Source of the DNA: Gimesia aquarii | GTDB lineage: Bacteria; Planctomycetota; Planctomycetia; Planctomycetales; Planctomycetaceae | Length of the DNA stretch: 64,000 nt | Reading direction: 5' to 3' | Assembly: GCF_007748175.1 (NCBI RefSeq) | Contig: NZ_CP037422.1 | Span: 4,086,327 to 4,150,326 of the forward strand | Shown: one piece after another, positions 1 to 64,000 of the stretch | How positions within the stretch are numbered: position 1 is the first letter of the stretch | How the letters are laid out: each line of letters starts with the position of its first letter | Position numbers and translations under genes: made by a program | The notes under the pieces: generated by a model | What the model saw: the letters and a program-made list of their open reading frames with translations, nothing else | Database searches by the model: none | What the model was told of the DNA's origin: nothing

Positions 1-42
1 CGACCTGAATAACAGATCCTTGGGTCGTATTATTGAAGTTTT

Positions 43-3033
43 TTAATCTAAAGCAATCGACGGAATTGACTGGTCTGAGACACTTGAAAAGAGTTTTCCT
101 CCTTCTGCAAGCCAGAGCTCTTGAGAAACCGAGACCTTTTTAAATTTCTGCACTTTGCCTGAAGGCCAGCGGACAATCAATTCGTCAATTTGTCTGGCAT
201 TGCCCAGACCGACAATGAGACGACGCTCATTACTGGCTTGGTAGCCGTCTCCTGCGGTAAGCTGACGTGTAATCGTTTTATTATCAATTCGAACTTGAAC
301 CGTTGTCCCAATGGCATCTCGATTCGATTCCACTCCGAATAATCGAAGTGAAAGATAATTACCTGCAGGAACACTCGTATTTGTCAAAAGTGCGGAGCCA
401 CCTTCAAGATGACCGACAATGAGATCGTTGCGACCATCCCGATTCCAATCTATTCTAGCAACAGATCGTCCCAATCGTTTTTCCTGAAAATACGAACCCA
501 AAACGGTACCATCAACTTTTGAAAATCGCTGTCCATTCCATTGAAACAGTAGTGGTAGCATTTTGTAGGGTCGCCCCTGCTGGCGCAAGTCATCAACGTG
601 ACCATTTGACACGAATAATTCGAGACGTCCGTCAAGATCCAGATCTAGAAACTGTGTTCCAAACCCGAGAACATTCAATGTGGGAGAATGAAGGTCCATC
701 ATGCGCGTACGATCTTCATAATACCCTATTGATGAATTTACATAGAACGTATTTGATTCACTAAGGAAGTTCGTTATGTGAACGTCCAATTGCCCATCAT
801 CGTTGAGATCACCGAGGCTAATTCCCATACACCCCTCGGCCTTTCCATCCTCATTGAGAGCAAGACCGGCCGCGATTCCCCGCTCTTGCAAACGGGGCTG
901 ATGATCACTACCGGATTCATTCACGAAAAAAAAGTTTGGTACAGTATCATTGGCGACAAGGAGACTTAATTGTCCCGATCCGTATGCGTCCCACACAGCT
1001 ACGCCAAGTCCTTTTCCACTCGGTTCAACGGACAGAAAGCCCTTTGTCATATCAGTAAAGTGGCCGTTTCCATCATTGAGCCATAAGCGATCAATCTCTC
1101 CCTGAAAGTGAAAGGGTAAGCACGCGCGTGGTGAACCGTCAGGGTGTTGACAAATACGTTCAAACACATCGTCCGCGGTTAAATAGTTAACTGCATAGAT
1201 GTCTGTCAATCCGTCTGCGTTCAGATCAGCCAGCACGCAACTCGTAGTCCATTGACTGCCGCCCACTCCCGCTTCTACAGTGGTGTCAGAAAACGTGCCA
1301 TCGCCATTGTTCGTCCACAAATAATTGGCTCCAATGTTTGCGACGTAGAGATCGGGAAATCCATCCGAATTAACGTCTCCAACGGAGACTCCCTGTCCAA
1401 AGCCACTTTCGTGAATGCCCACATCGGTAGTCACATCTTCAAACCTTATTGCTTCACAATTTCTAAAAAGACAATCGGAATCACGATTGGCATGCTCGTC
1501 GGGTGGCCAGGGTCTCCCTTGTGTGAAGTAGATATCGGGATAACCATCCATATCAAAGTCGAGCACACCGATACCGCCGCCCGTAAACTCGAACATCCTC
1601 CGAGAAGGACGTCCCTCGGTTCCATTAAAATACTGAAAGTGCAGACCACTTGCTTCGGCATCGTCTCGAAAAGACATCATCGATGACTTGTTTAAACGAA
1701 CTTTGTCTGATGATAAAGGGATCTCTCGAAAACGAGGAAGAGAATACATCGAGTAGTCCACAGACTGTGCGACATTCGCAGTGTTGACAGTCAAGCTCAA
1801 TGGAATCCCCTTGATTTTTGCTCGCAATTCTTCCAGATAACGTTGTGCATTTTGATGCTCTGGATCAACACGAACTCCCAGTTGACACCAGGCATATGCT
1901 TCCCAGATGCGTCCAGTCAATTCGTAACTTTTTGCTAGTTCCAATGCCGGTTCGATGCTCGCATTATCGCTCGTTGAAAAAAATCGATCCTGAACGACAT
2001 TCAGTTCTTGTAGACGGACTGTGTGTTTTGCAAATTTTTTAGCAGTTTGTGTCTCTCCAATTTCGTCAAGAAGATTGGCAAGACGAAAATTGGGGAGTTT
2101 TAACTCCGGAGCGCGAAAGGCCGCTTCCCAATAACAACGAATCGCCGCTTCTTTCAAACCCTCTTTTTCAGCGATTTGTGCTCGAACAAGCCAAGTCTCT
2201 GCATCTTCATATGCTGCGGGTGGAATTTGTTTTTCCCAGACAATCAGTTCGTTATACCGTCCTGCAATCAGCAATTGACGCCCCAGCGCAACATGGGCGG
2301 CTATGAGATCAGGTTGTCGTTCTATCGCATCTCGTAATAATTGGATGGCACGTTCGGTGTATTCTTTCTCTGCGGCATGCCAGGCAAGACCCAGCAAGGG
2401 ATTTGCATCTTCAGGAACTGCTGCGCGTGCCCGTTCGAGCGCTTCCAGGTCATTAATGACTCCCGATTCTCGAGCAAGAAGTAATAACAAATCTGTTTCT
2501 ATACCTTGACGAATCAGATTCAAAACATGGGGAATTGCCTCACGTCGACGTCCGCATAACCCAAGAAGTCTCGCAAGATGGGAATTAGCTTGAATATTTT
2601 CTGAATCGAGAGCAAGAACTATGCGGTAAGATCGTTCTGCATCAGAAAAACGAGAAAGCTGATAATGCTGTAATTCAGACGTGAATAACGCTGAACGAAC
2701 CAGAATCTCTGTGTTCGATGTTTGTAATTGCTTCAGATAATCCAGGGCATCTTGGAACTTGCCCTGTGATGCGGCACACTCAGCCGCAAGGAATGCTGCC
2801 TCATCAAAACTCGGATTGATTTTTAAAACTTCAGCGGCATTTCTTTCTGCCTGTTGTTCTCTTCCCATGGAGTGATCACGTTGAGCCTGATACATCAATC
2901 GTTCTACTCGCGCGGCTGATCTCCCCAATTGGTACCATGCCCCCCCCATGACGACCAGCAAAGCAATGCCCAATACAGCAATCCACCGCTTCGCTCGGGA
3001 TTGTGGAGCTGAATCGTTGTCTCTGACGGACAT
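43..3033 (-). CDS. TPR + FG-GAP/VCBS + ASPIC/UnbV protein (paralogue 1)
   Basis: Predicted membrane-anchored extracytoplasmic protein of 996 residues. A single hydrophobic segment lies at about residues 18-33, followed by TPR-like helical repeats to about 440. A run of FG-GAP/VCBS repeats follows, with calcium-loop motifs such as DFDMDGYPD, DVNSDGFPD, DLNADGLTD and DWNRDGRND (about 480-880). The C-terminal ASPIC/UnbV-type domain is recognisable from TAGDGYQASNERR and RWPSGKVQKF. The start at 3033 is chosen over an in-frame ATG at 3054 because GGAG lies about 8 bases upstream of it and the previous gene's TAA ends one base before it, implying translational coupling. Function is unknown; the family is common in planctomycetes and probably mediates protein or carbohydrate contacts outside the cytoplasm. 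No enzyme motif is seen. Confidence 0.85.
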   Translation of the reverse strand: MSVRDNDSAPQSRAKRWIAVLGIALLVVMGGAWYQLGRSAARVERLMYQAQRDHSMGREQQAERNAAEVLKINPSFDEAAFLAAECAASQGKFQDALDYLKQLQTSNTEILVRSALFTSELQHYQLSRFSDAERSYRIVLALDSENIQANSHLARLLGLCGRRREAIPHVLNLIRQGIETDLLLLLARESGVINDLEALERARAAVPEDANPLLGLAWHAAEKEYTERAIQLLRDAIERQPDLIAAHVALGRQLLIAGRYNELIVWEKQIPPAAYEDAETWLVRAQIAEKEGLKEAAIRCYWEAAFRAPELKLPNFRLANLLDEIGETQTAKKFAKHTVRLQELNVVQDRFFSTSDNASIEPALELAKSYELTGRIWEAYAWCQLGVRVDPEHQNAQRYLEELRAKIKGIPLSLTVNTANVAQSVDYSMYSLPRFREIPLSSDKVRLNKSSMMSFRDDAEASGLHFQYFNGTEGRPSRRMFEFTGGGIGVLDFDMDGYPDIYFTQGRPWPPDEHANRDSDCLFRNCEAIRFEDVTTDVGIHESGFGQGVSVGDVNSDGFPDLYVANIGANYLWTNNGDGTFSDTTVEAGVGGSQWTTSCVLADLNADGLTDIYAVNYLTADDVFERICQHPDGSPRACLPFHFQGEIDRLWLNDGNGHFTDMTKGFLSVEPSGKGLGVAVWDAYGSGQLSLLVANDTVPNFFFVNESGSDHQPRLQERGIAAGLALNEDGKAEGCMGISLGDLNDDGQLDVHITNFLSESNTFYVNSSIGYYEDRTRMMDLHSPTLNVLGFGTQFLDLDLDGRLELFVSNGHVDDLRQQGRPYKMLPLLFQWNGQRFSKVDGTVLGSYFQEKRLGRSVARIDWNRDGRNDLIVGHLEGGSALLTNTSVPAGNYLSLRLFGVESNRDAIGTTVQVRIDNKTITRQLTAGDGYQASNERRLIVGLGNARQIDELIVRWPSGKVQKFKKVSVSQELWLAEGGKLFSSVSDQSIPSIALD

Positions 3034-3034
3034 T

Positions 3035-6000
3035 TTAGTACTCCAATAACGCATTAGAATTTAGCGCATTCTTCTGGTATTCTAATATCACTTCTGCTCC
3101 GGGAATTTCGAGATCCGAGTTACGCCAGAGTGTAAAATTTGCTCCTTCCTCTACAACTTTAAGAGTGACATTGACTGGCAGGTTTTTCATTATAGATTCC
3201 CCTCCCGATGGCCAGGAGATTTGCAATTCTTTTACAAACTCAGCCTTTCCCAATCCGAATTGAAGCATCCGCTGGTTACTCGACAAATAGCCATCTCCGG
3301 CGACTAATTGCTTCTTCCATCGTCGATTCTCCACGACGACCTCAACGCTGGAACCAATGGCATCGCGGGCCGATTTCGTCGCAATCAACTGTATACTGAT
3401 GAAATTACCACTTCCAGCAGTTCGGTTGGTCATGAGTGAAGCTGGTTCCCCGATTTGGGAAACGACAAAATCCATCAATCCATCTCGATTCCAGTCAAGT
3501 CGTGCCAAACCGCGTCCCAATATCTTTTTTTCGAACCATGGTCCAACATCATCTGCAAAAAGTTCGGTAAATTGACCGCTGCCCCTGTTTTTGAAAAACT
3601 GGGACCGCATTTGATATTCTCCTCCCCTATCGCGATAGTCATCAACATGACCATTCACCACAACAAGGTCTACTGCACCATCGAGATCCGCATCCAGAAA
3701 CTGCGTTCCCCAACCGACAAACGGCCAACTCGGACCGGCAAGGCCTGCTTTCTTGGTTGCATCAAAAAAGAGCCCCTCGGTGTCCTGTAAGTAGAGTGTG
3801 TTCGATTCATCTTTGAAGTTCGTAACAAAGAAATCGATCCGCCCGTCACCGTCCACGTCGTCCGCAGCGATCCCCATACAGGCCATTGCAAGTCCATCTT
3901 CGTTGTGAGAGATTCCATCGATAAATCCTCGATTTTCCATTCGGATTCCGGAGGCGTCGTCTGTACCTGAAGCCTGGAGCAGAAAATTGGGAGTTTGATC
4001 GTTGGCCACAAAGAGGCTTGGCCGTTCGCGATCATGCAGATTTGACGCCACAACCCCCAGACCTTTTGCACCGGAAACAGGAGTCATATCCGGGATGAAC
4101 TTAAACGTTCCATCTCCCTGATTCAGATGCAGTCGATCGGGCGTCCCAACGAATACAGAGGGTGAACAGGCCAATCCCTCACAAATAGCAGTATAGACAT
4201 TCTGTCCCATGAGGTAGTTGACATCAAACACATCCGGAAGTCCATCCGCGTTCAAGTCAACAACAACACAACTCGCCGTCCACTGCTCTCCCGTTAGACC
4301 ACACTTATCTGTAACATCCTCGAAAGTGCCGTCTCCATTGTTATGGTAAAGTCGATTGCGACCAATGTTGGCGATATAGAGATCAGGAAATCCGTCGTTA
4401 TCGAAGTCGGCTACAGTCGGACCCTGGCCGTAGCCCTGATTCCCAAGCCCTGATTGAACCGTAATCTCTTCAAATGAATCACCCACGTTTCGGAACAATC
4501 GGTCGGTGTAAATTCTGGATGGGGAAGGCTCCCTTTTACCAGATTTCCATTCTGCCCCTTGGGTAAAGTATAAGTCGGGCCATTCGTCTCCGTCGAAGTC
4601 TACAACGGCTACCCCTCCCCCATTTGACTCAAAGACACGTACGCCCCTGGTCGATGGATCGGGGCCATTGAAGTAGGTAAAATCGATACCGTTACTTGAT
4701 AATGAAAACTGGATCAATGCATCGACAGGAGCTTCAGTCTCGCCAGCCGAGAGATGGAGATTGATTTGCGGTAATTGAAACTCTGGATAAGATGATAGAT
4801 CATTTTTTTTTGCCAGATTTTGTGCGTCTTGAACCAGCGGCAGGTCCCGATTCAACAGAGGCGCACATCGCGTTAAATTTTCTTGCGGCCAATCGGCGGT
4901 GGAAAACAGGTCTCGTGCCACGACTCCCCAGGCACATGCTTCCCAAATTCGCCCCATTTTCTCCAATAATTCCAGGGTTCGTTGAAATGCTGCTTCGTTG
5001 AGGCCATTACTTCGTAATACATCATCAACCTGTTGAGTCAGTTCAACCATCTCTATCGCACGCTCGCGAAAAACTGCTGTCGAATTGTCGTCAAGTGATG
5101 CTAATACCTGACTGAGTTGAACTGTGGCGCGCCGATGTCTTGGATCGCGGCGAATACATTGCCAGAAGCAATGCGCGGCCATTTGACGTTTATCATGACG
5201 GCGCGCCCAAAGACCTCGAACGTACCAGATATCGGGATGTGCCTCTGCGACTTCAGGTAGTCCCTGGTGCCAATGAGTAAATTGTTCCTCTTTTTCATCG
5301 AGCAGTAATTCACCCAACATCGCCTGTGCGGATATCAACTTGGGCGTTTCCTCAACAATTTGACTCAGACTTTCCTTTGCCTTTGCAGGATCACCATCCC
5401 AAAACCGGTGTGCAGCCAGTCCGAATCGCACGTAGGAATCTTTTTTTGATTTCAGCAAGCAAGACTCAAGGAACGGCTTATGTTCAACATGTCGGTCAAG
5501 ATCGGCGAAAATTGCCAACTCGTTTATCGTGGCCGATCCACTACGGACTAAAAAGAAAAAATGGGGCAACGCTTCCCAGCGCGCTCCCGTGGTGCTTAAC
5601 AAAAATGCGAGACGCTCATGCGTGGCAACATTGTCTGGATTTGCTTGCAGTACCTGTTGATAGAACTGAATTGCATTCGTCAATTGTCCAAGTTCACGGT
5701 AGACTTCGGCAGAAGAGAATCTGGCGAGCTTGGTGTGTTTATTCTCTCCTTCAAAATCAATCACCAATTGAAAGTATTTCAGTGCGTCACTAAATCGCTG
5801 ACTACGCATAGCTGCTTCCCCAGCCAGTAGTAGCGATTCTGATCGCTCGGGAGCATTAACAGATACCTCTGTGGCCAAAGAAATGGCACGTTCAAAGTCT
5901 TTTTCAGAAAGAGCCGTTCTAGCCTTTTGCAATAACACAACAGAATCAGCAGAGTTCGGCTCACAGCCAGAGACCAGACAGAGGAATATGATAAATAAAA

Positions 6001-6058
6001 CCAGATACCTTAAAACAGGCAACTTGATCTTCGTGTTCTCGTATTCTCCAGACTGCAA
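3035..6058 (-). CDS. TPR + FG-GAP/VCBS + ASPIC/UnbV lipoprotein (paralogue 2)
   Basis: Paralogue of the gene just downstream, with the same order of domains: TPR helices (first ~420 residues), FG-GAP/VCBS repeats with DFDGDEWPD, DFDNDGFPD, DLNADGLPD, DVDGDGRID and DWNRDGLMD loops, then an ASPIC/UnbV end (VAGDGYLSSNQRM, SWPSGG). Unlike its neighbour it has a lipoprotein signal (hydrophobic run ending LVSGC). The frame has no suitable ATG. A TTG at 6058, preceded by AGGGG about 8 bases upstream, gives 1007 residues with a normal signal peptide, and I prefer it. A TTG at 6112 inside the upstream gene and one at 6022 remain possible. The last codons of this gene carry the GGAG that appears to initiate the next gene, so the two are probably co-translated. 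Confidence 0.8.
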   Translation of the reverse strand: MQSGEYENTKIKLPVLRYLVLFIIFLCLVSGCEPNSADSVVLLQKARTALSEKDFERAISLATEVSVNAPERSESLLLAGEAAMRSQRFSDALKYFQLVIDFEGENKHTKLARFSSAEVYRELGQLTNAIQFYQQVLQANPDNVATHERLAFLLSTTGARWEALPHFFFLVRSGSATINELAIFADLDRHVEHKPFLESCLLKSKKDSYVRFGLAAHRFWDGDPAKAKESLSQIVEETPKLISAQAMLGELLLDEKEEQFTHWHQGLPEVAEAHPDIWYVRGLWARRHDKRQMAAHCFWQCIRRDPRHRRATVQLSQVLASLDDNSTAVFRERAIEMVELTQQVDDVLRSNGLNEAAFQRTLELLEKMGRIWEACAWGVVARDLFSTADWPQENLTRCAPLLNRDLPLVQDAQNLAKKNDLSSYPEFQLPQINLHLSAGETEAPVDALIQFSLSSNGIDFTYFNGPDPSTRGVRVFESNGGGVAVVDFDGDEWPDLYFTQGAEWKSGKREPSPSRIYTDRLFRNVGDSFEEITVQSGLGNQGYGQGPTVADFDNDGFPDLYIANIGRNRLYHNNGDGTFEDVTDKCGLTGEQWTASCVVVDLNADGLPDVFDVNYLMGQNVYTAICEGLACSPSVFVGTPDRLHLNQGDGTFKFIPDMTPVSGAKGLGVVASNLHDRERPSLFVANDQTPNFLLQASGTDDASGIRMENRGFIDGISHNEDGLAMACMGIAADDVDGDGRIDFFVTNFKDESNTLYLQDTEGLFFDATKKAGLAGPSWPFVGWGTQFLDADLDGAVDLVVVNGHVDDYRDRGGEYQMRSQFFKNRGSGQFTELFADDVGPWFEKKILGRGLARLDWNRDGLMDFVVSQIGEPASLMTNRTAGSGNFISIQLIATKSARDAIGSSVEVVVENRRWKKQLVAGDGYLSSNQRMLQFGLGKAEFVKELQISWPSGGESIMKNLPVNVTLKVVEEGANFTLWRNSDLEIPGAEVILEYQKNALNSNALLEY

Positions 6059-6068
6059 TCGATATCCC

Positions 6069-6554
6069 CTACTTAATTTCAAGATCGAACTTGTTGTCTC
6101 CACCGGCTTCAACCATTACCGACAACGGTGTGGTATCCACTTTCGCATATTTTGCCGGAATTGCATTCTCAGTCTTCTTCGTTGCCCGCGCATCGTGGCC
6201 GCTGTTTGAATCATAATTCTTTGTCGGATCGGCACCATGTGCGGCATCGGATCCACTGGTTTCAGTTGCATTTCCTACATATTTGTTGACGAGCACAGAA
6301 TATCTGCCAGCGGCCGCACCATCGCCTGGAGAATAAGTCATCAATTCATACAAGCCTGTGGCGTTTGTTCGTCCATAGGCAACAGGTTGTTTTTCTTTTG
6401 AGACAAAAGTGACGTTTGCCCCAGCTACGGGAGCCCCCGATAAACTGACAGTCCCGGACACTTTATAGACAGGCTTTCTGTCCTCTCCAGTCCTACCGGT
6501 ACACCCGCATAAGAAGATACAAATAGATGTGATAAATAAAGCCCGTACGCTCAT
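6069..6554 (-). CDS. small carboxypeptidase-regulatory-like lipoprotein
   Basis: Predicted 161-residue lipoprotein with a short signal peptide and lipobox LCGC (Cys near residue 18). The mature part begins KVSGTVSLSGAPVAGANVTF and continues with a Tyr-Gly-Arg-Thr strand and an AGRYSVLV strand. This is the beta-sandwich pattern of the carboxypeptidase-regulatory/transthyretin-like domain found in many small planctomycete lipoproteins. Such proteins commonly sit beside DUF1559 genes, as here. No catalytic residues are visible, so a structural or cell-envelope role is likely but unproven. The ATG at 6554 has AAGGA about 10 bases upstream. The downstream FG-GAP lipoprotein probably starts within about 10 bases of this gene's stop codon. 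Confidence 0.75.
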   Translation of the reverse strand: MSVRALFITSICIFLCGCTGRTGEDRKPVYKVSGTVSLSGAPVAGANVTFVSKEKQPVAYGRTNATGLYELMTYSPGDGAAAGRYSVLVNKYVGNATETSGSDAAHGADPTKNYDSNSGHDARATKKTENAIPAKYAKVDTTPLSVMVEAGGDNKFDLEIK

Positions 6555-6609
6555 TGCAGGAATTCCTTAGAAGTTGTTACCTGGAAAAACATGTGATACG
6601 TGTCTTTTA

Positions 6610-6637
6610 CGGAGGGCAGCAAGCTTGCTACCCTCCG
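6610..6637. repeat. 28-bp inverted repeat, possible attenuator or terminator
   Basis: A near-perfect hairpin lies between the DUF1559 gene and the lipoprotein gene. Arms CGGAGGG and CCCTCCG flank an inner AGCAAGCTTGCT palindrome, with only one mismatched pair. On the minus strand it is followed by GTAAAAG rather than a T-run, so it is not a textbook Rho-independent terminator. It may reduce read-through from the highly translated pseudopilin gene or act as a processing or stability element. Confidence 0.5.
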
Positions 6638-6672
6638 ATTTTCAAGTCGATGACTTTCTAGCTCTAATAAGC

Positions 6673-7767
6673 TTAGAAATCGCCTACCGGTTCACCACCT
6701 GAGACAGAACCTAATGCTCCCCAGATACCAAAGGGACTCCTGGCAGAGCCTGATGGAGATGTTGAGGCAGGATTTCCAGCGTCAATGTTTTCGCTGATGA
6801 ACCGGACAGCTCCGTCCCCCATCAGGACTTGGGCGCCTCCTGCATGCTGACTGGTCGGATCCTGGACGCCATCCTGTTGATCGCCTGGTTGAGAGCAACT
6901 CGGCTTGTTAGGCCCCAGAATGGTGCTCATACCAGTAAAACTCATTGCTCCATCCATCCAGCGCAAACCGCCCCAACGGGCCGAACTCCCGGCGTATTGA
7001 TCAGTAGTGTTGTTGTAATTATTGAGGCAAACAGAAGCATCAACACGGTATTGAGCTTGAGTAATATTCGTGGCAATCGCACCAGTCAGGATCGAATTTC
7101 CACCTGGCTTGGCTTTGATACGTTCCCCCATGGCAATCGTATTACTTAAACCATCGGTAACGTCACGAATTCTTCTTACGCCGGAGTTCCCAGATCCACC
7201 AACGAAAAACCCTCTCAGGCCTCGACCACCGTTTCCGTTCCACGCGGGATTGGTGTCCCAGGCAGTATCACCTCGAGAGAACATATAATTGGATCCACGG
7301 CGCGGAAGCTGTTCGGTCGAATCTCCATCCGACGGACACAACAACATAGGGATGGATGTTCTGACTGCTTTATGATTGTTATCCCAGGGAACAAAATCGA
7401 ATCCATTATAATTCGTAGTTCCATCGACCGCGGCGGCGGTACCTCCTGCTGCAATCAAGTTGAAGAGCGGCGCCTGATCAATAAAGGGAAGCAAACCCAC
7501 AAATCCGCTCTGCCGCCGTCCGCCTGGTCCACCATTAGAACCAGATGCCATAGGCATGCAACCATGCACTTCATGATAGCCGTGAACCGCAATTCCCAAC
7601 TGCTTCAATTTGTTTTTACACTCTGTCCGCCGCGCAGCTTCACGTGCTTGCTGGACAGCAGGAAGTAGCAGTGCGATGAGAATTGCAATAATCGCAATAA
7701 CGACCAGTAATTCAATTAATGTAAAACCAAATGTAAAACTTCCTTTTCGTTTGTGTCTCTGTTTCAT
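6673..7767 (-). CDS. DUF1559 protein with type IV pilin-like N-terminus
   Basis: Predicted 364-residue pseudopilin-like surface protein. The N-terminus has the prepilin peptidase/methylation motif GFTLIELLVVIAIIAIL followed by LLLPAVQQAREAARRTEC, the hallmark of the planctomycete DUF1559 (SBP_bac_10-like) family. Conserved later parts include LLPFIDQAPL, a MLLCPSD segment and a C-terminal HAGGAQVLMGDGAVRFI block. The start at 7767 is chosen over an upstream ATG at 7845 because a perfect GGAGGG lies 6-7 bases upstream and the shorter form begins with the usual basic leader MKQRHKRKG. These proteins occur in dozens of copies in planctomycetes. Their exact function is unknown; secretion or a pseudopilus-like assembly is assumed. 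It is the first gene of the minus-strand group running to position 43. Confidence 0.9.
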   Translation of the reverse strand: MKQRHKRKGSFTFGFTLIELLVVIAIIAILIALLLPAVQQAREAARRTECKNKLKQLGIAVHGYHEVHGCMPMASGSNGGPGGRRQSGFVGLLPFIDQAPLFNLIAAGGTAAAVDGTTNYNGFDFVPWDNNHKAVRTSIPMLLCPSDGDSTEQLPRRGSNYMFSRGDTAWDTNPAWNGNGGRGLRGFFVGGSGNSGVRRIRDVTDGLSNTIAMGERIKAKPGGNSILTGAIATNITQAQYRVDASVCLNNYNNTTDQYAGSSARWGGLRWMDGAMSFTGMSTILGPNKPSCSQPGDQQDGVQDPTSQHAGGAQVLMGDGAVRFISENIDAGNPASTSPSGSARSPFGIWGALGSVSGGEPVGDF

Positions 7768-7773
7768 GTTAAT

Positions 7774-7779
7774 CCCTCC
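7774..7779 (-). promoter_or_regulatory. strong ribosome binding site fixing the DUF1559 start
   Basis: GGAGGG on the minus strand lies 6 bases before the ATG at 7767. It favours this start over an in-frame ATG 78 bases upstream. Confidence 0.7.
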
Positions 7780-8413
7780 ACAGTAAAAGAATAATGAGAA
7801 AAGTCCGCAACGAATTAAAAAGTGATGTACCGAATGGCTTATCAACTTCTAGAAACTTCAATGAATATTTTGTGTAAACCGATAATGAACCACAGATGTA
7901 ACTTCTAAGTTTGTAGGTAGAACTGAGTATGAACCTTCAAACCTATCAGCATATTTATGTGTAAATAATTTCTATATGTAATTAATACATCAGTTCATTA
8001 ATATACTAACGATTAATTACTGCTTTTATATCGATATGTGGTATAATGTCAATTCAATTCTGTACAAAAATAAAATTCACATATTGATTTTATTTCAACG
8101 ATATTTGAAACTTTAAATTTAGAGTAACTCACTTTATTTAGTATTAATAAGTAACTAAATATTATATAGTTACATCGAATACCACTTCGTCCAGCTACCA
8201 GATTATTCGAATGAACTATAACCATTAACTGCATGATGTAAGGTGGCAGATACAACAGGCTTGGAGAATCAATAGATTCAGAAACCCTGAATGATCAGTA
8301 TTGTTACTACACAAAATATGAACAAATTTTCTAAAGTTTTTAAACACAAAATTAACCGTATGAACAGTACATTTCAGGTAACACCATAGTGATCACAGGG
8401 AGTCACTCGTTGT
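7780..8413. other. AT-rich divergent intergenic region
   Basis: No convincing gene is seen. The stretch is markedly more AT-rich than its surroundings, with many short A/T runs, and it separates the leftward DUF1559 group from a rightward membrane-protein gene. It presumably holds promoters for both. A TATAAT hexamer at 8042-8047 on the plus strand lacks a matching -35 element at standard spacing, so I do not call a promoter. A frame of 68 codons on the minus strand (8049-8255) has no recognisable composition or start signal. Confidence 0.5.
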
Positions 8414-10126
8414 ATGACTAAAGCCGTCCGAAGAGTAATTCAATCGCGGCAAGTCGTTGGAATACTCGTCGTTGTCATCTATGGAACACTGGCGCTATGG
8501 TCGACATGGCCATTAGCACGTTTCTCGACAACAAGCTTACTGACCGGAGCATCAAACTCGTTAACAGTTCCCATGTTTAACCTTTGGTCCATCTGGTGGA
8601 ATACAGAGGGGTTTCTTCAAGGGTTAAATAGCTATTGGAATGCTCCAATCTTTCATCCGACCCAAAATACTTTTGCATTTTCAGAGCCGCAAACAGTAAC
8701 GATGATTATGGCTCCTATCATCTGGCTCACACATTCTCGCGTGCTCGCCTATAACATTTATCTTTGGCTTGCGTTACTGCTTAACGGTCTGTTCACATTC
8801 CTGCTGCTGAGAAAACTCAGCGTGAATCGTTCCATTGCAATCTGGGGTGGAGCCGCCATGCTGCTTTTGCCAATCGTGCACTGGCAGCTTGACGTTGTGC
8901 AGTTGACTCCCCTGTGGGGTATTTTGTGGACCTGGATTGTGTTATTGAAGATTTCCAGACATCCCTCTTTGCTTCGTGGCGCCGAACTTGGAATGGCATT
9001 CGGACTCACATTTCTAACATGTAGCCATCAGGGGTTATTCCTGTCATTGCTCCTCGTCGGAGCGTTCTGGACATTGTGGAAACGATTGCTGAATCCAAGC
9101 CTGTGGACTGCTTGTGCTGTAGGCATTGGTGTCGCCATATTATTAATAGGCCCTGTTGTTTTCCACTTGCAAAAGGCGGCTAATCAAAACCATTTCCAAC
9201 GTTCCTCACAGACAGTTTTACAACTCTCTGCACTTCCGGGAGATTATACTGCATCCACTGGAAGGCATTTAATCAATTTCGGAATTCTGGCAGCAAGAGA
9301 CCAATGGCAACTCTCACCCGGATGGTTCAAGGTTGGGCTGGCGACGACAGGAATTATCTTCGGGTTGATGCGGTGTCGCTGGAGGTGGTGGACCATGTTT
9401 ATGCTCATGACCATGCTACTAGCCTTTTTACTGTCCTTGGGACCGAATCTTAATATCTATGGATGGTACCCCTGGTGGACACTCACAGAATACTGCCCTG
9501 GTTTTTCTCAGGTACGAAATGTCTTTCGATTTGCATTTTTTGTGCAAATGACGATTGTGTTGTTAGCCGCTCAGGGGCTTTATGGCGCTTTTCTGATGAG
9601 TCGAAAATCCAGTTCGAAAAAACTACATGATTATATGGCAAAACCAGCGTTTCTCATTCTTGGCCTGATTGCACTGTTCGAAGTCTGTCCGGCTTCGCCT
9701 GTGCTCGGAAAAACTCCCCACATCGAAAGGCACGCCGGTTGGATTGCATATATTCGAAACAATACTTCTCCCAATCATGCGATTGCCTGTATCCCTTTTG
9801 CACAGGGAATTAAAGTCAAAGACTTTGAGACGACGACGCGATGGATGTACTTTGGCACGTTCCACGGGGTTCCACTTGTTAACGGCTATTCAGGCTTCTT
9901 CCCGGATGAGTATTTTGAAATCAGAGATGCCTTGAACGTCGAGTCTCCATCAGAAGCAATTTTACAACAGCTTGCCGATACAAAAGTAGAATTTCTAGTC
10001 GTAATGCGTTCGGAGGAAAGAGAAAACGCGTTTATTGATTCCAAGTTCAATTCTGTATTATTGGAGCATGTTTTTTCTGACCCGATCGGCGTAGACATCT
10101 TTCGATTACGAAAAATTGAAAAATAA
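8414..10126 (+). CDS. polytopic membrane protein, GT-C glycosyltransferase-like
   Basis: Predicted integral membrane protein of 570 residues. About 10-12 hydrophobic segments span roughly residues 15-425, followed by a soluble C-terminal part (about 440-570) that should face outside the cytoplasm. The first extracytoplasmic loop, with NLWSIWWNTEGF and a later NAPIFHPTQNTFAFSEPQ segment, resembles uncharacterised bacterial GT-C/YfhO-like membrane proteins thought to move sugars from polyprenyl-phosphate donors. The acidic residue usual in that loop is not obvious here, so activity and substrate are uncertain. An AGGGAGT stretch lies about 12 bases before the ATG. It stands alone on the plus strand and converges with the sulfatase gene, 20 bp away. 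Confidence 0.7.
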   Translation: MTKAVRRVIQSRQVVGILVVVIYGTLALWSTWPLARFSTTSLLTGASNSLTVPMFNLWSIWWNTEGFLQGLNSYWNAPIFHPTQNTFAFSEPQTVTMIMAPIIWLTHSRVLAYNIYLWLALLLNGLFTFLLLRKLSVNRSIAIWGGAAMLLLPIVHWQLDVVQLTPLWGILWTWIVLLKISRHPSLLRGAELGMAFGLTFLTCSHQGLFLSLLLVGAFWTLWKRLLNPSLWTACAVGIGVAILLIGPVVFHLQKAANQNHFQRSSQTVLQLSALPGDYTASTGRHLINFGILAARDQWQLSPGWFKVGLATTGIIFGLMRCRWRWWTMFMLMTMLLAFLLSLGPNLNIYGWYPWWTLTEYCPGFSQVRNVFRFAFFVQMTIVLLAAQGLYGAFLMSRKSSSKKLHDYMAKPAFLILGLIALFEVCPASPVLGKTPHIERHAGWIAYIRNNTSPNHAIACIPFAQGIKVKDFETTTRWMYFGTFHGVPLVNGYSGFFPDEYFEIRDALNVESPSEAILQQLADTKVEFLVVMRSEERENAFIDSKFNSVLLEHVFSDPIGVDIFRLRKIEK

Positions 10127-10146
10127 AGTACTCGATATCCAGAGGT

Positions 10147-11955
10147 TTATTGAATTCGCTTGAGTATCAGCAAACGGAAATCCATGACCTGACTACCTGG
10201 AATGTCCAGGGCACGTAAGGTCAACTGACCTGTGCCCTTCGGCAACATGATCTTCCCCAGTTTTAAAGGTTTAAAATCCTTGACGAAAGATTCCGAGCGT
10301 TTAGCGCGGTCTTGTGCTTCGCCTTCTAACGGCGGGTCGTGTGCTTTGATAACCTTGCCCTGTACTTTTTTACCATTGAAACTCAACTCAACAGTAGAAC
10401 CTAAATCAGCCTGCGGACATGTATAATACAGTATCGCTTCATAGGTCCCTCCCTCGACGACTTCCGCATACCAGGTGATGCTATCGTTAGTATTGGTCCA
10501 ATTAAAAAAGAAAGAGCAGTTGGGGTGCCGCGAAGAGCGTTTGATTTTACCATGAGAGATCGCGTCCCGAGCCGGTAATTGCGTAGTGACACAGTTTCCA
10601 TACCCGATTAAAAACGGACGATCAACATCAGGATATCCATGGGGCCAAACTGAAGCTTTCCAGTCAGCGGTTGCTTTTTTTAGCTTTGCAGTCACCAGAG
10701 GTTTTTGTTTCGAAATGTCTTTTCTTTGGCCGGGATCTTTGATCATGTCAAAGAGTTGGCCTTTATCGGACAAACGATATTGATCGGTGCGCACACTCAC
10801 ACGTTGACGTAAACTGGAAAAAATCATTCGATCCGGCCAGGATTTCCTCGAATTCATCATCAGTGGCTTGAGACTGACTCCATCAATGGGTTTCGGTTCA
10901 GGCCGGGAGATACCAGCTAAGTCTGTCAGCGTGGGCAAGAGATCAATCGCTCCCGCGATCTGGGTGACCAAATGCCCGGCAGGCAAATGCCCCGGCCATC
11001 GAATAACAAAAGGTGATCGAACCCCGCCCTCATCCAGAGAACCTTTCTTTCCTTTCATATCCCCATTCCAACGCACCCCATTCGGCCCATTGTCGGAAAA
11101 ATAAACCACGATGGTATTGTCTGCAATTCCTAGACTTTTTAGTTTTTTAAGCACTCGCCCCACATTCCAGTCAATGTTCTCGCACATTGCCAGCGCTGCG
11201 CGAAGGTGATCCGGTTGTTCTTTATGAGGTTCGCGGTTGTGCATCTTGAGTTGTTTATCAGCAAAACGATTCCAGAAACGGTCAGGTACCTGCATAGGTG
11301 AATGAGGCGTGCAGTAAGGGATATAAGTAAAAAAAGGTTTACCGCTCTGAACCTGTTTTTCAATGAAGGCCATGGCTTTGTCTGTCAAGTCATCAGTAAT
11401 GTAACCATTCCCTTTCACAAAGGTCCCATTATGATCCAGCATCGGACTAAAATAGTGCCCCCAATGCCCTGACGTAAACCCATAGTATTCATCAAATCCT
11501 TTCGCATTGGGATGGTTAGGGTATTGTGTTCCGTTGTGCCATTTTCCAAAAGCTCCAGTGGCATAACCTGCTGTCTTGAAAACCTGGGCAATCGTGTATT
11601 CATCCGCATTGAATCGTTCTTGCCCCCTGGAAACGCCAGTTGTTCCTGTACGTGCATGGTAGCGCCCCGTTAAAAATGCAGCACGCGTCGGAGCACAGAC
11701 TGCTCCCACATAGAAACGATCAAACCTCACACCATCTCTAGCCAGCGCATCAATATTCGGCGTATGCAGATTTGTATTGCCATTAATGCTCAGATCCCCC
11801 CATCCCTGATCATCAGCCAGGATGACAACAATGTTGGGGTGTTGCAAAGATTCCGCGGTCGATGAAATTTGCACTGGAGAATGATTTTTTTCGTCTGCGG
11901 AGACAATACCCGTTATAGTGCAAACCAACAAACCCGCTGTTATTAAATGATTCAT
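10147..11955 (-). CDS. exported sulfatase (type I, formylglycine-dependent)
   Basis: Predicted periplasmic or secreted arylsulfatase-like enzyme hydrolysing sulfate esters, probably of algal polysaccharides or glycans. With the ATG at 11955 the protein has 602 residues and starts with a clean signal peptide (MNHLITAGLLVCTITGIVSA). An upstream ATG at 12051 would bury this signal. Metal-binding ILADDQGWGD lies at about residues 45-54, the maturation motif CAPTR has Cys87 (to become formylglycine) followed by AAFLTGR, and later metal/substrate elements include KWHNG and YFSDNGPNG. The C-terminal ~130 residues form an additional beta-rich segment with an aromatic-rich face (FFNWTNTNDSITWYAEV), possibly carbohydrate binding. 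Many sulfatases are expected in marine planctomycetes; the substrate cannot be assigned. Confidence 0.92.
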   Translation of the reverse strand: MNHLITAGLLVCTITGIVSADEKNHSPVQISSTAESLQHPNIVVILADDQGWGDLSINGNTNLHTPNIDALARDGVRFDRFYVGAVCAPTRAAFLTGRYHARTGTTGVSRGQERFNADEYTIAQVFKTAGYATGAFGKWHNGTQYPNHPNAKGFDEYYGFTSGHWGHYFSPMLDHNGTFVKGNGYITDDLTDKAMAFIEKQVQSGKPFFTYIPYCTPHSPMQVPDRFWNRFADKQLKMHNREPHKEQPDHLRAALAMCENIDWNVGRVLKKLKSLGIADNTIVVYFSDNGPNGVRWNGDMKGKKGSLDEGGVRSPFVIRWPGHLPAGHLVTQIAGAIDLLPTLTDLAGISRPEPKPIDGVSLKPLMMNSRKSWPDRMIFSSLRQRVSVRTDQYRLSDKGQLFDMIKDPGQRKDISKQKPLVTAKLKKATADWKASVWPHGYPDVDRPFLIGYGNCVTTQLPARDAISHGKIKRSSRHPNCSFFFNWTNTNDSITWYAEVVEGGTYEAILYYTCPQADLGSTVELSFNGKKVQGKVIKAHDPPLEGEAQDRAKRSESFVKDFKPLKLGKIMLPKGTGQLTLRALDIPGSQVMDFRLLILKRIQ

Positions 11956-12379
11956 GTAGACTCTCTTGATTGGATTGATTAAAGACCAGGTTGAGTGTTT
12001 CTTCACAACCTCAAACTTTTCGTCGTTAGAGGAATTCTCAATGCTCCCCAAAAGTTGATTTTTACAATGATATCCAATCGCGTCAGTCGATTCACGTTTC
12101 TTTCCAATTTAAAATGTATCGTTCTGGTTTTTCTTATCTGATTAATTGATAAACATCTCTTTCAAATTATTCTCAGACAGTCAGTTCGATATCATTCGGC
12201 AAGACGTCCATAAATCGTTGCCGAAGCTGAGGTTCATCTAAAAAAGTTTTCGAAACTGAGACTGGCAAAGAGTGATCTTCTGTACGTAGAATGGAATTGT
12301 TAAACCTGAATATCACCGTAGAATTCCAAAGAATACAAACTGGTTTCTGAAATTCCGAAGCTTTTTGGGAAGACCTTGC
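11956..12379. other. divergent intergenic region with an 8-bp inverted repeat
   Basis: This region separates the divergent sulfatase and S15 hydrolase genes. The only structured element I see is TTCGGCAA (12195-12202) and its exact inverted partner TTGCCGAA (12218-12225), separated by 15 bases. That is compatible with an operator or a hairpin in the leader of the rightward gene. No consensus promoter is obvious. Confidence 0.4.
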
Positions 12380-14263
12380 ATGCTATCAAATCATAAAATC
12401 AATCACTGGTCTAATCGGTTGAACTGCGTATTGGCCACCATCTCCCTACTGCTGATTTTCAGTCACCAGGCAAGTGCAGATGAAAAAAAAGCGAGTCCCC
12501 AATTTAAAGATGGAGAAGCGCAAATAGTCAAGGCGTTTGCAGACGCCGACTATTGGATTCGACACGATTTGTGGGTCGAAACAGAATTCGACTCTGATGG
12601 TGATGGCAAGCTGGACCGGATGCACGTCAGTGTTACGCGACCTCGACAAACTGAAAGTGAAGGTTTGAAACTTCCTGCAGTCTATATTTCTAGTCCATAC
12701 TTCGCTGGAACAGGTTCAAAGGGCAGACAATATTTTTGGGATACAAAACAGGAACTCGGAGCAGTACCAAAGAAACGAGAGCGTGTCCCCTCAGTCGTAC
12801 GCAAGGGCATGCGGCCGATCATATCTAAGTCGCATATGAAAGACTGGGTACCACGTGGATACGTCGTCGTTCACTCGTCGTCTCCCGGCACAGGACTGTC
12901 ACAGGGATGTCCCACGATTGGTGGTGATAATGAATCACTCGCCCCCAAAGCAGTGATTGACTGGTTGTGTGGTCGAGCGAAAGGCTTCACAACCATCGAT
13001 GGCTCCGATTTAGTCACCGCCAAGTGGTGTACGGGTAAAGTCGGAATGACAGGAACATCGTTCAACGGTACTCTGGCTCTGGCGGCAGCCACAACTGGTG
13101 TTGAAGGGTTAGAAGCCATCATCCCCGTCGCCCCAAATACATCATACTATCACTATTATCGATCAAACGGCCTGATTCGCCATCCGTATGGTTACCTGGG
13201 AGAAGACATCGATTATCTCTATGACTTCGTCCACAGTGGTGACAAAAATCGCCGAGAACACTGCAACTGCGAAATACGTGACAAAGAACTCTTAAAACAA
13301 TTCGATCGAGTGAGCGGTGACTATAATCGTTTCTGGGCTGGACGTGATTACCTGAACGACATTAAGCCTGTCAAAGCAGCAGTGCTGATGTCGCATGCAT
13401 TCAATGACTGGAATGTGATGCCGGAACACAGCGTTCGCATCTTCAAAGCACTACAAGCAAACGGTGTCCCAACTCAAGCATACTTCCATCAAGGTGGGCA
13501 TGGTGGTCCTCCTCCAATGAAGCAGATGAACCGCTGGTTCACTCGCTATCTGCATAGAGTCAAAAACGGTGTCGAGAAGGATCCCAAAGCATGGATTGTA
13601 CGTGCAGGTGCCAAACGTGATCAACCTACGTCTTATGCTGACTACCCGAATCCAAAAGCGAAGCCTGTCAAGCTCTTTCCCGGCGCTGGTGCCCCTGAAC
13701 AGGGAACCCTCACGATCAATACTCAACCAGCCCAGGGTACAGAAAAACTGGTCGATAACTTCTCTTTTAACGGTACTGCTTTAGCTCAGGCAGAATGGAC
13801 AGAACACCGCCTGATCTATGTTTCACCGAAGCTCGCAAAGCCAATTCACATTTCCGGGACTCCACGAATTTCGATTAGGCTCGCCTGTAACAAACCTGCC
13901 GCGAACCTTTCAGTGTGGCTGGTTTCACTTCCCTGGACTGAAGGCAGAAACTCAAAGATCACCGACAACATCATCACTCGTGGCTGGGCTGATCCACAGA
14001 ATCATCATTCGTTGACAGAAAGTGAACCGCTGAAACCAGGTCAATTCTATGACTTATCATTCGACCTGCAACCCGACGATCAGATCATTCCAAAGGGACA
14101 ACAATTAGGCTTGATGATCTTCTCAAGCGATCGTGACTTCACCTTACGCCCCACCCCCGGAACAGAACTGACTGTGGACCTCGATAAGACATCAATGATG
14201 CTACCTATCGTAGGAGGCACGAGTGCACTGAAAGAATCTCTTGCACCCGGCAAAAAGAAATGA
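12380..14263 (+). CDS. exported S15-type (Xaa-Pro dipeptidyl-peptidase/CocE-like) serine hydrolase
   Basis: Predicted secreted alpha/beta-hydrolase of 627 residues, with a signal peptide ending near ASADE (residues 31-35). A catalytic triad is readable: nucleophile Ser227 in GTSFNG, Asp343 in FNDWNV and His374 in GGHGGP. The C-terminal ~200 residues match the jelly-roll PepX_C-type domain (GTPRISIRL, LGLMIFSSDRDFTLRP). A calcium-loop-like DSDGDGKLD lies at about residues 71-79. The family includes Xaa-Pro dipeptidyl-peptidases and cocaine/glutaryl esterases; the high similarity to PepX-like layout favours peptidase, but substrate is an inference. The ATG at 12380 has GGGAAG 7 bases upstream and replaces a TTG at 12365. 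It converges with a DUF1501 gene 55 bp away. Confidence 0.85.
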   Translation: MLSNHKINHWSNRLNCVLATISLLLIFSHQASADEKKASPQFKDGEAQIVKAFADADYWIRHDLWVETEFDSDGDGKLDRMHVSVTRPRQTESEGLKLPAVYISSPYFAGTGSKGRQYFWDTKQELGAVPKKRERVPSVVRKGMRPIISKSHMKDWVPRGYVVVHSSSPGTGLSQGCPTIGGDNESLAPKAVIDWLCGRAKGFTTIDGSDLVTAKWCTGKVGMTGTSFNGTLALAAATTGVEGLEAIIPVAPNTSYYHYYRSNGLIRHPYGYLGEDIDYLYDFVHSGDKNRREHCNCEIRDKELLKQFDRVSGDYNRFWAGRDYLNDIKPVKAAVLMSHAFNDWNVMPEHSVRIFKALQANGVPTQAYFHQGGHGGPPPMKQMNRWFTRYLHRVKNGVEKDPKAWIVRAGAKRDQPTSYADYPNPKAKPVKLFPGAGAPEQGTLTINTQPAQGTEKLVDNFSFNGTALAQAEWTEHRLIYVSPKLAKPIHISGTPRISIRLACNKPAANLSVWLVSLPWTEGRNSKITDNIITRGWADPQNHHSLTESEPLKPGQFYDLSFDLQPDDQIIPKGQQLGLMIFSSDRDFTLRPTPGTELTVDLDKTSMMLPIVGGTSALKESLAPGKKK

Positions 14264-14318
14264 ATTAACTTGACGGAGTACGAGTGAGCAAAGATTTTAT
14301 TACTACATTCTGCTTTTA

Positions 14319-15785
14319 CTAAGACAACAGTCCTTTGACGACATTCGCCCCATCGACTCCCGTGAGCTTTAAATCGAGTCCCTGGTACTTCACCGTAAAG
14401 CGATTATGGTCGATGCCCAGACAGTGCAGGATACTCGCATTTAAATCGTTAATGTGCACCGGATCTTTCACAATGTTATAGCAATGATCGTCAGTTTCTC
14501 CGTAATCGATGCCTGGCTTAAAACCACCGCCGGCAACCCAGGTTGAAAAACAGCGACCATGATGATCACGTCCATGGTTGTCTTTGGTAAGTGTTCCCTG
14601 ACTATAAATCGTCCGGCCGAACTCCCCTCCAAAGATAACAACTGTATCGTCCAATAGTCCTCTTTGTTTTAAGTCTTTCACGAGGGCTGCTGCTGGCTGA
14701 TCCACTTTATCACAATTATTACGAATGGCTTTCGGCAAGCTTCCATGTTGATCCCATCCACGTTGGAACAGTTGAATAAAGGGCACACCACGTTCAGCCA
14801 TGCGTCGTGCTAGAATGCAATTGGCAGCGAAGGTTCCTTTTTTCTGTGAGTCGGGCCCATACATGTCAAAGGTGGCCTGCGTTTCGCCACTCAAGTCCAT
14901 CAAGCCTGGAACCGAAGTTTGCATCCGATAGGCCATCTCGTACTGTGCAATCCGCGCTTCAACTTCCGGATCTCCCGAAAGTTGCGCTTTTTCCGCATTG
15001 AGTTTTGCCAGTCCATCTAGCATTTTACGACGAAGGCCTCTGTCTAACCCTTTTGGATCGGACAGATACAATACAGGATCTCCTGCACTGCGAAACTGCA
15101 CTCCCTGATGTCGAGAGGGTAAATTCCCACTGCTCCAGAGTCGTGAATAGAGCGCTTGTCCTGGAGCATTTCCGACGGAGATCATCACCACATAAGCGGG
15201 TAGATCCTTGTTGGGACTTCCAAGCCCATAACTCAACCACGCTCCAAAACTGGGACGTCCTAATTGCTGCGTTCCCGTATTAATGTAGGTAATGGCAGGA
15301 TCATGGTTAATCGCTTCCGTATTCATGGTGCGGATGATGGCAATGTCGTCTGCGATCGATGCCGTATGCGGTAGAATATCGCTATTGATCCATGTCCCTC
15401 GTTCGCCATAGCGTTTAAAATTGAACATGGGTGCCACACAGGGAAACGATTTTTGACCACTGGTCATACCAGTGAGCCGTTGTCCTTTGCGAACTGACTC
15501 AGGTAGCTCTTTCCCATGAATCTTCTTTAGCACCGGCTTATAATCAAATAAATCAATATGGCTGGGTCCTCCGGCCATAAAAAGATAAATCACCCGTTTC
15601 GCTTTGGGCGCAAAATGGGGTAGTCCCGGCAATCCACGTTGCTCGGGACCAGTTTGACTGGCCGCTGATATTTTGGGTACATCACCTAACAAACTGGCGA
15701 GCGCCGCAGCGCCGAGGCATCCACGCGAACGCGATAATAATTGTCGACGTGTTAACTGTCGCTGATATTCTTCAATTGGATTCAT
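14319..15785 (-). CDS. DUF1501 protein (cassette 1)
   Basis: Predicted 488-residue exported protein of the DUF1501 family (alkaline-phosphatase/sulfatase-like fold), universal partner of DUF1549/DUF1553 proteins in planctomycetes. The N-terminus has [22 protein letters not shown], a twin-arginine-like export signal. Family landmarks include [58 protein letters not shown] and [15 protein letters not shown]. The ATG lies 6 bp after the stop of the upstream DUF1549/DUF1553 gene, whose last codon supplies GAG as a partial ribosome site, so the pair is probably co-translated. Biochemical function is unknown; export by Tat suggests a folded, cofactor- or metal-bearing protein working outside the cytoplasm with its cytochrome-domain partner. 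Confidence 0.9.
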
Positions 15786-15791
15786 TAATCT

Positions 15792-18700
15792 TTACTCGCG
15801 CGTTAATGTTTCGTCTAAATTTAAAATCATGTTTCCAACCACCGTCCAAGCTGCCACTTGTATGACATCCAGTTTTTTATCTCGGGGTGATTCGCCCATA
15901 CTCAGTAATTCTTCAGCCGCTTTGGGATTTTTCTGATATTGTTTCATACTTTCCTGGTAAACGTTCAAAAGTACTTCGCGTTCTGAAGAACGAGGTTCTC
16001 TCGCAGTCGCCAATAAAAAAGCATACAAGATTTTTTCGTCGTTTGTTGAGCCCCCTTCTTTCAATAACCGTTCTGCCAGGTGACGAGCTGCTTCCACAAA
16101 TTGGATATCATTCATTGTCACTAATGCTTGCAGTGGTGTATTCGTACGTGGTCGTCTAATTGTGCACTTCTCCCGTGTAGGAGCATCAAATATCTGCATA
16201 CTCGGTGGAGGCGCGGAACGCTTCCAGTAAGTGTAGAGACTACGACGATAAAGTTTTTCACCGTGATCCTGAACAAACTTGGGATTCCCTCCCAATCCGA
16301 CTTCTTTCCAGAGTCCGGGAGGCTGATATGGTTTCACTCCCGGTCCTCCCATCTTTTTATTGAGAAGCCCACTGATATGAAGCGCACTGTCGCGAACAAA
16401 TTCTCCCTGTAATCGAAACCGTGCGCCACGTGCCAACAGTTTGTTTGAGGGGTCTTGCAGATAAGCTTGACGTGAGGCATCTGATGATTGCCGGTAGGTT
16501 GCTGACATTACAATTCGCTTGAGCATCCGTTTGATATCCCAACCTGATTCGCGAAAATCGACAGCCAGCCAATCGAGTAATTCAGGATGACTGGGAAAGG
16601 CACCTTGTGAACCAAAATCTTCTGGTGTGGTGACAAGCCCCGTCCCAAATAACATTTGCCAGTAACGATTGACGGCGACACGCGCTGTGAGTGGATGGTC
16701 GTCTTGAAAGAGCCACTGTGCCAAACCCAAGCGATTTTGTGGTGCTTCTTTTGCCATCGGAGGTAAAATGGAAGGGGTCCCCGGTTGCACTTTGTGTTTG
16801 GTAGGAGCATCGTATGCGCCACGTGCGAGGATGAACGTATCCCGAGGCTTCGCCATGTCACTCATCATCATCACCGTCGTCAACGGTTTGAGGAGTTCTG
16901 TCTCCTCTGTTTTTAATTCCTGCTTTTTCTTGATTAAGGCGATATACTCTTTATCTTCATGTTCCAGATAATAATTGCGCAATTGTTGCTGTTGTTCTGG
17001 TGTACGTTGATCAGGGGCCACAGCCAGAATAGAGGTGATCGGAAGCTGTTTCGAAAGTGTTTTAATTTCAGATTGACTCAATGCGCGATTAAAAGCAGCC
17101 ACTTCATCTACAGTTCCCTTCAACCGCGAACCAGGATGCCGACTACCGATCAGTAATGCCTTAGGGGTACGAATCGATTCGCTTAATCGATCTTGCTCAA
17201 TGTTCCAATCCCATAACTGACCATCGACATAAATCTTGACTCCCTTCGCTTTGGAAGAGCCATCATAGGTCACGAACACATGATGCCAGGTACCAGGCTT
17301 GATTTTTTTCTTTGAGGTTACCTTAATCGCGTTGGTAGGCCATTTATTAATAATATGAACTGAGATTTTTTCACCAGCAATGAAAATGTCATATCCACGA
17401 TGACTATTGGCATCATCCATTTTCGCCAATAGAACTCCTGACCCCTTGGGCTCCAGATTAAGCCAGCCACCAAGGGAAAATTGATCCGTGCGTTCAAAAT
17501 CACACACGTTTCCTAAATCAATATAGGTCTTACCATCAAACTTCACCCCCTGGTCGTGTGGGGATTTCACCCAGTTTGCATTTCCATGGATGGTCCCTTT
17601 TCGCTTCGGATCAACTTGATCGACAACCTGCTTGCCTTCTCCTTGAGCGAGTACAAAATGCAATAACTGACCTTTAAGATCAGTGGGACTTTCTTGTTGC
17701 TGTTTTTCTTTCGTGGTGAGCCAGTCTGTAAATTGGGGAGTCGCAGCTTTCTTTCGGGCGGCAAGCTGCTTTTGGTTCGCTTCCATTTTGGCACGCGTTT
17801 GCGGCAGTTTTTTTTGTTTTTCCGGATCGACCAGTTCCACGATCGGTTTTGCGTTCCCTTTTCGCGTCTGACTTCCGCCATCAGCGCTGATGTTAAAAAA
17901 TCCAAAGAAGCGGTAATAATCTTCATGTGAAATGGGATCGTATTTATGCTCATGGCACTGAGCACACTCCATACTGAGCCCCAACCAGACAGTTGAAGTT
18001 GTCTTCACACGATCGACAGCGTACTCAACCCTGTATTCTTCGGGAATCAGTCCTCCCTCATCCGTCGTACCATTATTACGATTAAACCCTGAGGATACTT
18101 TTTGTAACGGTGTTGCATTGGGAATCAAATCCCCCGCCAATTGCTCTATTGAAAACTGGTCAAAGGGAATATTTGAGTTATATAACTCTACGATACGATC
18201 GCGCCAGGCCCACATATCTCGTGGTCCATCCGCATGATACACACTCGTATCACCATAACGGGCCGCATCAAGCCACATCAAAGCCATTCTCTCACCGTAA
18301 TGCTTTGAATTTAACAGACGGTCAACCAGTTTTTCATAGGCATGGGGAGATTTGTCTTCAAGGAAGTTTTTGATCTCTGCAACTGTGGGAGGCAGACCCG
18401 TCAAATCGAAAGTCAGTCGTCGAATTAACGTTCGCCGGTTGGCTTCAGCAGATGGTTTTAATTGTTGATGTTCCAGTCGGGCCAACACGAATTGATCGAT
18501 GGGATTTCGAACCCAGTTGCTTTTCTTAACTTGAGGGAGATTTGACTTTTCTGGTGAGAGAAACGCCCAGTGACTGTTCCACTCGGCGCCTTCATCAATC
18601 CAGCGTTTAATCAGCTTCACCTGCGCAGGAGTTAATTTTTTATTTGACTCCAGCGGCGGCATCTTCAGATCAACGTCTGAACTGGTAATGCGAGCATAGA

Positions 18701-18971
18701 GTTCACTTTGATCAGAATGCCCTGGAGTGATGGCACTATCCTTTGCAGCCTGTTCCATATCTAGACGAAGATCACCTTCTCGATGTTCGGTATCAGGCCC
18801 ATGACAATGAAAGCAGTTGTCAGAAAGAATCGGTCGAATATCGCGACTGAAATCAATTTTGGTAGTCGATCCTGATTTTTTTGCTTGCCCGGTTTCAGCC
18901 AGACAGACATTGATTGTCAATATGAGACAACAAACCAGAGAAACCAAACTCAGGCGGGAAGGTGTGCGCAT
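15792..18971 (-). CDS. PSCyt1-DUF1549-LamG-DUF1553 cytochrome-domain protein (cassette 1)
   Basis: Predicted exported protein of 1059 residues. A signal peptide (about 1-25) is followed by a planctomycete cytochrome C domain with one haem site CFHCH (Cys53, Cys56, His57). DUF1549 spans about 155-360, including a second Cys pair CAQCHEHKYDP. A LamG/concanavalin-like domain occupies about 435-630 and DUF1553 about 730-1050 (TPEDFGSQGAFPSHPELLDW, RRPRTNTPLQALVTMND). The LamG insertion between DUF1549 and DUF1553 suggests glycan binding. Role: these proteins are thought to act with DUF1501 partners outside the cytoplasm, perhaps in redox-assisted polymer breakdown, but no reaction is established. 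The start ATG has AAGGA about 11 bases upstream. First gene of a two-gene unit with the DUF1501 gene. Confidence 0.9.
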   Translation of the reverse strand: MRTPSRLSLVSLVCCLILTINVCLAETGQAKKSGSTTKIDFSRDIRPILSDNCFHCHGPDTEHREGDLRLDMEQAAKDSAITPGHSDQSELYARITSSDVDLKMPPLESNKKLTPAQVKLIKRWIDEGAEWNSHWAFLSPEKSNLPQVKKSNWVRNPIDQFVLARLEHQQLKPSAEANRRTLIRRLTFDLTGLPPTVAEIKNFLEDKSPHAYEKLVDRLLNSKHYGERMALMWLDAARYGDTSVYHADGPRDMWAWRDRIVELYNSNIPFDQFSIEQLAGDLIPNATPLQKVSSGFNRNNGTTDEGGLIPEEYRVEYAVDRVKTTSTVWLGLSMECAQCHEHKYDPISHEDYYRFFGFFNISADGGSQTRKGNAKPIVELVDPEKQKKLPQTRAKMEANQKQLAARKKAATPQFTDWLTTKEKQQQESPTDLKGQLLHFVLAQGEGKQVVDQVDPKRKGTIHGNANWVKSPHDQGVKFDGKTYIDLGNVCDFERTDQFSLGGWLNLEPKGSGVLLAKMDDANSHRGYDIFIAGEKISVHIINKWPTNAIKVTSKKKIKPGTWHHVFVTYDGSSKAKGVKIYVDGQLWDWNIEQDRLSESIRTPKALLIGSRHPGSRLKGTVDEVAAFNRALSQSEIKTLSKQLPITSILAVAPDQRTPEQQQQLRNYYLEHEDKEYIALIKKKQELKTEETELLKPLTTVMMMSDMAKPRDTFILARGAYDAPTKHKVQPGTPSILPPMAKEAPQNRLGLAQWLFQDDHPLTARVAVNRYWQMLFGTGLVTTPEDFGSQGAFPSHPELLDWLAVDFRESGWDIKRMLKRIVMSATYRQSSDASRQAYLQDPSNKLLARGARFRLQGEFVRDSALHISGLLNKKMGGPGVKPYQPPGLWKEVGLGGNPKFVQDHGEKLYRRSLYTYWKRSAPPPSMQIFDAPTREKCTIRRPRTNTPLQALVTMNDIQFVEAARHLAERLLKEGGSTNDEKILYAFLLATAREPRSSEREVLLNVYQESMKQYQKNPKAAEELLSMGESPRDKKLDVIQVAAWTVVGNMILNLDETLTRE

Positions 18972-19256
18972 AGGGAATTATGTCCTTCAAAACTGAACAC
19001 AATCAACGATCTTGGTGCGTCTCAAGAAAATCCGAAACTACGACATCGCAGTACGTGGAGAACAGGTGGGGCCCAATTAAATGATCGTTATATAGATGTT
19101 AGGGATGTCCGAAGCCAATTGTCAAGGCTTTTCCCATTGAAAGACGACCGCTGATTCCAACCATAGATTAACAAACAATGTTCATTAATCCGTAAAACAT
19201 GAGTAGACGTGAGATTGATATTATTTGATTTGAAAACTGTTAAACGAAAGGTAAAT

Positions 19257-20648
19257 CTAGGCCATGATCTCTGAGATTAATTCGCCACCAAATTGAGAAA
19301 GCTGTTTAAAACGACCACCGTGGAAATAAGTCAGTTTATTGTCATCCAGTCCGAGCAGGTGCAGCATGGTGACATGCACATCGCGTATGGGATGAACTAC
19401 TTCGACAGCTTCGGAAGCAATCTCATCAGTCGCTCCGATAACGGCACCACGTTTCACACCTCCGCCTGCAAACCACATATTCATCGCATCGATGTTGTGA
19501 CCACGACCGAGCGCGGTGACACCTCCTCGGTAATTGTTATCAGGAGTACGACCGAATTCTCCCGTCCAGACAACAAGCGTTTCGTCGAGCAGACCGCGCG
19601 CCTTGAGGTCTTTAATTAAGGCGGCAATGGGTTGATCAACACTGGCAATGCGTGAAGAATGGCCTCTTTCAAGATAGTCATGGCTGTCCCATCCCCCTGA
19701 GAAAATCTGTACGAAGCGAACCCCCTGCTCTACCAGACGCCGTGCCAACATGCATTGACGACCAAAGGCGGCTGTTTCTTTGCGATCCAGCCCATAAGCG
19801 GACTGTAGATGCCGAGGTTCACTGTTGAGATCAATGATACCCGGAACAGACATCTGCATGCGGTACGCAAGCTCGTAGCTTTCCATACGTGCCTGTAACT
19901 CCGCGTGCTCGGGATGTGCATCCGCATGAAAGGAGTTGAGCATCGCCAGTTGATCCAACGCTTTTCGCTGATGCGCGCGAGATTTGTACTTGGGGGGATT
20001 CAGATCAAGGATCGGTGAACCGGTAGACCGTAATCTTGTCCCCTGATAGTGTGAAGGAAGAAAGCCATTGGTCCAGTTTGCAGGACCTGCCTGTGGGAGT
20101 GCCAATTCTGTCATGACAACATAACCGGGAAGATTCTGGTTCTCGGACCCAAGTCCGTAAGTCACCCAGGCCCCCACACCTGGATCGCCACCGAGCCGAC
20201 TGCCAGTATTCATGTGAAGCAACGCTTCGGGATGATTGAGCGATTCAGCCTGACAACCACGGTAGACGCATAATTCGTCTGCAACGAAGGGATCTGCCAG
20301 GAACTTCCACTGATCGGACATCTCGATTCCTGCATTCCCCACCTTGCGTGATTTGAAAGGACTGCCGACATAAAATCGCTTACCTGTTGCTAATCCTTTT
20401 GTTCGCTTAGACTCAGTTAAATGCAATTGATTCAATTTTGGTTTGGGGTCGAACGTGTCTGCCTGTGATGGTCCTCCTTCCATAAAGAGCATGATCACCG
20501 CTTTCGCCTTTGGCTGATGCAGAGATGGTTTGGGAGCTAAAGGATTCGTCACCTTTTTCTCAGCAGCCTGCAGGTCAGTGAGCGCCAACGCCCCCAATGA
20601 TGCACCCATCCCATATAAAAACTCACGGCGGGGTATTCTAGTTGTCAT
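19257..20648 (-). CDS. DUF1501 protein (cassette 2)
   Basis: Predicted 463-residue Tat-exported DUF1501 protein. The N-terminus MTTRIPRREFLYGMGASLG carries a good twin-arginine motif. Landmarks: AVIMLFMEGGPSQADTFDPKP, SLNHPEALLHMNTGSRLGG, FVQIFSGGWDSHD, LVVWTGEFGRTPDNN, RDVHVTMLHLLGLD. It differs clearly in sequence from the cassette 1 copy, so the two cassettes are not a recent duplication. AGGA lies about 9 bases before the ATG. It is the last gene of a sigma factor - FecR/LamG - DUF1549/DUF1553 - DUF1501 run, 47 bp after its partner. Function unknown beyond export and obligate association with DUF1549/DUF1553 partners. Confidence 0.9.
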   Translation of the reverse strand: MTTRIPRREFLYGMGASLGALALTDLQAAEKKVTNPLAPKPSLHQPKAKAVIMLFMEGGPSQADTFDPKPKLNQLHLTESKRTKGLATGKRFYVGSPFKSRKVGNAGIEMSDQWKFLADPFVADELCVYRGCQAESLNHPEALLHMNTGSRLGGDPGVGAWVTYGLGSENQNLPGYVVMTELALPQAGPANWTNGFLPSHYQGTRLRSTGSPILDLNPPKYKSRAHQRKALDQLAMLNSFHADAHPEHAELQARMESYELAYRMQMSVPGIIDLNSEPRHLQSAYGLDRKETAAFGRQCMLARRLVEQGVRFVQIFSGGWDSHDYLERGHSSRIASVDQPIAALIKDLKARGLLDETLVVWTGEFGRTPDNNYRGGVTALGRGHNIDAMNMWFAGGGVKRGAVIGATDEIASEAVEVVHPIRDVHVTMLHLLGLDDNKLTYFHGGRFKQLSQFGGELISEIMA

Positions 20649-20695
20649 TGTCTCGTCCTGATTATTCTTGAGAGAATTGATATCAAATAAAGATC

Positions 20696-23515
20696 TTAGT
20701 AAACAAACAAAAATTCGTTGGAGTTCAAGAGCAGTAGACAGACATCGGCGAGTGCACGCGTCTCGGCGTCAACGGTCCACGGCTTCGCATCCGGAACATA
20801 GTCTTCATACACGTTCAACTTTTCGATGAATTCGAATGTATCGCCGGTCAGTTCCTCAACCAGCGACCTCACGACCTGCGTCGGATATTCGATCTTTTCC
20901 GGCTGATGTTCTCGATGATAAACCTGCATCTCTTTCAAATACTTTTCCAGGCTCTCCTGCTCTTGTGAAGTTGGACGTCGGCTATAAGCCAGTTGGATGG
21001 CTCGGTTTATCCACTCCGCGGGTTGAGAGGGTCGCTCCTGCTGAATTCGTAAAGCAAAGGCAATTGACCGATCTGTCATCGTGTCACTATTGAGTAGAGT
21101 AAAGGCCTGTGGAGATACCGATGCAGAGTTTCTCATTTCACAAGACTCATTGGGATTCGGAAGATTCATAATTTCGAGGAAGGGATCAGCCTGACCACGA
21201 ACTCGGTATGCATAAATCGTACGACGATTTCGTTCAGTCGGAGTTCGAGAAGGTTGATGGGCGGGTGCAATCGAAAACTGAATCATACGCGGCTGTAGCG
21301 CCACTTCCCTATTGATCTCAGGCATTATGGGAACCCCACCCATTTCTGGATTCAATTCACCACTAATGAGCAGCGCACTGTCTCTCAATTCCTCAGCCGT
21401 GAGTCGGCGTGGCGGGAATGATGCCAGGAGTGCATTGTCAGGGTCAATAGTCGCCTGTTTCTTTATATTAAGTGGTTTGCTGGAGCGTTGATAAACCTCG
21501 GAAGACATGATTAATCGATGCAGGCGTTTCAATTTCCAGCCATGTTTGATGAAGTCGGTTGTCAGCCAGTCAAGCAACTCAGGATGAGTCGGCTTACCCC
21601 CTTTGGCTCCAAAATTGTTCGCGGTCTTCACGAGACCTTTACCAAAATGGTATTGCCAGACTCGATTGACGATCGAACGTGCTGTGAGTGGATTCTTGTC
21701 ATTTGCAATCCACTGTGCTAACGAAAGGCGACGTCCCTGAAGATCGGCTGTGATTTGATGAGGATTCCCTGCTTGTGAATCGACCGCAAGTCCCGTCGCA
21801 CTCAACACTCCAGGTGAAACAGGATGTGAAGGTGCTTCGAGAGAACCACCACTGAGAATGAAATTTTCTGGACGCCACTTGTGATTGATGCGTTTTGGTG
21901 GTCGTAGCTTTCTGCCATTCTTATAGTCATCCTGTCCGTTATAAACCGCTTGCGCCATCGGCTCATAACGTTCCAAGCGACGTTGCCAGATCCATACATC
22001 CTGTTCACGCACCTTCTTGATTCCCTTTTCTTCTGGTGTCAGTCCTACATGACGAGGCGGCTTTTTGTCTTCGGGATCTTTTTTCCGGGCGTTTTCGTTC
22101 TTGTAAGGCAAATTATGCTCGGCATACCATTTCTTTGCTGCTGCTTCCTGTTTGTTAACAACTTTGTCGCGCTCGGCTTTCGCATACTCGAGGAGTTCTG
22201 CAACTAATTTTCGTTTTTCAGCGAATCCCTTGCGGTTCTCTTCAGGCAGAAAAGCGACGTTCATTTCCGCCGGCTGTGTGGTCGCGAACGCGGCATACAT
22301 GCTGTAGTAGTCGCGGGTTGGTACTGGATCAAACTTGTGATCGTGACATTTACAGCATCGCATGGGGATTGAGAGAAAGGATTGCCCTACATTATGAACC
22401 AGATCATCGAGATAAATCTGTCTAAGCTCTTTTTGTGGAATCATCGCAGTGCCCCAAGGTCCCATCCGTAGAAATCCTGTTGCAATGATTGCTTCTGGAT
22501 CACCGGGACGAAGTTCATCGCCTGCGATTTGTTCTACAACAAATTCATTAAAAGGTTTGTCTCTGTTAAAAGACCGAATCACATAGTCGCGATAACGCCA
22601 GGCGTTTGATCGTTCATAGTCATTCGAAAAACCAGCCGTATCGGAATACCTCACGACATCCAGCCAATGTTGTGCCCAGCGTTCTCCATAAGCATGACTC
22701 TGCAATAATCGTTCAATAAGGTCAGCCCATGCCTGTTGCGGATTTTTTTTCCACGACTTGCGAAATTGTGACACATCTTTAAGGCCAGGAGGCAAACCGG
22801 TCAGATCGTAGGTCGCACGCCGAATCAAGGTTTGGGCACCGGCCTGCGGTGCTGCTTCGAGCTTTTCTTTATCAATTTTTCTTTGAATAAAGAAGTCGAT
22901 TGGATGTTGTCCCGCCAGCTTCATCTTTTCCATATCTACCTGTTTCAACGGTTGGAATGCCCAGATATCTTCCGGCCGGTAGCGACGATAGGTCCAGTCA
23001 TCTGCTAACCCTCCACTTGTATCAACAATGATTCCCTCTTCATTTTCACGAACAGACCATTCCTGCTTCTGGATCGCTAATTGCGTCGTCGCGTCTGGCC
23101 ACGGGGCTCCCGCAGCAATCCATTTTCTGATCCATTCCGTTTCAGTCTTCGTCAGTCGGTCATTCTCTTTGGGCGGCATTTCAGAACCATTCCAAAGCAC
23201 AGCCTGATACAGTGGACTCTTATTGGGATTACCTGGTACGAGTGGCGGTTCTTCCGGGTCAGTGCCTTTGAGCATTCCTTCGCGCGTCATCAGATTATAA
23301 TCACCGCGGACATCTTTCGGATCATTACCATGACAACCAAAGCATTTGACTTTGAGCAGAGGCAAAACTTTCAGAGTGAAAAGACGCTCCGCGGCAGCTT
23401 GATCCCGTTTCTTATTCTGCTCCGCGGATTGGCTCAAGTTTGCCATATTCAATGCAAAACACAGTCCCGTAATGATGGCAATCAATGAAAGATACTTACG
23501 GCTTGCCATTATCAT
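20696..23515 (-). CDS. PSCyt1-DUF1549-DUF1553 cytochrome-domain protein (cassette 2)
   Basis: Predicted exported protein of 939 residues without a LamG domain. Signal peptide about 1-30; haem site CFGCH at Cys58, Cys61, His62; DUF1549 about 205-415 with DLTGLPPG, RYSDTAGFSNDYERSNAWRY and the CCKCHDHKFDP cysteine cluster; DUF1553 about 620-880 with NNFGAKGGKPTHPELLDWL and MRNSASVSPQAFTLLNSD. The start overlaps the end of the FecR/LamG gene by 20 bp, and the AAGGAG serving it lies inside that gene; a second ATG two codons on (23509) is equally possible. The overlap implies translational coupling, so this protein's level is tied to the FecR/LamG protein and hence to the sigma factor operon. Confidence 0.9.
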   Translation of the reverse strand: MIMASRKYLSLIAIITGLCFALNMANLSQSAEQNKKRDQAAAERLFTLKVLPLLKVKCFGCHGNDPKDVRGDYNLMTREGMLKGTDPEEPPLVPGNPNKSPLYQAVLWNGSEMPPKENDRLTKTETEWIRKWIAAGAPWPDATTQLAIQKQEWSVRENEEGIIVDTSGGLADDWTYRRYRPEDIWAFQPLKQVDMEKMKLAGQHPIDFFIQRKIDKEKLEAAPQAGAQTLIRRATYDLTGLPPGLKDVSQFRKSWKKNPQQAWADLIERLLQSHAYGERWAQHWLDVVRYSDTAGFSNDYERSNAWRYRDYVIRSFNRDKPFNEFVVEQIAGDELRPGDPEAIIATGFLRMGPWGTAMIPQKELRQIYLDDLVHNVGQSFLSIPMRCCKCHDHKFDPVPTRDYYSMYAAFATTQPAEMNVAFLPEENRKGFAEKRKLVAELLEYAKAERDKVVNKQEAAAKKWYAEHNLPYKNENARKKDPEDKKPPRHVGLTPEEKGIKKVREQDVWIWQRRLERYEPMAQAVYNGQDDYKNGRKLRPPKRINHKWRPENFILSGGSLEAPSHPVSPGVLSATGLAVDSQAGNPHQITADLQGRRLSLAQWIANDKNPLTARSIVNRVWQYHFGKGLVKTANNFGAKGGKPTHPELLDWLTTDFIKHGWKLKRLHRLIMSSEVYQRSSKPLNIKKQATIDPDNALLASFPPRRLTAEELRDSALLISGELNPEMGGVPIMPEINREVALQPRMIQFSIAPAHQPSRTPTERNRRTIYAYRVRGQADPFLEIMNLPNPNESCEMRNSASVSPQAFTLLNSDTMTDRSIAFALRIQQERPSQPAEWINRAIQLAYSRRPTSQEQESLEKYLKEMQVYHREHQPEKIEYPTQVVRSLVEELTGDTFEFIEKLNVYEDYVPDAKPWTVDAETRALADVCLLLLNSNEFLFVY

Positions 23516-25157
23516 ACATCTCCTTGATTTCGTCTGCGGTCAGAGCAGCGGCAAAAATTGCCAACTCGTCAATACGGCCATTAAGATTCCGGATGGCAAA
23601 TCGCGCATCGGGTTTGGTTGACATCGACCAGTTTCCAATCGTTGCGGCTCCGATTCGCGTTGTTTTCACCAGTTGTGAATCAGGAATACTTTCTGAATAT
23701 AAAACTTTACCATTTAAATAATGAGTTGTACGTTGAGCGTCTACATCATAAGTGGTTGCCAGATGCAACCATTTCCCACTGAGGGACGGCTTCCAAAACG
23801 GAGGCGAAAGCACTTTACGATCTGGTGCTCCTTGAGTACCACGCTTACTGGGTCTTACCGAAAAGTAGATTTGCCCCGTATCTAAAATTTGCCAGTGGGG
23901 CTCACCCTGATTGTAATTGTCTGTCAGAAAAAGCGAGTTGTACCAGCGGTCGAGACTGTCAATTCGGACCCAGCAGGCAAACGTCAGTGAACTGAACTCT
24001 CCCGGAATCTGTACCCGCACACGATCGCCCGGCTGTTTGAATTCCAGGGCTCGTTTCATTTTCCAACGCCCGGGGACAGACCGTGCACCAACAATGGCGC
24101 CATCCAACTCACTGTTTTTTGGCAGTACATCACACTTAAGTCTGCGTTCCCACCCTCCATTCTGGTCAAAAGCGAAGTAAGTAATCAGTCTTGGATCATT
24201 CCCTAGTTTTTCAGACCAGGCTTTCCACTGCTCGTATCGAGCAGTACGCTGCCCTTGTGCGCGAGACTCCAACGCAGCAATATCGAGATACCGCTCCGGG
24301 GTCATTTCAGATTTCTCGAATATGCCCGTGGGATTACGAACCAGTGCCTGTCCGGCCGTTAGAAGCTGCTTCTGATTATTTTCCTGCAACTCGACTTCAC
24401 CATCAAAAACCTGCACATCGGCTCCTTCCTCTGAAACAGACAGGCCGAACTCTGTTCCCAGGTCGACCACCTTCATATCATCCACTTCGAGTGAAAAACC
24501 GCGTGCTGCCGGTGGAACTTGTGCCCTGAGTCGCCCATTATGTACCCGCGCGAGAGTCTCTGATTCAATTTCCAAGTCAGCCGGTCCTTCGATAATCAGG
24601 GTAGCACCACAAAAAAACTCAACCTGAGCAAATCCCGATTCAATCGCTAAACGCCCGGGTGGGAGTGCATCACCAACTTCGATAGCAGCTTGACCATCAT
24701 CCCAGGTGACGTCCATCAGTCGAGTGATAATCGCCACACCACGGGAAGTGGCTTCCTCACGTTGTGGCTGTGAATTGGAGTCCGCGGTTACAGAAACTCT
24801 TTGATTAGAATCTGGTGAAAATTCTAAATAGACAATGCGCCCGATGAGAGCACAAATCAGTAACATGGCAGTAGCGACGATCCAATAGTTAAAGCGAAAC
24901 GCACTGGTTGCTGAATGCCTTACTGGCTTTACCCGTTGAACAGTGTCATTTGTGGAATCTTCAACAGCAGGTCGAATGAGTCCCGCATCGCCTTCCAGCT
25001 TCAAAGCCGCACTCATGATTTGTTGTTGAAGAAAGAATTTCCGAGCAGACTCATCTTGACTCAAAATATCCTGAATACGGGCCATTCCCTCGTTGTTAAG
25101 CGTGCCTGCTTCCCAATCAAATAATAGTGATTCCAGTTCTTCAATTTGTGAACTCAT
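23496..25157 (-). CDS. membrane FecR-LamG protein, putative partner of the ECF sigma factor
   Basis: Predicted single-pass membrane protein of 553 residues. The cytoplasmic N-terminal part (1-88) begins MSSQIEELESLLFDWEAGTL, a short helical segment like those of planctomycete anti-sigma proteins. A transmembrane helix lies at about 91-113, then a FecR-type beta domain at about 145-285 (VVDLGTEFGLSVSEEGADVQVFDGEVEL in part). A C-terminal LamG domain spans about 360-550 (LTFACWVRIDSLDRWYNSLFL in part, RIDELAIFAAALTADEIKEM). It starts 3 bp after the sigma factor stop. By analogy with FecI/FecR systems it may sense a glycan outside the membrane through LamG/FecR and control the adjacent sigma factor; this is inference. 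Confidence 0.85.
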   Translation of the reverse strand: MSSQIEELESLLFDWEAGTLNNEGMARIQDILSQDESARKFFLQQQIMSAALKLEGDAGLIRPAVEDSTNDTVQRVKPVRHSATSAFRFNYWIVATAMLLICALIGRIVYLEFSPDSNQRVSVTADSNSQPQREEATSRGVAIITRLMDVTWDDGQAAIEVGDALPPGRLAIESGFAQVEFFCGATLIIEGPADLEIESETLARVHNGRLRAQVPPAARGFSLEVDDMKVVDLGTEFGLSVSEEGADVQVFDGEVELQENNQKQLLTAGQALVRNPTGIFEKSEMTPERYLDIAALESRAQGQRTARYEQWKAWSEKLGNDPRLITYFAFDQNGGWERRLKCDVLPKNSELDGAIVGARSVPGRWKMKRALEFKQPGDRVRVQIPGEFSSLTFACWVRIDSLDRWYNSLFLTDNYNQGEPHWQILDTGQIYFSVRPSKRGTQGAPDRKVLSPPFWKPSLSGKWLHLATTYDVDAQRTTHYLNGKVLYSESIPDSQLVKTTRIGAATIGNWSMSTKPDARFAIRNLNGRIDELAIFAAALTADEIKEMYDNGKP

Positions 25158-25160
25158 AAT

Positions 25161-25682
25161 TTAACCTTCTGCAGCCATTCGTTTCTGTACACAATCGGCC
25201 AATTGTCGCCGAATGCGTAACAAGGCAACCTTGATTGAAGAAACAGACCGGTTCGCGTTTTGACTCATTTCTGCAACCGATTTCGTACGAAAATATCGTT
25301 CTTCAATCAGTTCGCGATTCGATGAAGTTAACAGTCCGAGACAAGGCCGCAACGCTTCTCTGATGGCATCAATCTGTTCAGACTGACTGGCTGCTTCATC
25401 GCTCAGCATTTCCGCCAGGCTCGAATTCAGCAGCATCCGATCACGCTGCTTATCACGCAATTGTGCCAGTACCTGAAATCGGACAATCGCAAACGCCCAG
25501 GGCAAGAAAGGTCTTGTCTGATCATATTCTGCGATTTTCCGCCACAACACCAAGTTGGTCTCCTGTAAAACATCCTCAGCACGACTGTGGTCACCCAGCA
25601 AAGAATAGACGTACCCGTAGAGCCGATTCTGGTTCTCTGTCAGTTGTTGCACAAATTGTTCATTATTGTCCGCTTGCCCCAT
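25161..25682 (-). CDS. ECF RNA polymerase sigma factor (planctomycete type)
   Basis: Predicted 173-residue ECF sigma-70 family factor. Sigma region 2 lies at about residues 15-75 (GDHSRAEDVLQETNLVLWRK, FLPWAFAIVRFQVL) and region 4 at about 115-165 (ELIEERYFRTKSVAEMSQ, SVSSIKVALLRIRRQL). This matches the Rhodopirellula/Verrucomicrobium ECF subgroup that precedes FecR/LamG and DUF1549 genes. The ATG is preceded by a near-perfect GGAGGA. It heads a four-gene minus-strand operon with only small gaps or overlaps and probably controls that operon. The cognate promoter sequence cannot be predicted from one window. Confidence 0.92.
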   Translation of the reverse strand: MGQADNNEQFVQQLTENQNRLYGYVYSLLGDHSRAEDVLQETNLVLWRKIAEYDQTRPFLPWAFAIVRFQVLAQLRDKQRDRMLLNSSLAEMLSDEAASQSEQIDAIREALRPCLGLLTSSNRELIEERYFRTKSVAEMSQNANRSVSSIKVALLRIRRQLADCVQKRMAAEG

Positions 25683-26093
25683 AATTCCTCCGATTTACAG
25701 GTTATTACCGTCAACATCACTCAGGTTACATCAAATCAGGAAAATCTTTGACAAGAAAGACGAATTTGTAAGAAATACTATCGAAATGCAGAAAGCAGGT
25801 ATAAGTGGAATCAGCTTTTCTCAGTCTGACTTATGAATTCAGATAACTAACAAAGTTTATAATCTCTAATACAATGCCTTTGCTGATAGACCAATTTCGC
25901 GTCCTGACCCGTTTTTGTTCAGGACCAAAATTCCGAACCACTAATACAAAATGGCATTTCTTTAAAACTTTGATCGCACGAGTTCGGCTGTATATAATCA
26001 TCAAATACAACACACCGGAACTTAAAATTATTGAGCAGCCGGCAGTTCATTTGAGATTTACGCAATCAACGAACTCAGTCTCCAGGCAACAAA
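25683..26093. other. divergent intergenic region
   Basis: This region contains the promoters of the sigma-factor operon (leftward) and of the TIM-barrel gene (rightward). A TTGACA at 25748-25753 on the plus strand has only a poor -10 match at 17-base spacing. I see no other structure. Confidence 0.4.
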
Positions 26094-27263
26094 ATGGCAT
26101 TTTCCAATATAACCAGAAGAGAGTTTCTTCTTTCGACGACCTCGATTGCAACTTCTCTTTCTTTGGGTTTTCCTCATATCTCATTTGCAAAAACGACTCA
26201 AACCAGACCTGAAGGGTTCTTCACTCTAGGGAGAAAAGACGATCGCTGGTGGCTGATCGGGCCTGATGGAAAACGATTTTTTACCTTGGGATTAAATCAC
26301 GTTGATCCCGCAACAATCCGTTATCCTGAAAATATTGATCAATGGCGCAATGGCTATGGTAACAGTATGAAACGCTGGTTAACGGAATCGGTTGCCCCGA
26401 ATCTTAAAAACTGGGGTTTTAATACTCTGGGGTGGAATCAGGAAGTCATCACCAGTAAACCTTTAAACCACCGCCATTCTCGTCATTTTACTCGTGAAGA
26501 ATACCACTGGTTAAATATGCCCTATTGTCACCAGCTCCCATTCGCTGACTTCCACCAATGGGAATCTGAGACACGCAACCCCGATTTCTTTTCAGAAGGT
26601 TTTGCTGACTGGTGTGATCATGTCGCACGCGAACACTGTGTTCCATTGGCCGATGATCCGAATCTGATTGGCTACTTTTATATTGACTGTCCCTGTTGGC
26701 TCCATGTAAGAAAGCATAATCAATGGAAAGGTCCTCTGTTTGATTCACAAAAGCTGAAAACAGAATCTGGTAAAGCAGAGCTCAGAAGACTCGCCCGCCA
26801 ATATTATAAGGTGACGCATGACGCGATTCGTCGCTACGACCAACATCATCTCATCTTAGGTGATCGATACGAGGCAAACGCTCCCCTGACAATGGAAATC
26901 ATCGACTCAGCGCGTCCTTTTGTTGACGTCTTAAGTTTTCAGGATTTTCGTGATCCAGTGAACCATCTGCATGGGTGGCATCGTAAAAGTAAAATGCCGG
27001 TTCTGTGGGCTGATGGAGCACGCGGTATTAAACAGGATGATGGAACAATTAGAAACGATGGAAACTGGTATGCAAAGACACTTTCCGCACTACGAAAGAA
27101 TCCGGGATGTATTGGCGCCCATCTATGTGGCGCGTACTACAGAAACCGAGTACGTCGTCGGGGTCTGCTCGATGAAAATGAACAACCTGATATTGAAATG
27201 ATCAATGCAATTCGGAATGCCAATCTTTTAGCTGAAGACTGGGTAAAAAGCTTCAGTGAATGA
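26094..27263 (+). CDS. Tat-exported TIM-barrel protein, agarase/GH50-like
   Basis: Predicted 389-residue exported protein. The N-terminus SNITRREFLLSTTSIATS is a clear twin-arginine signal. After it, GFFTLGRKDDRWWLIGPDGK and RFFTLGLNHVDP match the opening of agarase-like (GH50/GH86-related) TIM barrels, and NLKNWGFNTLGWNQE continues the pattern. The usual acid/base position after a GYF strand reads GYFYIDCPCWL instead of a DNE motif. The usual nucleophile strand (PVLxGEF-like) reads MPVLWADGARG. Hence the canonical glutamates are not visible, and it may be a non-hydrolysing relative or use other residues. AGG lies 7 bases before the ATG. No operon partner; converges with the RND pump gene. 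Confidence 0.65.
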   Translation: MAFSNITRREFLLSTTSIATSLSLGFPHISFAKTTQTRPEGFFTLGRKDDRWWLIGPDGKRFFTLGLNHVDPATIRYPENIDQWRNGYGNSMKRWLTESVAPNLKNWGFNTLGWNQEVITSKPLNHRHSRHFTREEYHWLNMPYCHQLPFADFHQWESETRNPDFFSEGFADWCDHVAREHCVPLADDPNLIGYFYIDCPCWLHVRKHNQWKGPLFDSQKLKTESGKAELRRLARQYYKVTHDAIRRYDQHHLILGDRYEANAPLTMEIIDSARPFVDVLSFQDFRDPVNHLHGWHRKSKMPVLWADGARGIKQDDGTIRNDGNWYAKTLSALRKNPGCIGAHLCGAYYRNRVRRRGLLDENEQPDIEMINAIRNANLLAEDWVKSFSE

Positions 27264-27329
27264 ATTTGTCACCAAACTCACAATCATCATTCTTTTGTAA
27301 ATTGAAATCATTTTACATTGAGATACAAA

Positions 27330-30300
27330 TTAACGATTGCGGAATTTCATCAAGACATAGGCAGCCGGCACGAAATACAGGGCTAAGAGCGTCGCTCCCC
27401 CCACACCACCTGCAATGGTGATTGCCAGGGGTGGCCAAAAATCGCCACCGCTGAGAATTAACGGCAAGAACCCCGCAATTGTTGTGAACGTAGTTGAAAG
27501 CACATGCCGGGTGCAGCCATTTACAACATTTACAATTGCTGCGACATCACCACGACTTGCATCAGGATCAGCCCGAATCCCGGCCATCACCACAATCGAA
27601 TCGTTGACGGCAAGCCCCATCAATCCCATGGTGCCGAGAATCGCCATGAATCCAAATGGATAGCCAAAATACCACAATGCAGCCGGACCCAGGCCAACGG
27701 CTAAACCAGCCACAGATGCAATAATAAAAGCGATTCGAAAGGAACGAAACGAGATCACCAGGATTGAGACCATCAGCGAAATTAAAATGACAGCATCAGC
27801 GATCAAATTAGTGACCGCTTCATTTCTCGCTGCCGTTTCGCCTGCAAAGTCGATTGTGTAGCCAAGCGGAAGCTTGAAACTCGATTGCTTTAAACGAGAA
27901 CGAAAATCAGCCAACACAACCGCTGGTAATTTTCCTGCAGTAATATACGCTTTCAATTCGTTGGTATACTCACCATTGATGCGTGTGATCGTAGAGATGT
28001 CTGCATCGAGTTGAAAGTCGGAAACTGCAGACAGTGGAGGACCTTCGGAATCCATGATTTCCCCACGTGCATTCCTCCGAGGTCCTGTTGGCTGAATGAT
28101 TAAACCCTGTAACTCATCAAGGTCCATTTCATCAGCATCAGTAATCCGCACAATGACCGGAATTTCAAACTCACGATGCCGAATCGTTCCTGCTTCGACG
28201 CCCTCTAATGCTGTATAAAGTTGACTGGCAACATCGGACTCAGTCAGCCCCGCCGCGTTCAGCTTGTCTTTATCAAAATCGAGTTCTAAACTGGTCGTCA
28301 CTTCTCCCAAATCTGACCGAGTATATATCACATCAGGTGTTTCGCTTAAAATTTTTCGTAGTTCTGAACCGAGTTGTTCCAAAACTCGCAGGTCTGGTCC
28401 TTTTAATAGAATCTCGATCGGAGCATCAACTGGTGGCCCCTGCTCCAGTTGACGGACCAAAATTCGCGCATCACGATTCGATTGGGTCAATTTAGTTTGC
28501 AAGTTACGAACAAAACGAGGCGTATTCATGCCGGGTTCGAGATCAATAAATGCCTGGCCGTAGTAGGTGGCATGCTGTCGACGAGGTACGATGTTATAGT
28601 AAAAACTGGGAGCACTTTCTCCGATAAACCAATTCGTATGACGTACTCCAGGTTCGTTTCTGATTAGTTCGTTCAAAGATGTGATAACTTTGCGTGTCTG
28701 TTCCTGTGAGGTTCCCACAGGTAATTCGACTTCAATTTGTATCTGGTTGCGATCTGAGGCCGGAAAAAACTGTTCGGGCAATTGGCTCGTTTGTACAAAA
28801 CCCAGCACTGGCAACCCAATCCCCACTAACAATCCCAGTAGTGGATGTTGGCAGACAATGGAAATAGAACGCTGGTACATTTTTGAAAACAAAGGAATTG
28901 ACAATCCCGTTACCTGCTTTGCATGCTCGGCATTTTGGTCAGTCTTACGAGAGATCATCCCAAGTAATGCGGGTACGACAGTCAGAGCGAGCAGTAAGGA
29001 GGCATTAATTGCCAGGATCACACTGACTGCGATCGTACCTACAAATTCGCCAGGTGGACCGGGCAACATTGCAATCGGTAAAAACGCGAGTGTCGTTGTT
29101 AGTGTTGAACACAATAATGGCATTGCCAAATGATGCACAGCTTGCGCGATCGCAGTCGAAATTGGCAAACCGGAGTGCATACGCTGGCGACATTCATCGA
29201 CCATCACAATCGCGTTATCGATCAATAACCCCAGTGCGATCACAATTCCTGTAATCGACATTTGATGAATTGGAATTTTCAATATCCGTAACCCAGCAAG
29301 CACGATCAAGGCCGTCAGCGGTAATGCCAATCCGATGACTGTCGCACTTCGCCAATCCATCATCACGATGATTACAATCATGACAGCAATCATCCCCAGC
29401 AATAGATTACTGAGTAGTTCCTGCATACGAAGCGCGACAAACGGCCGCTGAGAAAAGATCACACTTAAATCAACATTTTTGGGTAATTGTTTTTTTAAAT
29501 CCAGCAATAAGCGATCAAGACGATCCGACCAAAGATCAACCCGATAGTCATCACGTACATAGGCGCATATTACGATTGCCTCTTGTCCATCAATCAAGGT
29601 CGCATTGATTGGATTCGCTTCGGTTTGAATTGACACATTAGCCAGATCGGAAAGCTTGACCGATTCACCACCATTTCCCGGCTTAATCAGTGTCTCTTTC
29701 AAACCAGCTAATGAATCGAACTTGTCCCCATATGTGATAGGACGTTCGATTTGATTCTGTTTGAGTGTACCGGCAGGAAATCGTGGTTGACTTTGTTCAA
29801 TTTGCTGACCTAGTGCCCCGACAGTCAACCCCGTCGATGCAAGCTTATCAAGGTCCACCTCAACAACAGCTTCTTCACCGGGATCGCCGAAAATACGTGT
29901 TGTTTCCGTACCCGCCAGTCGGTCAATTCTGGCCTGTAAATCAATCGCGATCCTTCTAAGAGTGAAGGCATCTGCCGGGCCTCCCGATTTCGTGCTTAAC
30001 GCCACCATCGCAGCATAGGATTTCATTTCAGCGATGCGAATCTCAGGCGAAAGTGCTTGTGCAGGTAAATCAGATTTGGCCTGTTCGATTTTATCTCGTA
30101 CGCGCGACCAGACTTCAGGGATATTCGATACAGAATCCCGAAGTTCTACTTTTATTAATGAGACACCAGGTCGTGATCGAGATTGAATCGTTTTAATTTC
30201 AGCAATACTTCGGATTGCCTGCTCGATTTTCGTTGTTACTAATGAATCAACACGATCTGTATCCGCTCCTGGATAGCTGATGCTCACGACCGCCACACGC

Positions 30301-30422
30301 CTGGAGAGCACGGGATCTTCGAGTCGAGGTGAGTTATAAAAAGCAGCTACACCAGAAGCAACCACTAAAACCAAGGCCATAATCAACAGCCGTGGATTTC
30401 GATAAAAGAATGTCGAAATCAT
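27330..30422 (-). CDS. RND family efflux transporter permease
   Basis: Predicted inner-membrane proton-driven efflux pump of 1030 residues, AcrB/HAE1-like. The layout is the family's: an N-terminal helix, a large periplasmic loop (about 35-330), a six-helix bundle (about 335-530), a second loop (about 550-860) and a final six helices. The proton-relay helix reads [15 protein letters not shown], with Asp402 followed by Asn403 rather than the AcrB Asp-Asp pair, as in many HAE variants. The ATG overlaps the stop of the adaptor gene by four bases (ATGA), so the two are co-translated. It ends the minus-strand run that starts with the PAL/PKS genes, so export of that pathway's product is plausible. 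No outer-membrane TolC gene is seen here. Confidence 0.92.
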
Positions 30423-31801
30423 AGGCTCGGCACTTGCTCCGGTTTTTTGTTATCCCTCAAACTCGTTTTTTTCTGTTCTGCAAGACGTACAATTTGACCG
30501 GGTACAATACGATGGAGTCCCTCGACGACAACAGACATACCCTCGTGCAAATTTCCAAGTACTAAGGCTTGATCATTACCAACGTCAATCACTTCTACAT
30601 AGCGTCGCACGATTGTTGGTTTTTCCTCTATCGTCTCCACCAGATAAACAGACCATAACCCAGCAATTTCTTTCATCAATGCAGAAACAGGTAACCAAAA
30701 TCCTGATTGCTGTTGCACAGTCGGGAATAAAACATCAACCCGTTCTCCGGCAGTAAACGAATTGGTCACCTTCGAGTCACGCGGCTGGAGTACCACTGTC
30801 CGTGTTTGTGTCAAGGCATCGACCGTAGGGTGAATCGCTGTAACTTGCCCGAGAATGGTTTGCTGATCTTGTTCAATTGGTACTTCCTGCCCTAATGTGA
30901 GAGTTTCAGCAAGCTCCGCTGGAAGCCGAACCCACACGCGGTACGCGTCTATTTTCGCAATCTTTAATACAGGTCGACCTGGAGAAACAACGCTTCCCGG
31001 ATCAATCATTTTGTCGATGATCACACCTGTAAAGGGAGCTGTCACATTACAAGCTGCAATCGTGGCATCAACTTCCTGTAATTGTCCTCTTAAATCTTTA
31101 ATCTGTGCTGTTAAACCGGTTATTTTTTGCTGACGTGATTTTTGATTCAAGGTCTGTATTTGTTCTTCACTACTTTTCAATCTTTCATTGAGATTGTCTC
31201 TATTTTCAGACGAGGGAAGCGAATTCTTCACTTCAGTTTCAAGTCGGTCCAATTCGCTACGCAACTGATTGATTTTCGCTACCATCTGCTCGCTACTCTG
31301 GCCTGTATTTGGTTGGTTAAGCGAGTTTAAGTCAGCCTGAGCAGCCGTTAATTGGGATTGCAAATTGAATTTTTTCTTCAGGAAAGGCTCATCATCTAAT
31401 TGTGCCAGTATCTCGCCCTGTTTTACAGCTGAACCGACATCAATGAAAACCTCTGCTACCTTACCCGCTTGTGTAAAGCTCAAATCACTACTACGAACCG
31501 GCTTGATCAAACCAGAAAACCGTTCGACGAGATCGGGAATCTGATCTTGTTTTAACGTGATCGTTTTCACGCCAATTGTTTCAGTTTGCCTTACTTCACT
31601 GCTTGAGGTCGTTCGATTGGCACTCGTGGGAGAATCACAGGCAGATAAACCAAACGGAAGAAGGATGCCGAAAATCAGGCAAAGCCGTTGGCACACGCAT
31701 TGCATCATATCATAGAAACCAAAATTCCCTGTACTGGCTTGGGTAGAGCAAAACAAACCTGAGTCTGCACATCGACATGCCCTCAAATGCCAGAACCTCA
31801 T
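30419..31801 (-). CDS. RND efflux periplasmic adaptor (membrane fusion) lipoprotein
   Basis: Predicted adaptor linking the RND pump to an outer-membrane channel. Motifs: lipobox GLSAC (Cys55 counted from the ATG at 31801), first lipoyl half with AEVFIDVGSAVKQGEILAQLDD, a long coiled-coil hairpin (about 125-240) and second lipoyl half CNVTAPFTGVIIDKMIDPGSVV. A beta-barrel segment and a membrane-proximal end follow. The ATG at 31801 has a good AGAGG site but gives an unusually long 54-residue leader. An ATG at 31708 would give a normal lipoprotein signal but lacks a clear ribosome site. It overlaps the permease gene by 4 bp and lies 109 bp after the second halogenase-like gene. Confidence 0.88.
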   Translation of the reverse strand: MRFWHLRACRCADSGLFCSTQASTGNFGFYDMMQCVCQRLCLIFGILLPFGLSACDSPTSANRTTSSSEVRQTETIGVKTITLKQDQIPDLVERFSGLIKPVRSSDLSFTQAGKVAEVFIDVGSAVKQGEILAQLDDEPFLKKKFNLQSQLTAAQADLNSLNQPNTGQSSEQMVAKINQLRSELDRLETEVKNSLPSSENRDNLNERLKSSEEQIQTLNQKSRQQKITGLTAQIKDLRGQLQEVDATIAACNVTAPFTGVIIDKMIDPGSVVSPGRPVLKIAKIDAYRVWVRLPAELAETLTLGQEVPIEQDQQTILGQVTAIHPTVDALTQTRTVVLQPRDSKVTNSFTAGERVDVLFPTVQQQSGFWLPVSALMKEIAGLWSVYLVETIEEKPTIVRRYVEVIDVGNDQALVLGNLHEGMSVVVEGLHRIVPGQIVRLAEQKKTSLRDNKKPEQVPSL

Positions 31802-31910
31802 TTCAACCTCTTGGTTACAGTCTATGGAAATTTCATGAAATGGCTCCAGGCCGCATCAGCAGCATTTCACAAATTCGATAACTGTATTAAAGGCAGAATC
31901 GATACAGAAA

Positions 31911-33575
31911 TCAACTCAGTTTCAGGCCTGCGGTAAGGGGCACAGGCGGATCAACCTGTTCTGCTTTTTTCTGTGGAAAGATCACATCAAAAACTCCTCG
32001 GAACGCATCTTTCATGACCGAGGATGATTTTGCCATGGGGACTGGTGAGGCTGGAGTTAAACCTACCTGTTTTACAATTTCGGCATACAAAGTTTCCATT
32101 TGTGCTAAATTAGCAGAGAACTGTCTATCAAACTCATACCAGTTTAACTCAGTGATTAAAGCTTCGTTTTTATTTCGTATAATAGGTAAGTTAGAAATAT
32201 TGACGAGGCCTGATATCTCCTGACTCGGAATTTTTTGATGCCATAACCGAAAGTAATCTTGCATCTGATGATTCAAGTCTGACAAGCGGTTCAACTTGGA
32301 AACATTTCGCATGTACATTGCATGATTACAAAGTCGTTCCTGCATAAAAATGAAACCAGAGAGTGACCAGTAAATCAAATAATCCCACATCACTTTGACA
32401 GGCATCACCTGCGGATTGCCGAATAACTGATACTGGTCGCGATAGACGGCAGCCGTGCCGTGAAAAAACTTTTTGAAGATCCGGTCATAACTGAATGCCC
32501 TGATGCGGTGACCTCGCCAGGTTAAATCCCGCCAGATTAAATCAGTCAGAAAAGTGTTTGCAAATGCGATGAAGTCACTACCCGGAGAATAAAATGGGTC
32601 CAGAAAGAAACCGGCCTCACCTGTGATTCCCCAACGCTGACCTGAAAATACTTGCTGACATTCCCGGGAATAATTTTTATAGACAAGGAAGTCTTGAACC
32701 TCAGCATTCTGTTTTCGAAGCTGGCTTGCCAGTTGCGGTTCATTTTTTTCCAGCCAGGCCAGAGATTTCTCTAAAGTGTTGATCTCTGTAAGTGGATGAA
32801 ATTGTTGTTCAGCAACAATCCCAATACTCGTCGAACCCGATGCCAATGGAATCAACCAGACCCAATAACCCTGGCCCATTAAATGGTTCGTGCTGTACCA
32901 GCGGGAAGTCTTCCCCTCGTGGCCAGATTGCCAATCTGGATCGTCTGACCAATCATCTACTTTTAACCGACTGTCGATTCGAAACCAGGCCGCATTACAT
33001 TTTTGGTCTGTCGGTTTTTGTAATCCCAAATGTTGTTTTAACAAAGCGCGGCGACCACTGGCATCAACCACCCAACGCGATGCGACCGTTTGTGTCATTT
33101 CATCACGCGCGTATGTCACCTCATGTCTGCGATTCCACTTATTGATTTGTAGCTTCTTGATGTCGGCACGATCAAGAAAATCAATCCCCTGCTCTCGGCA
33201 GCGCTCTCCCAGAAAGTTTTCAAACCGTCCGCGATCTAATTGATAGCTTGCCGCTGGCGCATATCGAGTCCCCCCAATTTCCAAACGTTTCTCAATTCGT
33301 GAATTATCGCCATATGGAAAAAAGAAACGCAGACCCAGTTTGGGCAATTGTTCTTCCACGATATGCTGTTTCAATCCGAGTACATCGGCAAAATAATAAG
33401 CACCGACCTCGACCGTCGATTCGCCCACTTTATGAGTCGCTTCAGGTACGGGATGTGCCATTTTATCGAGCACAGTAATTTGTGCTTTGGGCAATTTTTG
33501 ACGACACTGGAGCGCTAAAGCTAACCCAGCCAAACCGCCACCTAAAATTGTGACATCACTTTGTGTTGCCGCCAT
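31911..33575 (-). CDS. flavin-dependent halogenase-like oxidoreductase (copy 2)
   Basis: Predicted 554-residue FAD enzyme of the tryptophan-halogenase-like superfamily. The FAD-binding GGGLAG is at 12-17. KVGESTVE at 49-56 matches the halogenase GES motif region, Lys79 in LPKLGLRF aligns with the catalytic lysine position of the KxG block, the halogenase signature WxWxIP is present as WVWLIP (238-243), and the distal FAD/halide-site block reads [14 protein letters not shown] (319-332). These suggest halogenation, but related monooxygenases and reductases share much of this, so hydroxylation or desaturation is possible. It resembles the neighbouring copy throughout and probably arose by duplication. 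It would need a separate flavin reductase, none of which is in the window. Confidence 0.8.
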
Positions 33576-33654
33576 TATTCTTTTCCCCTAACGGAATTCG
33601 TTTTTTTTTAGTTATTAACAATTATCATTATGTAAATAGTAAATCATCTGACGA

Positions 33655-35301
33655 CTATAAATTCATTGCTTCAAATACTCGATCGAGTCGGTTTTGAGAA
33701 CAATGTCCCTCCTCTGCTGAGGATGCCAGTTCCGGATATTGCAAGCTAATTCGCGATGTAATTTCTAACATTAAGTCTTTGACAATCTCGACATTCCTGG
33801 TAAATCGTGCTTTTAACGCTTTGTCTTCTAATTCCTCCGACAATTCCCCATTCAACTGAATCAAGATTTCGATAGATCGTTGATCAACAAATGTCGCATC
33901 GATAATGGCAACATCTTCCAGATCATGCCACTCTCGAAAAAACTGCTGCATCTGCACGTTCAATGCCCGCATCGCTTGAATCTCTCGTGACAAAGACTGA
34001 ATAAACGTCGGCTCGGTCAGTTTGTCTTGAAAATAGAGCAAAGCTGGGAAGCTCCAATACAAAGCATAATCCCAAACATATTTCAAAGACATAATTCGTG
34101 GGTTTCCGAAAAGGGGATACTGTTCCTGATATGCTAATAAATTGTTCTGGAACAGTGTCATAAAAATGCTTTGGAATGCGGGCGCCAAATGGGTAATCGG
34201 TCGGGTTGATAAATCAGTCGTGATCAACTCAGTAATCATTGTGTTACCGATTGCAATATAATCGATACCCGGTGAATAAAACGGATCAAGAAATACACCC
34301 GCTTCACCCGTTAATGCCCAGCGATCCTTAGAAAAGACCTGCTGGCACCCACGAGCGAGTTGCTTCATGGCCATGAAATCTTTCAATTTATCCTGATGTG
34401 GCTCCAGCCGCGCTGCACATTCAGGTTCGTGAATACGTAACCACGCGAGTGCCTTATCGAATCGATTTAACTCATTGAGATGATGCAGTCGAGGATCAAA
34501 CACAATTCCCAGACTGGTAGCACCCGATGACAAAGGAATAATCCAAACCCAATACCCAGAACCTAACAAATGATTTGTGCTCAACCAGCGACGAGGAACC
34601 CGCCCTGTGCGCTGCCCCCATTCTGGTTCATCACACCATTCATCAACTCGAATCTCTGCATCCAACCGAAACCAGACTGCATTAATATTATGATCAATTT
34701 CTTCGGAAAGATTTAATTTGCGTTTCAAAAAACTTTGTCGACCGCTCGCATCAATCAACCAGCGACACTGGAGCGAATGGGCTACATGATTCTGTTCATA
34801 TTCAATTCGATGTGATGCCGAATCAGTATCCGCTGCCAGTTCAATCTGACGCACAAAAGAATCTGTGATTAAATCAGCTCCCATTTTCTGAACCGTCTCG
34901 GCAAGATAATTCTCCAAACGTCCTCGATCTACCTGATATCCGGGCGCTGGAAAAAATTCGCTCGTTCCTACTTCCGTACCAGCTGAAATTGGTTGGTCAT
35001 TCTGATTGAAGAAAAAACGCAAACCTAATTTTGGCAGATGCTGATCGGCTAAATGCTTTTTCAGGTTGAGTCGTTCCCCTAAATAATGGGCTCCAATTTC
35101 AACCGTGGATTCCCCCACCTTATGTGAGGCTTCGGGGACAGGAAACGATTTCTTTTCAATAATTGTGATCGAAGTTTCAGGACGCTGCATCAGCGTCTGT
35201 CTGGCAAGTGTCAAACCGGCTAGTCCCCCACCGATGATCACGACATCACATTGATCCTTTTCCATGTTGAGATTCTTTTCTCCACTTTTCGTCTGGTTCA
35301 T
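33655..35301 (-). CDS. flavin-dependent halogenase-like oxidoreductase (copy 1)
   Basis: Predicted 548-residue paralogue of the next gene. GGGLAG is at 24-29, HKVGESTVE at about 60-68, Lys91 in [14 protein letters not shown] (WxWxIP) at 251-256, and [14 protein letters not shown] at 332-345. The presence of both WxWxIP and the conserved lysine favours a flavin-dependent halogenase over simple geranylgeranyl-reductase-like enzymes. The start at 35301 is chosen because its ATG overlaps the PKS stop as ATGA, with GGGAG upstream; ATGs at 35340 and 35265 are alternatives. Tight coupling to the PKS gene argues that it modifies the PKS product or its carrier-bound intermediate. Confidence 0.82.
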   Translation of the reverse strand: MNQTKSGEKNLNMEKDQCDVVIIGGGLAGLTLARQTLMQRPETSITIIEKKSFPVPEASHKVGESTVEIGAHYLGERLNLKKHLADQHLPKLGLRFFFNQNDQPISAGTEVGTSEFFPAPGYQVDRGRLENYLAETVQKMGADLITDSFVRQIELAADTDSASHRIEYEQNHVAHSLQCRWLIDASGRQSFLKRKLNLSEEIDHNINAVWFRLDAEIRVDEWCDEPEWGQRTGRVPRRWLSTNHLLGSGYWVWIIPLSSGATSLGIVFDPRLHHLNELNRFDKALAWLRIHEPECAARLEPHQDKLKDFMAMKQLARGCQQVFSKDRWALTGEAGVFLDPFYSPGIDYIAIGNTMITELITTDLSTRPITHLAPAFQSIFMTLFQNNLLAYQEQYPLFGNPRIMSLKYVWDYALYWSFPALLYFQDKLTEPTFIQSLSREIQAMRALNVQMQQFFREWHDLEDVAIIDATFVDQRSIEILIQLNGELSEELEDKALKARFTRNVEIVKDLMLEITSRISLQYPELASSAEEGHCSQNRLDRVFEAMNL

Positions 35302-38300
35302 TCTATGGTACTCCCTGCTTGGACTAAATCTGAAATCCAATGGCGTTTTCGCTCGAAGGGAGAAGTCGGTAAACTCATTTTACGTGGTTGCAGCCTGGCA
35401 TAAGGTGCCGACAGATCCAGTGAACAACCTCGTACAAATAAATTTGCCAAAGTTGGTACGATCGAACAAGGCGATTCGTCTTTCGATAACGTACTTGGCA
35501 AAATAGTCAGACTTTGTGCTGCCGACCATTTTTCATTCAATTCTTCAACAGCTTGACCGATTCCAATTTGTAAAATCAATTCGCATTTCATTTCGACAAA
35601 ACTCGCTAAAGTTTCAGCAATATTTTCCTTCGCGACGGCATGTTCTCGCCAGAAACTCCCTGCCAGCAATTGCTGTATGGGAACCGCTTGACCAGTCAAA
35701 CTATTTAAGATCAGACGATTCGCAGGAAAATAGTTCATCGTATCGGCGAATTCTTCAAACTGCTTCAATGTCCTAACTGTGACTTCGTCAAACTTGCTTT
35801 CGTCAATAGTAGACAAAGACGATTGAATGCCTGGATTCTTGAATAGCCGATTCCGTTCGAAGACCAATTTCAAGCCATCCTCAGCATTCATCATCCCAGT
35901 AAAAACGGCCGCTGCATATTGCCCGATTCCAAAACCAGCCACGACATCAGATTCTACTCCATAGGTCTGCCATACCTCGGCTAAACCAAGCTGGCAGACA
36001 AATTGAATCACATCAAGCGGCAGATCAGTCGTATTTCCTGTGACTGACTCGTCGGTAAACCATCTGACTAAATCAGTCGCTGAGTCTGAATCAGAATTCG
36101 TGAGCGTTTGGTAGGCTTCGTTCATGCGATCAATCAACTCACGAAACGGGTATTGATCTTGATAGAGAACTCTTGCTTGTAATAAATCCTGCTCACTCAC
36201 CTCATGAAACACCCAACCCAGTTTCGGCGTTTCTTTCGCATAGTCCGCCAAGAAACCTTCACGCTGTAAACTCAACTGAGCATGATCCCCTTCACCGCTT
36301 GTCAATTCCTTGGCCAACTCTTGCAATTGCGCGACTATGTCTGCCTGAGTTGCTCCCATGACGCCAACTCGATTATCAAAAATGCGTCGACCGGTTGCGG
36401 CTGTGTAGCAAAAATCAGTGAGGTTCACCGCTTCGTTAGATACCAGATAATCATGATATCTTGTAACAGTTTGCCGTAAACTTGAAATTGAATTCGCGGA
36501 CATTGTTAAGAGTGAAACCGGCGGATCAGCTGGCTGATCTACGACTGTTAATCGATGGGGTGCTCTATGTTCTGGTTGAGAACTTAATATGACATGTGCG
36601 TTCGTGCCCGCTAATCCGAGCGCTGTCACAGCCGCGATCCGCTCTTCACTTTCCGGCCAGACAGTCTGCTCTTGTACCAAATCGAGTGGCAGACGTTTCC
36701 AGGGGATATGGGGACTCGGTTCTTTGCAGTGTAATTGCTGTGGAATCACGCCATGCTGCATTGCCAGTACGGCTTTGATCAGCCCAGAAATTCCCCCGGC
36801 TGCTTCCAGGTGACTAATATTGGCTTTTACTGATCCGACCAGCAAACGATTTTTCTGATTTCGTCCTCGTCCAAAGACGGCAGCTGCAGCCGTCAATTCC
36901 ATCGGATCTCCATACTCGGTCCCCGTTCCGTGGGCTTCCAGATATTGAACCTGAGCCGGACTGATCTTTGCGTCCTGCAGGGCATCTTGAATCAAGCGAC
37001 TTTGAGAGCGGCTGTTGGGAGTCGTGATACTACTGCTGAATCCATTATGGCTGATCGCCCCGCCACGTACGACTGCCAGAATTTGATCGCCATCCCGCTC
37101 GGCATCTGATAAACGCTTCAGGACAACGACTCCACAGCCTTCACCGCGTCCAAATCCATCAGCGCCGGCGGAAAATGATTTGCAGCGTCCATCTGGTGAG
37201 AGCATACCCGTTTTGGCCATCAGCAGTGAGTTAAAGGGAGAGAGAATGGCATTCACGCCTCCCGCCAATGCCAGATTGCAATGACCTTCTTGTAAACTTC
37301 GCATCGCCTGACACACGGCAACCAGCGAACTGCTGCTCGCCGTATCGATTGCCAGACTCGGCCCTTCAAATCCGAATGAATAACTGATGCGTCCCACGCC
37401 CGCACTATGGGAAAAACCGGCTCCTTGGAAATCCGCTAGAATTTCATGGTTTTCCAACGTCGATAACGAGGCATAATCTGAGGACATAATCCCCATAAAG
37501 ACGCCCACATTGGAATCCTGCAGCGGGTATGGCTTCACCCCTGCATCCTCGAGCGCGGTCCAACAATTTTCGAGCAACAACCGATGCTGAGGATCAAGCC
37601 AGCACGCTTCTTCATGCGAGATACCAAAAAAGTCGGCATCGAAACAATCGATGTCATCCAGGAATCCGCCTTCCCTGGTATACATCTTACCGGGTTCTCG
37701 ATCGGGACTGTAAAATGCCTCTACATCCCAACGATCAGAGGGAACTTCTCGCACTGAATCAACTCCAGCCAGTAAGTTCTCCCAAAACTCATTAACATCT
37801 TTTGCACCGGGAAAACGACAACTCATGCCGATAATGGCAATATCATCGCGGGCAATTTGATCTGCAGAAACAGAGATCGAGACTGATTCATCACTCGCTG
37901 CTGGTGATCCTGTTTCAACATCGGAGGAATTTGCTTCAGCCGCTTCGTCGATCATGCCCAGGACATGGTCAGCGATCGCGGTGATTGTCGGATGATCGAA
38001 TAACATCGTTTGGGAGACGACGTAATCGTCGCCCAGCATCGATTGCAGTTGCATACTGAATTCCACCGCCATCAAGGAATCCATGCCCATCTCGATCAGA
38101 GGCCGATCAATCTCAGGCGGTTCAGGTGTTGACAAAATTTGCTGAAACTGGTTCTGAATCGTCTCTATTAACAGTTTTTGTCGCGCAGAACCTTGTAATG
38201 TTTTTAACTTTCCGACCATCTCGGAATCGCCCGCCTTCGATCTCTGCGAGGCTGCGGATAATTTCTCAAACAAGGGAGGCGATTCGGAACCGCCGCCCAT

Positions 38301-41300
38301 CCGTTTCCAATCAACGTCTAACACAAGTGCCTGTTGCAAACTGGCTCGAACCGCCTTTTCCAGAACATGATGGGCATCATCAACGGTTAACGGAGTAATC
38401 CCCTGAAGCGCGAGGCGTTTGATAATCAACTCATTATCGGCCATTCCTTCCGTCCAGGGGCCCCAGTTGAGACTGATAGCAGGCAGTCCCTGTTGTCGAC
38501 GGCGATCGGCCAAACCATCCAGGAACCCATTTGCGGCTGCGTAATTTGTTTGCCCCGGTGATCCTAACAACGACGCAGCCGAAGAATACAACACAAAGAA
38601 ATCGAGGTCGAAATCACGTGTTAATTCATCGAGCAAACTCGCTCCCAGAACCTTTGGCTCCAGGACTTTCTCAAATCGTTCCCAGGTCTGATCGGCAATC
38701 AGACCATCGTCGAGTACACCGGCTGCATGAATCACACCTTTGAGCACAGGCCAGTCTGTACCAAATTTGTTACAAAGTTGTTCCATATCCTTACGCGAAC
38801 TGGAATCGGCTTGATAAATGACGGTGCGGCAACCTAACTTCTCAATCTCATTGACTAGTTCCAATGTCGATTCGCTCGGTGCACGGCGCGATACCAACAC
38901 CACATGCGAGGCTCCTTTCTTTGCCAACCAAAGTCCGGCCTGTCGTCCGAGCATTCCGAGTCCACCGGTAATGAGATAACTCCCCTGCGAGTCAATTGGG
39001 AATTCAACTTCATCGATCGAAGTCAGACGCGTTTGCTGTAATCGCGGTACATAATACCGGTTGGATCGAATCACGATTTGATTTTCGACCGTATCATTCA
39101 AGATGTATTCAGCCACCGATTCAGCTTGCTCATTACCATCAGAAAAATCATTGCGATCAACATCAATCAGGCGACAATGGAATTCTGGATGCTCTGCTCC
39201 TAACGCACGACCAAAGCCCCAGAACTGAGATTGAATCGGATCAACGTACTGAGCTTCTCCTGCTTTTGATTCCCCGGACAATGATGCATCAGAAAGGCTC
39301 ATACTATTGCTGGTCACAATTTGAAAACCGCATTCAAAACTCTGAACTTCCTCGACTCGACAAGCAGAAAACAGCGCGAACAAACTCGGAAAATGTAAAC
39401 GCGAGGTTGATAACGTCGATTCAGATTCGAGATCACTCGAATCACATGCTAACCAGACCACCCCCTGTGGAATGGCCTTGGGTTCATCCTCACGAAGTGT
39501 TTGAAGTAACTCTTGCCAGTGTTGCTGACACTGACCATTCAGTTGGTAAAAGTCGCCCGCTTTTGTCTGGAGCGTTTCTGTAGCTCCTAACTGTATATGA
39601 ACGGCCCGATGCCCCTTTTCGCAGATCAAGTTTCGAATCGACTCTGCGAGAAGTTGATGACCTGAAGCAGCCCCAGTTGCAGTATTTCGTTCCTGACTGA
39701 TAATCAACCAGTTTTTCGGTTCCAGCTCCGTCATAGGAAGACGATAGTTCTGCCACTGCAAATCGTATAACAAGCGCGTATCGGAGGTACCACTCATTCG
39801 TCGTAGCAACGCACGATCGAGTCGTTTTACTGTCAGGTTTTTAATCTCAGCTAAGACAGTCCCCTGTCGATCCAGCAATGAAATATCAGCAGATCGAACA
39901 TCGCCTTCCGGTTCAGTCCACGTCGCAAAACTGAACACGTCCTCTGTCATCGCGCGGTGACAAACCACGCGCTCAATCCCGACGGGTAAAAATAAATCAT
40001 CTGCATTTTCACGTAGTAAACCGGCGGCAAGAGAATGAAAAGCACCGTCGAGTAGCGTTGGCGGAATCGTGTAACCCCGCAAGTCACCCATGGTCTGCAG
40101 TTCGGCTACAACAAATTCTGTGGAAAATTTGAGCGATTTGATGACTCGAAACGCAGGACCATAGTTCAATCCCAGACTGCCAAGTAAGCCATAAAATTGA
40201 TCGACATCGGCTGTTTCGGACAGATTTGCGAGAATTTCCTGTAAGTTAATCGTCGGAGGTTGGCTGGTTTCTGACTCCACAACCGTGGACCGGAAACATC
40301 GCGTCCAGTTTTCTGACTGTTCCAGGCTGGCATAAACTTGCAAACTCTTGCCTGATTCATCGTCTGTTCGTAAGACAGACTGTATCCGGGTTCGTCCCTG
40401 AAGACGCAAAGGTTGCTCAAATACGATCTCTTTTAATTCAATCGCTGGTTGCACTGCTAACGCAAGATCAATTAAACCTGCGCCAGGTAAGACAATCGAT
40501 CCCATGACCTCATGGTCGGTTAACCAGGGCGGACTGTCCGGTTGGATAATTTTTTCAAATCGTATTTCGTCAGTGAGCCCTGCCAGCGAGCACTTTTCCC
40601 CGAGCAAAGGATGTGTTGAATGTGAAATTGCCTGAGCGGCCTTCGGCTTGGCTGGTCCCCAGTAACGTTGTCGTTGAAACGGATAAGTCGGCAACAGTAG
40701 ATTTTGATCAGATTGTTTGGGATTCAGTTGATTAAAATCAGGCGTTATCCCCTGCACATACCCCTGCCCCACGACATCAAGCAAAGCTGCTTCATCATCA
40801 ACACTTTTGTCTAAACAACACGCAAGCGAAGACTGACTACCATGCCAGACCGAGCGTGCCATACCGGTCAACACGGGTTGAGGTCCCAATTCAAGTAGGA
40901 AACTAGCTTGCATTTCCTGCAAGCTCGCAATGCTATCCGCATAACGAACCGGTTTTCGGATATGATTGGCCCAATAGGTTCCGTCTAATATTTGTTCGTT
41001 CCCGATCAATTGACCTGTCACATTACAAATCAAAGGAATGCGGGCGGGTTGAAAGTCCAATGAATCAGCGAAACGTGTGAATGCTTCCAACGCCGGTTCC
41101 ATCAAATGGGAATGGAATGCATGGGATGTTTTTAATTTTTTAAAGCGAACGCCTTCTTCCGAAAACTGTTGAGTTATCTCGTCAAAAATCGCTGTTTCAC
41201 CGCTGATAACAGTATGCAGACCATTTTGGGCCGCAACAGAAACACCGGGATGTTCTGCTACAATGGACTCGACTTTTTCATAAGCCGCAAAAACAGCAGC

Positions 41301-43403
41301 CATAGAACCACCGGTGGGGAGATCACCAATCAATCGCCCCCGCTCACAAATCAGACGAAAACCTTGTTCCCAATCCATCACTCCAGCCACACAGGCGGCC
41401 GCATATTGCCCCACACTATGTCCCAGCACAACATCGGGCTGTAGCCCCCAACTAATCAGTAATTCAGCTAAGCCCCTTTGAATTGCAAACAATGCCGGCT
41501 GTGTCCATTCCGTTCGATTGAGGAGTGTCTCCTGTCGCCAAAGCACGTCGAGCAAAGAACGCCCCGAAAACTCCTGCATCATTGCTTCACAGTCATCAAG
41601 GGCTTCTCGAAACAGGGGCTGTGTCTCATAGAGTTCCATAGCCATTCCAACATACTGAGAACCTTGTCCTGTAAATTGCCAGGCAACTGTTGATGAAGGC
41701 TGTGCTTGTCCGATGTGAACACCTTGCTGATTGTCACTTCGGTAAATTCGATCGAATAACTGTTCGGCTTCCTGATGTGAGCGAACAACCATCGTGAGGC
41801 GCTGTTCCATGTGTCGTCGTCCGACACCCGCCGTATGTGCTATACTTGCCAGTGGAACTTCATGATGCTGAGTGAGCCAATTACGATATTGGTTTGTCTG
41901 CTCCAGTAATGCCTGCTCTGTTTTGGCTGATATGACCAGAAGTTGAGGCTTCTCGTTTCGCTTTTCATGCTTTGTCTCTTTGAAATGCTGCGCACGCTCA
42001 CGAATAGTATCATTCCGATGACCATTACGATTCGCTGTTCTTGGAGAATAATTCGTAAGCACAACATGGGCATTCGTGCCACTCATTCCGAAAGCGCTGA
42101 CGCCGGCAATCAGTTGTGATGCATTTGGCCAGGGTGTCGTTTCAGTGACGATATTCACCGGAATTTGATCCCAGGGAATATGCGGGTTGGGTTGTTCAAA
42201 ATTCAGTTGCGGTGGAATCGCCTGATTTTGCATCGCAAGCAACACTTTAATCAACCCCGCCATGCCCGCTGCCGCTTCCAGGTGCCCGATGTTCGTTTTG
42301 ACCGAACCAACCAATAGAGGATTTTCTTCGCTACGCCCTTTTGCCAGTGCCGCCACAGCCGCCTGCATTTCAATCGGGTCACCTAGTTCGGTCCCTGTCC
42401 CATGGGCTTCTAAATAAGCGACATCATGTGGATTGATTTTCGCTCTTCTCAGTGCTTCCTGAATCACGCGTTCTTGTGCTCGCGGATTAGGAACAGTCAA
42501 CCCGCTACTAAAACCGTTGTGACCAATGGCAGAACCACGGATGACAGCTAAAATGGGATCTCCATCACGCTCGGCATCTCGAAGTCGTTTCAATGTGACA
42601 ACGCCACAACCTTCGCCGCGTACATACCCGTTGGCACCTGCGTCAAAAGCCCGTGATTCACCGGTCGGCGACAAGGCTTTCAATTTACAAGTAAGAATGT
42701 TTGTCGTGGGCGAAGCGATCACATTGACACCCCCTGCCAGTGCTTGATCGCATTCGTTTCGAGTTAAACTGAGACAAGCCAGATGGAGCGCCACCAACGA
42801 AGAGGAACACGCCGTATCCACAGCGAGACTCGGACCTTCGAGTCCCAGATAATAAGCCAGGCGACCACTTAAAAAACTCCCCGCGGCACCGGTGGCAATA
42901 TAAGGATTCAAATTTAAAAATGAGTCACTGGCTTCATTCTGATAATCATTATGCATCCAACCAACGAAGACACCGGTCCGTGGCCCAATTTTCTCAGTCG
43001 TCCAACCTGCTCTTTCGAGAGATTCCCAACCGGTCTCAAGCAGCAGCCGCTGCTGAGGATCAACCCAAGTCGCTTCACGAGGCGAAATGCCAAAAAAATC
43101 AGCATCAAATGAATCAATCTCTTCGAGAAAGGCACCAGTGCGGGCATACATTTTCCCTGGAGTATCTGGATTTTCGGAATGGAAGGCTGCTAAATCCCAG
43201 CGAGAATCGGGAACTTCATTCAATTCGTTGCGTTGTTCGATCAAGCTCTGCCAAAACTGTTCGGGACTACTCGAAGTCTGGGGAAAACGACAGGCGATCG
43301 AAACAATGGCAATCTCCTCAGTGGGAGCATGTTGCGCGGCAGCAAGCTCCTGCTTCAATTCCCGAATTTTCAGTAAAGCCTGTTTATTTGGAGATAATTT
43401 CAT
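35298..43403 (-). CDS. type I polyketide synthase: KS-AT-DH-KR-ACP plus degenerate KS-AT
   Basis: About 2700 residues; numbering here starts at the alternative ATG at 43424, seven codons upstream. KS1 (about 36-458) is complete with Cys206 (DTACSSSL), His341 and His381. AT1 (about 583-865) has Ser670 (GHSVG) and a HAFH signature, predicting malonyl-CoA. DH (about 935-1200) has HxxxGxxxxP from His971 and DGAFH near 1126-1130. KR (about 1480-1680) has GGLGMLG, an LDD motif (B-type) and Tyr1628. ACP1 has Ser1783 in GMDSL. A second KS (about 1860-2285) has DTASSSSL, Ser replacing the nucleophile Cys at 2030. The final AT-like part has GFGIG instead of GHSxG and lacks the HAFH region. No thioesterase or second ACP. 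Predicted role: extends an aryl starter with malonyl units, reducing and dehydrating each. Confidence 0.93.
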   Translation of the reverse strand: MKLSPNKQALLKIRELKQELAAAQHAPTEEIAIVSIACRFPQTSSSPEQFWQSLIEQRNELNEVPDSRWDLAAFHSENPDTPGKMYARTGAFLEEIDSFDADFFGISPREATWVDPQQRLLLETGWESLERAGWTTEKIGPRTGVFVGWMHNDYQNEASDSFLNLNPYIATGAAGSFLSGRLAYYLGLEGPSLAVDTACSSSLVALHLACLSLTRNECDQALAGGVNVIASPTTNILTCKLKALSPTGESRAFDAGANGYVRGEGCGVVTLKRLRDAERDGDPILAVIRGSAIGHNGFSSGLTVPNPRAQERVIQEALRRAKINPHDVAYLEAHGTGTELGDPIEMQAAVAALAKGRSEENPLLVGSVKTNIGHLEAAAGMAGLIKVLLAMQNQAIPPQLNFEQPNPHIPWDQIPVNIVTETTPWPNASQLIAGVSAFGMSGTNAHVVLTNYSPRTANRNGHRNDTIRERAQHFKETKHEKRNEKPQLLVISAKTEQALLEQTNQYRNWLTQHHEVPLASIAHTAGVGRRHMEQRLTMVVRSHQEAEQLFDRIYRSDNQQGVHIGQAQPSSTVAWQFTGQGSQYVGMAMELYETQPLFREALDDCEAMMQEFSGRSLLDVLWRQETLLNRTEWTQPALFAIQRGLAELLISWGLQPDVVLGHSVGQYAAACVAGVMDWEQGFRLICERGRLIGDLPTGGSMAAVFAAYEKVESIVAEHPGVSVAAQNGLHTVISGETAIFDEITQQFSEEGVRFKKLKTSHAFHSHLMEPALEAFTRFADSLDFQPARIPLICNVTGQLIGNEQILDGTYWANHIRKPVRYADSIASLQEMQASFLLELGPQPVLTGMARSVWHGSQSSLACCLDKSVDDEAALLDVVGQGYVQGITPDFNQLNPKQSDQNLLLPTYPFQRQRYWGPAKPKAAQAISHSTHPLLGEKCSLAGLTDEIRFEKIIQPDSPPWLTDHEVMGSIVLPGAGLIDLALAVQPAIELKEIVFEQPLRLQGRTRIQSVLRTDDESGKSLQVYASLEQSENWTRCFRSTVVESETSQPPTINLQEILANLSETADVDQFYGLLGSLGLNYGPAFRVIKSLKFSTEFVVAELQTMGDLRGYTIPPTLLDGAFHSLAAGLLRENADDLFLPVGIERVVCHRAMTEDVFSFATWTEPEGDVRSADISLLDRQGTVLAEIKNLTVKRLDRALLRRMSGTSDTRLLYDLQWQNYRLPMTELEPKNWLIISQERNTATGAASGHQLLAESIRNLICEKGHRAVHIQLGATETLQTKAGDFYQLNGQCQQHWQELLQTLREDEPKAIPQGVVWLACDSSDLESESTLSTSRLHFPSLFALFSACRVEEVQSFECGFQIVTSNSMSLSDASLSGESKAGEAQYVDPIQSQFWGFGRALGAEHPEFHCRLIDVDRNDFSDGNEQAESVAEYILNDTVENQIVIRSNRYYVPRLQQTRLTSIDEVEFPIDSQGSYLITGGLGMLGRQAGLWLAKKGASHVVLVSRRAPSESTLELVNEIEKLGCRTVIYQADSSSRKDMEQLCNKFGTDWPVLKGVIHAAGVLDDGLIADQTWERFEKVLEPKVLGASLLDELTRDFDLDFFVLYSSAASLLGSPGQTNYAAANGFLDGLADRRRQQGLPAISLNWGPWTEGMADNELIIKRLALQGITPLTVDDAHHVLEKAVRASLQQALVLDVDWKRMGGGSESPPLFEKLSAASQRSKAGDSEMVGKLKTLQGSARQKLLIETIQNQFQQILSTPEPPEIDRPLIEMGMDSLMAVEFSMQLQSMLGDDYVVSQTMLFDHPTITAIADHVLGMIDEAAEANSSDVETGSPAASDESVSISVSADQIARDDIAIIGMSCRFPGAKDVNEFWENLLAGVDSVREVPSDRWDVEAFYSPDREPGKMYTREGGFLDDIDCFDADFFGISHEEACWLDPQHRLLLENCWTALEDAGVKPYPLQDSNVGVFMGIMSSDYASLSTLENHEILADFQGAGFSHSAGVGRISYSFGFEGPSLAIDTASSSSLVAVCQAMRSLQEGHCNLALAGGVNAILSPFNSLLMAKTGMLSPDGRCKSFSAGADGFGRGEGCGVVVLKRLSDAERDGDQILAVVRGGAISHNGFSSSITTPNSRSQSRLIQDALQDAKISPAQVQYLEAHGTGTEYGDPMELTAAAAVFGRGRNQKNRLLVGSVKANISHLEAAGGISGLIKAVLAMQHGVIPQQLHCKEPSPHIPWKRLPLDLVQEQTVWPESEERIAAVTALGLAGTNAHVILSSQPEHRAPHRLTVVDQPADPPVSLLTMSANSISSLRQTVTRYHDYLVSNEAVNLTDFCYTAATGRRIFDNRVGVMGATQADIVAQLQELAKELTSGEGDHAQLSLQREGFLADYAKETPKLGWVFHEVSEQDLLQARVLYQDQYPFRELIDRMNEAYQTLTNSDSDSATDLVRWFTDESVTGNTTDLPLDVIQFVCQLGLAEVWQTYGVESDVVAGFGIGQYAAAVFTGMMNAEDGLKLVFERNRLFKNPGIQSSLSTIDESKFDEVTVRTLKQFEEFADTMNYFPANRLILNSLTGQAVPIQQLLAGSFWREHAVAKENIAETLASFVEMKCELILQIGIGQAVEELNEKWSAAQSLTILPSTLSKDESPCSIVPTLANLFVRGCSLDLSAPYARLQPRKMSLPTSPFERKRHWISDLVQAGSTIE

Positions 43404-43623
43404 ACTGGCTCGTATTGAACACATTTCCGATAATTAGTGAGACGACTTCACTCGTTGAGGAATGTTAGTCTTATTCCACCTAATCCCAGATCGATAAGTA
43501 CCAGGAAGACGAGGAAGACCTAGTCCACTAATCTTAGTTGTTTGCGGCAATTAGATAAACAGGGAAATAAAGCGATTCGGAGCAGAGGTTCTATCCATTC
43601 GCATTTGATCTTAGGATCGAAGT
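43404..43623. other. gap between ligase-ACP and PKS genes
   Basis: About 220 bp with no gene. No hairpin with a T-run is visible, so read-through transcription from the ligase gene into the PKS gene is possible. A separate PKS promoter cannot be excluded. Confidence 0.4.
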
Positions 43624-45729
43624 TCAATTTTTCAATTCGCGAATCAGCTGTTCTAAAGCCTCTTGCTCTGATAAACCTTCAATTTCAGCTTCCAAATCGG
43701 ATGTTTCACTGGGATTTCCAGTAAACAAAATGTCACCACCACCTTCTTTTTGAGGTATTTTGACAGTCTGTTTACGACTCACACTACTTCCAGGAGTTTC
43801 GCGATCTGAATCGTTGTTGGAATGAATTTCTTCAAGAATTGACGACAAAAAAACGGCCAATTCTGCAATGCTGGGATAATCGAATACTAATGTCGCTGGT
43901 AAATCGACAGCGTGACCGAGCCTTTGTTTCAACCGTTCCTGCAAATCGACAATCAACAAAGAATCGAGGCCTGCTTCAATAAAACGTTCGTCAGCATTCG
44001 GTAGTTCGTCCAACTGCAGCATCTTTTGCACATCCAGTTGGAGCATGGAAGTAATTTCACGCAATCGGTTCGCCGGATGTGATTTTAGCATTTCCGTCAC
44101 CCAGGCTGAGTGAATTTTCTGCTTTGCACCTTCCCGCTCTGCCTCTCCCGTTGATACTGAAACATCTATGTCAGTTTTGGCCTGTATCTCTTGCTGTGTT
44201 TCAGAAATCATCGATTCTGCTTGTTCGCGAAGAACCCGCTTGAGTATTTTACCCGAAGGATTCCGCGGCAATTCGTCGATCAGCAATAAATGCTTGGGCA
44301 TCTTATAGCTCGCAAGATTTTGCTGACAGAACTCACGAAGCTGCTCAAGGACCTCAGTATACGTTACTTCGGAACCAGTTTGAAGATCCTTGGCTAGCAC
44401 AATGAATGCAACAACCTTCTCACCCAAAATGGCATCTGCTAATCCAACCACTGCTACATCTGAAATTGCGGCATGTTCATGCAGGGTTCTTTCGACTTCT
44501 GCCGGAAAGACTTTGAGCCCTGCGATTGAAATCATATCTTTTACACGATCGACAATATAGAAGTAACCCTGCTCATCAATCCGTCCAATATCACCAGAAT
44601 GAAACCAACCATCTCGGATTGCAATCGCTGTATCGTCCGGACGATTCCAATATCCCAGCATCACATTGGGACCACGGACCACAATTTCTCCTAATTCTCC
44701 GGGTGCACACGTCTCACCTGTCTCAGTATGAACCACTTTCATTTCAACCAGATCAACGGGAGATCCAATTGATCCAGGGACAAATTTTAAACGATGATTA
44801 TAACTGGCAAAAGGTGCGGTTTCGGTTAAACCATAGCCTTCGTAGATCGGCATCTTGAATTTTTGTTGCCAGCGTTCAGCAACAATTTGTGGTAAGGTTG
44901 TTGCCGCCGAGAAACAATAGTTAATGCTTTTTAAATCTTCAAGGCTGCATGTTTCCTCGAGTAATTGAAACATGGTTGGCACACCAAACAGCTTATTCAC
45001 CCCTTCATCCATGATTAAGGATTTGGATTCATTCAAATCAAAACGCTGCTGTAATACAATAGTTGCCGCTGCATGGAAACCAGAATTCAGTAACGCGTTC
45101 TGACCATAACAATGGAATAAAGGCACACTACACAGAATGCGATCATCCTGATTTAAACCACATAAATTGTTAAAGGCGTGCACGGTTGCCCGTACATTTT
45201 GATGTGACAAAGTCGCCCCTTTGGGAAAACCAGTGGTCCCAGATGTGTAGAGAATGACTGCTGGATCGTTTGGTTCGGTCGGATAAATGTCAATGGGGCC
45301 TGATTCGCTGACGTTGAGAAATTCATCGGAAATTTTATCACCAGACTCAGAAACCAAAATCAAATGCTGCATACAAGCTGGCATCTGTGATTGTAAATCG
45401 ACTGATTTGGAATCGACGACGACCAGTGCCACTGCAGTACAATCTTCAACAATAAACCGAATTTCCTGAGATGTCAGCCGCGTACTCACAGAAACAGCAA
45501 TCGCACCGACACGCAAAACCGCATAATACCAGACCACAAAAGCGGGTGTATTCGGTAGCGCAATTGCCACTCGATCCCCCGGCTGAACTGCTAAGTCTTG
45601 CAAATAGCAGGCTGCCTGACTGCTTAAGCGTTCAAGCTCAGCATAAGTAAAACGGTTCCCATTAAATACGAGTGCTTCACGCTCAGGAAAAATTTGTGCC
45701 GATACCGTTAAGTGTTCACAGATATTCAT
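43624..45729 (-). CDS. AMP-dependent acyl/aryl ligase fused to an acyl carrier protein (PKS loading protein)
   Basis: Predicted 701-residue loading didomain. The ANL adenylation domain (about 1-505) has the P-loop LYTSGTTGFPKG (160-171), YGLTET (299-304), GWFHSGDIG and the catalytic lysine in NPSGK (Lys494). It resembles 4-coumarate/cinnamate-CoA ligases. A linker leads to an ACP with phosphopantetheine site GLDSL (Ser590). The extreme C-terminus LSEQEALEQLIREL resembles the short helical docking tails of class 2 PKS docking domains. The PKS begins with a matching helical stretch NKQALLKIRELKQEL. Together with the PAL gene 42 bp upstream, this predicts activation of cinnamate and loading onto its own ACP, then transfer to KS1. 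Substrate is inferred from context, not measured. Confidence 0.9.
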   Translation of the reverse strand: MNICEHLTVSAQIFPEREALVFNGNRFTYAELERLSSQAACYLQDLAVQPGDRVAIALPNTPAFVVWYYAVLRVGAIAVSVSTRLTSQEIRFIVEDCTAVALVVVDSKSVDLQSQMPACMQHLILVSESGDKISDEFLNVSESGPIDIYPTEPNDPAVILYTSGTTGFPKGATLSHQNVRATVHAFNNLCGLNQDDRILCSVPLFHCYGQNALLNSGFHAAATIVLQQRFDLNESKSLIMDEGVNKLFGVPTMFQLLEETCSLEDLKSINYCFSAATTLPQIVAERWQQKFKMPIYEGYGLTETAPFASYNHRLKFVPGSIGSPVDLVEMKVVHTETGETCAPGELGEIVVRGPNVMLGYWNRPDDTAIAIRDGWFHSGDIGRIDEQGYFYIVDRVKDMISIAGLKVFPAEVERTLHEHAAISDVAVVGLADAILGEKVVAFIVLAKDLQTGSEVTYTEVLEQLREFCQQNLASYKMPKHLLLIDELPRNPSGKILKRVLREQAESMISETQQEIQAKTDIDVSVSTGEAEREGAKQKIHSAWVTEMLKSHPANRLREITSMLQLDVQKMLQLDELPNADERFIEAGLDSLLIVDLQERLKQRLGHAVDLPATLVFDYPSIAELAVFLSSILEEIHSNNDSDRETPGSSVSRKQTVKIPQKEGGGDILFTGNPSETSDLEAEIEGLSEQEALEQLIRELKN

Positions 45730-45770
45730 GACGTCTCTGCAATCATTTTTGTGGTAAAAATGCTTGGAAT

Positions 45771-47417
45771 TTATACTTCAAAAGCCGCTTTGAACGAGTC
45801 AACAAGCGGCTTGATCACGGAAATGACTCCTTTACCAGGTTTCAGACCTTGCTTAAGCATTTGTAAGTCCGCTTCCAACCAGCGGTCATCATCATGTCCC
45901 AGGAAAGGCTGCTTTTGTCCCGTTTTTTCTCCACAGGCAGTATAGATGGCATCGTAAATTGGCACCAGAGGTTTTTGCAATAAGGCCCGACCATCAAAAT
46001 GCCCCAATTCTTGCTTGGCACGTAAGTCGACCGCTTGAATCGCGAACAGACTGGCAACTGCCATATAATCCTGAAACAGATCAACACAACGCCAGGCCAT
46101 ATTCGCTGAAGTCCAGCTTAAACCGTTAATGTTTTGATTAAACTGCTCCGCATGAGTTGGAAAATGTTCTGTAATCGGATTGCCGAAATAGGTTAGCAGC
46201 GGCATAATCGAATTGCCTGTAATCTGCAGTCCTTTCAAACCCATGTTGTAAATTCGAGAATCATCGCCGCGCAAAGAAGGTGGCAATCCGTGATTAAATT
46301 CTGGTGATACCAACTGTGCAATTTGCACATCAAGATGTTTGGCAAGTAATCCCAAAAATCGTCGCAAATCATCCATCGCGATTGCAACATACTGCCCCAA
46401 AAAATTCCCATTTTGATAAAAACGCTGCTCGACACTATCAATGAGAGGATTGTCCGTCACCGAGTTCATTTCAGTGGCGATGACTTCGGAAACGCGCGCC
46501 ATGCCATCTACAATCGGGCCAAAATATTGAGGCAAACAACGCAAAGAATATCGATCTTGTATAATTGAATTCGTAGAATTGCCGTTTTTGGACTCAGCTC
46601 CCAGGAATTCACGCATTACTTTCGCTGTCCAGAGTTGACCGGCATGCGGTTTATTCTGGTGCACAAACGCGGCAAAAGGCTCGTGTTGAACGTTTAAAGC
46701 TCGTAACATCATTGCCTGAATTGCTAAAGACATCGCCAGCAACGTCTGCGACTCATAGACACAATTGGCGGCTACCGCAGATGAAAAAGAGGTTCCATTA
46801 ACAATCGCAAGCCCCTCTTTGGCTTGCAATTCAATCGGTTCCAGTTCAAGTTTTTTTAACGCCGCCAGGCCATCGATTTGCTGGCCATCGAGCAAAATCT
46901 GACAGCGCGATGAATGGCCTGTAATCGCGCGACCTATTGTCGCAAGCGGGACAAGGTCACCACTCGCTCCAATAGACCCTAATTCTCGAACCACAGGAAT
47001 GGCATCTGCGCAAATGAACCGAATCAGTCGATCAATAATTTCACGCCGAACGCCTGATTTCCCTTGTAACAATACATTGGCGCGCAGCAACATCGCAGCA
47101 CGAGTATGTCGACTGGAAACAGGCTCTCCCGTGGCAGTTGCTAAGAAAGAAAGCAAGTTACGTTGCGATGCATTGACCAACTCATTTGGAATCGCAACAT
47201 CAGCCATTCCTCCAAAACAAGTTGTCACACCGTAGATGGGCTTGTTTTCAGCAACAGCAGTATCCACCACAGCTTTACTGGCGGCCAACTGTTTGAGTAC
47301 CAGCGAGTCATTTGTGACCCGAGGCATTACTTGCCCTAACCCTACTTGGTAAACCGTATCAATTGACAGCATCCCGCCATCGAGCACTACTTCAGAAGAA
47401 CTTGCAGGGTTGGTCAT
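45771..47417 (-). CDS. aromatic amino acid ammonia-lyase, probably phenylalanine ammonia-lyase
   Basis: Predicted 548-residue MIO enzyme converting L-Phe to trans-cinnamate and ammonia. The MIO-forming triad is Ala151-Ser152-Gly153 in GSIGASGDLVPL. The catalytic-loop tyrosine is Tyr62 in IYGVTTCFGGMADV. The selectivity pair at positions 91-92 is Phe-Leu (NLLSFL), as in PALs. Tyrosine lyases have His-Leu and histidine lyases Ser-His here. Overall similarity in this region is to cyanobacterial PALs (YGVTSGFGGMANV, RAAMLLRAN). Residue 67 is Cys where Gly is usual. I prefer the ATG at 47417 over a TTG at 47444; neither has a strong ribosome site. It heads the biosynthetic gene run and should supply its starter unit. 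Confidence 0.88.
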   Translation of the reverse strand: MTNPASSSEVVLDGGMLSIDTVYQVGLGQVMPRVTNDSLVLKQLAASKAVVDTAVAENKPIYGVTTCFGGMADVAIPNELVNASQRNLLSFLATATGEPVSSRHTRAAMLLRANVLLQGKSGVRREIIDRLIRFICADAIPVVRELGSIGASGDLVPLATIGRAITGHSSRCQILLDGQQIDGLAALKKLELEPIELQAKEGLAIVNGTSFSSAVAANCVYESQTLLAMSLAIQAMMLRALNVQHEPFAAFVHQNKPHAGQLWTAKVMREFLGAESKNGNSTNSIIQDRYSLRCLPQYFGPIVDGMARVSEVIATEMNSVTDNPLIDSVEQRFYQNGNFLGQYVAIAMDDLRRFLGLLAKHLDVQIAQLVSPEFNHGLPPSLRGDDSRIYNMGLKGLQITGNSIMPLLTYFGNPITEHFPTHAEQFNQNINGLSWTSANMAWRCVDLFQDYMAVASLFAIQAVDLRAKQELGHFDGRALLQKPLVPIYDAIYTACGEKTGQKQPFLGHDDDRWLEADLQMLKQGLKPGKGVISVIKPLVDSFKAAFEV

Positions 47418-47753
47418 TTCGAGTGAATAAGGCCTTGTAAACAAATAATGCTGCTTAAATACGGAATTGCTTCGACATCTCGAGAAAAACGAAAAATGGA
47501 ACGTAGGACATCTGAATCAATTCAAACTATCGTTTCCGTGCCAATTGAGTCAATAGGTCTCTTCAATCGAATGACTTTAACCGAAAAATTGAAACGCGGG
47601 TACAGGACATAAAACCAGCAGATCAAATCTTCAAATGTAAAAACTATGATAGAACATGGTCAGTGGTCAAGCATAGGGCAATCGAATGAATATTTGCATT
47701 TGCTTTGTGAGACCGGGAGGTTTCAAAGGCCAAACCCTTCCTGATGTGCCACG
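47418..47753. other. intergenic region upstream of the PAL gene
   Basis: No gene is seen. It holds the candidate minus-strand promoter described separately. A short GGTTT/AAACC stem near 47718-47736 lacks a T-run, so no terminator is called for the preceding dehydrogenase gene. Confidence 0.4.
47643..47670 (-). promoter_or_regulatory. candidate sigma70-type promoter for the PAL-PKS gene run
   Basis: On the minus strand TTGACC (47670-47665) is followed after 16 bases by CATAGT (47648-47643). This is a good -35 and a moderate -10. It would give a leader of about 220 bases before the PAL start. Consensus matching only. Confidence 0.3.
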
Positions 47754-50700
47754 TTATTTCAGATACTCAAGTATCTCGCTATAAGTCGCGGTGCGGTCCA
47801 GCGGTTTCTCTACAGGTAAATCATGGATCAAAACGGCGTAAGAAAGATGAAGTGGTTCACCTTTTTTCACCCAGGTTTTTGTATAGGGTTCTTTCCGCTC
47901 CCTGGGCTGTTTCGGAAACGGGTTTGTGACAACGATGCCGTAATCGCGTGCATGCAACCAGGAAGGCCGGAAATTTTTGGGATTGGGAACGACCATCAAA
48001 CCAACTTGCCTGTCTCCGATGGTTCCGGAATAGTCAAACCATTTTGCTTCTTTACCCCACATCGCAGCCGCATTTTTTTTGCCTAGATCATTCAAAATTG
48101 ATCCGTTACCTCCTTGAACGCGGAGAGGTGATGCCACCCGAACCGCCAAACCGGATTCTTCCTGGTCTCCAAAATAGAAATCACGTTGATCAGACTGAAA
48201 GGTGGCATCGATTCGCAGCAGTATGCCAGCAGGTACTCGATCAAAGTGATATTTAGTAATTTCGCTACAAACCAACTCTGATTGATCTTCACTTTTGTAG
48301 AGATTTCGGACTATAAAATTCCCCGATTTTTTTGTGCCCGTTGGTGGTTTGATAAAACCGTCAAAAACAACATCCGCTTTTAAGCGCCAGTAATCATTCC
48401 CATTCACATCACCAAATCCAATCCAGATTCCAGGATGCATGATCGGATGAATTATGCCTTGCTCACCCGAATATCCTGGATCAATATCATCGGGTCTGCG
48501 AGGTGGAAAATTTCGTGTCACTTGAATTCCACGGTGAGTCTTCACATTTACCAATGCGCGGCGCGTCAGTTTTTTTGACTTTTTGAGATAGGTTGCAATA
48601 CGTTGCTTACCAAAATTAATCTCGAGTTGATTAGGCTGATCAAGGAAAGAAAATCCCTTTCGGTCACCGGCAATTTTCTGCGTCATCAGCCATGAGACGA
48701 GATCGGCAATCTGCTGAGCTGTCATCAGCTTTTCAAATCCTGCAGGCATAGGAGAGACTTTCGTTCCTACACGTTCCTCAATCTCTGCTTTGAGTATGGT
48801 CGTGACCTCCCCCTTTGAATTCACCAGCTTCAACGAACGCCCCGACTCTTCGAGTACTGCGCCACTATAAACTTTACCATTAACAGTAGCGATTTGCTGT
48901 TGTGCGAACCCTTCTGTAATGACGGCGCTTGGTTTAATAATTGATTCAATTAGAACCTGAGGCGTTTTAGCACGTGAGCCGATATCTGACAGGTCGGGAG
49001 CAAGTACACTGCCACGGCCCTCCATTTGATGGCATTTCACACAGCCTGCACCACGCGGATGCAGGAATAACTCACGGCCTCGTTCGCTATCAGCAGAACC
49101 CATTAATGCGAGTACGTCATCTACTGTGACCGATTTTGCAACGGGAGTAGATGGAAGCAATTGGCGTTCGAAAAGCACAATATAGTTTCCTCGCCTTGAG
49201 TCAGACTCTGGATGATTTGTATTTCCCCCCAGCTGAATTTGCCCTTCAGAAAAACGTTTTCTGTAAAAACGAAATACAGCGTCCGTGGTCTTCACTTCAA
49301 GCCCAGTCTCTTCAAATCCGTCAATCTGTCCGATTTTCATCCATGCCAGTGGGCTGGTACATCGGATATCTACCCCCACCAATACTGAGACCTCTTCAGC
49401 GGAGGTCATCTTCAACCATCCCGTGCCACTGGATCGATCATCATGATTGACAGTTTGCAGAAATGGCATCCCCCGTAATTCAACGGGAACTTGAGTGACT
49501 CGATAATCACGATCCGTATAGTGCCGCTTTCCAATCATTAATCCCGTCCAGTCAATCGAATAGGCGCGATTGCTTTTTACTCTGATGTCAGAAATAAATG
49601 CACGGTGTTTATAAGGAGGAATATGTCTAATGCGATATTCCCCTGAGGAAATGCGACCAGCCTGTGTGTTCTCTTGTGCCACAGCAACTTTCAGCGTCAT
49701 CGTTTGATCGATTTTGATCGGCCCCCTATAACGAGTTGAAGTATTGACCGGACTAGAGCCATCGAGTGTGTAAGTTAACACTCCTCCGGGTATTGATGTC
49801 TTCAACGAAACACTGATGGGCTCGTGATATTCACCCGGCGGAGGGCTCATTACGACAAGGGGTTTCGCACTTCCCGTTTTTACGAGCCAACTTTCCACTA
49901 AATCTGAAACACGTTTATCATGATCGGTTCGATAAGCTAACACCTCTTCGGCTGTGATGGCATCATCTTGAAACAGTCCCAGAAGTGCTCCCAACCGGAC
50001 ATTTGCATGCGGATTGTCTATCCATGCTTTTCGAGATTCTGGACTACTGAGTTCTCTCAATGCGTTCCAGAGGGAATAAAATATCACGCGATCCTCCTCG
50101 CGTTTTAATTGATCCAGCAATTGGGGGACCCATTGAGATTGATTTGCCTGCCAGATCGCTTGAACCACTTCGTGACGCAGTCTCGGCTGCGTTGCTGAGA
50201 GCTGTTCCTTAACAATATCCGGTAATTGCCTTTGCTTGCCAAATTGACGAACACGAAATGCAAGAATCCGCAAGGCTTGAATTCGCATGTTTTTCGGAGC
50301 ATTCGCATTACCTGTCAAAGCAGCCAAAAACTGTTCAATGGATGGGTCGTCCGGGGAGAGTCTCCCCAGTGTCCACAATGCCCATGTTTGCTCTGCTCTG
50401 GTGAGTTTACCTTCATTCAGCCTGGCTAACAGATAAGATTGGGATTCTGCACCACGGCGGACGAACTCTGCTTGTGCGTCAGTTCTCCAGGCAGGAAGGT
50501 GCGTTCCAAGATCTTCAAACAGTTCATCATGTGACCATTCTGCCAACGGCTTCAGGCGATGTTTTTGCTTCCACTCAATCAGCGGGTTTGTCTTATATCG
50601 AATTCGATAAACACGGCCGACATCGACCTGCTTGCCTGCTTTGACGGTTGAGCCATAGGCATGCCCCCAACTCAAAATATAGAGCGCACCATCTGGCCCT

Positions 50701-51860
50701 ACTTCGACATCCGTAGGATCGAAGACACGGCCTGAACTACTCGGTAAAGAACGACCTCCTTCAGCATGTGCAAATACAGTGGGAGATTTCCCTTTTGCTC
50801 TCATCAACGCCCCATCCCATTGAGGGCGGAACAGATAGACTTCGCGACGCATCCAGTCATTAACAAAAAAAACGTTTTGGTATTCAGCCGGAAAGTGCTT
50901 CGCATGATAGTGAATGACACCGCTTCCCGATCCTTCAAATAATGGGCTACTGGCGGGAACTGTGGGTAGGTGCCCTACACCAGTCCAATGATAACTCCAC
51001 GGGTGCCCCCAACCGAAATGAGCACCATAAAAGGGAGCGAAGATTTTATCTCCGTGTGTCTGATCATTATCGGTACCAAGCCAGTCAAATCCATCGTCAA
51101 ATGTAATATCCCACGGATTACGGAACCCACGTGATACAATCTCCAGATTGCGGCCATCCGGATCACACCGCAAAATACCTCCCTGTTGGCCCCAGTCGTC
51201 AGCAGGCGTATGATATTTTTTTTGGTATTCTCCTTTCTTGAACACCTCAATGGTTGTGTAGTCTGGAGCCCCCTCTGGTGAGGGTAGACCCCACAGCTCA
51301 CGAAATGCTTTGGGAGCGAGTTGATCAAGCCGGTTATACCCTTTGGAATTCCCCTTGGACATATAGAGTTTTCCATCCGGGCCAAAGTTCAAACCATGTA
51401 GTGCATGTTCCAGATTACCCAGTCCTGTATAGACGCGGACATACTCGTCAGCTTCATCATCACCATCCAGGTCGCGTACGATTGTGAGATCAGGGGCGTT
51501 TGCAACCCATAAATCACGGCCTTTCCATGCAAGACCCTGAATGCAATTGAATCCTTCTGCGAAGCGCTTCGTGCGGTCTATGGTACCATCCTGATTATCA
51601 TCGATCAGAATATCGATATGATCACCGGGAGATTCTGGTGATGGTGCGCGCCACTGCGGCCCCTGTCCCACAAAAATCCGACCAAGTCGGTCAAATGCCA
51701 TCACACAAGGATTTCTGACAGCTGGCTCTTTGGCAACAACCTCAACCGCAAAACCTTCAGGAACGACTGGCAATAAATCGGTTTCTTCAGCAATTACCGC
51801 TGCACAACTAAATAACGAAGTGCAAGCAATCATGTAACGTGTCAGAGAGTGGTAAAACAT
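47754..51860 (-). CDS. PVC-type haem-binding dehydrogenase (sugar dehydrogenase-like propeller + HEAT + cytochrome c)
   Basis: Predicted exported protein of 1368 residues. Signal peptide about 1-24; a membrane-bound-dehydrogenase/PQQ-sugar-dehydrogenase-like beta-propeller about 30-420 (VEVVAKEPAVRNPCVMAFD, FRNPWDITFD, DVEVGPDGALYILSWGHAYG in parts); HEAT-like helices about 440-660; a chitobiase C-terminal-like domain about 665-735 (TYTLDGSSPVN); a Pirellula/Verrucomicrobium-type haem domain with CVKCH (Cys940, Cys943, His944); and a C-terminal beta-rich DUF6797-like region about 1095-1360. Such proteins are proposed to oxidise sugars or polymers in the periplasm, passing electrons to the attached cytochrome. 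The substrate is unknown. It lies 49 bp after a LacI-type regulator on the same strand, suggesting carbohydrate-responsive control. Confidence 0.88.
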   Translation of the reverse strand: MFYHSLTRYMIACTSLFSCAAVIAEETDLLPVVPEGFAVEVVAKEPAVRNPCVMAFDRLGRIFVGQGPQWRAPSPESPGDHIDILIDDNQDGTIDRTKRFAEGFNCIQGLAWKGRDLWVANAPDLTIVRDLDGDDEADEYVRVYTGLGNLEHALHGLNFGPDGKLYMSKGNSKGYNRLDQLAPKAFRELWGLPSPEGAPDYTTIEVFKKGEYQKKYHTPADDWGQQGGILRCDPDGRNLEIVSRGFRNPWDITFDDGFDWLGTDNDQTHGDKIFAPFYGAHFGWGHPWSYHWTGVGHLPTVPASSPLFEGSGSGVIHYHAKHFPAEYQNVFFVNDWMRREVYLFRPQWDGALMRAKGKSPTVFAHAEGGRSLPSSSGRVFDPTDVEVGPDGALYILSWGHAYGSTVKAGKQVDVGRVYRIRYKTNPLIEWKQKHRLKPLAEWSHDELFEDLGTHLPAWRTDAQAEFVRRGAESQSYLLARLNEGKLTRAEQTWALWTLGRLSPDDPSIEQFLAALTGNANAPKNMRIQALRILAFRVRQFGKQRQLPDIVKEQLSATQPRLRHEVVQAIWQANQSQWVPQLLDQLKREEDRVIFYSLWNALRELSSPESRKAWIDNPHANVRLGALLGLFQDDAITAEEVLAYRTDHDKRVSDLVESWLVKTGSAKPLVVMSPPPGEYHEPISVSLKTSIPGGVLTYTLDGSSPVNTSTRYRGPIKIDQTMTLKVAVAQENTQAGRISSGEYRIRHIPPYKHRAFISDIRVKSNRAYSIDWTGLMIGKRHYTDRDYRVTQVPVELRGMPFLQTVNHDDRSSGTGWLKMTSAEEVSVLVGVDIRCTSPLAWMKIGQIDGFEETGLEVKTTDAVFRFYRKRFSEGQIQLGGNTNHPESDSRRGNYIVLFERQLLPSTPVAKSVTVDDVLALMGSADSERGRELFLHPRGAGCVKCHQMEGRGSVLAPDLSDIGSRAKTPQVLIESIIKPSAVITEGFAQQQIATVNGKVYSGAVLEESGRSLKLVNSKGEVTTILKAEIEERVGTKVSPMPAGFEKLMTAQQIADLVSWLMTQKIAGDRKGFSFLDQPNQLEINFGKQRIATYLKKSKKLTRRALVNVKTHRGIQVTRNFPPRRPDDIDPGYSGEQGIIHPIMHPGIWIGFGDVNGNDYWRLKADVVFDGFIKPPTGTKKSGNFIVRNLYKSEDQSELVCSEITKYHFDRVPAGILLRIDATFQSDQRDFYFGDQEESGLAVRVASPLRVQGGNGSILNDLGKKNAAAMWGKEAKWFDYSGTIGDRQVGLMVVPNPKNFRPSWLHARDYGIVVTNPFPKQPRERKEPYTKTWVKKGEPLHLSYAVLIHDLPVEKPLDRTATYSEILEYLK

Positions 51861-51909
51861 AAAGCAGTTCCAGGAGTGTCGATGAGGTAAAGTAACAAGG
51901 TTTCATTCT

Positions 51910-52971
51910 CTATGTCAGATCAGTGACAGACATCCCTTCCACCAAACATGGTTGGACAGAAACATTCACAGCAGGTGTCTCTGGGTGAGACATGCGCCAG
52001 ATAAGCTGTTCCACTGCCTGACGGCCGATCTGCTCTGCACAGATATCAATGGTAGTCACCTCAGGATAAAGGCCGGTTAACAGTGGTACTTCATTATTAC
52101 AGGAAATCAGACTCAAATCTTTCCCAATCAATAAACCACGTCGCGTGCAGGCGCGATAGACCAGTGCCGCAATGGAATCGGCGGGAACAAACACTGCAGT
52201 CGGTTGACGTTTCAGCTTCAATAAACGACCTACCAGCCTGTCTACCAGTTCAACATCCTCAACTGATTTGAGAGGTAGACCCCAGTCGGCATCTTTACCG
52301 AAAATGTTTTCAAGTGTCGCACCTCCCTGAGTGGCATGCCATGTGAAACTCGCACAACGTTGACCAAGTGTCACATGATTTGGTTTAGGATCAAGAATGG
52401 CAATTCGTTGATGTCCTCGCGAAAGCAGATATTCAGCCGCCAGACGACCGATTTCGGAATCATTCGACTCGACCACATCTCCCCAATCTGCTTTTTGGGG
52501 ACGTCCCAAAAACCAGACCGTAGGAATTTCGCGTAGACGCTGAATCAATTTTTGATCGGCGTTCGAGATCAACTCCGTCTGAAGCGCGCCTTTTGCCAGT
52601 ATACCATGCACCTGTTTCCGAGAGAGAACATCCGGTAATCGATCTACCAAAGGAAGATCTGCTAAAAGTACATTCGCTCCCTCTTCAGTCAGAGCTGATT
52701 CTGTACCGTGAATCCCACTTGCCACTGATGGTAAAGAGGCCAACGAACGATCCATCCCAAGCAGAAGCATTGCTATGTTTCTTCTGAGTAAACGCTTGCC
52801 TTCAGGCAAGGATTTTCGCCGACGCAAGCGAGTATAATTGAGTTTTTTGATGACTTTCATGACACGTTCTGTCGTTTCAGCTGAAACATTTGGCTCACCA
52901 GCCAACACACGACTGACAGTGCCTATCGAAACTTCGGCTGCCTTAGCAACATCTTTCACAGTGACTTGCAT
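51910..52971 (-). CDS. LacI family transcriptional regulator
   Basis: Predicted 353-residue DNA-binding repressor or activator. The N-terminal helix-turn-helix (VTVKDVAKAAEVSIGTVSRV) is standard, and a periplasmic-binding-protein-like sensor domain follows (LLLGMDRSLASLPSVASGI in part, AEYLLSRGHQRIAIL, YPEVTTIDICAEQIGRQAVE). The usual hinge helix NxxARxL is replaced by a strongly basic stretch (TRLRRRKSLPEGKRLLRR). The start at 52971 is chosen over 53001 for a GGAG 5-6 bases upstream and because the helix-turn-helix then begins at residue 3, as in the family. It precedes the PVC-type dehydrogenase by 49 bp and probably regulates it and itself through the palindromes upstream. Effector probably a sugar; not identifiable. 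Confidence 0.92.
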   Translation of the reverse strand: MQVTVKDVAKAAEVSIGTVSRVLAGEPNVSAETTERVMKVIKKLNYTRLRRRKSLPEGKRLLRRNIAMLLLGMDRSLASLPSVASGIHGTESALTEEGANVLLADLPLVDRLPDVLSRKQVHGILAKGALQTELISNADQKLIQRLREIPTVWFLGRPQKADWGDVVESNDSEIGRLAAEYLLSRGHQRIAILDPKPNHVTLGQRCASFTWHATQGGATLENIFGKDADWGLPLKSVEDVELVDRLVGRLLKLKRQPTAVFVPADSIAALVYRACTRRGLLIGKDLSLISCNNEVPLLTGLYPEVTTIDICAEQIGRQAVEQLIWRMSHPETPAVNVSVQPCLVEGMSVTDLT

Positions 52972-53004
52972 AATTTCTCCTGAATGAAATTTCCGAATCA
53001 ATAT

Positions 53005-53031
53005 ACCATTTATTTCATTGAAATAAATGGT
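53005..53031. promoter_or_regulatory. 27-bp perfect palindrome overlapping the regulator's promoter
   Basis: Arms ACCATTTATTTCA and TGAAATAAATGGT are exact inverted repeats of 13 bp around one central base. On the minus strand it directly abuts TATATT (53004-52999), a good -10 element about 30 bases before the LacI-type gene's start. The palindrome would therefore cover the -35/spacer region, consistent with an autoregulatory operator. No T-run follows, so a terminator is unlikely. Confidence 0.55.
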
Positions 53032-53184
53032 GAAACAGGAAAATCGTCATAAAAATCAACAATTGTTAATGAAAGAATTTCATCAGTTGATTGAATAATT
53101 TGTTTTCACACTTCAAAAAATGGACCCGTTCAGGATTCAGACTTTCATGATTATCACACTTAATTCATTTGCATCACTCAATTC

Positions 53185-53198
53185 TGAAAACGTTTTCA
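53185..53198. promoter_or_regulatory. LacI-family operator candidate
   Basis: TGAAAACGTTTTCA is a perfect 14-bp palindrome with a central CG. It matches the LacI/GalR/CcpA operator form TGnAAnCGnTTnCA very well. It lies 214 bp upstream of the LacI-type gene and 293 bp upstream of the divergent diadenylate-cyclase-like gene, so it could serve either. Confidence 0.6.
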
Positions 53199-53490
53199 TA
53201 CCTCCGACTGATTCATTTTACGCAAGTTTTTAAAAAGAGATTTGATGACCTCAGATTAAGAATGGTTGATTCTCATCTTGGGATTAACCATCTCAACTCG
53301 AACACCTCAAGTTGATCCAAGACTTGCCTGGTCAGGCCAAAGTGCTATTATGAAAGTGATGAGTACTCCATCTCACAGTCAGAAGTGACTATTTGCTAAT
53401 TCGAACGGCATATCAATCATCTTCGAGGTGTGCTGACGACACAAGGACAGCTGAGCTACGTGGCTAAATATCTACCGAATGGAGTGAATC

Positions 53491-54777
53491 ATGATGGAGC
53501 ATGAACTGTCTGCGTATCCTGATGTGATGGCGAAAGCGCTTGTGGATCGCTGGCAAGAAGCAATGTATCCGCCTGAAGACTTACCATCACAAAAAAGTAT
53601 TGCCGCTTTACTCGACACGATGTATCAGGCGAGTTTACTCCGTGAAGAAGGCAACGCAGTACGATGCCGCATTATCGTTGCACCGGCGAGCGACTTTGCT
53701 AACGAACTTTCTGTAGGCGACAGCCAATTACATGTGCTGCGATTTACGGAACCTTGCGAGTTCACACCTCATGAGTTGAGGAAACTTGCTGCAGCAGCCG
53801 GATACTATCGCGCACTGCTGGCCGTTGACGTCTCAGCTGAGGGCGCAATGTCGATCTGGGGAATGATTGTCACCGGAACAACCTGGATCAATCAAGTGGA
53901 AGACGACCGGATCCGTCATTCATTGTTACCAGATCGTCTTGTGATCCAATGCCTGGGTCCCGGTCATATCATCGTAGCAGCAGGGAATGCTCGAATCTTA
54001 GAGTCTCTGAGCGGCAAATTATTAACCGATGGTTTTGATCCATTTCGTTCAAATTGGTTACCTCAGAAATTCGGCTCCGTTCGTACATCGCTGTTGGCAG
54101 AATTGGACGAACTCATTCCTGATTCTGAAAAGAGCAACACACGGATGTGCGAATCGTTTGTGAAAGATATCGCGCAAAGTGTAGTCCGACGAATCTTGCG
54201 TCTTGTTCGTAACCGAGGCCATGGTGGAATGCTGGTCTATCTGCCAGAAGAGAAAAATGACAGCCCCTTGCTGGATCAGTGGTTTCGTTTTCGAGTACGA
54301 TTTGAGCAGGATGACTCGATCAATCGATTTCGCCGTCTGATGTTAAGCCTGATGAAACGAGGACGAGAAGTCGGACAGGCGCGCGGGCTTGAGGTTGTCA
54401 CCTGGTATGATTACCTTCAAATGCAGGATGCTGAATTGGCTGAACTTGATAAAGCATTAATCGAACTCGGACACTTCTTCACTGACTTGATGAATATCGA
54501 CGGATCACTCGTGCTTGACCGTAGTTTTCGATTGATTGGTTTTGGCGGAGAGATACTCGGTGATTCACACACGGCAACAATTCACCGCGCACTAGACCTG
54601 GAAGGAGAACGGTCTGTTATTGAAAGAGCAGATTCGTCGGGCACCCGACATCGTTCTGCTTATCGACTGGTCTGTGGCTTACAAGATGCCATTGCCGTCG
54701 TCGTCTCTCAAGACGGCGAAGTTCGATTCGTCGCTCACCACAACAACAAACTAACTTACTGGCCTTATCTGCCTTAA
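53491..54777 (+). CDS. DACNV sensor-diadenylate cyclase-like protein (predicted c-di-AMP synthase)
   Basis: Predicted soluble protein of 428 residues. The N-terminal ~300 residues match the DACNV-type sensor region that accompanies diadenylate cyclase domains. The C-terminal ~110 residues carry the two DAC signatures: IDGSLVLDRSFRLIGFGGEI (the DGA motif appears as DGS, 337-339) and GTRHRSA (384-390) followed by LQDAIAVVVSQDGEVRF. In known DAC enzymes (DisA, CdaA) the DGA aspartate and the RHR arginines bind ATP and metal to make cyclic di-AMP. The Ala-to-Ser change in DGA is conservative, so activity is plausible. No transmembrane segment or DisA DNA-binding domain is seen. It lies 32 bp before a nucleotide-sensor redox fusion gene, probably in one operon. 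Confidence 0.75.
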   Translation: MMEHELSAYPDVMAKALVDRWQEAMYPPEDLPSQKSIAALLDTMYQASLLREEGNAVRCRIIVAPASDFANELSVGDSQLHVLRFTEPCEFTPHELRKLAAAAGYYRALLAVDVSAEGAMSIWGMIVTGTTWINQVEDDRIRHSLLPDRLVIQCLGPGHIIVAAGNARILESLSGKLLTDGFDPFRSNWLPQKFGSVRTSLLAELDELIPDSEKSNTRMCESFVKDIAQSVVRRILRLVRNRGHGGMLVYLPEEKNDSPLLDQWFRFRVRFEQDDSINRFRRLMLSLMKRGREVGQARGLEVVTWYDYLQMQDAELAELDKALIELGHFFTDLMNIDGSLVLDRSFRLIGFGGEILGDSHTATIHRALDLEGERSVIERADSSGTRHRSAYRLVCGLQDAIAVVVSQDGEVRFVAHHNNKLTYWPYLP

Positions 54778-54809
54778 TAAATTGATCTAATAAGAGGATG
54801 TCATTAGTC

Positions 54810-56447
54810 ATGACTTACCAAAATGCCGAAGAAATTGCGTTTCCCAAGTTGTCTGACGAAGTTATGCATCAGGTTGGCGAATTGGGAACACTGGAGACGT
54901 TCGAAAATGGAAAATCTTTAATCGAAATCGGTCAAAAGGAATATCCATTCTGTCTGATTGTCTCTGGGGAAGTTGCAATCATAGATACGACAACTGGTCA
55001 AACGCGAGAAGTGGTGACCCATGGTCCCGGTGGGTTCATCGGAGACGTAGATATTCTGACAGGTCGACCCGCCGTCATCTCAGCGATTGCGAAATGCAAA
55101 ACACAGGCATATATCATCAATGCGACTAAGGTAAGGCGCTTGCTTAATGAAATTCCCGACTTGAGCGAACTATTACTCGAAGCCTTTCAAATGCGACGTC
55201 GTATGCTGGAAGCTTCAGAGTTTCTTGGCACCCGTGTCATTGGAACGGCACAGTCAAAGGAGACCGCCAAAATTCGAGAATTCTTTTACAAGAATCATGT
55301 ACCTCATACGTTCTTTGATGTCGCGGAAGAGGAAGGCCATCAACAGTTGTGCCAATTGGATGCTACCATCGAAGATGTGCCAGTTGTGGCCTGCAGCGGA
55401 CACGTCGCGAAAAAACCATCTATCATCAAGATCGCGGAATGTCTTGGTATTTCGCGGGAAGTCGAAACAACACCTTATGATTTTGTGATTGTCGGTGCTG
55501 GACCGGCTGGTTTAGCTGCAGCAGTGTATGCCGCTTCTGAAGGAATCAAAACACTCGTGATTGATAGTATTGGTCCGGGCGGTCAAGCGGGAGGCAGTTC
55601 CAAGATTGAAAATTTCATCGGTTTTCCTTCAGGTCTCAGTGGTGCGGAGCTGGCAAACCGCGGGTACTTGCAAGCTCTGAAATTTGGAGCACAATTCACA
55701 TCACCGGTCTCAGTGAAAACAATACGGCAGGATGAAAACGGCGATCATCTGCTCGATCTCTGTACCGGACAAACAGCCAGAGCCAAGTGTGTTCTGGCAG
55801 CGACAGGTGTGACGTATCGACAACTTGATCTTGAAGGATGTCGTCGACTTGAAGGTGCCGGAGTTTATTATGCCGCAACATCAGTAGAAGCACGCGTGTG
55901 TCGCGACTCTACCGCAATCATTGTAGGTAGTGGCAATTCTGCAGGTCAGGCCGCCATGTTCCTTGCCGACCATGCCAGTCATGTCAAGATGCTGATTCGG
56001 GGCGATGAGTTAGGAAAAGGAATGTCTTCCTACCTGTGCAACCGCATTCTCAAACATAAAGGTATTGAAGTGATTCCCGATACGGAAATCAGTGGGATCA
56101 ACGGAGACCAATATGTTGAGTCCGTTCTTGTAAGGAACAACAAAACGGAAGCCGAAGACCAACTTGATTGTACAGGAGTATTTATTTTTATTGGTGCGCG
56201 TCCTCATACCGACTGGCTCCCCGAATCTGTTCGTCGTGACGAAAAAGGTTTTGTGTTAACTGGTTCTGCAATTCATAATGACGAATTCTGGACGCAAGAC
56301 AGAACCCCATGCGATCTTGAAACAACATGTCCGGGGATCCTCGCCGCTGGTGATGTGCGCTCTGGTACAACCAAGCGATGTGGCTTCGCAGTCGGCGACG
56401 GCTCTCTTGCCGTCACCTGTGTTCATCGATACCTGAACCAAATTTGA
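54810..56447 (+). CDS. cyclic-nucleotide-binding domain - glutaredoxin-like - thioredoxin reductase-like fusion
   Basis: Predicted cytoplasmic flavoprotein of 545 residues (ATG at 54810; an ATG at 54798 adds four residues). Residues about 20-135 form a CRP-like cyclic-nucleotide-binding domain. The phosphate cassette reads GFIGDVDILTGRPAVISA, with Arg86 at the phosphate-binding position. Residues about 145-215 resemble a thioredoxin/glutaredoxin fold without a CxxC. From about 222 onward is a thioredoxin-reductase-like body with the FAD site VGAGPAG (228-234), GGQAGGSSKIENFIGFP and the NAD(P)H site VGSGNSAG. The redox-active CATC of true thioredoxin reductases is replaced (YYAATSVEARVC), so it cannot reduce thioredoxin in the classical way and may be an NAD(P)H oxidoreductase gated by a nucleotide. 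Likely co-transcribed with the cyclase-like gene. Confidence 0.85.
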   Translation: MTYQNAEEIAFPKLSDEVMHQVGELGTLETFENGKSLIEIGQKEYPFCLIVSGEVAIIDTTTGQTREVVTHGPGGFIGDVDILTGRPAVISAIAKCKTQAYIINATKVRRLLNEIPDLSELLLEAFQMRRRMLEASEFLGTRVIGTAQSKETAKIREFFYKNHVPHTFFDVAEEEGHQQLCQLDATIEDVPVVACSGHVAKKPSIIKIAECLGISREVETTPYDFVIVGAGPAGLAAAVYAASEGIKTLVIDSIGPGGQAGGSSKIENFIGFPSGLSGAELANRGYLQALKFGAQFTSPVSVKTIRQDENGDHLLDLCTGQTARAKCVLAATGVTYRQLDLEGCRRLEGAGVYYAATSVEARVCRDSTAIIVGSGNSAGQAAMFLADHASHVKMLIRGDELGKGMSSYLCNRILKHKGIEVIPDTEISGINGDQYVESVLVRNNKTEAEDQLDCTGVFIFIGARPHTDWLPESVRRDEKGFVLTGSAIHNDEFWTQDRTPCDLETTCPGILAAGDVRSGTTKRCGFAVGDGSLAVTCVHRYLNQI

Positions 56448-56522
56448 TCTAATTCACAGAACACTATGTTTAAAAACAGGACGGTTTCTTAGCAAGAACG
56501 AGTTACTAATCTGCCTCCATAT

Positions 56523-56547
56523 TAAAAAAGGAAACTATGATTTCCTT
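56523..56547 (-). terminator. Rho-independent terminator of the GH42-like gene
   Basis: On the minus strand AAGGAAA and TTTCCTT form a 7-bp stem with a 6-base loop, immediately followed by a run of Ts (TTTTAAT). The stem overlaps the stop codon of the GH42-like gene. The stem is AT-rich, so efficiency may be modest. Confidence 0.5.
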
Positions 56548-58804
56548 AAGGTTTAATCGTCACTTCCAACACGATTGCTTCGCTACCGGGCAACTCGAGT
56601 TGCAATGGAAATTTGGTTCCCAAAGATTTACCTGTGCGAAGATTTCGACACCCAGAGATTGGCAAAGTTGTTCCAATACGGAGCGGAATGTTCTGTGAAG
56701 ACAAAGCGATACCACTGCCCGGTCCATCGACACTAGCCTGACGTGTGGGATTCGCAACAATGGCCCAAATTTCTGTTTGGTCTTTGGTTCGATAACGTAA
56801 CAATTCAACGCCATGCTCCTGTTGATCTTCTCGAGTGACCCGCACAGGCTCCTGAATCTCCTGTTTGGCAATCCAGTCACCAATCCATTTTCGCCAGTGA
56901 TTACCGAAGTTGGCTCCGCGCAAAGATTGATCAAAATAGCCAGTGGGAGAAAGATTCAAATAAAGCGTGCGTCCACTACCAAATTGATGTTCAAGACGAG
57001 TTCCGGAAAGACTTCGTTCGACAATTGGCATATTAGAATCGAGCAGGCAGTTTTCTTGAGGCAAACGTTCTGCAAAAGGTCGGCGATAGCGCTCACCATC
57101 TACTTCGAATCGTCGATTTCCATCAAACCAACCCGACTTTGATAGACGGTTGAGTCCGAAGAGTTGATCCAGGGGAGGAGTCAGATATCCACTTCCGTGT
57201 TGATCGGTTATTGCAGGAGCATAATCTGCGATGACAGCACCTCCACTCTTGACGAATGCTTTGATCGCCTGACATTCTTCACTACTCAGGGCAAACGCTT
57301 GAGGTAAAATCAAAAGTTTGATTCCCCTGTTTTGCAGCTCACCGGCGCATAGTTCCTGTGAATCGATCCAACGTGGTTGATGTCCCAGGTCTTCGAGAAG
57401 ACGTGTCCAGGCGACACGATTCTTTCCACTCGATAAGCAAGAATTGTCTAGACTGGATGAACGCCTCGGCCAGGTTTTTCCGTGGGTCGTCGCATCAATG
57501 GCCCAACCAACCTGGATACTCGGATGAGAATAGAGCAACGCAATTGGGGAAAAAACGGGTTGGGTTTGTGGCGCGGCTAAAACCTGCAAGGAATCTGCCT
57601 GGACCGCGGCAAATGTGTTACTTAGCTTCTCAACCGCAGGATTGATTTTCCCAGCATTAAACCAAGGCTTGCCTCCCGAGTCGGGCCAGGCAATCACTCC
57701 ACGGTTGCCATGAGCCAGATAGTACCACAAAAACCATTGATCACGGGCTAGATCGACAGAAGCAAAATAGGTTTGCATCTGATACCGCCGTGGCGTATCA
57801 GCCCAAAAGCTGCGTAAAAGTTCGTTTGTACCACCAATGTCATATGCTTCCATCCATTGCACGGAATGGCGCAGCAGGCTGTAGTCAAATCCGCCATACG
57901 CCGAGGGTTGTTGTCCACCCACCACACCAATCGGTACTGTGGGAGCATGGCTGCGGGCATGTTGGACCGCTGCAGCAAAGGTTTCTGCCTGCATCTGATC
58001 CATAAAAGTTCTAAAGTCAAGCCAGGGTGCCAGTCGCCATTTGCTCGGTGGTAAATTTTTGAGCTGCTGTCGAACTTTCTCATAGGTCACCGGCTGAGCA
58101 GAGGCAAGTTTTGCTGATTCAGATACCGCTGGTAACTGCCATGCACGTTGCCAGGCTGAATTGGAAGAATACTGAGATTTCAACCATTTGCGAAACGCGG
58201 CAATGGCTTGAGGTGAATAATCGACTTCCAACGGCGAATTAAAACTGCCTAACGAGACTTCATCATCTAATGCGATGGCGGCAACGGGACCATTCAGAAT
58301 GGGTGGTATGTTTGCATCAAGCCGCCGAGTCAACTCCTGGAAAGTTTTGGGATCGGCAAAAGACCAGGGTCGCGGTGAGGGTGCGCCTGATTTCGGAATT
58401 GAACTGAGTCCAGAACGTGGTGTCAGATGCAAGATCCCCTTACCGGCGGCATGATCGACATAATACGGCCACTCCTGTTGGGCTCCCCACGCTGCAAGTT
58501 TTTGCTTGCCTTCACCATAATCAATGTGCCAACCGTTGAGATGAATTTTTTTGTAAAGATCTCTATCGTTCGTGGCACGTGTTTTGTACTGCCAAACCAG
58601 GATAAGAAAATTATATTGCTCATCAAATTTTCGATTCTGTGGTATGGAAACATGAGTAATTTGATTCTGATTCAACCAATGATTGAGATGATGTGACCAA
58701 TCGTTTTCTGCAAATGCGAAAGATGGAGAAAACCAACAAGCCAAAACCGCGATGATACTTACCGTTCTCCTGAATTGGAGAATCATGATTTGAGAATCTA
58801 ACAT
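56546..58804 (-). CDS. exported GH42-like beta-galactosidase family protein
   Basis: Predicted 752-residue secreted glycosidase-like protein. Signal peptide about 1-32 ending FAFAE. The TIM-barrel part has AIALDDEVSLGSF, whose Glu182 falls at the acid/base position of GH42 enzymes (WQxDNE pattern), followed by FRKWLKSQYSSNSAWQRAWQ, a GH42 hallmark. A middle region about 400-600 resembles the GATase-like trimerisation domain (ALLYSHPSIQVGWAID, GIKLLILPQAFALSSEE, FVKSGGAVIADY). A C-terminal beta domain ends the protein. GH42 enzymes cleave terminal beta-galactosides; here the substrate is probably a marine glycan but is not known. AAGG lies about 9 bases before the ATG. Converges with the redox fusion gene. 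Confidence 0.72.
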   Translation of the reverse strand: MLDSQIMILQFRRTVSIIAVLACWFSPSFAFAENDWSHHLNHWLNQNQITHVSIPQNRKFDEQYNFLILVWQYKTRATNDRDLYKKIHLNGWHIDYGEGKQKLAAWGAQQEWPYYVDHAAGKGILHLTPRSGLSSIPKSGAPSPRPWSFADPKTFQELTRRLDANIPPILNGPVAAIALDDEVSLGSFNSPLEVDYSPQAIAAFRKWLKSQYSSNSAWQRAWQLPAVSESAKLASAQPVTYEKVRQQLKNLPPSKWRLAPWLDFRTFMDQMQAETFAAAVQHARSHAPTVPIGVVGGQQPSAYGGFDYSLLRHSVQWMEAYDIGGTNELLRSFWADTPRRYQMQTYFASVDLARDQWFLWYYLAHGNRGVIAWPDSGGKPWFNAGKINPAVEKLSNTFAAVQADSLQVLAAPQTQPVFSPIALLYSHPSIQVGWAIDATTHGKTWPRRSSSLDNSCLSSGKNRVAWTRLLEDLGHQPRWIDSQELCAGELQNRGIKLLILPQAFALSSEECQAIKAFVKSGGAVIADYAPAITDQHGSGYLTPPLDQLFGLNRLSKSGWFDGNRRFEVDGERYRRPFAERLPQENCLLDSNMPIVERSLSGTRLEHQFGSGRTLYLNLSPTGYFDQSLRGANFGNHWRKWIGDWIAKQEIQEPVRVTREDQQEHGVELLRYRTKDQTEIWAIVANPTRQASVDGPGSGIALSSQNIPLRIGTTLPISGCRNLRTGKSLGTKFPLQLELPGSEAIVLEVTIKP

Positions 58805-59186
58805 AGCTACTACCTTTGTGGAATTAAATTATCACGTGAGACTCTCTCACAAGTATCAAAACATTCTAACATTTGATTTTATGTAGTGCCCCGCAGTGGT
58901 AAAGTCTGAAAATCACATATTTTGGGTTGTTTGCAGAAGACTGTTTTCGAGAGAGTTACTCTCTGGACACGTAAACCAAAAGTGGAAGTAATCGGAATAC
59001 TTGAATCATAGTTGTGTATTTATTACAGAAATCTGCTCTCTGCGGCCGATATGAAGTATTAGGCGGATTTTATCGGTCAAGTAAAGCTGAAAAAACACCC
59101 TCAGCTCTATCACAACTACACTCAGTGAATGAATAAATTGCCCTGAATCGGGGGGGGTGACATAACGTACTATTCAAGGAACGAAT
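58805..59186. other. divergent intergenic region with an eight-base G tract
   Basis: No gene is seen. A run of eight G residues (59150-59157) lies 29 bp upstream of the cytochrome gene start, in its probable promoter or leader. No other structure is recognised. Confidence 0.5.
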
Positions 59187-59687
59187 ATGATGCATCGATG
59201 GTTATTGGTAACAGGAATCGCTCTTTTCGTATTTGGAGCCGCATTCGCATCAGGAGAAAATCGTGAGTCGGAACCAGATCAAGGTGACCAACAATCAGCT
59301 CTGATGCTTGCCAAGCTTGCCAGCACTCAGAAAATCACCAATGGATTAGTCACCAAAGATTTTGAACAAATTCTCCGTGGTGCCAATGAATTGGACCGCA
59401 TCTGTAGTGCCACCGCCTGGGCTTCACACAGCGATCGCATTTATGCCCACCATCGTACTGAACTACGCCGACAGTCACAAAAACTTGCAAAAATGGCCAA
59501 GGAAGAAAATCTCGACGGAGCCGCTTTTACATACATGCAATCACTGACAACGTGTATCAGCTGCCATGAATACTGCCGTGATGTTCTGAAAATCGCTGAC
59601 GAGTCAGAAATAAAGCTGAAAGTGGTACCGATCCCCGTCAATGTACAGGAAGCTGATGCAGCAAAGAAAAAAACAAACCGTCGTTAA
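59187..59687 (+). CDS. exported monohaem cytochrome, cytochrome c'-like
   Basis: Predicted 166-residue periplasmic haem protein. Signal peptide about 1-21 (LLVTGIALFVFGAAFA), then four amphipathic helices and a single haem-binding motif near the C-terminus, CISCH (Cys123, Cys126, His127). A mostly helical protein with a C-terminal haem site is the cytochrome c' / c556 arrangement. Those proteins bind NO or transfer electrons. The C-terminal tail after the haem is longer than usual and basic. AAGGA lies about 6 bases before the ATG; a second ATG follows at once. No neighbour suggests a specific pathway. Confidence 0.75.
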   Translation: MMHRWLLVTGIALFVFGAAFASGENRESEPDQGDQQSALMLAKLASTQKITNGLVTKDFEQILRGANELDRICSATAWASHSDRIYAHHRTELRRQSQKLAKMAKEENLDGAAFTYMQSLTTCISCHEYCRDVLKIADESEIKLKVVPIPVNVQEADAAKKKTNRR

Positions 59688-60084
59688 GCATCTGAAAATA
59701 GCTTTAATTGAACGCCTCTCACTTACTGTATCCGCCGCTCAGACTCTGTTGAATCAAATGTAGAATAACTCTTCAGATCAAATTCCATTCTGAATTTACA
59801 GCAAGCCTTTTCAAACATTCCCTTTTTGTAGCCTGCGCTTGAGAGCACCATAATCTTCTCGCTTCTATTCGCTTAAAATACACATTCACTCTGGCTAAAC
59901 AGGATATGTGAGCTCCGCAGGATTCTAGGTGACACGAACCACCAGATATCATCATGTAGATTTTATCTACACTTCATTAATGCTTTATCTTTGTGCCCGC
60001 TGGTGCGCCGAATGCATATAAATCACGTTGATTAGATTAAGATATCGATAGGATACAGTTTTTTCGCGCTGGAGGCGGAATGGA
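59688..60084. other. intergenic region before the P-type ATPase gene
   Basis: About 400 bp without a recognisable gene or repeat. The only clear signal is the ribosome binding site GGAGG at 60070-60074, 10 bases before the ATPase start. Confidence 0.5.
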
Positions 60085-62868
60085 ATGAGTCTGAATGACT
60101 CAGTACGGACGTTGAGTGAAGGATGCAGCATGGAGACACTAATCAAAAAGCACTTACATCATGTTTCAGTAGACGAAGCCGTTCAATTACTGGATGTAGA
60201 TTCGCAAAAAGGCCTGGACGAATTTGAAATTGAGGCACGTCAAAAACGTTTTGGTCCCAACACAATCCCCACACAGACTGGTTCGGGCCCTTTAAAGCGA
60301 TTACTACTACAGTTTCATCAACCACTGGTATACATCCTAATTGCAGCAGGCACCATCACCGGGTTGTTACAGGAGTGGGTTGATTCCGGAGTCATTTTTG
60401 GTGTCGTACTGGTGAATGCTTTGATTGGATATTTACAGGAGTCCAAAGCAGCCAAGGCACTGGAAGCTCTCGCCAATACAGTCACGACAGATGCAACCGT
60501 TGTTCGGGCCGGTAAAACACGCAATGTACCATCCACAGAGCTTGTTCCAGGCGATATAGTGCTCTTGCAATCTGGTGATAAGGTCCCCGCGGACTTAAGA
60601 CTGATTGAGACACGCGACTTACAGATTGACGAATCGGCGTTGACGGGAGAATCGGTACCCGTCGAGAAACACTCTCAGGTGTATCAACCGGACACACCGC
60701 TCGCCGAGCGTCAAAATATGGCGTATTCTTCAACCCTTGTCACTTATGGCCAGGGACGAGGTGTGATATTCGCGACTGGAAGCCATACCGAAGTCGGCCG
60801 CATTTCCGAATTGATTTCAGAGGCCGACATTTTACAAACTCCTCTGACCCGAAAGGTAACCTGGTTCAGCCAGGTGCTGTTAGTGGTGATTCTCATCCTG
60901 GCTGCCATCACGTTTGGGATTGGAGTATTACGGGGTGAATCTGCCTACGTCATGTTTATGGCCGCTGTGGCATTAGCGGTAGGAGCAATTCCCGAGGGAC
61001 TGCCCGCGGCAGTCACCATCACTTTGGCAATTGGTGTAGCGCGAATGGCACGACGTCGGGCCATTATTCGTCGGCTACCAGCGGTTGAAACGCTGGGAAG
61101 TACCACAATTATTTGCTCGGATAAAACAGGAACGCTGACCGAAAACCAGATGACAGTCCGAGCGATCTGGGCAGGAGGCGAACAATATAAAGTGACCGGT
61201 GTGGGCTATGCCGCTTCAGGAACCATTCACGTTAGTGGAAATGAGTCTAACCATGACTTGAATGTCGCGGCGCGCGAGTGTCTGCTAGCAGGACTCTTAT
61301 GCAACGATTCAAGATTGGTCAAAAAGGAGGCACGTTGGGAAGTCCAAGGCGATCCAACAGAAGGCGCTCTGCTGACCTCCGCTGCCAAAGCCGGCTTAGA
61401 CAACGACGAACTAATAACTGGAATACCTCGAATCGATGTCATTCCGTTCGAATCTGAATACCAATACATGGCCACACTTCATGAAATGGGAACAGAGTCA
61501 CCAGGACGCATCTATGTCAAAGGGGCTATGGAGGTCATCTTGTCAAAGTGTACCTCGGCTTTAAATGCCTCTGGTGAATGCGTTCCACTTCCGCTTGAGA
61601 AAATTAAACATGAGTTCGATCAATTAGCTACCCAAGGTTTGCGCGTGCTTGCATTTGCGCGAGGTGAGATTGAACGTGGCACACCCGACACTAATCGACT
61701 GTCTCATGCGAATGTGAGTAACTTAACGTTTCTGGGACTTCAAGGAATGATCGACCCGCCTCGGGCTGAAGCGATTGCTGCAGTAAAAGCATGTCAGACA
61801 GCTGGTGTCCGCGTAAAGATGATTACCGGCGATCATGCTTTGACTGCTGCCGCGATCGCCCAACAAGTCGGTTTGGATGGCATGGCGACACAAAGTGATA
61901 CTCCTCCCAAGGTCGTTTCGGGGAAAGAGCTAACTAAAATCTCCGATCGGGATCTGATCAATGTTGCAGAAACCAGTGCGGTATTTGCGCGCGTGACTCC
62001 AGAAGAAAAACTGCGTTTGGTCCGTGCACTTCAAGCTCAGAAACAGATCGTGGCAATGACAGGAGATGGGGTAAATGACGCACCAGCACTGAAACAGGCA
62101 GATATTGGAGTCGCGATGGGCGTAGGTGGCACGGAAGTCGCAAAAGAAGCTGCCGATATGGTTTTGACAGATGATAATTTCGCATCCATCGAAGCTGCCG
62201 TTGAAGAAGGACGTGGTGTGTTTGACAACCTGACAAAATTTATCGTCTGGACATTACCAACAAATCTGGGGGAAGGTTTAGTGATTCTGGCAGCAGTTTT
62301 TCTGGGAGTCACTTTACCAATCCTGCCCGTTCAGATTCTGTGGATCAATATGACAACAGCGGTTTTATTGGGTTTGATGCTGGCATTTGAACCCAAAGAA
62401 GAAGATATCATGCAACGTCCGCCTCGAGATCCTGATACCCCCTTGCTCACTAGAGATCTCATCGGGCGCATTTTTCTGGTCGGAACTTTACTGCTAGTCG
62501 GCGCATTTGGACTGTTTGAGTGGGCTTTGTTAAGTGGTTCAAGTATTGAAGAGGCACGGACCATTGCCGTGAATGTCTTTGTCATGGTCGAACTTTTCTA
62601 TCTGTTCAATTGCCGCAGTCTGACAAGATCGATGTTCCAACTCGGTCTGCTTAGTAATCTCTGGGTTGTTGGTGGAGCGGCCATCATGATCGTGCTGCAA
62701 TTGCTTTACACTTATGCCCCCTCCATGAACCGCCTCTTTCACAGTACTCCTATCGGCTGGAACTGGTGGGGTTGGATTCTAGCCGTTGGTATTACCGCAT
62801 ACTGTGTCGTTGGTTTTGAAAAATGGATACGCCGTCGGCAAACGTCACTGACATCGAAGGAAAACTAA
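60085..62868 (+). CDS. P2-type cation-transporting ATPase
   Basis: Predicted 927-residue membrane pump that couples ATP hydrolysis to cation transport. An N-terminal cation-ATPase domain with [20 protein letters not shown] is followed by paired helices and the actuator loop with LTGES. The phosphorylation motif SDKTGTLT has Asp346; the hinge [17 protein letters not shown] is present, and six C-terminal helices follow. Helix M4 has AIPEGLP (Glu304), as in Ca2+-ATPases. Helix M6 reads WINMTTAV: Asn755 and Thr758 match SERCA Asn796 and Thr799, but the site Asp (SERCA Asp800) is Ala759. Calcium specificity is therefore doubtful, and another cation is possible. GGAGG upstream supports the ATG at 60085. 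Confidence 0.9.
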
Positions 62869-62960
62869 AAAAGCTACTTGACAAAACAATTCGACTAGAC
62901 ATGTCTCCATTGTAAATGCCGAAACTCAAAAGCATCTTGTCAGAACCAGGAGCGCTTATC

Positions 62961-64000
62961 ATGGAACTTAAGAACTTAAATCAACATATTCGTAGTTTAA
63001 TTTCGCTCTCTGCTACAGAGGCTCCAGTCATCAGTTGCTATCAGTCGCTGGTCAACAGGCGTCTTAAAGACAGAAATATTTTTGTTGAACGAATACGAAC
63101 CCTACAACACAGATTGAGTGGTTCTGAACGAGAAGACTTTGATACGGCTCTCGCTCAAATCCAGCGATATCTCGATACGGAATTATTACCGGATGCACAA
63201 GGGATTGCAATTTTCTGTCGATCCGGTAAGGAGCCTTTTTTCCTACCAATGCAATTCCGGGTCCCACTCCCAAATTGGATCGCTGTTGACAATGTTCCTA
63301 ATATTTACCACTTAATCGAACTGAAAGATACCTATCATCGCTACATCGTGATGATTGCCACCGAAGAAAGTGTCCGCATACTGCAAGTGAATCTGGGAAG
63401 TATCACAGCACAAATGTGGAACGAAAGACCAGAGTTGCGTAAGCGAGTCGGACGCGAATGGACCAAAGCACATTTTCAAAGATATTTGAAGGAACGCAAA
63501 CGCAAGTTTCTCAAAGAATCGATTGCATTACTTGATAAGTTGATGGTGGCAGGTGATTATTCGCACTTAATTCTTGCAGGAAATACGAATGTCGTGTCTC
63601 AAATAAAAAATGAACTGCCTAAACACTTAATGGAACGTGTAATTGATAGCGTGACTGCATCCGGTTCTACACCTCTGAAAGATGTTGTGGAGAGTACACT
63701 TGCCGCTTTTGTCGAAGCGGAAGAACAGGAATCGCGAGCAAAAGTTAGGGATTTGCTCAGTCAACTCCGCACAGGTGGATTGGCAGTCGCAGGAACCGGC
63801 CCCAGCTATCGCGCGTTGTGCCTTGGGCAAGTGGATGTTCTGGTTTTGCATAAAGATTATCAACCAGGGATGGTTTGGTTATGCAATCAATGCTTTAATC
63901 TCGATCTTGATTCCGTACAACCCGAATCATGCCCTGAATGTGGTTCACGGACGTTTCGCAAGGTTGATATTAAAGAGAAAATGGTCAGTCTGGCAGAAGA
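62961..64000 (+). CDS. eRF1-like (baeRF family) protein, 3' truncated by window end
   Basis: Open frame from an ATG at 62961 (CAGGAG about 9 bases upstream) to the window end without a stop; about 346 residues are visible. The sequence shows an N-terminal domain with FVERIRTLQHRLSG and a middle domain with YRYIVMIATEESVRI-like strands (HRYIVMIATEESVRILQV). A central LILAGNTNVVSQIKNELPKH follows, then a C-terminal zinc ribbon with Cys308, Cys311, Cys324 and Cys327. The pattern fits bacterial/archaeal eRF1-like (baeRF/Vms1-related) proteins, thought to act on ribosomes, for example in peptidyl-tRNA release or hibernation. It follows the P-type ATPase by 92 bp on the same strand; whether this is functional linkage is unknown. 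Confidence 0.7.
   Translation, partial: MELKNLNQHIRSLISLSATEAPVISCYQSLVNRRLKDRNIFVERIRTLQHRLSGSEREDFDTALAQIQRYLDTELLPDAQGIAIFCRSGKEPFFLPMQFRVPLPNWIAVDNVPNIYHLIELKDTYHRYIVMIATEESVRILQVNLGSITAQMWNERPELRKRVGREWTKAHFQRYLKERKRKFLKESIALLDKLMVAGDYSHLILAGNTNVVSQIKNELPKHLMERVIDSVTASGSTPLKDVVESTLAAFVEAEEQESRAKVRDLLSQLRTGGLAVAGTGPSYRALCLGQVDVLVLHKDYQPGMVWLCNQCFNLDLDSVQPESCPECGSRTFRKVDIKEKMVSLAE

Follow-up and report, generated by a model that had tools for sequence, protein, structure and literature searches.

A seven-gene planctomycete and verrucomicrobial cluster with a probable role in making and exporting a phenylalanine-derived, possibly halogenated aryl-polyene

Gene content and recurrence of the cluster

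The stretch of Gimesia aquarii DNA analyzed here (the window, 64,000 nucleotides) carries seven open reading frames (ORFs) on the minus strand between positions 27330 and 47417, in the order PAL, ligase-ACP, PKS, FDHa, FDHb, RND adaptor, and RND pump. Pfam and NCBIfam assigned their domains as an aromatic amino-acid lyase, an AMP ligase with PP-binding, a 2708-aa PKS, two Trp_halogenase-family flavoproteins, an HlyD/RND_mfp adaptor, and an AcrB-type RND permease. The features are as follows.

45771..47417, minus strand: PAL, MIO-type phenylalanine ammonia-lyase, gene 1 (PF00221, 4e-133)
43624..45729, minus strand: aryl/acyl-AMP ligase fused to ACP (AMP-binding, 7.6e-92; AMP-binding_C; PP-binding, 4.5e-09)
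35298..43424, minus strand: type I PKS, KS1-AT1-DH-KR-ACP-KS2-AT2, 2708 aa (Pfam; NCBIfam NF045894)
36570..37853, minus strand: KS2, residues 1858-2285 (Cys to Ser at residue 2030, His/His/Lys motifs kept, strong constraint)
35565..36239, minus strand: AT2 core, residues 2396-2620 (catalytic Ser lost, internal deletion relative to AT1)
33655..35301, minus strand: FDHa, flavin-dependent halogenase homologue (Trp_halogenase, 1.2e-14; ATG overlaps the PKS stop by 4 bp)
31911..33575, minus strand: FDHb, second halogenase homologue (Trp_halogenase, 7e-15; own old clade)
30419..31801, minus strand: RND periplasmic adaptor, membrane fusion protein (RND_mfp TIGR01730, 149.8 bits, cut-off 94.9)
27330..30422, minus strand: RND permease, AcrB superfamily (ACR_tran, 2.4e-141)

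The ORF list, Pfam, and NCBIfam bore out the seven genes and positions of the original prediction, and the 4-bp overlaps that it claimed at PKS/FDHa and adaptor/pump are both present, as ATGA. It had also described the cluster as lacking a stand-alone KS or chain-length factor (CLF) and a phosphopantetheinyl transferase. Neither was found among the seven genes: the PKS domains all lie within the one 2708-aa protein, and the single ACPS-family match of the genome is located elsewhere. None of the seven genes could be recognized as encoding a release enzyme.

The seven-gene set recurred at 24 named genome loci in planctomycetes, distant ones included, and in verrucomicrobia. All seven genes were on one contig at 11 loci, 12 loci were cut by contig ends, and L036 alone was split over two contigs. 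Free separation of the PAL, PKS, and pump genes was thus not seen over the 24 loci, in agreement with one coherent cluster. In the family sample, PAL was found in 7 of 170 genomes, and every one was the cluster PAL.

Priming enzymes

The first ATG of the PAL gene is at 47417, with an in-frame TTG further upstream at 47444, and the protein is the sole PF00221 match in the genome. It carries the selectivity pair FL and the MIO motif GSIGASGDLVP. The FL pair and the MIO-forming Ala-Ser-Gly (ASG) were present in all 20 rows of the cluster PAL alignment, which represent 18 distinct places. The best PDB match was 9eq5, PbPAL (684 bits), and this nearest solved relative was assayed as a PAL by its authors. 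The FlxA TAL model of NCBIfam gave 256.5, under its cut-off of 700. With FL in every aligned row and an assayed PAL as the nearest solved relative, these sequence features strongly support assignment of the lyase as a PAL rather than a HAL, as originally proposed. The enzyme would deaminate phenylalanine to cinnamate.

The best solved relatives of the ligase include fatty-acyl- and feruloyl-CoA synthetases and 4-coumarate-CoA ligases. The ligase-ACP would convert cinnamate, its presumed substrate, to the adenylate and hold it as cinnamoyl-ACP.

The active PKS module and chain extension

The PKS passed NCBIfam NF045894 (PKS_plus_SDR) with 2186.3 bits against a cut-off of 1740. GHSVG and HAFH were found in AT1, LDD in KR, and HxxxGxxxxP in DH. 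The KS1 Cys, the AT1 Ser and HAFH, the DH His and Asp, the KR Ser and Tyr, and the ACP Ser were invariant in the planctomycete copies covering the respective stretch. Deviations among these copies were replacement of the DH Gly (6/16) and a change of LDD to MDD (1/17). Only one active elongation module is present, with KR and DH and without ER.

KS1 would accept the cinnamoyl group and extend it with malonate supplied by AT1, and KR and DH would turn each beta-ketone into a trans alkene. In the absence of an ER and of a second active module, this one is likely used iteratively, which would give an all-trans phenyl-polyene acyl-ACP. Alternatively, cinnamoyl-ACP could be extended once to 5-phenylpenta-2,4-dienoyl-ACP, and tailoring and export would then yield a small halogenated or hydroxylated acid, with KS2-AT2 merely handing over or protecting the chain. 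The single active module agrees with such a route, and KR, DH, and the absent ER suit a diene. However, the two FDHs of the xanthomonadin-type family and the conserved KS1/KS2 pair recall polyene systems, and a module used only once gives no plain reason for the constraint on KS2, which makes single extension rather unlikely. The diene was one of the two product readings of the original prediction.

Halogenase homologues and export

WxWxIP and a Lys, placed by alignment position (Lys104 in FDHa), were found in all 117 aligned members of the FDH family, FDHa and FDHb included. WxWxIP is a motif of flavin-dependent halogenases, and Lys104 would be the catalytic Lys. FDHb forms its own clade with a support of 1.0.

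Eleven of the 12 solved-relative rows of FDHa were halogenases, CmlS and ChlB4 counted, and so were the top seven Foldseek rows for the FDHa model (mediocre, pLDDT 68). In VIA-align on this mediocre model, halogenases tied with aromatic hydroxylases; the closest solved sequence was a flavoprotein/dehydrogenase, ahead of the halogenases, and NCBIfam gave weak GG-reductase and UbiH-type matches, with NF033113 (CmlS) far under its cut-off. The latter results would suit two oxygenases or polyene-processing enzymes (hydroxylation, epoxidation, desaturation) and a product without halogen. Against this, which we regard as unlikely, stand the WxWxIP and Lys of all 117 members, the halogenase rows among the solved relatives and Foldseek matches, and the halogenase gene described at the corresponding place in xanthomonadin-type clusters. 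In the iterative polyene pathway, the two FDHs would halogenate the ring or chain.

By sequence, FDHa and FDHb are kin to the FDHs of xanthomonadin-type loci; FDHs of xanthomonadin/aryl-polyene-type loci were 40-49% identical to FDHa. Among distant relatives outside the cluster, a KS lay within 4 kb in 43 of 56, and the other 13 had no KS within 4 kb. The gene order around a Xanthomonas relative was KS, unassigned ORF, family-2 glycosyltransferase, and FDH, the same gene kinds as in the published xanthomonadin-type locus.

The RND permease reached the cut-off of none of the NCBIfam RND models listed. The pump of the window was 43-50% identical to those of the other cluster loci, apart from L028 (84%). 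The RND pair would export the product toward the outer membrane.

The inactivated second KS

The active-site stretch of KS2 is DTASSSS, with Ser for Cys. AT2 has GFGIG in place of GHSxG, and 77 residues separate this motif from the next landmark, versus 133 in AT1. In all 16 full-length PKSs, KS2 had the Cys-to-Ser change with the His/His/Lys motifs retained alongside, and the AT2 nucleophile was lost. KS1 and KS2 formed sister clades (support, 0.985; 1.0 for each clade), and therefore KS2 arose by internal duplication. The dN/dS of KS2 (0.034-0.045) was within the range of that of the active KS1 (0.033-0.053), whereas AT2, its nucleophile lost, was drifting in sequence. The new observation is an inactivated KS2, Cys to Ser throughout, that is constrained like an active KS1 while AT2 drifts. 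The original description of a dead second KS-AT held for the nucleophiles, which are lost in both domains, but not for KS2 as a whole, which, judged by its substitution rates, is under purifying selection as strong as that on KS1 and so is not debris. A greater conservation of KS2 than of KS1 was rejected: the mean domain-core identity was 0.756 for KS1 and 0.720 for KS2, and KS2 exceeded KS1 in 21 of 117 pairs. The contrary impression arose because the query pieces included linker.

A KSQ-type decarboxylating loading KS has Gln replacing Cys and an N-terminal position. KS2 has Ser instead and sits C-terminal of the ACP, and the fold of the predicted KS2-AT2 model matched KSQ-AT and ordinary KS-AT didomains about equally. 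Two of the traits of a CLF were seen in KS2, namely, loss of the Cys in a KS paralogue (here the sister of KS1) and conservation; pairing with the active sister and control of chain length would be further ones. As a duplicate of KS1-AT1 without both nucleophiles, KS2-AT2 would be a non-condensing platform, most likely CLF-like (in that it shares or measures the acyl tunnel and perhaps decarboxylates) or else a docking site for tailoring. KS2 may also catalyze something other than condensation, since its two His and Lys motifs are retained.

Transfer of the completed chain to an alcohol or lipid by KS2, acting as a Ser-nucleophile acyltransferase or release domain, would account for the absent thioesterase and for a nucleophile position that is Ser (not Ala, Gly, or Gln) in 16/16 with the His/His/Lys motifs kept, but it is very improbable, as no precedent was met in the literature searched, on related rather than exactly this question, and 8 of 117 long non-cluster PKSs inspected have a Ser-bearing N-terminal KS, a position typical of loading that suggests a decarboxylating or structural role instead.

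Covariation of distances was not accepted as proof, since the cluster genes share history. KS2 correlated best with the FDHs (r 0.82-0.94, versus r 0.56-0.90 for KS1 with the FDHs), but this is a modest excess over a small number of taxa (9 to 12); against the pump, KS2 gave a weak correlation (r 0.22; 10 taxa), with 148 of 999 permutations as high. KS2 of L043 and FDHb of L049 were left out (10 taxa), being judged paralogues picked owing to cut contigs. L036 was absent from the FDH run, leaving 10 planctomycete taxa, because its FDHa stretch, when begun at the TTG that gives the longer frame, runs into a stop at position 14.

Comparison with known systems

The cluster probably serves to convert phenylalanine to an aryl-polyene that is exported and may be halogenated. 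The best reading, to which we give about an even chance, is that the cluster is the type I equivalent of the type II halogenated aryl-polyene pathways, working iteratively and with an internal KS that is CLF-like or serves for docking; within it, we infer the ligase substrate, iteration, halogenation, KS2 role, export, and product.

The xanthomonadin/aryl-polyene type II clusters (Xanthomonas, Lysobacter ORF16-ORF17, and Variovorax) share with it an aryl starter, the polyene logic of KR and DH without ER, a condensing enzyme with a (here putative) CLF-like partner, and an FDH of the same family. By analogy, KS2 may pair with KS1 much as CLF and KS pair in type II systems. However, the xanthomonadin-type PKS consists of separate proteins, whereas a single polypeptide of the Gimesia cluster holds all PKS domains together with the inactive KS, and its starter would be PAL-derived instead of the 3-hydroxybenzoate of xanthomonadin-type clusters. 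None of the type II partner genes known from aryl-polyene clusters is present in the seven-gene cluster. The claim that the cluster is not of the aryl-polyene type thus stands for the architecture of the PKS, which is type I and not type II, but needs changing in view of the two FDHs, homologues of FDHs found near a KS in xanthomonadin-type loci. A more specific and doubtful, though possible, scenario is that KS1-AT1 was duplicated within the polypeptide, both nucleophiles were lost, and KS2 evolved into an indispensable CLF on which polyene length and presentation of the chain to two halogenases depend; this would have happened independently of, and in convergence with, the KS-alpha/KS-beta pair of type II aryl-polyene systems.

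Flexirubin clusters are TAL-primed and type II, with the aryl starter supplied by a MIO ammonia-lyase, as in the Gimesia cluster; the latter differs in its type I PKS and has no dialkylresorcinol genes among the seven. The PUFA synthase PfaC and the prodigiosin PigJ have an active KS and an inactive CLF-like KS on one polypeptide. In contrast, the Gimesia KS2 is C-terminal, after the ACP, has a degenerate AT, and is derived from the KS1 of its own protein.

As originally stated, no described cluster of this gene content was found in the open literature searched, which included PMC3949708, PMC12535398, PMC5651878, and PMC3691225. If the reading is true, the cluster is another biosynthetic solution to aryl polyenes, PAL-primed and type I, in two phyla with little-explored chemistry, and a system for testing the control of chain length by inactive condensing domains. 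PbPAL of Planctomyces (now Rubinisphaera) brasiliensis (PDB 9EQ5) shares the FL and MIO motifs with the cluster PAL, and the cluster offers a likely natural pathway for PALs of this kind. A point against the reading lies in the YGVTTxFG loop, where the PAL of the window has Cys instead of the Gly of the other cluster PALs.

Organization and Domain Content of the Cluster

For the seven genes predicted to form an aryl-primed polyketide cluster, the claimed domain content was borne out by Pfam and NCBIfam matches. No published description of the cluster was found in the literature searched. The genes are arranged as follows.

Window 47417 to 27330, minus strand: seven-gene block, in the order PAL, ligase-ACP, PKS, FDHa, FDHb (the two flavin-dependent halogenase homologues), RND adaptor, RND pump
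Window 45771-47417, minus strand: PAL

Four-base overlaps (ATGA) were present at PKS/FDHa and at adaptor/pump, and the remaining junctions had gaps of 41, 199, 79, and 109 bp. The PAL was the only PF00221 match in the genome, a single 7.22-Mb contig. A PKS named Gimesia sp. in the protein collection matched the window PKS at 94% over KS2.

Elsewhere in the window, a row of DUF1501, PSCyt/PSD1, FecR/Laminin_G_3, and sigma-70 region 2 genes lies at 19257-25682, a gene set common in planctomycetes. At 53491-56447, a gene encoding a DACNV sensor domain with a weak, below-cut-off DAC (diadenylate cyclase) match adjoins a gene with cNMP-binding and pyridine-nucleotide oxidoreductase domains.

Substrate of the PAL

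The best solved relative of the PAL was 9eq5 (684 bits), which carries the name histidine ammonia-lyase in its PDB listing but is in use as PbPAL of Planctomyces brasiliensis. According to the PbPAL paper, its authors produced and assayed it as a PAL, and FL at the selectivity positions is the PAL signature. Both the FL pair and the MIO motif were found in all 20 aligned cluster PAL rows, which represent 18 distinct places, since L124 equals L120 and L126 equals L114. Given these residues and the kinship to PbPAL, histidine would be an unlikely substrate. YGVTTCFGG occurs in PALs from three genomes in the window's genus (the window and loci L121, L122, and L123); Gly takes the place of this Cys in every other aligned cluster PAL row (19 rows, 17 places).

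Conservation and Patchy Distribution of the Cluster

The cluster is real and conserved. When named species genomes were scanned with the FDHa alignment, a relative was encoded in 396 stretches, of which the best 80 were examined. Among these best 80, 24 loci (L027-L049 and L053; FDHa identity, 53-89%) were assigned to the cluster because of their gene context. Nineteen hosts are planctomycetes by title; the other five loci, with a different arrangement, belong to Verrucomicrobiales (L043, L046, and L048) or to genomes titled "bacterium" (L044 and L047). FDHb adjoins FDHa in 23 of the 24, the exception, L046, being a contig end. All seven genes lie on a single contig in 11 loci (L028, L034, L037, L039, L040, L041, L043, L044, L045, L048, and L049), the contig stopping within the PKS in L043 and within FDHb in L049, and 12 loci are interrupted by contig ends. 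Only L036 is split, with PKS-FDHa-FDHb and PAL-ligase-pump pieces on separate contigs; a decaying cluster, a relocated cluster, and an assembly effect are possible readings of this L036/L110 split. The L036/L110 pump match also comes in two pieces. In a search of 26 genomes, with the window genome not counted, PAL was located in 25 and was absent from the L027 genome. The pump follows FDHb in the window, L027, and L028, and lies beside or near PAL in the remaining loci where it was seen.

In a phylum sample, FDHa matched at 1e-20 in 20 of 392 genomes, and matches of at least 85% identity were confined to the window's genus (G000, G048, and G216, the last being the same genome as L028 because the coordinates are identical). 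PAL was found at 1e-20 in 7 of 170 family genomes. All seven were cluster PALs, three from the window's genus and four with coordinates equal to those of the L029, L031, L035, and L039 genomes. Within the genus, where some genomes are incomplete, PAL was present in 3 of 17. The patchy occurrence of the cluster suggests that it was transferred or repeatedly lost; the cluster flanks decide for neither.

A Nucleophile-less KS-AT with Its KS2 Kept under Selection

In planctomycete PKS copies with the stretch available, the KS1 Cys, AT1 GHSVG and HAFH, DH His/Asp, KR Ser/Tyr, and ACP DSL were invariant. The Gly of the DH motif HxxxGxxxxP was substituted in 6 of 16 planctomycete copies, and LDD became MDD in 1 of 17. 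Sixteen full-length PKSs were compared: that of the window, those of 13 planctomycete loci, L107 (from L044, a "bacterium" MAG), and L108 (from L048, Verrucomicrobiales). In all 16, Ser replaces the KS2 Cys and the AT2 GHSxG serine is lost. From the GHSxG site to the next landmark, AT1 has 132-136 residues and AT2 has 59-77, which is 56-76 shorter. The KS2 His and Lys motifs are retained, except that L108 has HATGT instead of HGTGT, and the predicted KS2-AT2 model (pLDDT 76.6) retains the KS-AT didomain fold. Among 429 KS domains of 120 proteins, of which the motif pattern left 55 unread, 12 had Ser at the nucleophile: three in close homologues of the window PKS, eight N-terminal in other PKSs, and one apparent false match.

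Over 117 pairs, excluding the three among the window, L027, and L028, mean identity was 0.756 for KS1, 0.720 for KS2, 0.647 for ACP, 0.596 for KR, 0.555 for AT1, 0.466 for DH, 0.336 for AT2, and 0.326 for the structural KR half. In those three non-independent pairs, dN/dS was 0.033-0.053 for KS1, 0.034-0.045 for KS2, and 0.19-0.20 for AT2. As the comparisons stand, KS2 has been kept under strong selection despite its nucleophile loss.

In a tree including other PKSs, the KS1 and KS2 clades (1.0 each) were sisters at 0.985, and both host groups were present in each. Eighteen positions are fixed differently between them, including C206/S2030, T377/A2201, and A386/G2210. As it stands, the tree indicates that KS2 arose by duplication within this synthase, before the cluster's split between host groups. 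The KSs of other PKSs had been sampled from the matches listed, and the KS1/KS2 pair joined them with a support of only 0.121; therefore, a closer outside relative is possible.

Halogenase Homologues

FDHa and FDHb share 41% identity. For both, the best Pfam match was Trp_halogenase, and the best NCBIfam match was the CmlS model, far under its cut-off. WxWxIP and Lys104 occurred in 117 of 117 FDH rows, excluding those with a stop or short match, such as FDHa of L027, L028, and L036. FDHb formed a separate clade (22/22, support 1.0); FDHa was not resolved as one, its group of 64 at 0.882 also including FDHb and other relatives. By sequence, the best solved relative of FDHa was a flavoprotein/dehydrogenase, and the other 11 rows were halogenases. 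With the predicted FDHa model (pLDDT 68), the best Foldseek matches were halogenases, and VIA-align gave a tie between halogenases and aromatic hydroxylases.

Distances of the cluster genes correlate for most pairs, most weakly for pump-KS2 and pump-FDHb. The correlation with FDHa and FDHb is slightly higher for KS2 than for KS1, no more than a hint of joint function between KS2 and the halogenase homologues.

Proposed Pathway and Comparison with Xanthomonadin-Type Loci

At the sequence level, the analysis established the PAL family, the ligase-ACP architecture, the reducing set, and the inactivation of KS2/AT2 together with constraint. In the proposed pathway, cinnamate would be the ligase substrate, the PKS module would iterate, and the product would be halogenated and exported, with KS2 as a putative CLF-like (chain-length factor-like) or docking partner. 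The cluster probably works like halogenated aryl-polyene pathways. However, it falls outside the type II aryl-polyene family, because that family has a stand-alone KS/CLF and this cluster does not.

Of 56 distant FDH relatives outside the cluster, 43 had a KS within 4 kb. In a Xanthomonas locus (L100), the order was KS, an unassigned ORF, a family-2 glycosyltransferase, and FDH. PMC3691225 describes xanthomonadin-type loci that carry KS ORF17 and CLF-like ORF16 together with a homologue of dolichyl-phosphate mannose synthase (missing in Variovorax) and a halogenase gene (missing in Lysobacter enzymogenes and Xylella); there, ORF16 is reported to be essential, and its Gln166 is required and Ser120 is not. 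Two planctomycete loci carry more distant FDH relatives: the one in L132 adjoins an LpxL-type acyltransferase gene and additional Trp_halogenase pieces, and the one in L133 adjoins a stand-alone KS gene. These are possibly other aryl-polyene-like planctomycete clusters.
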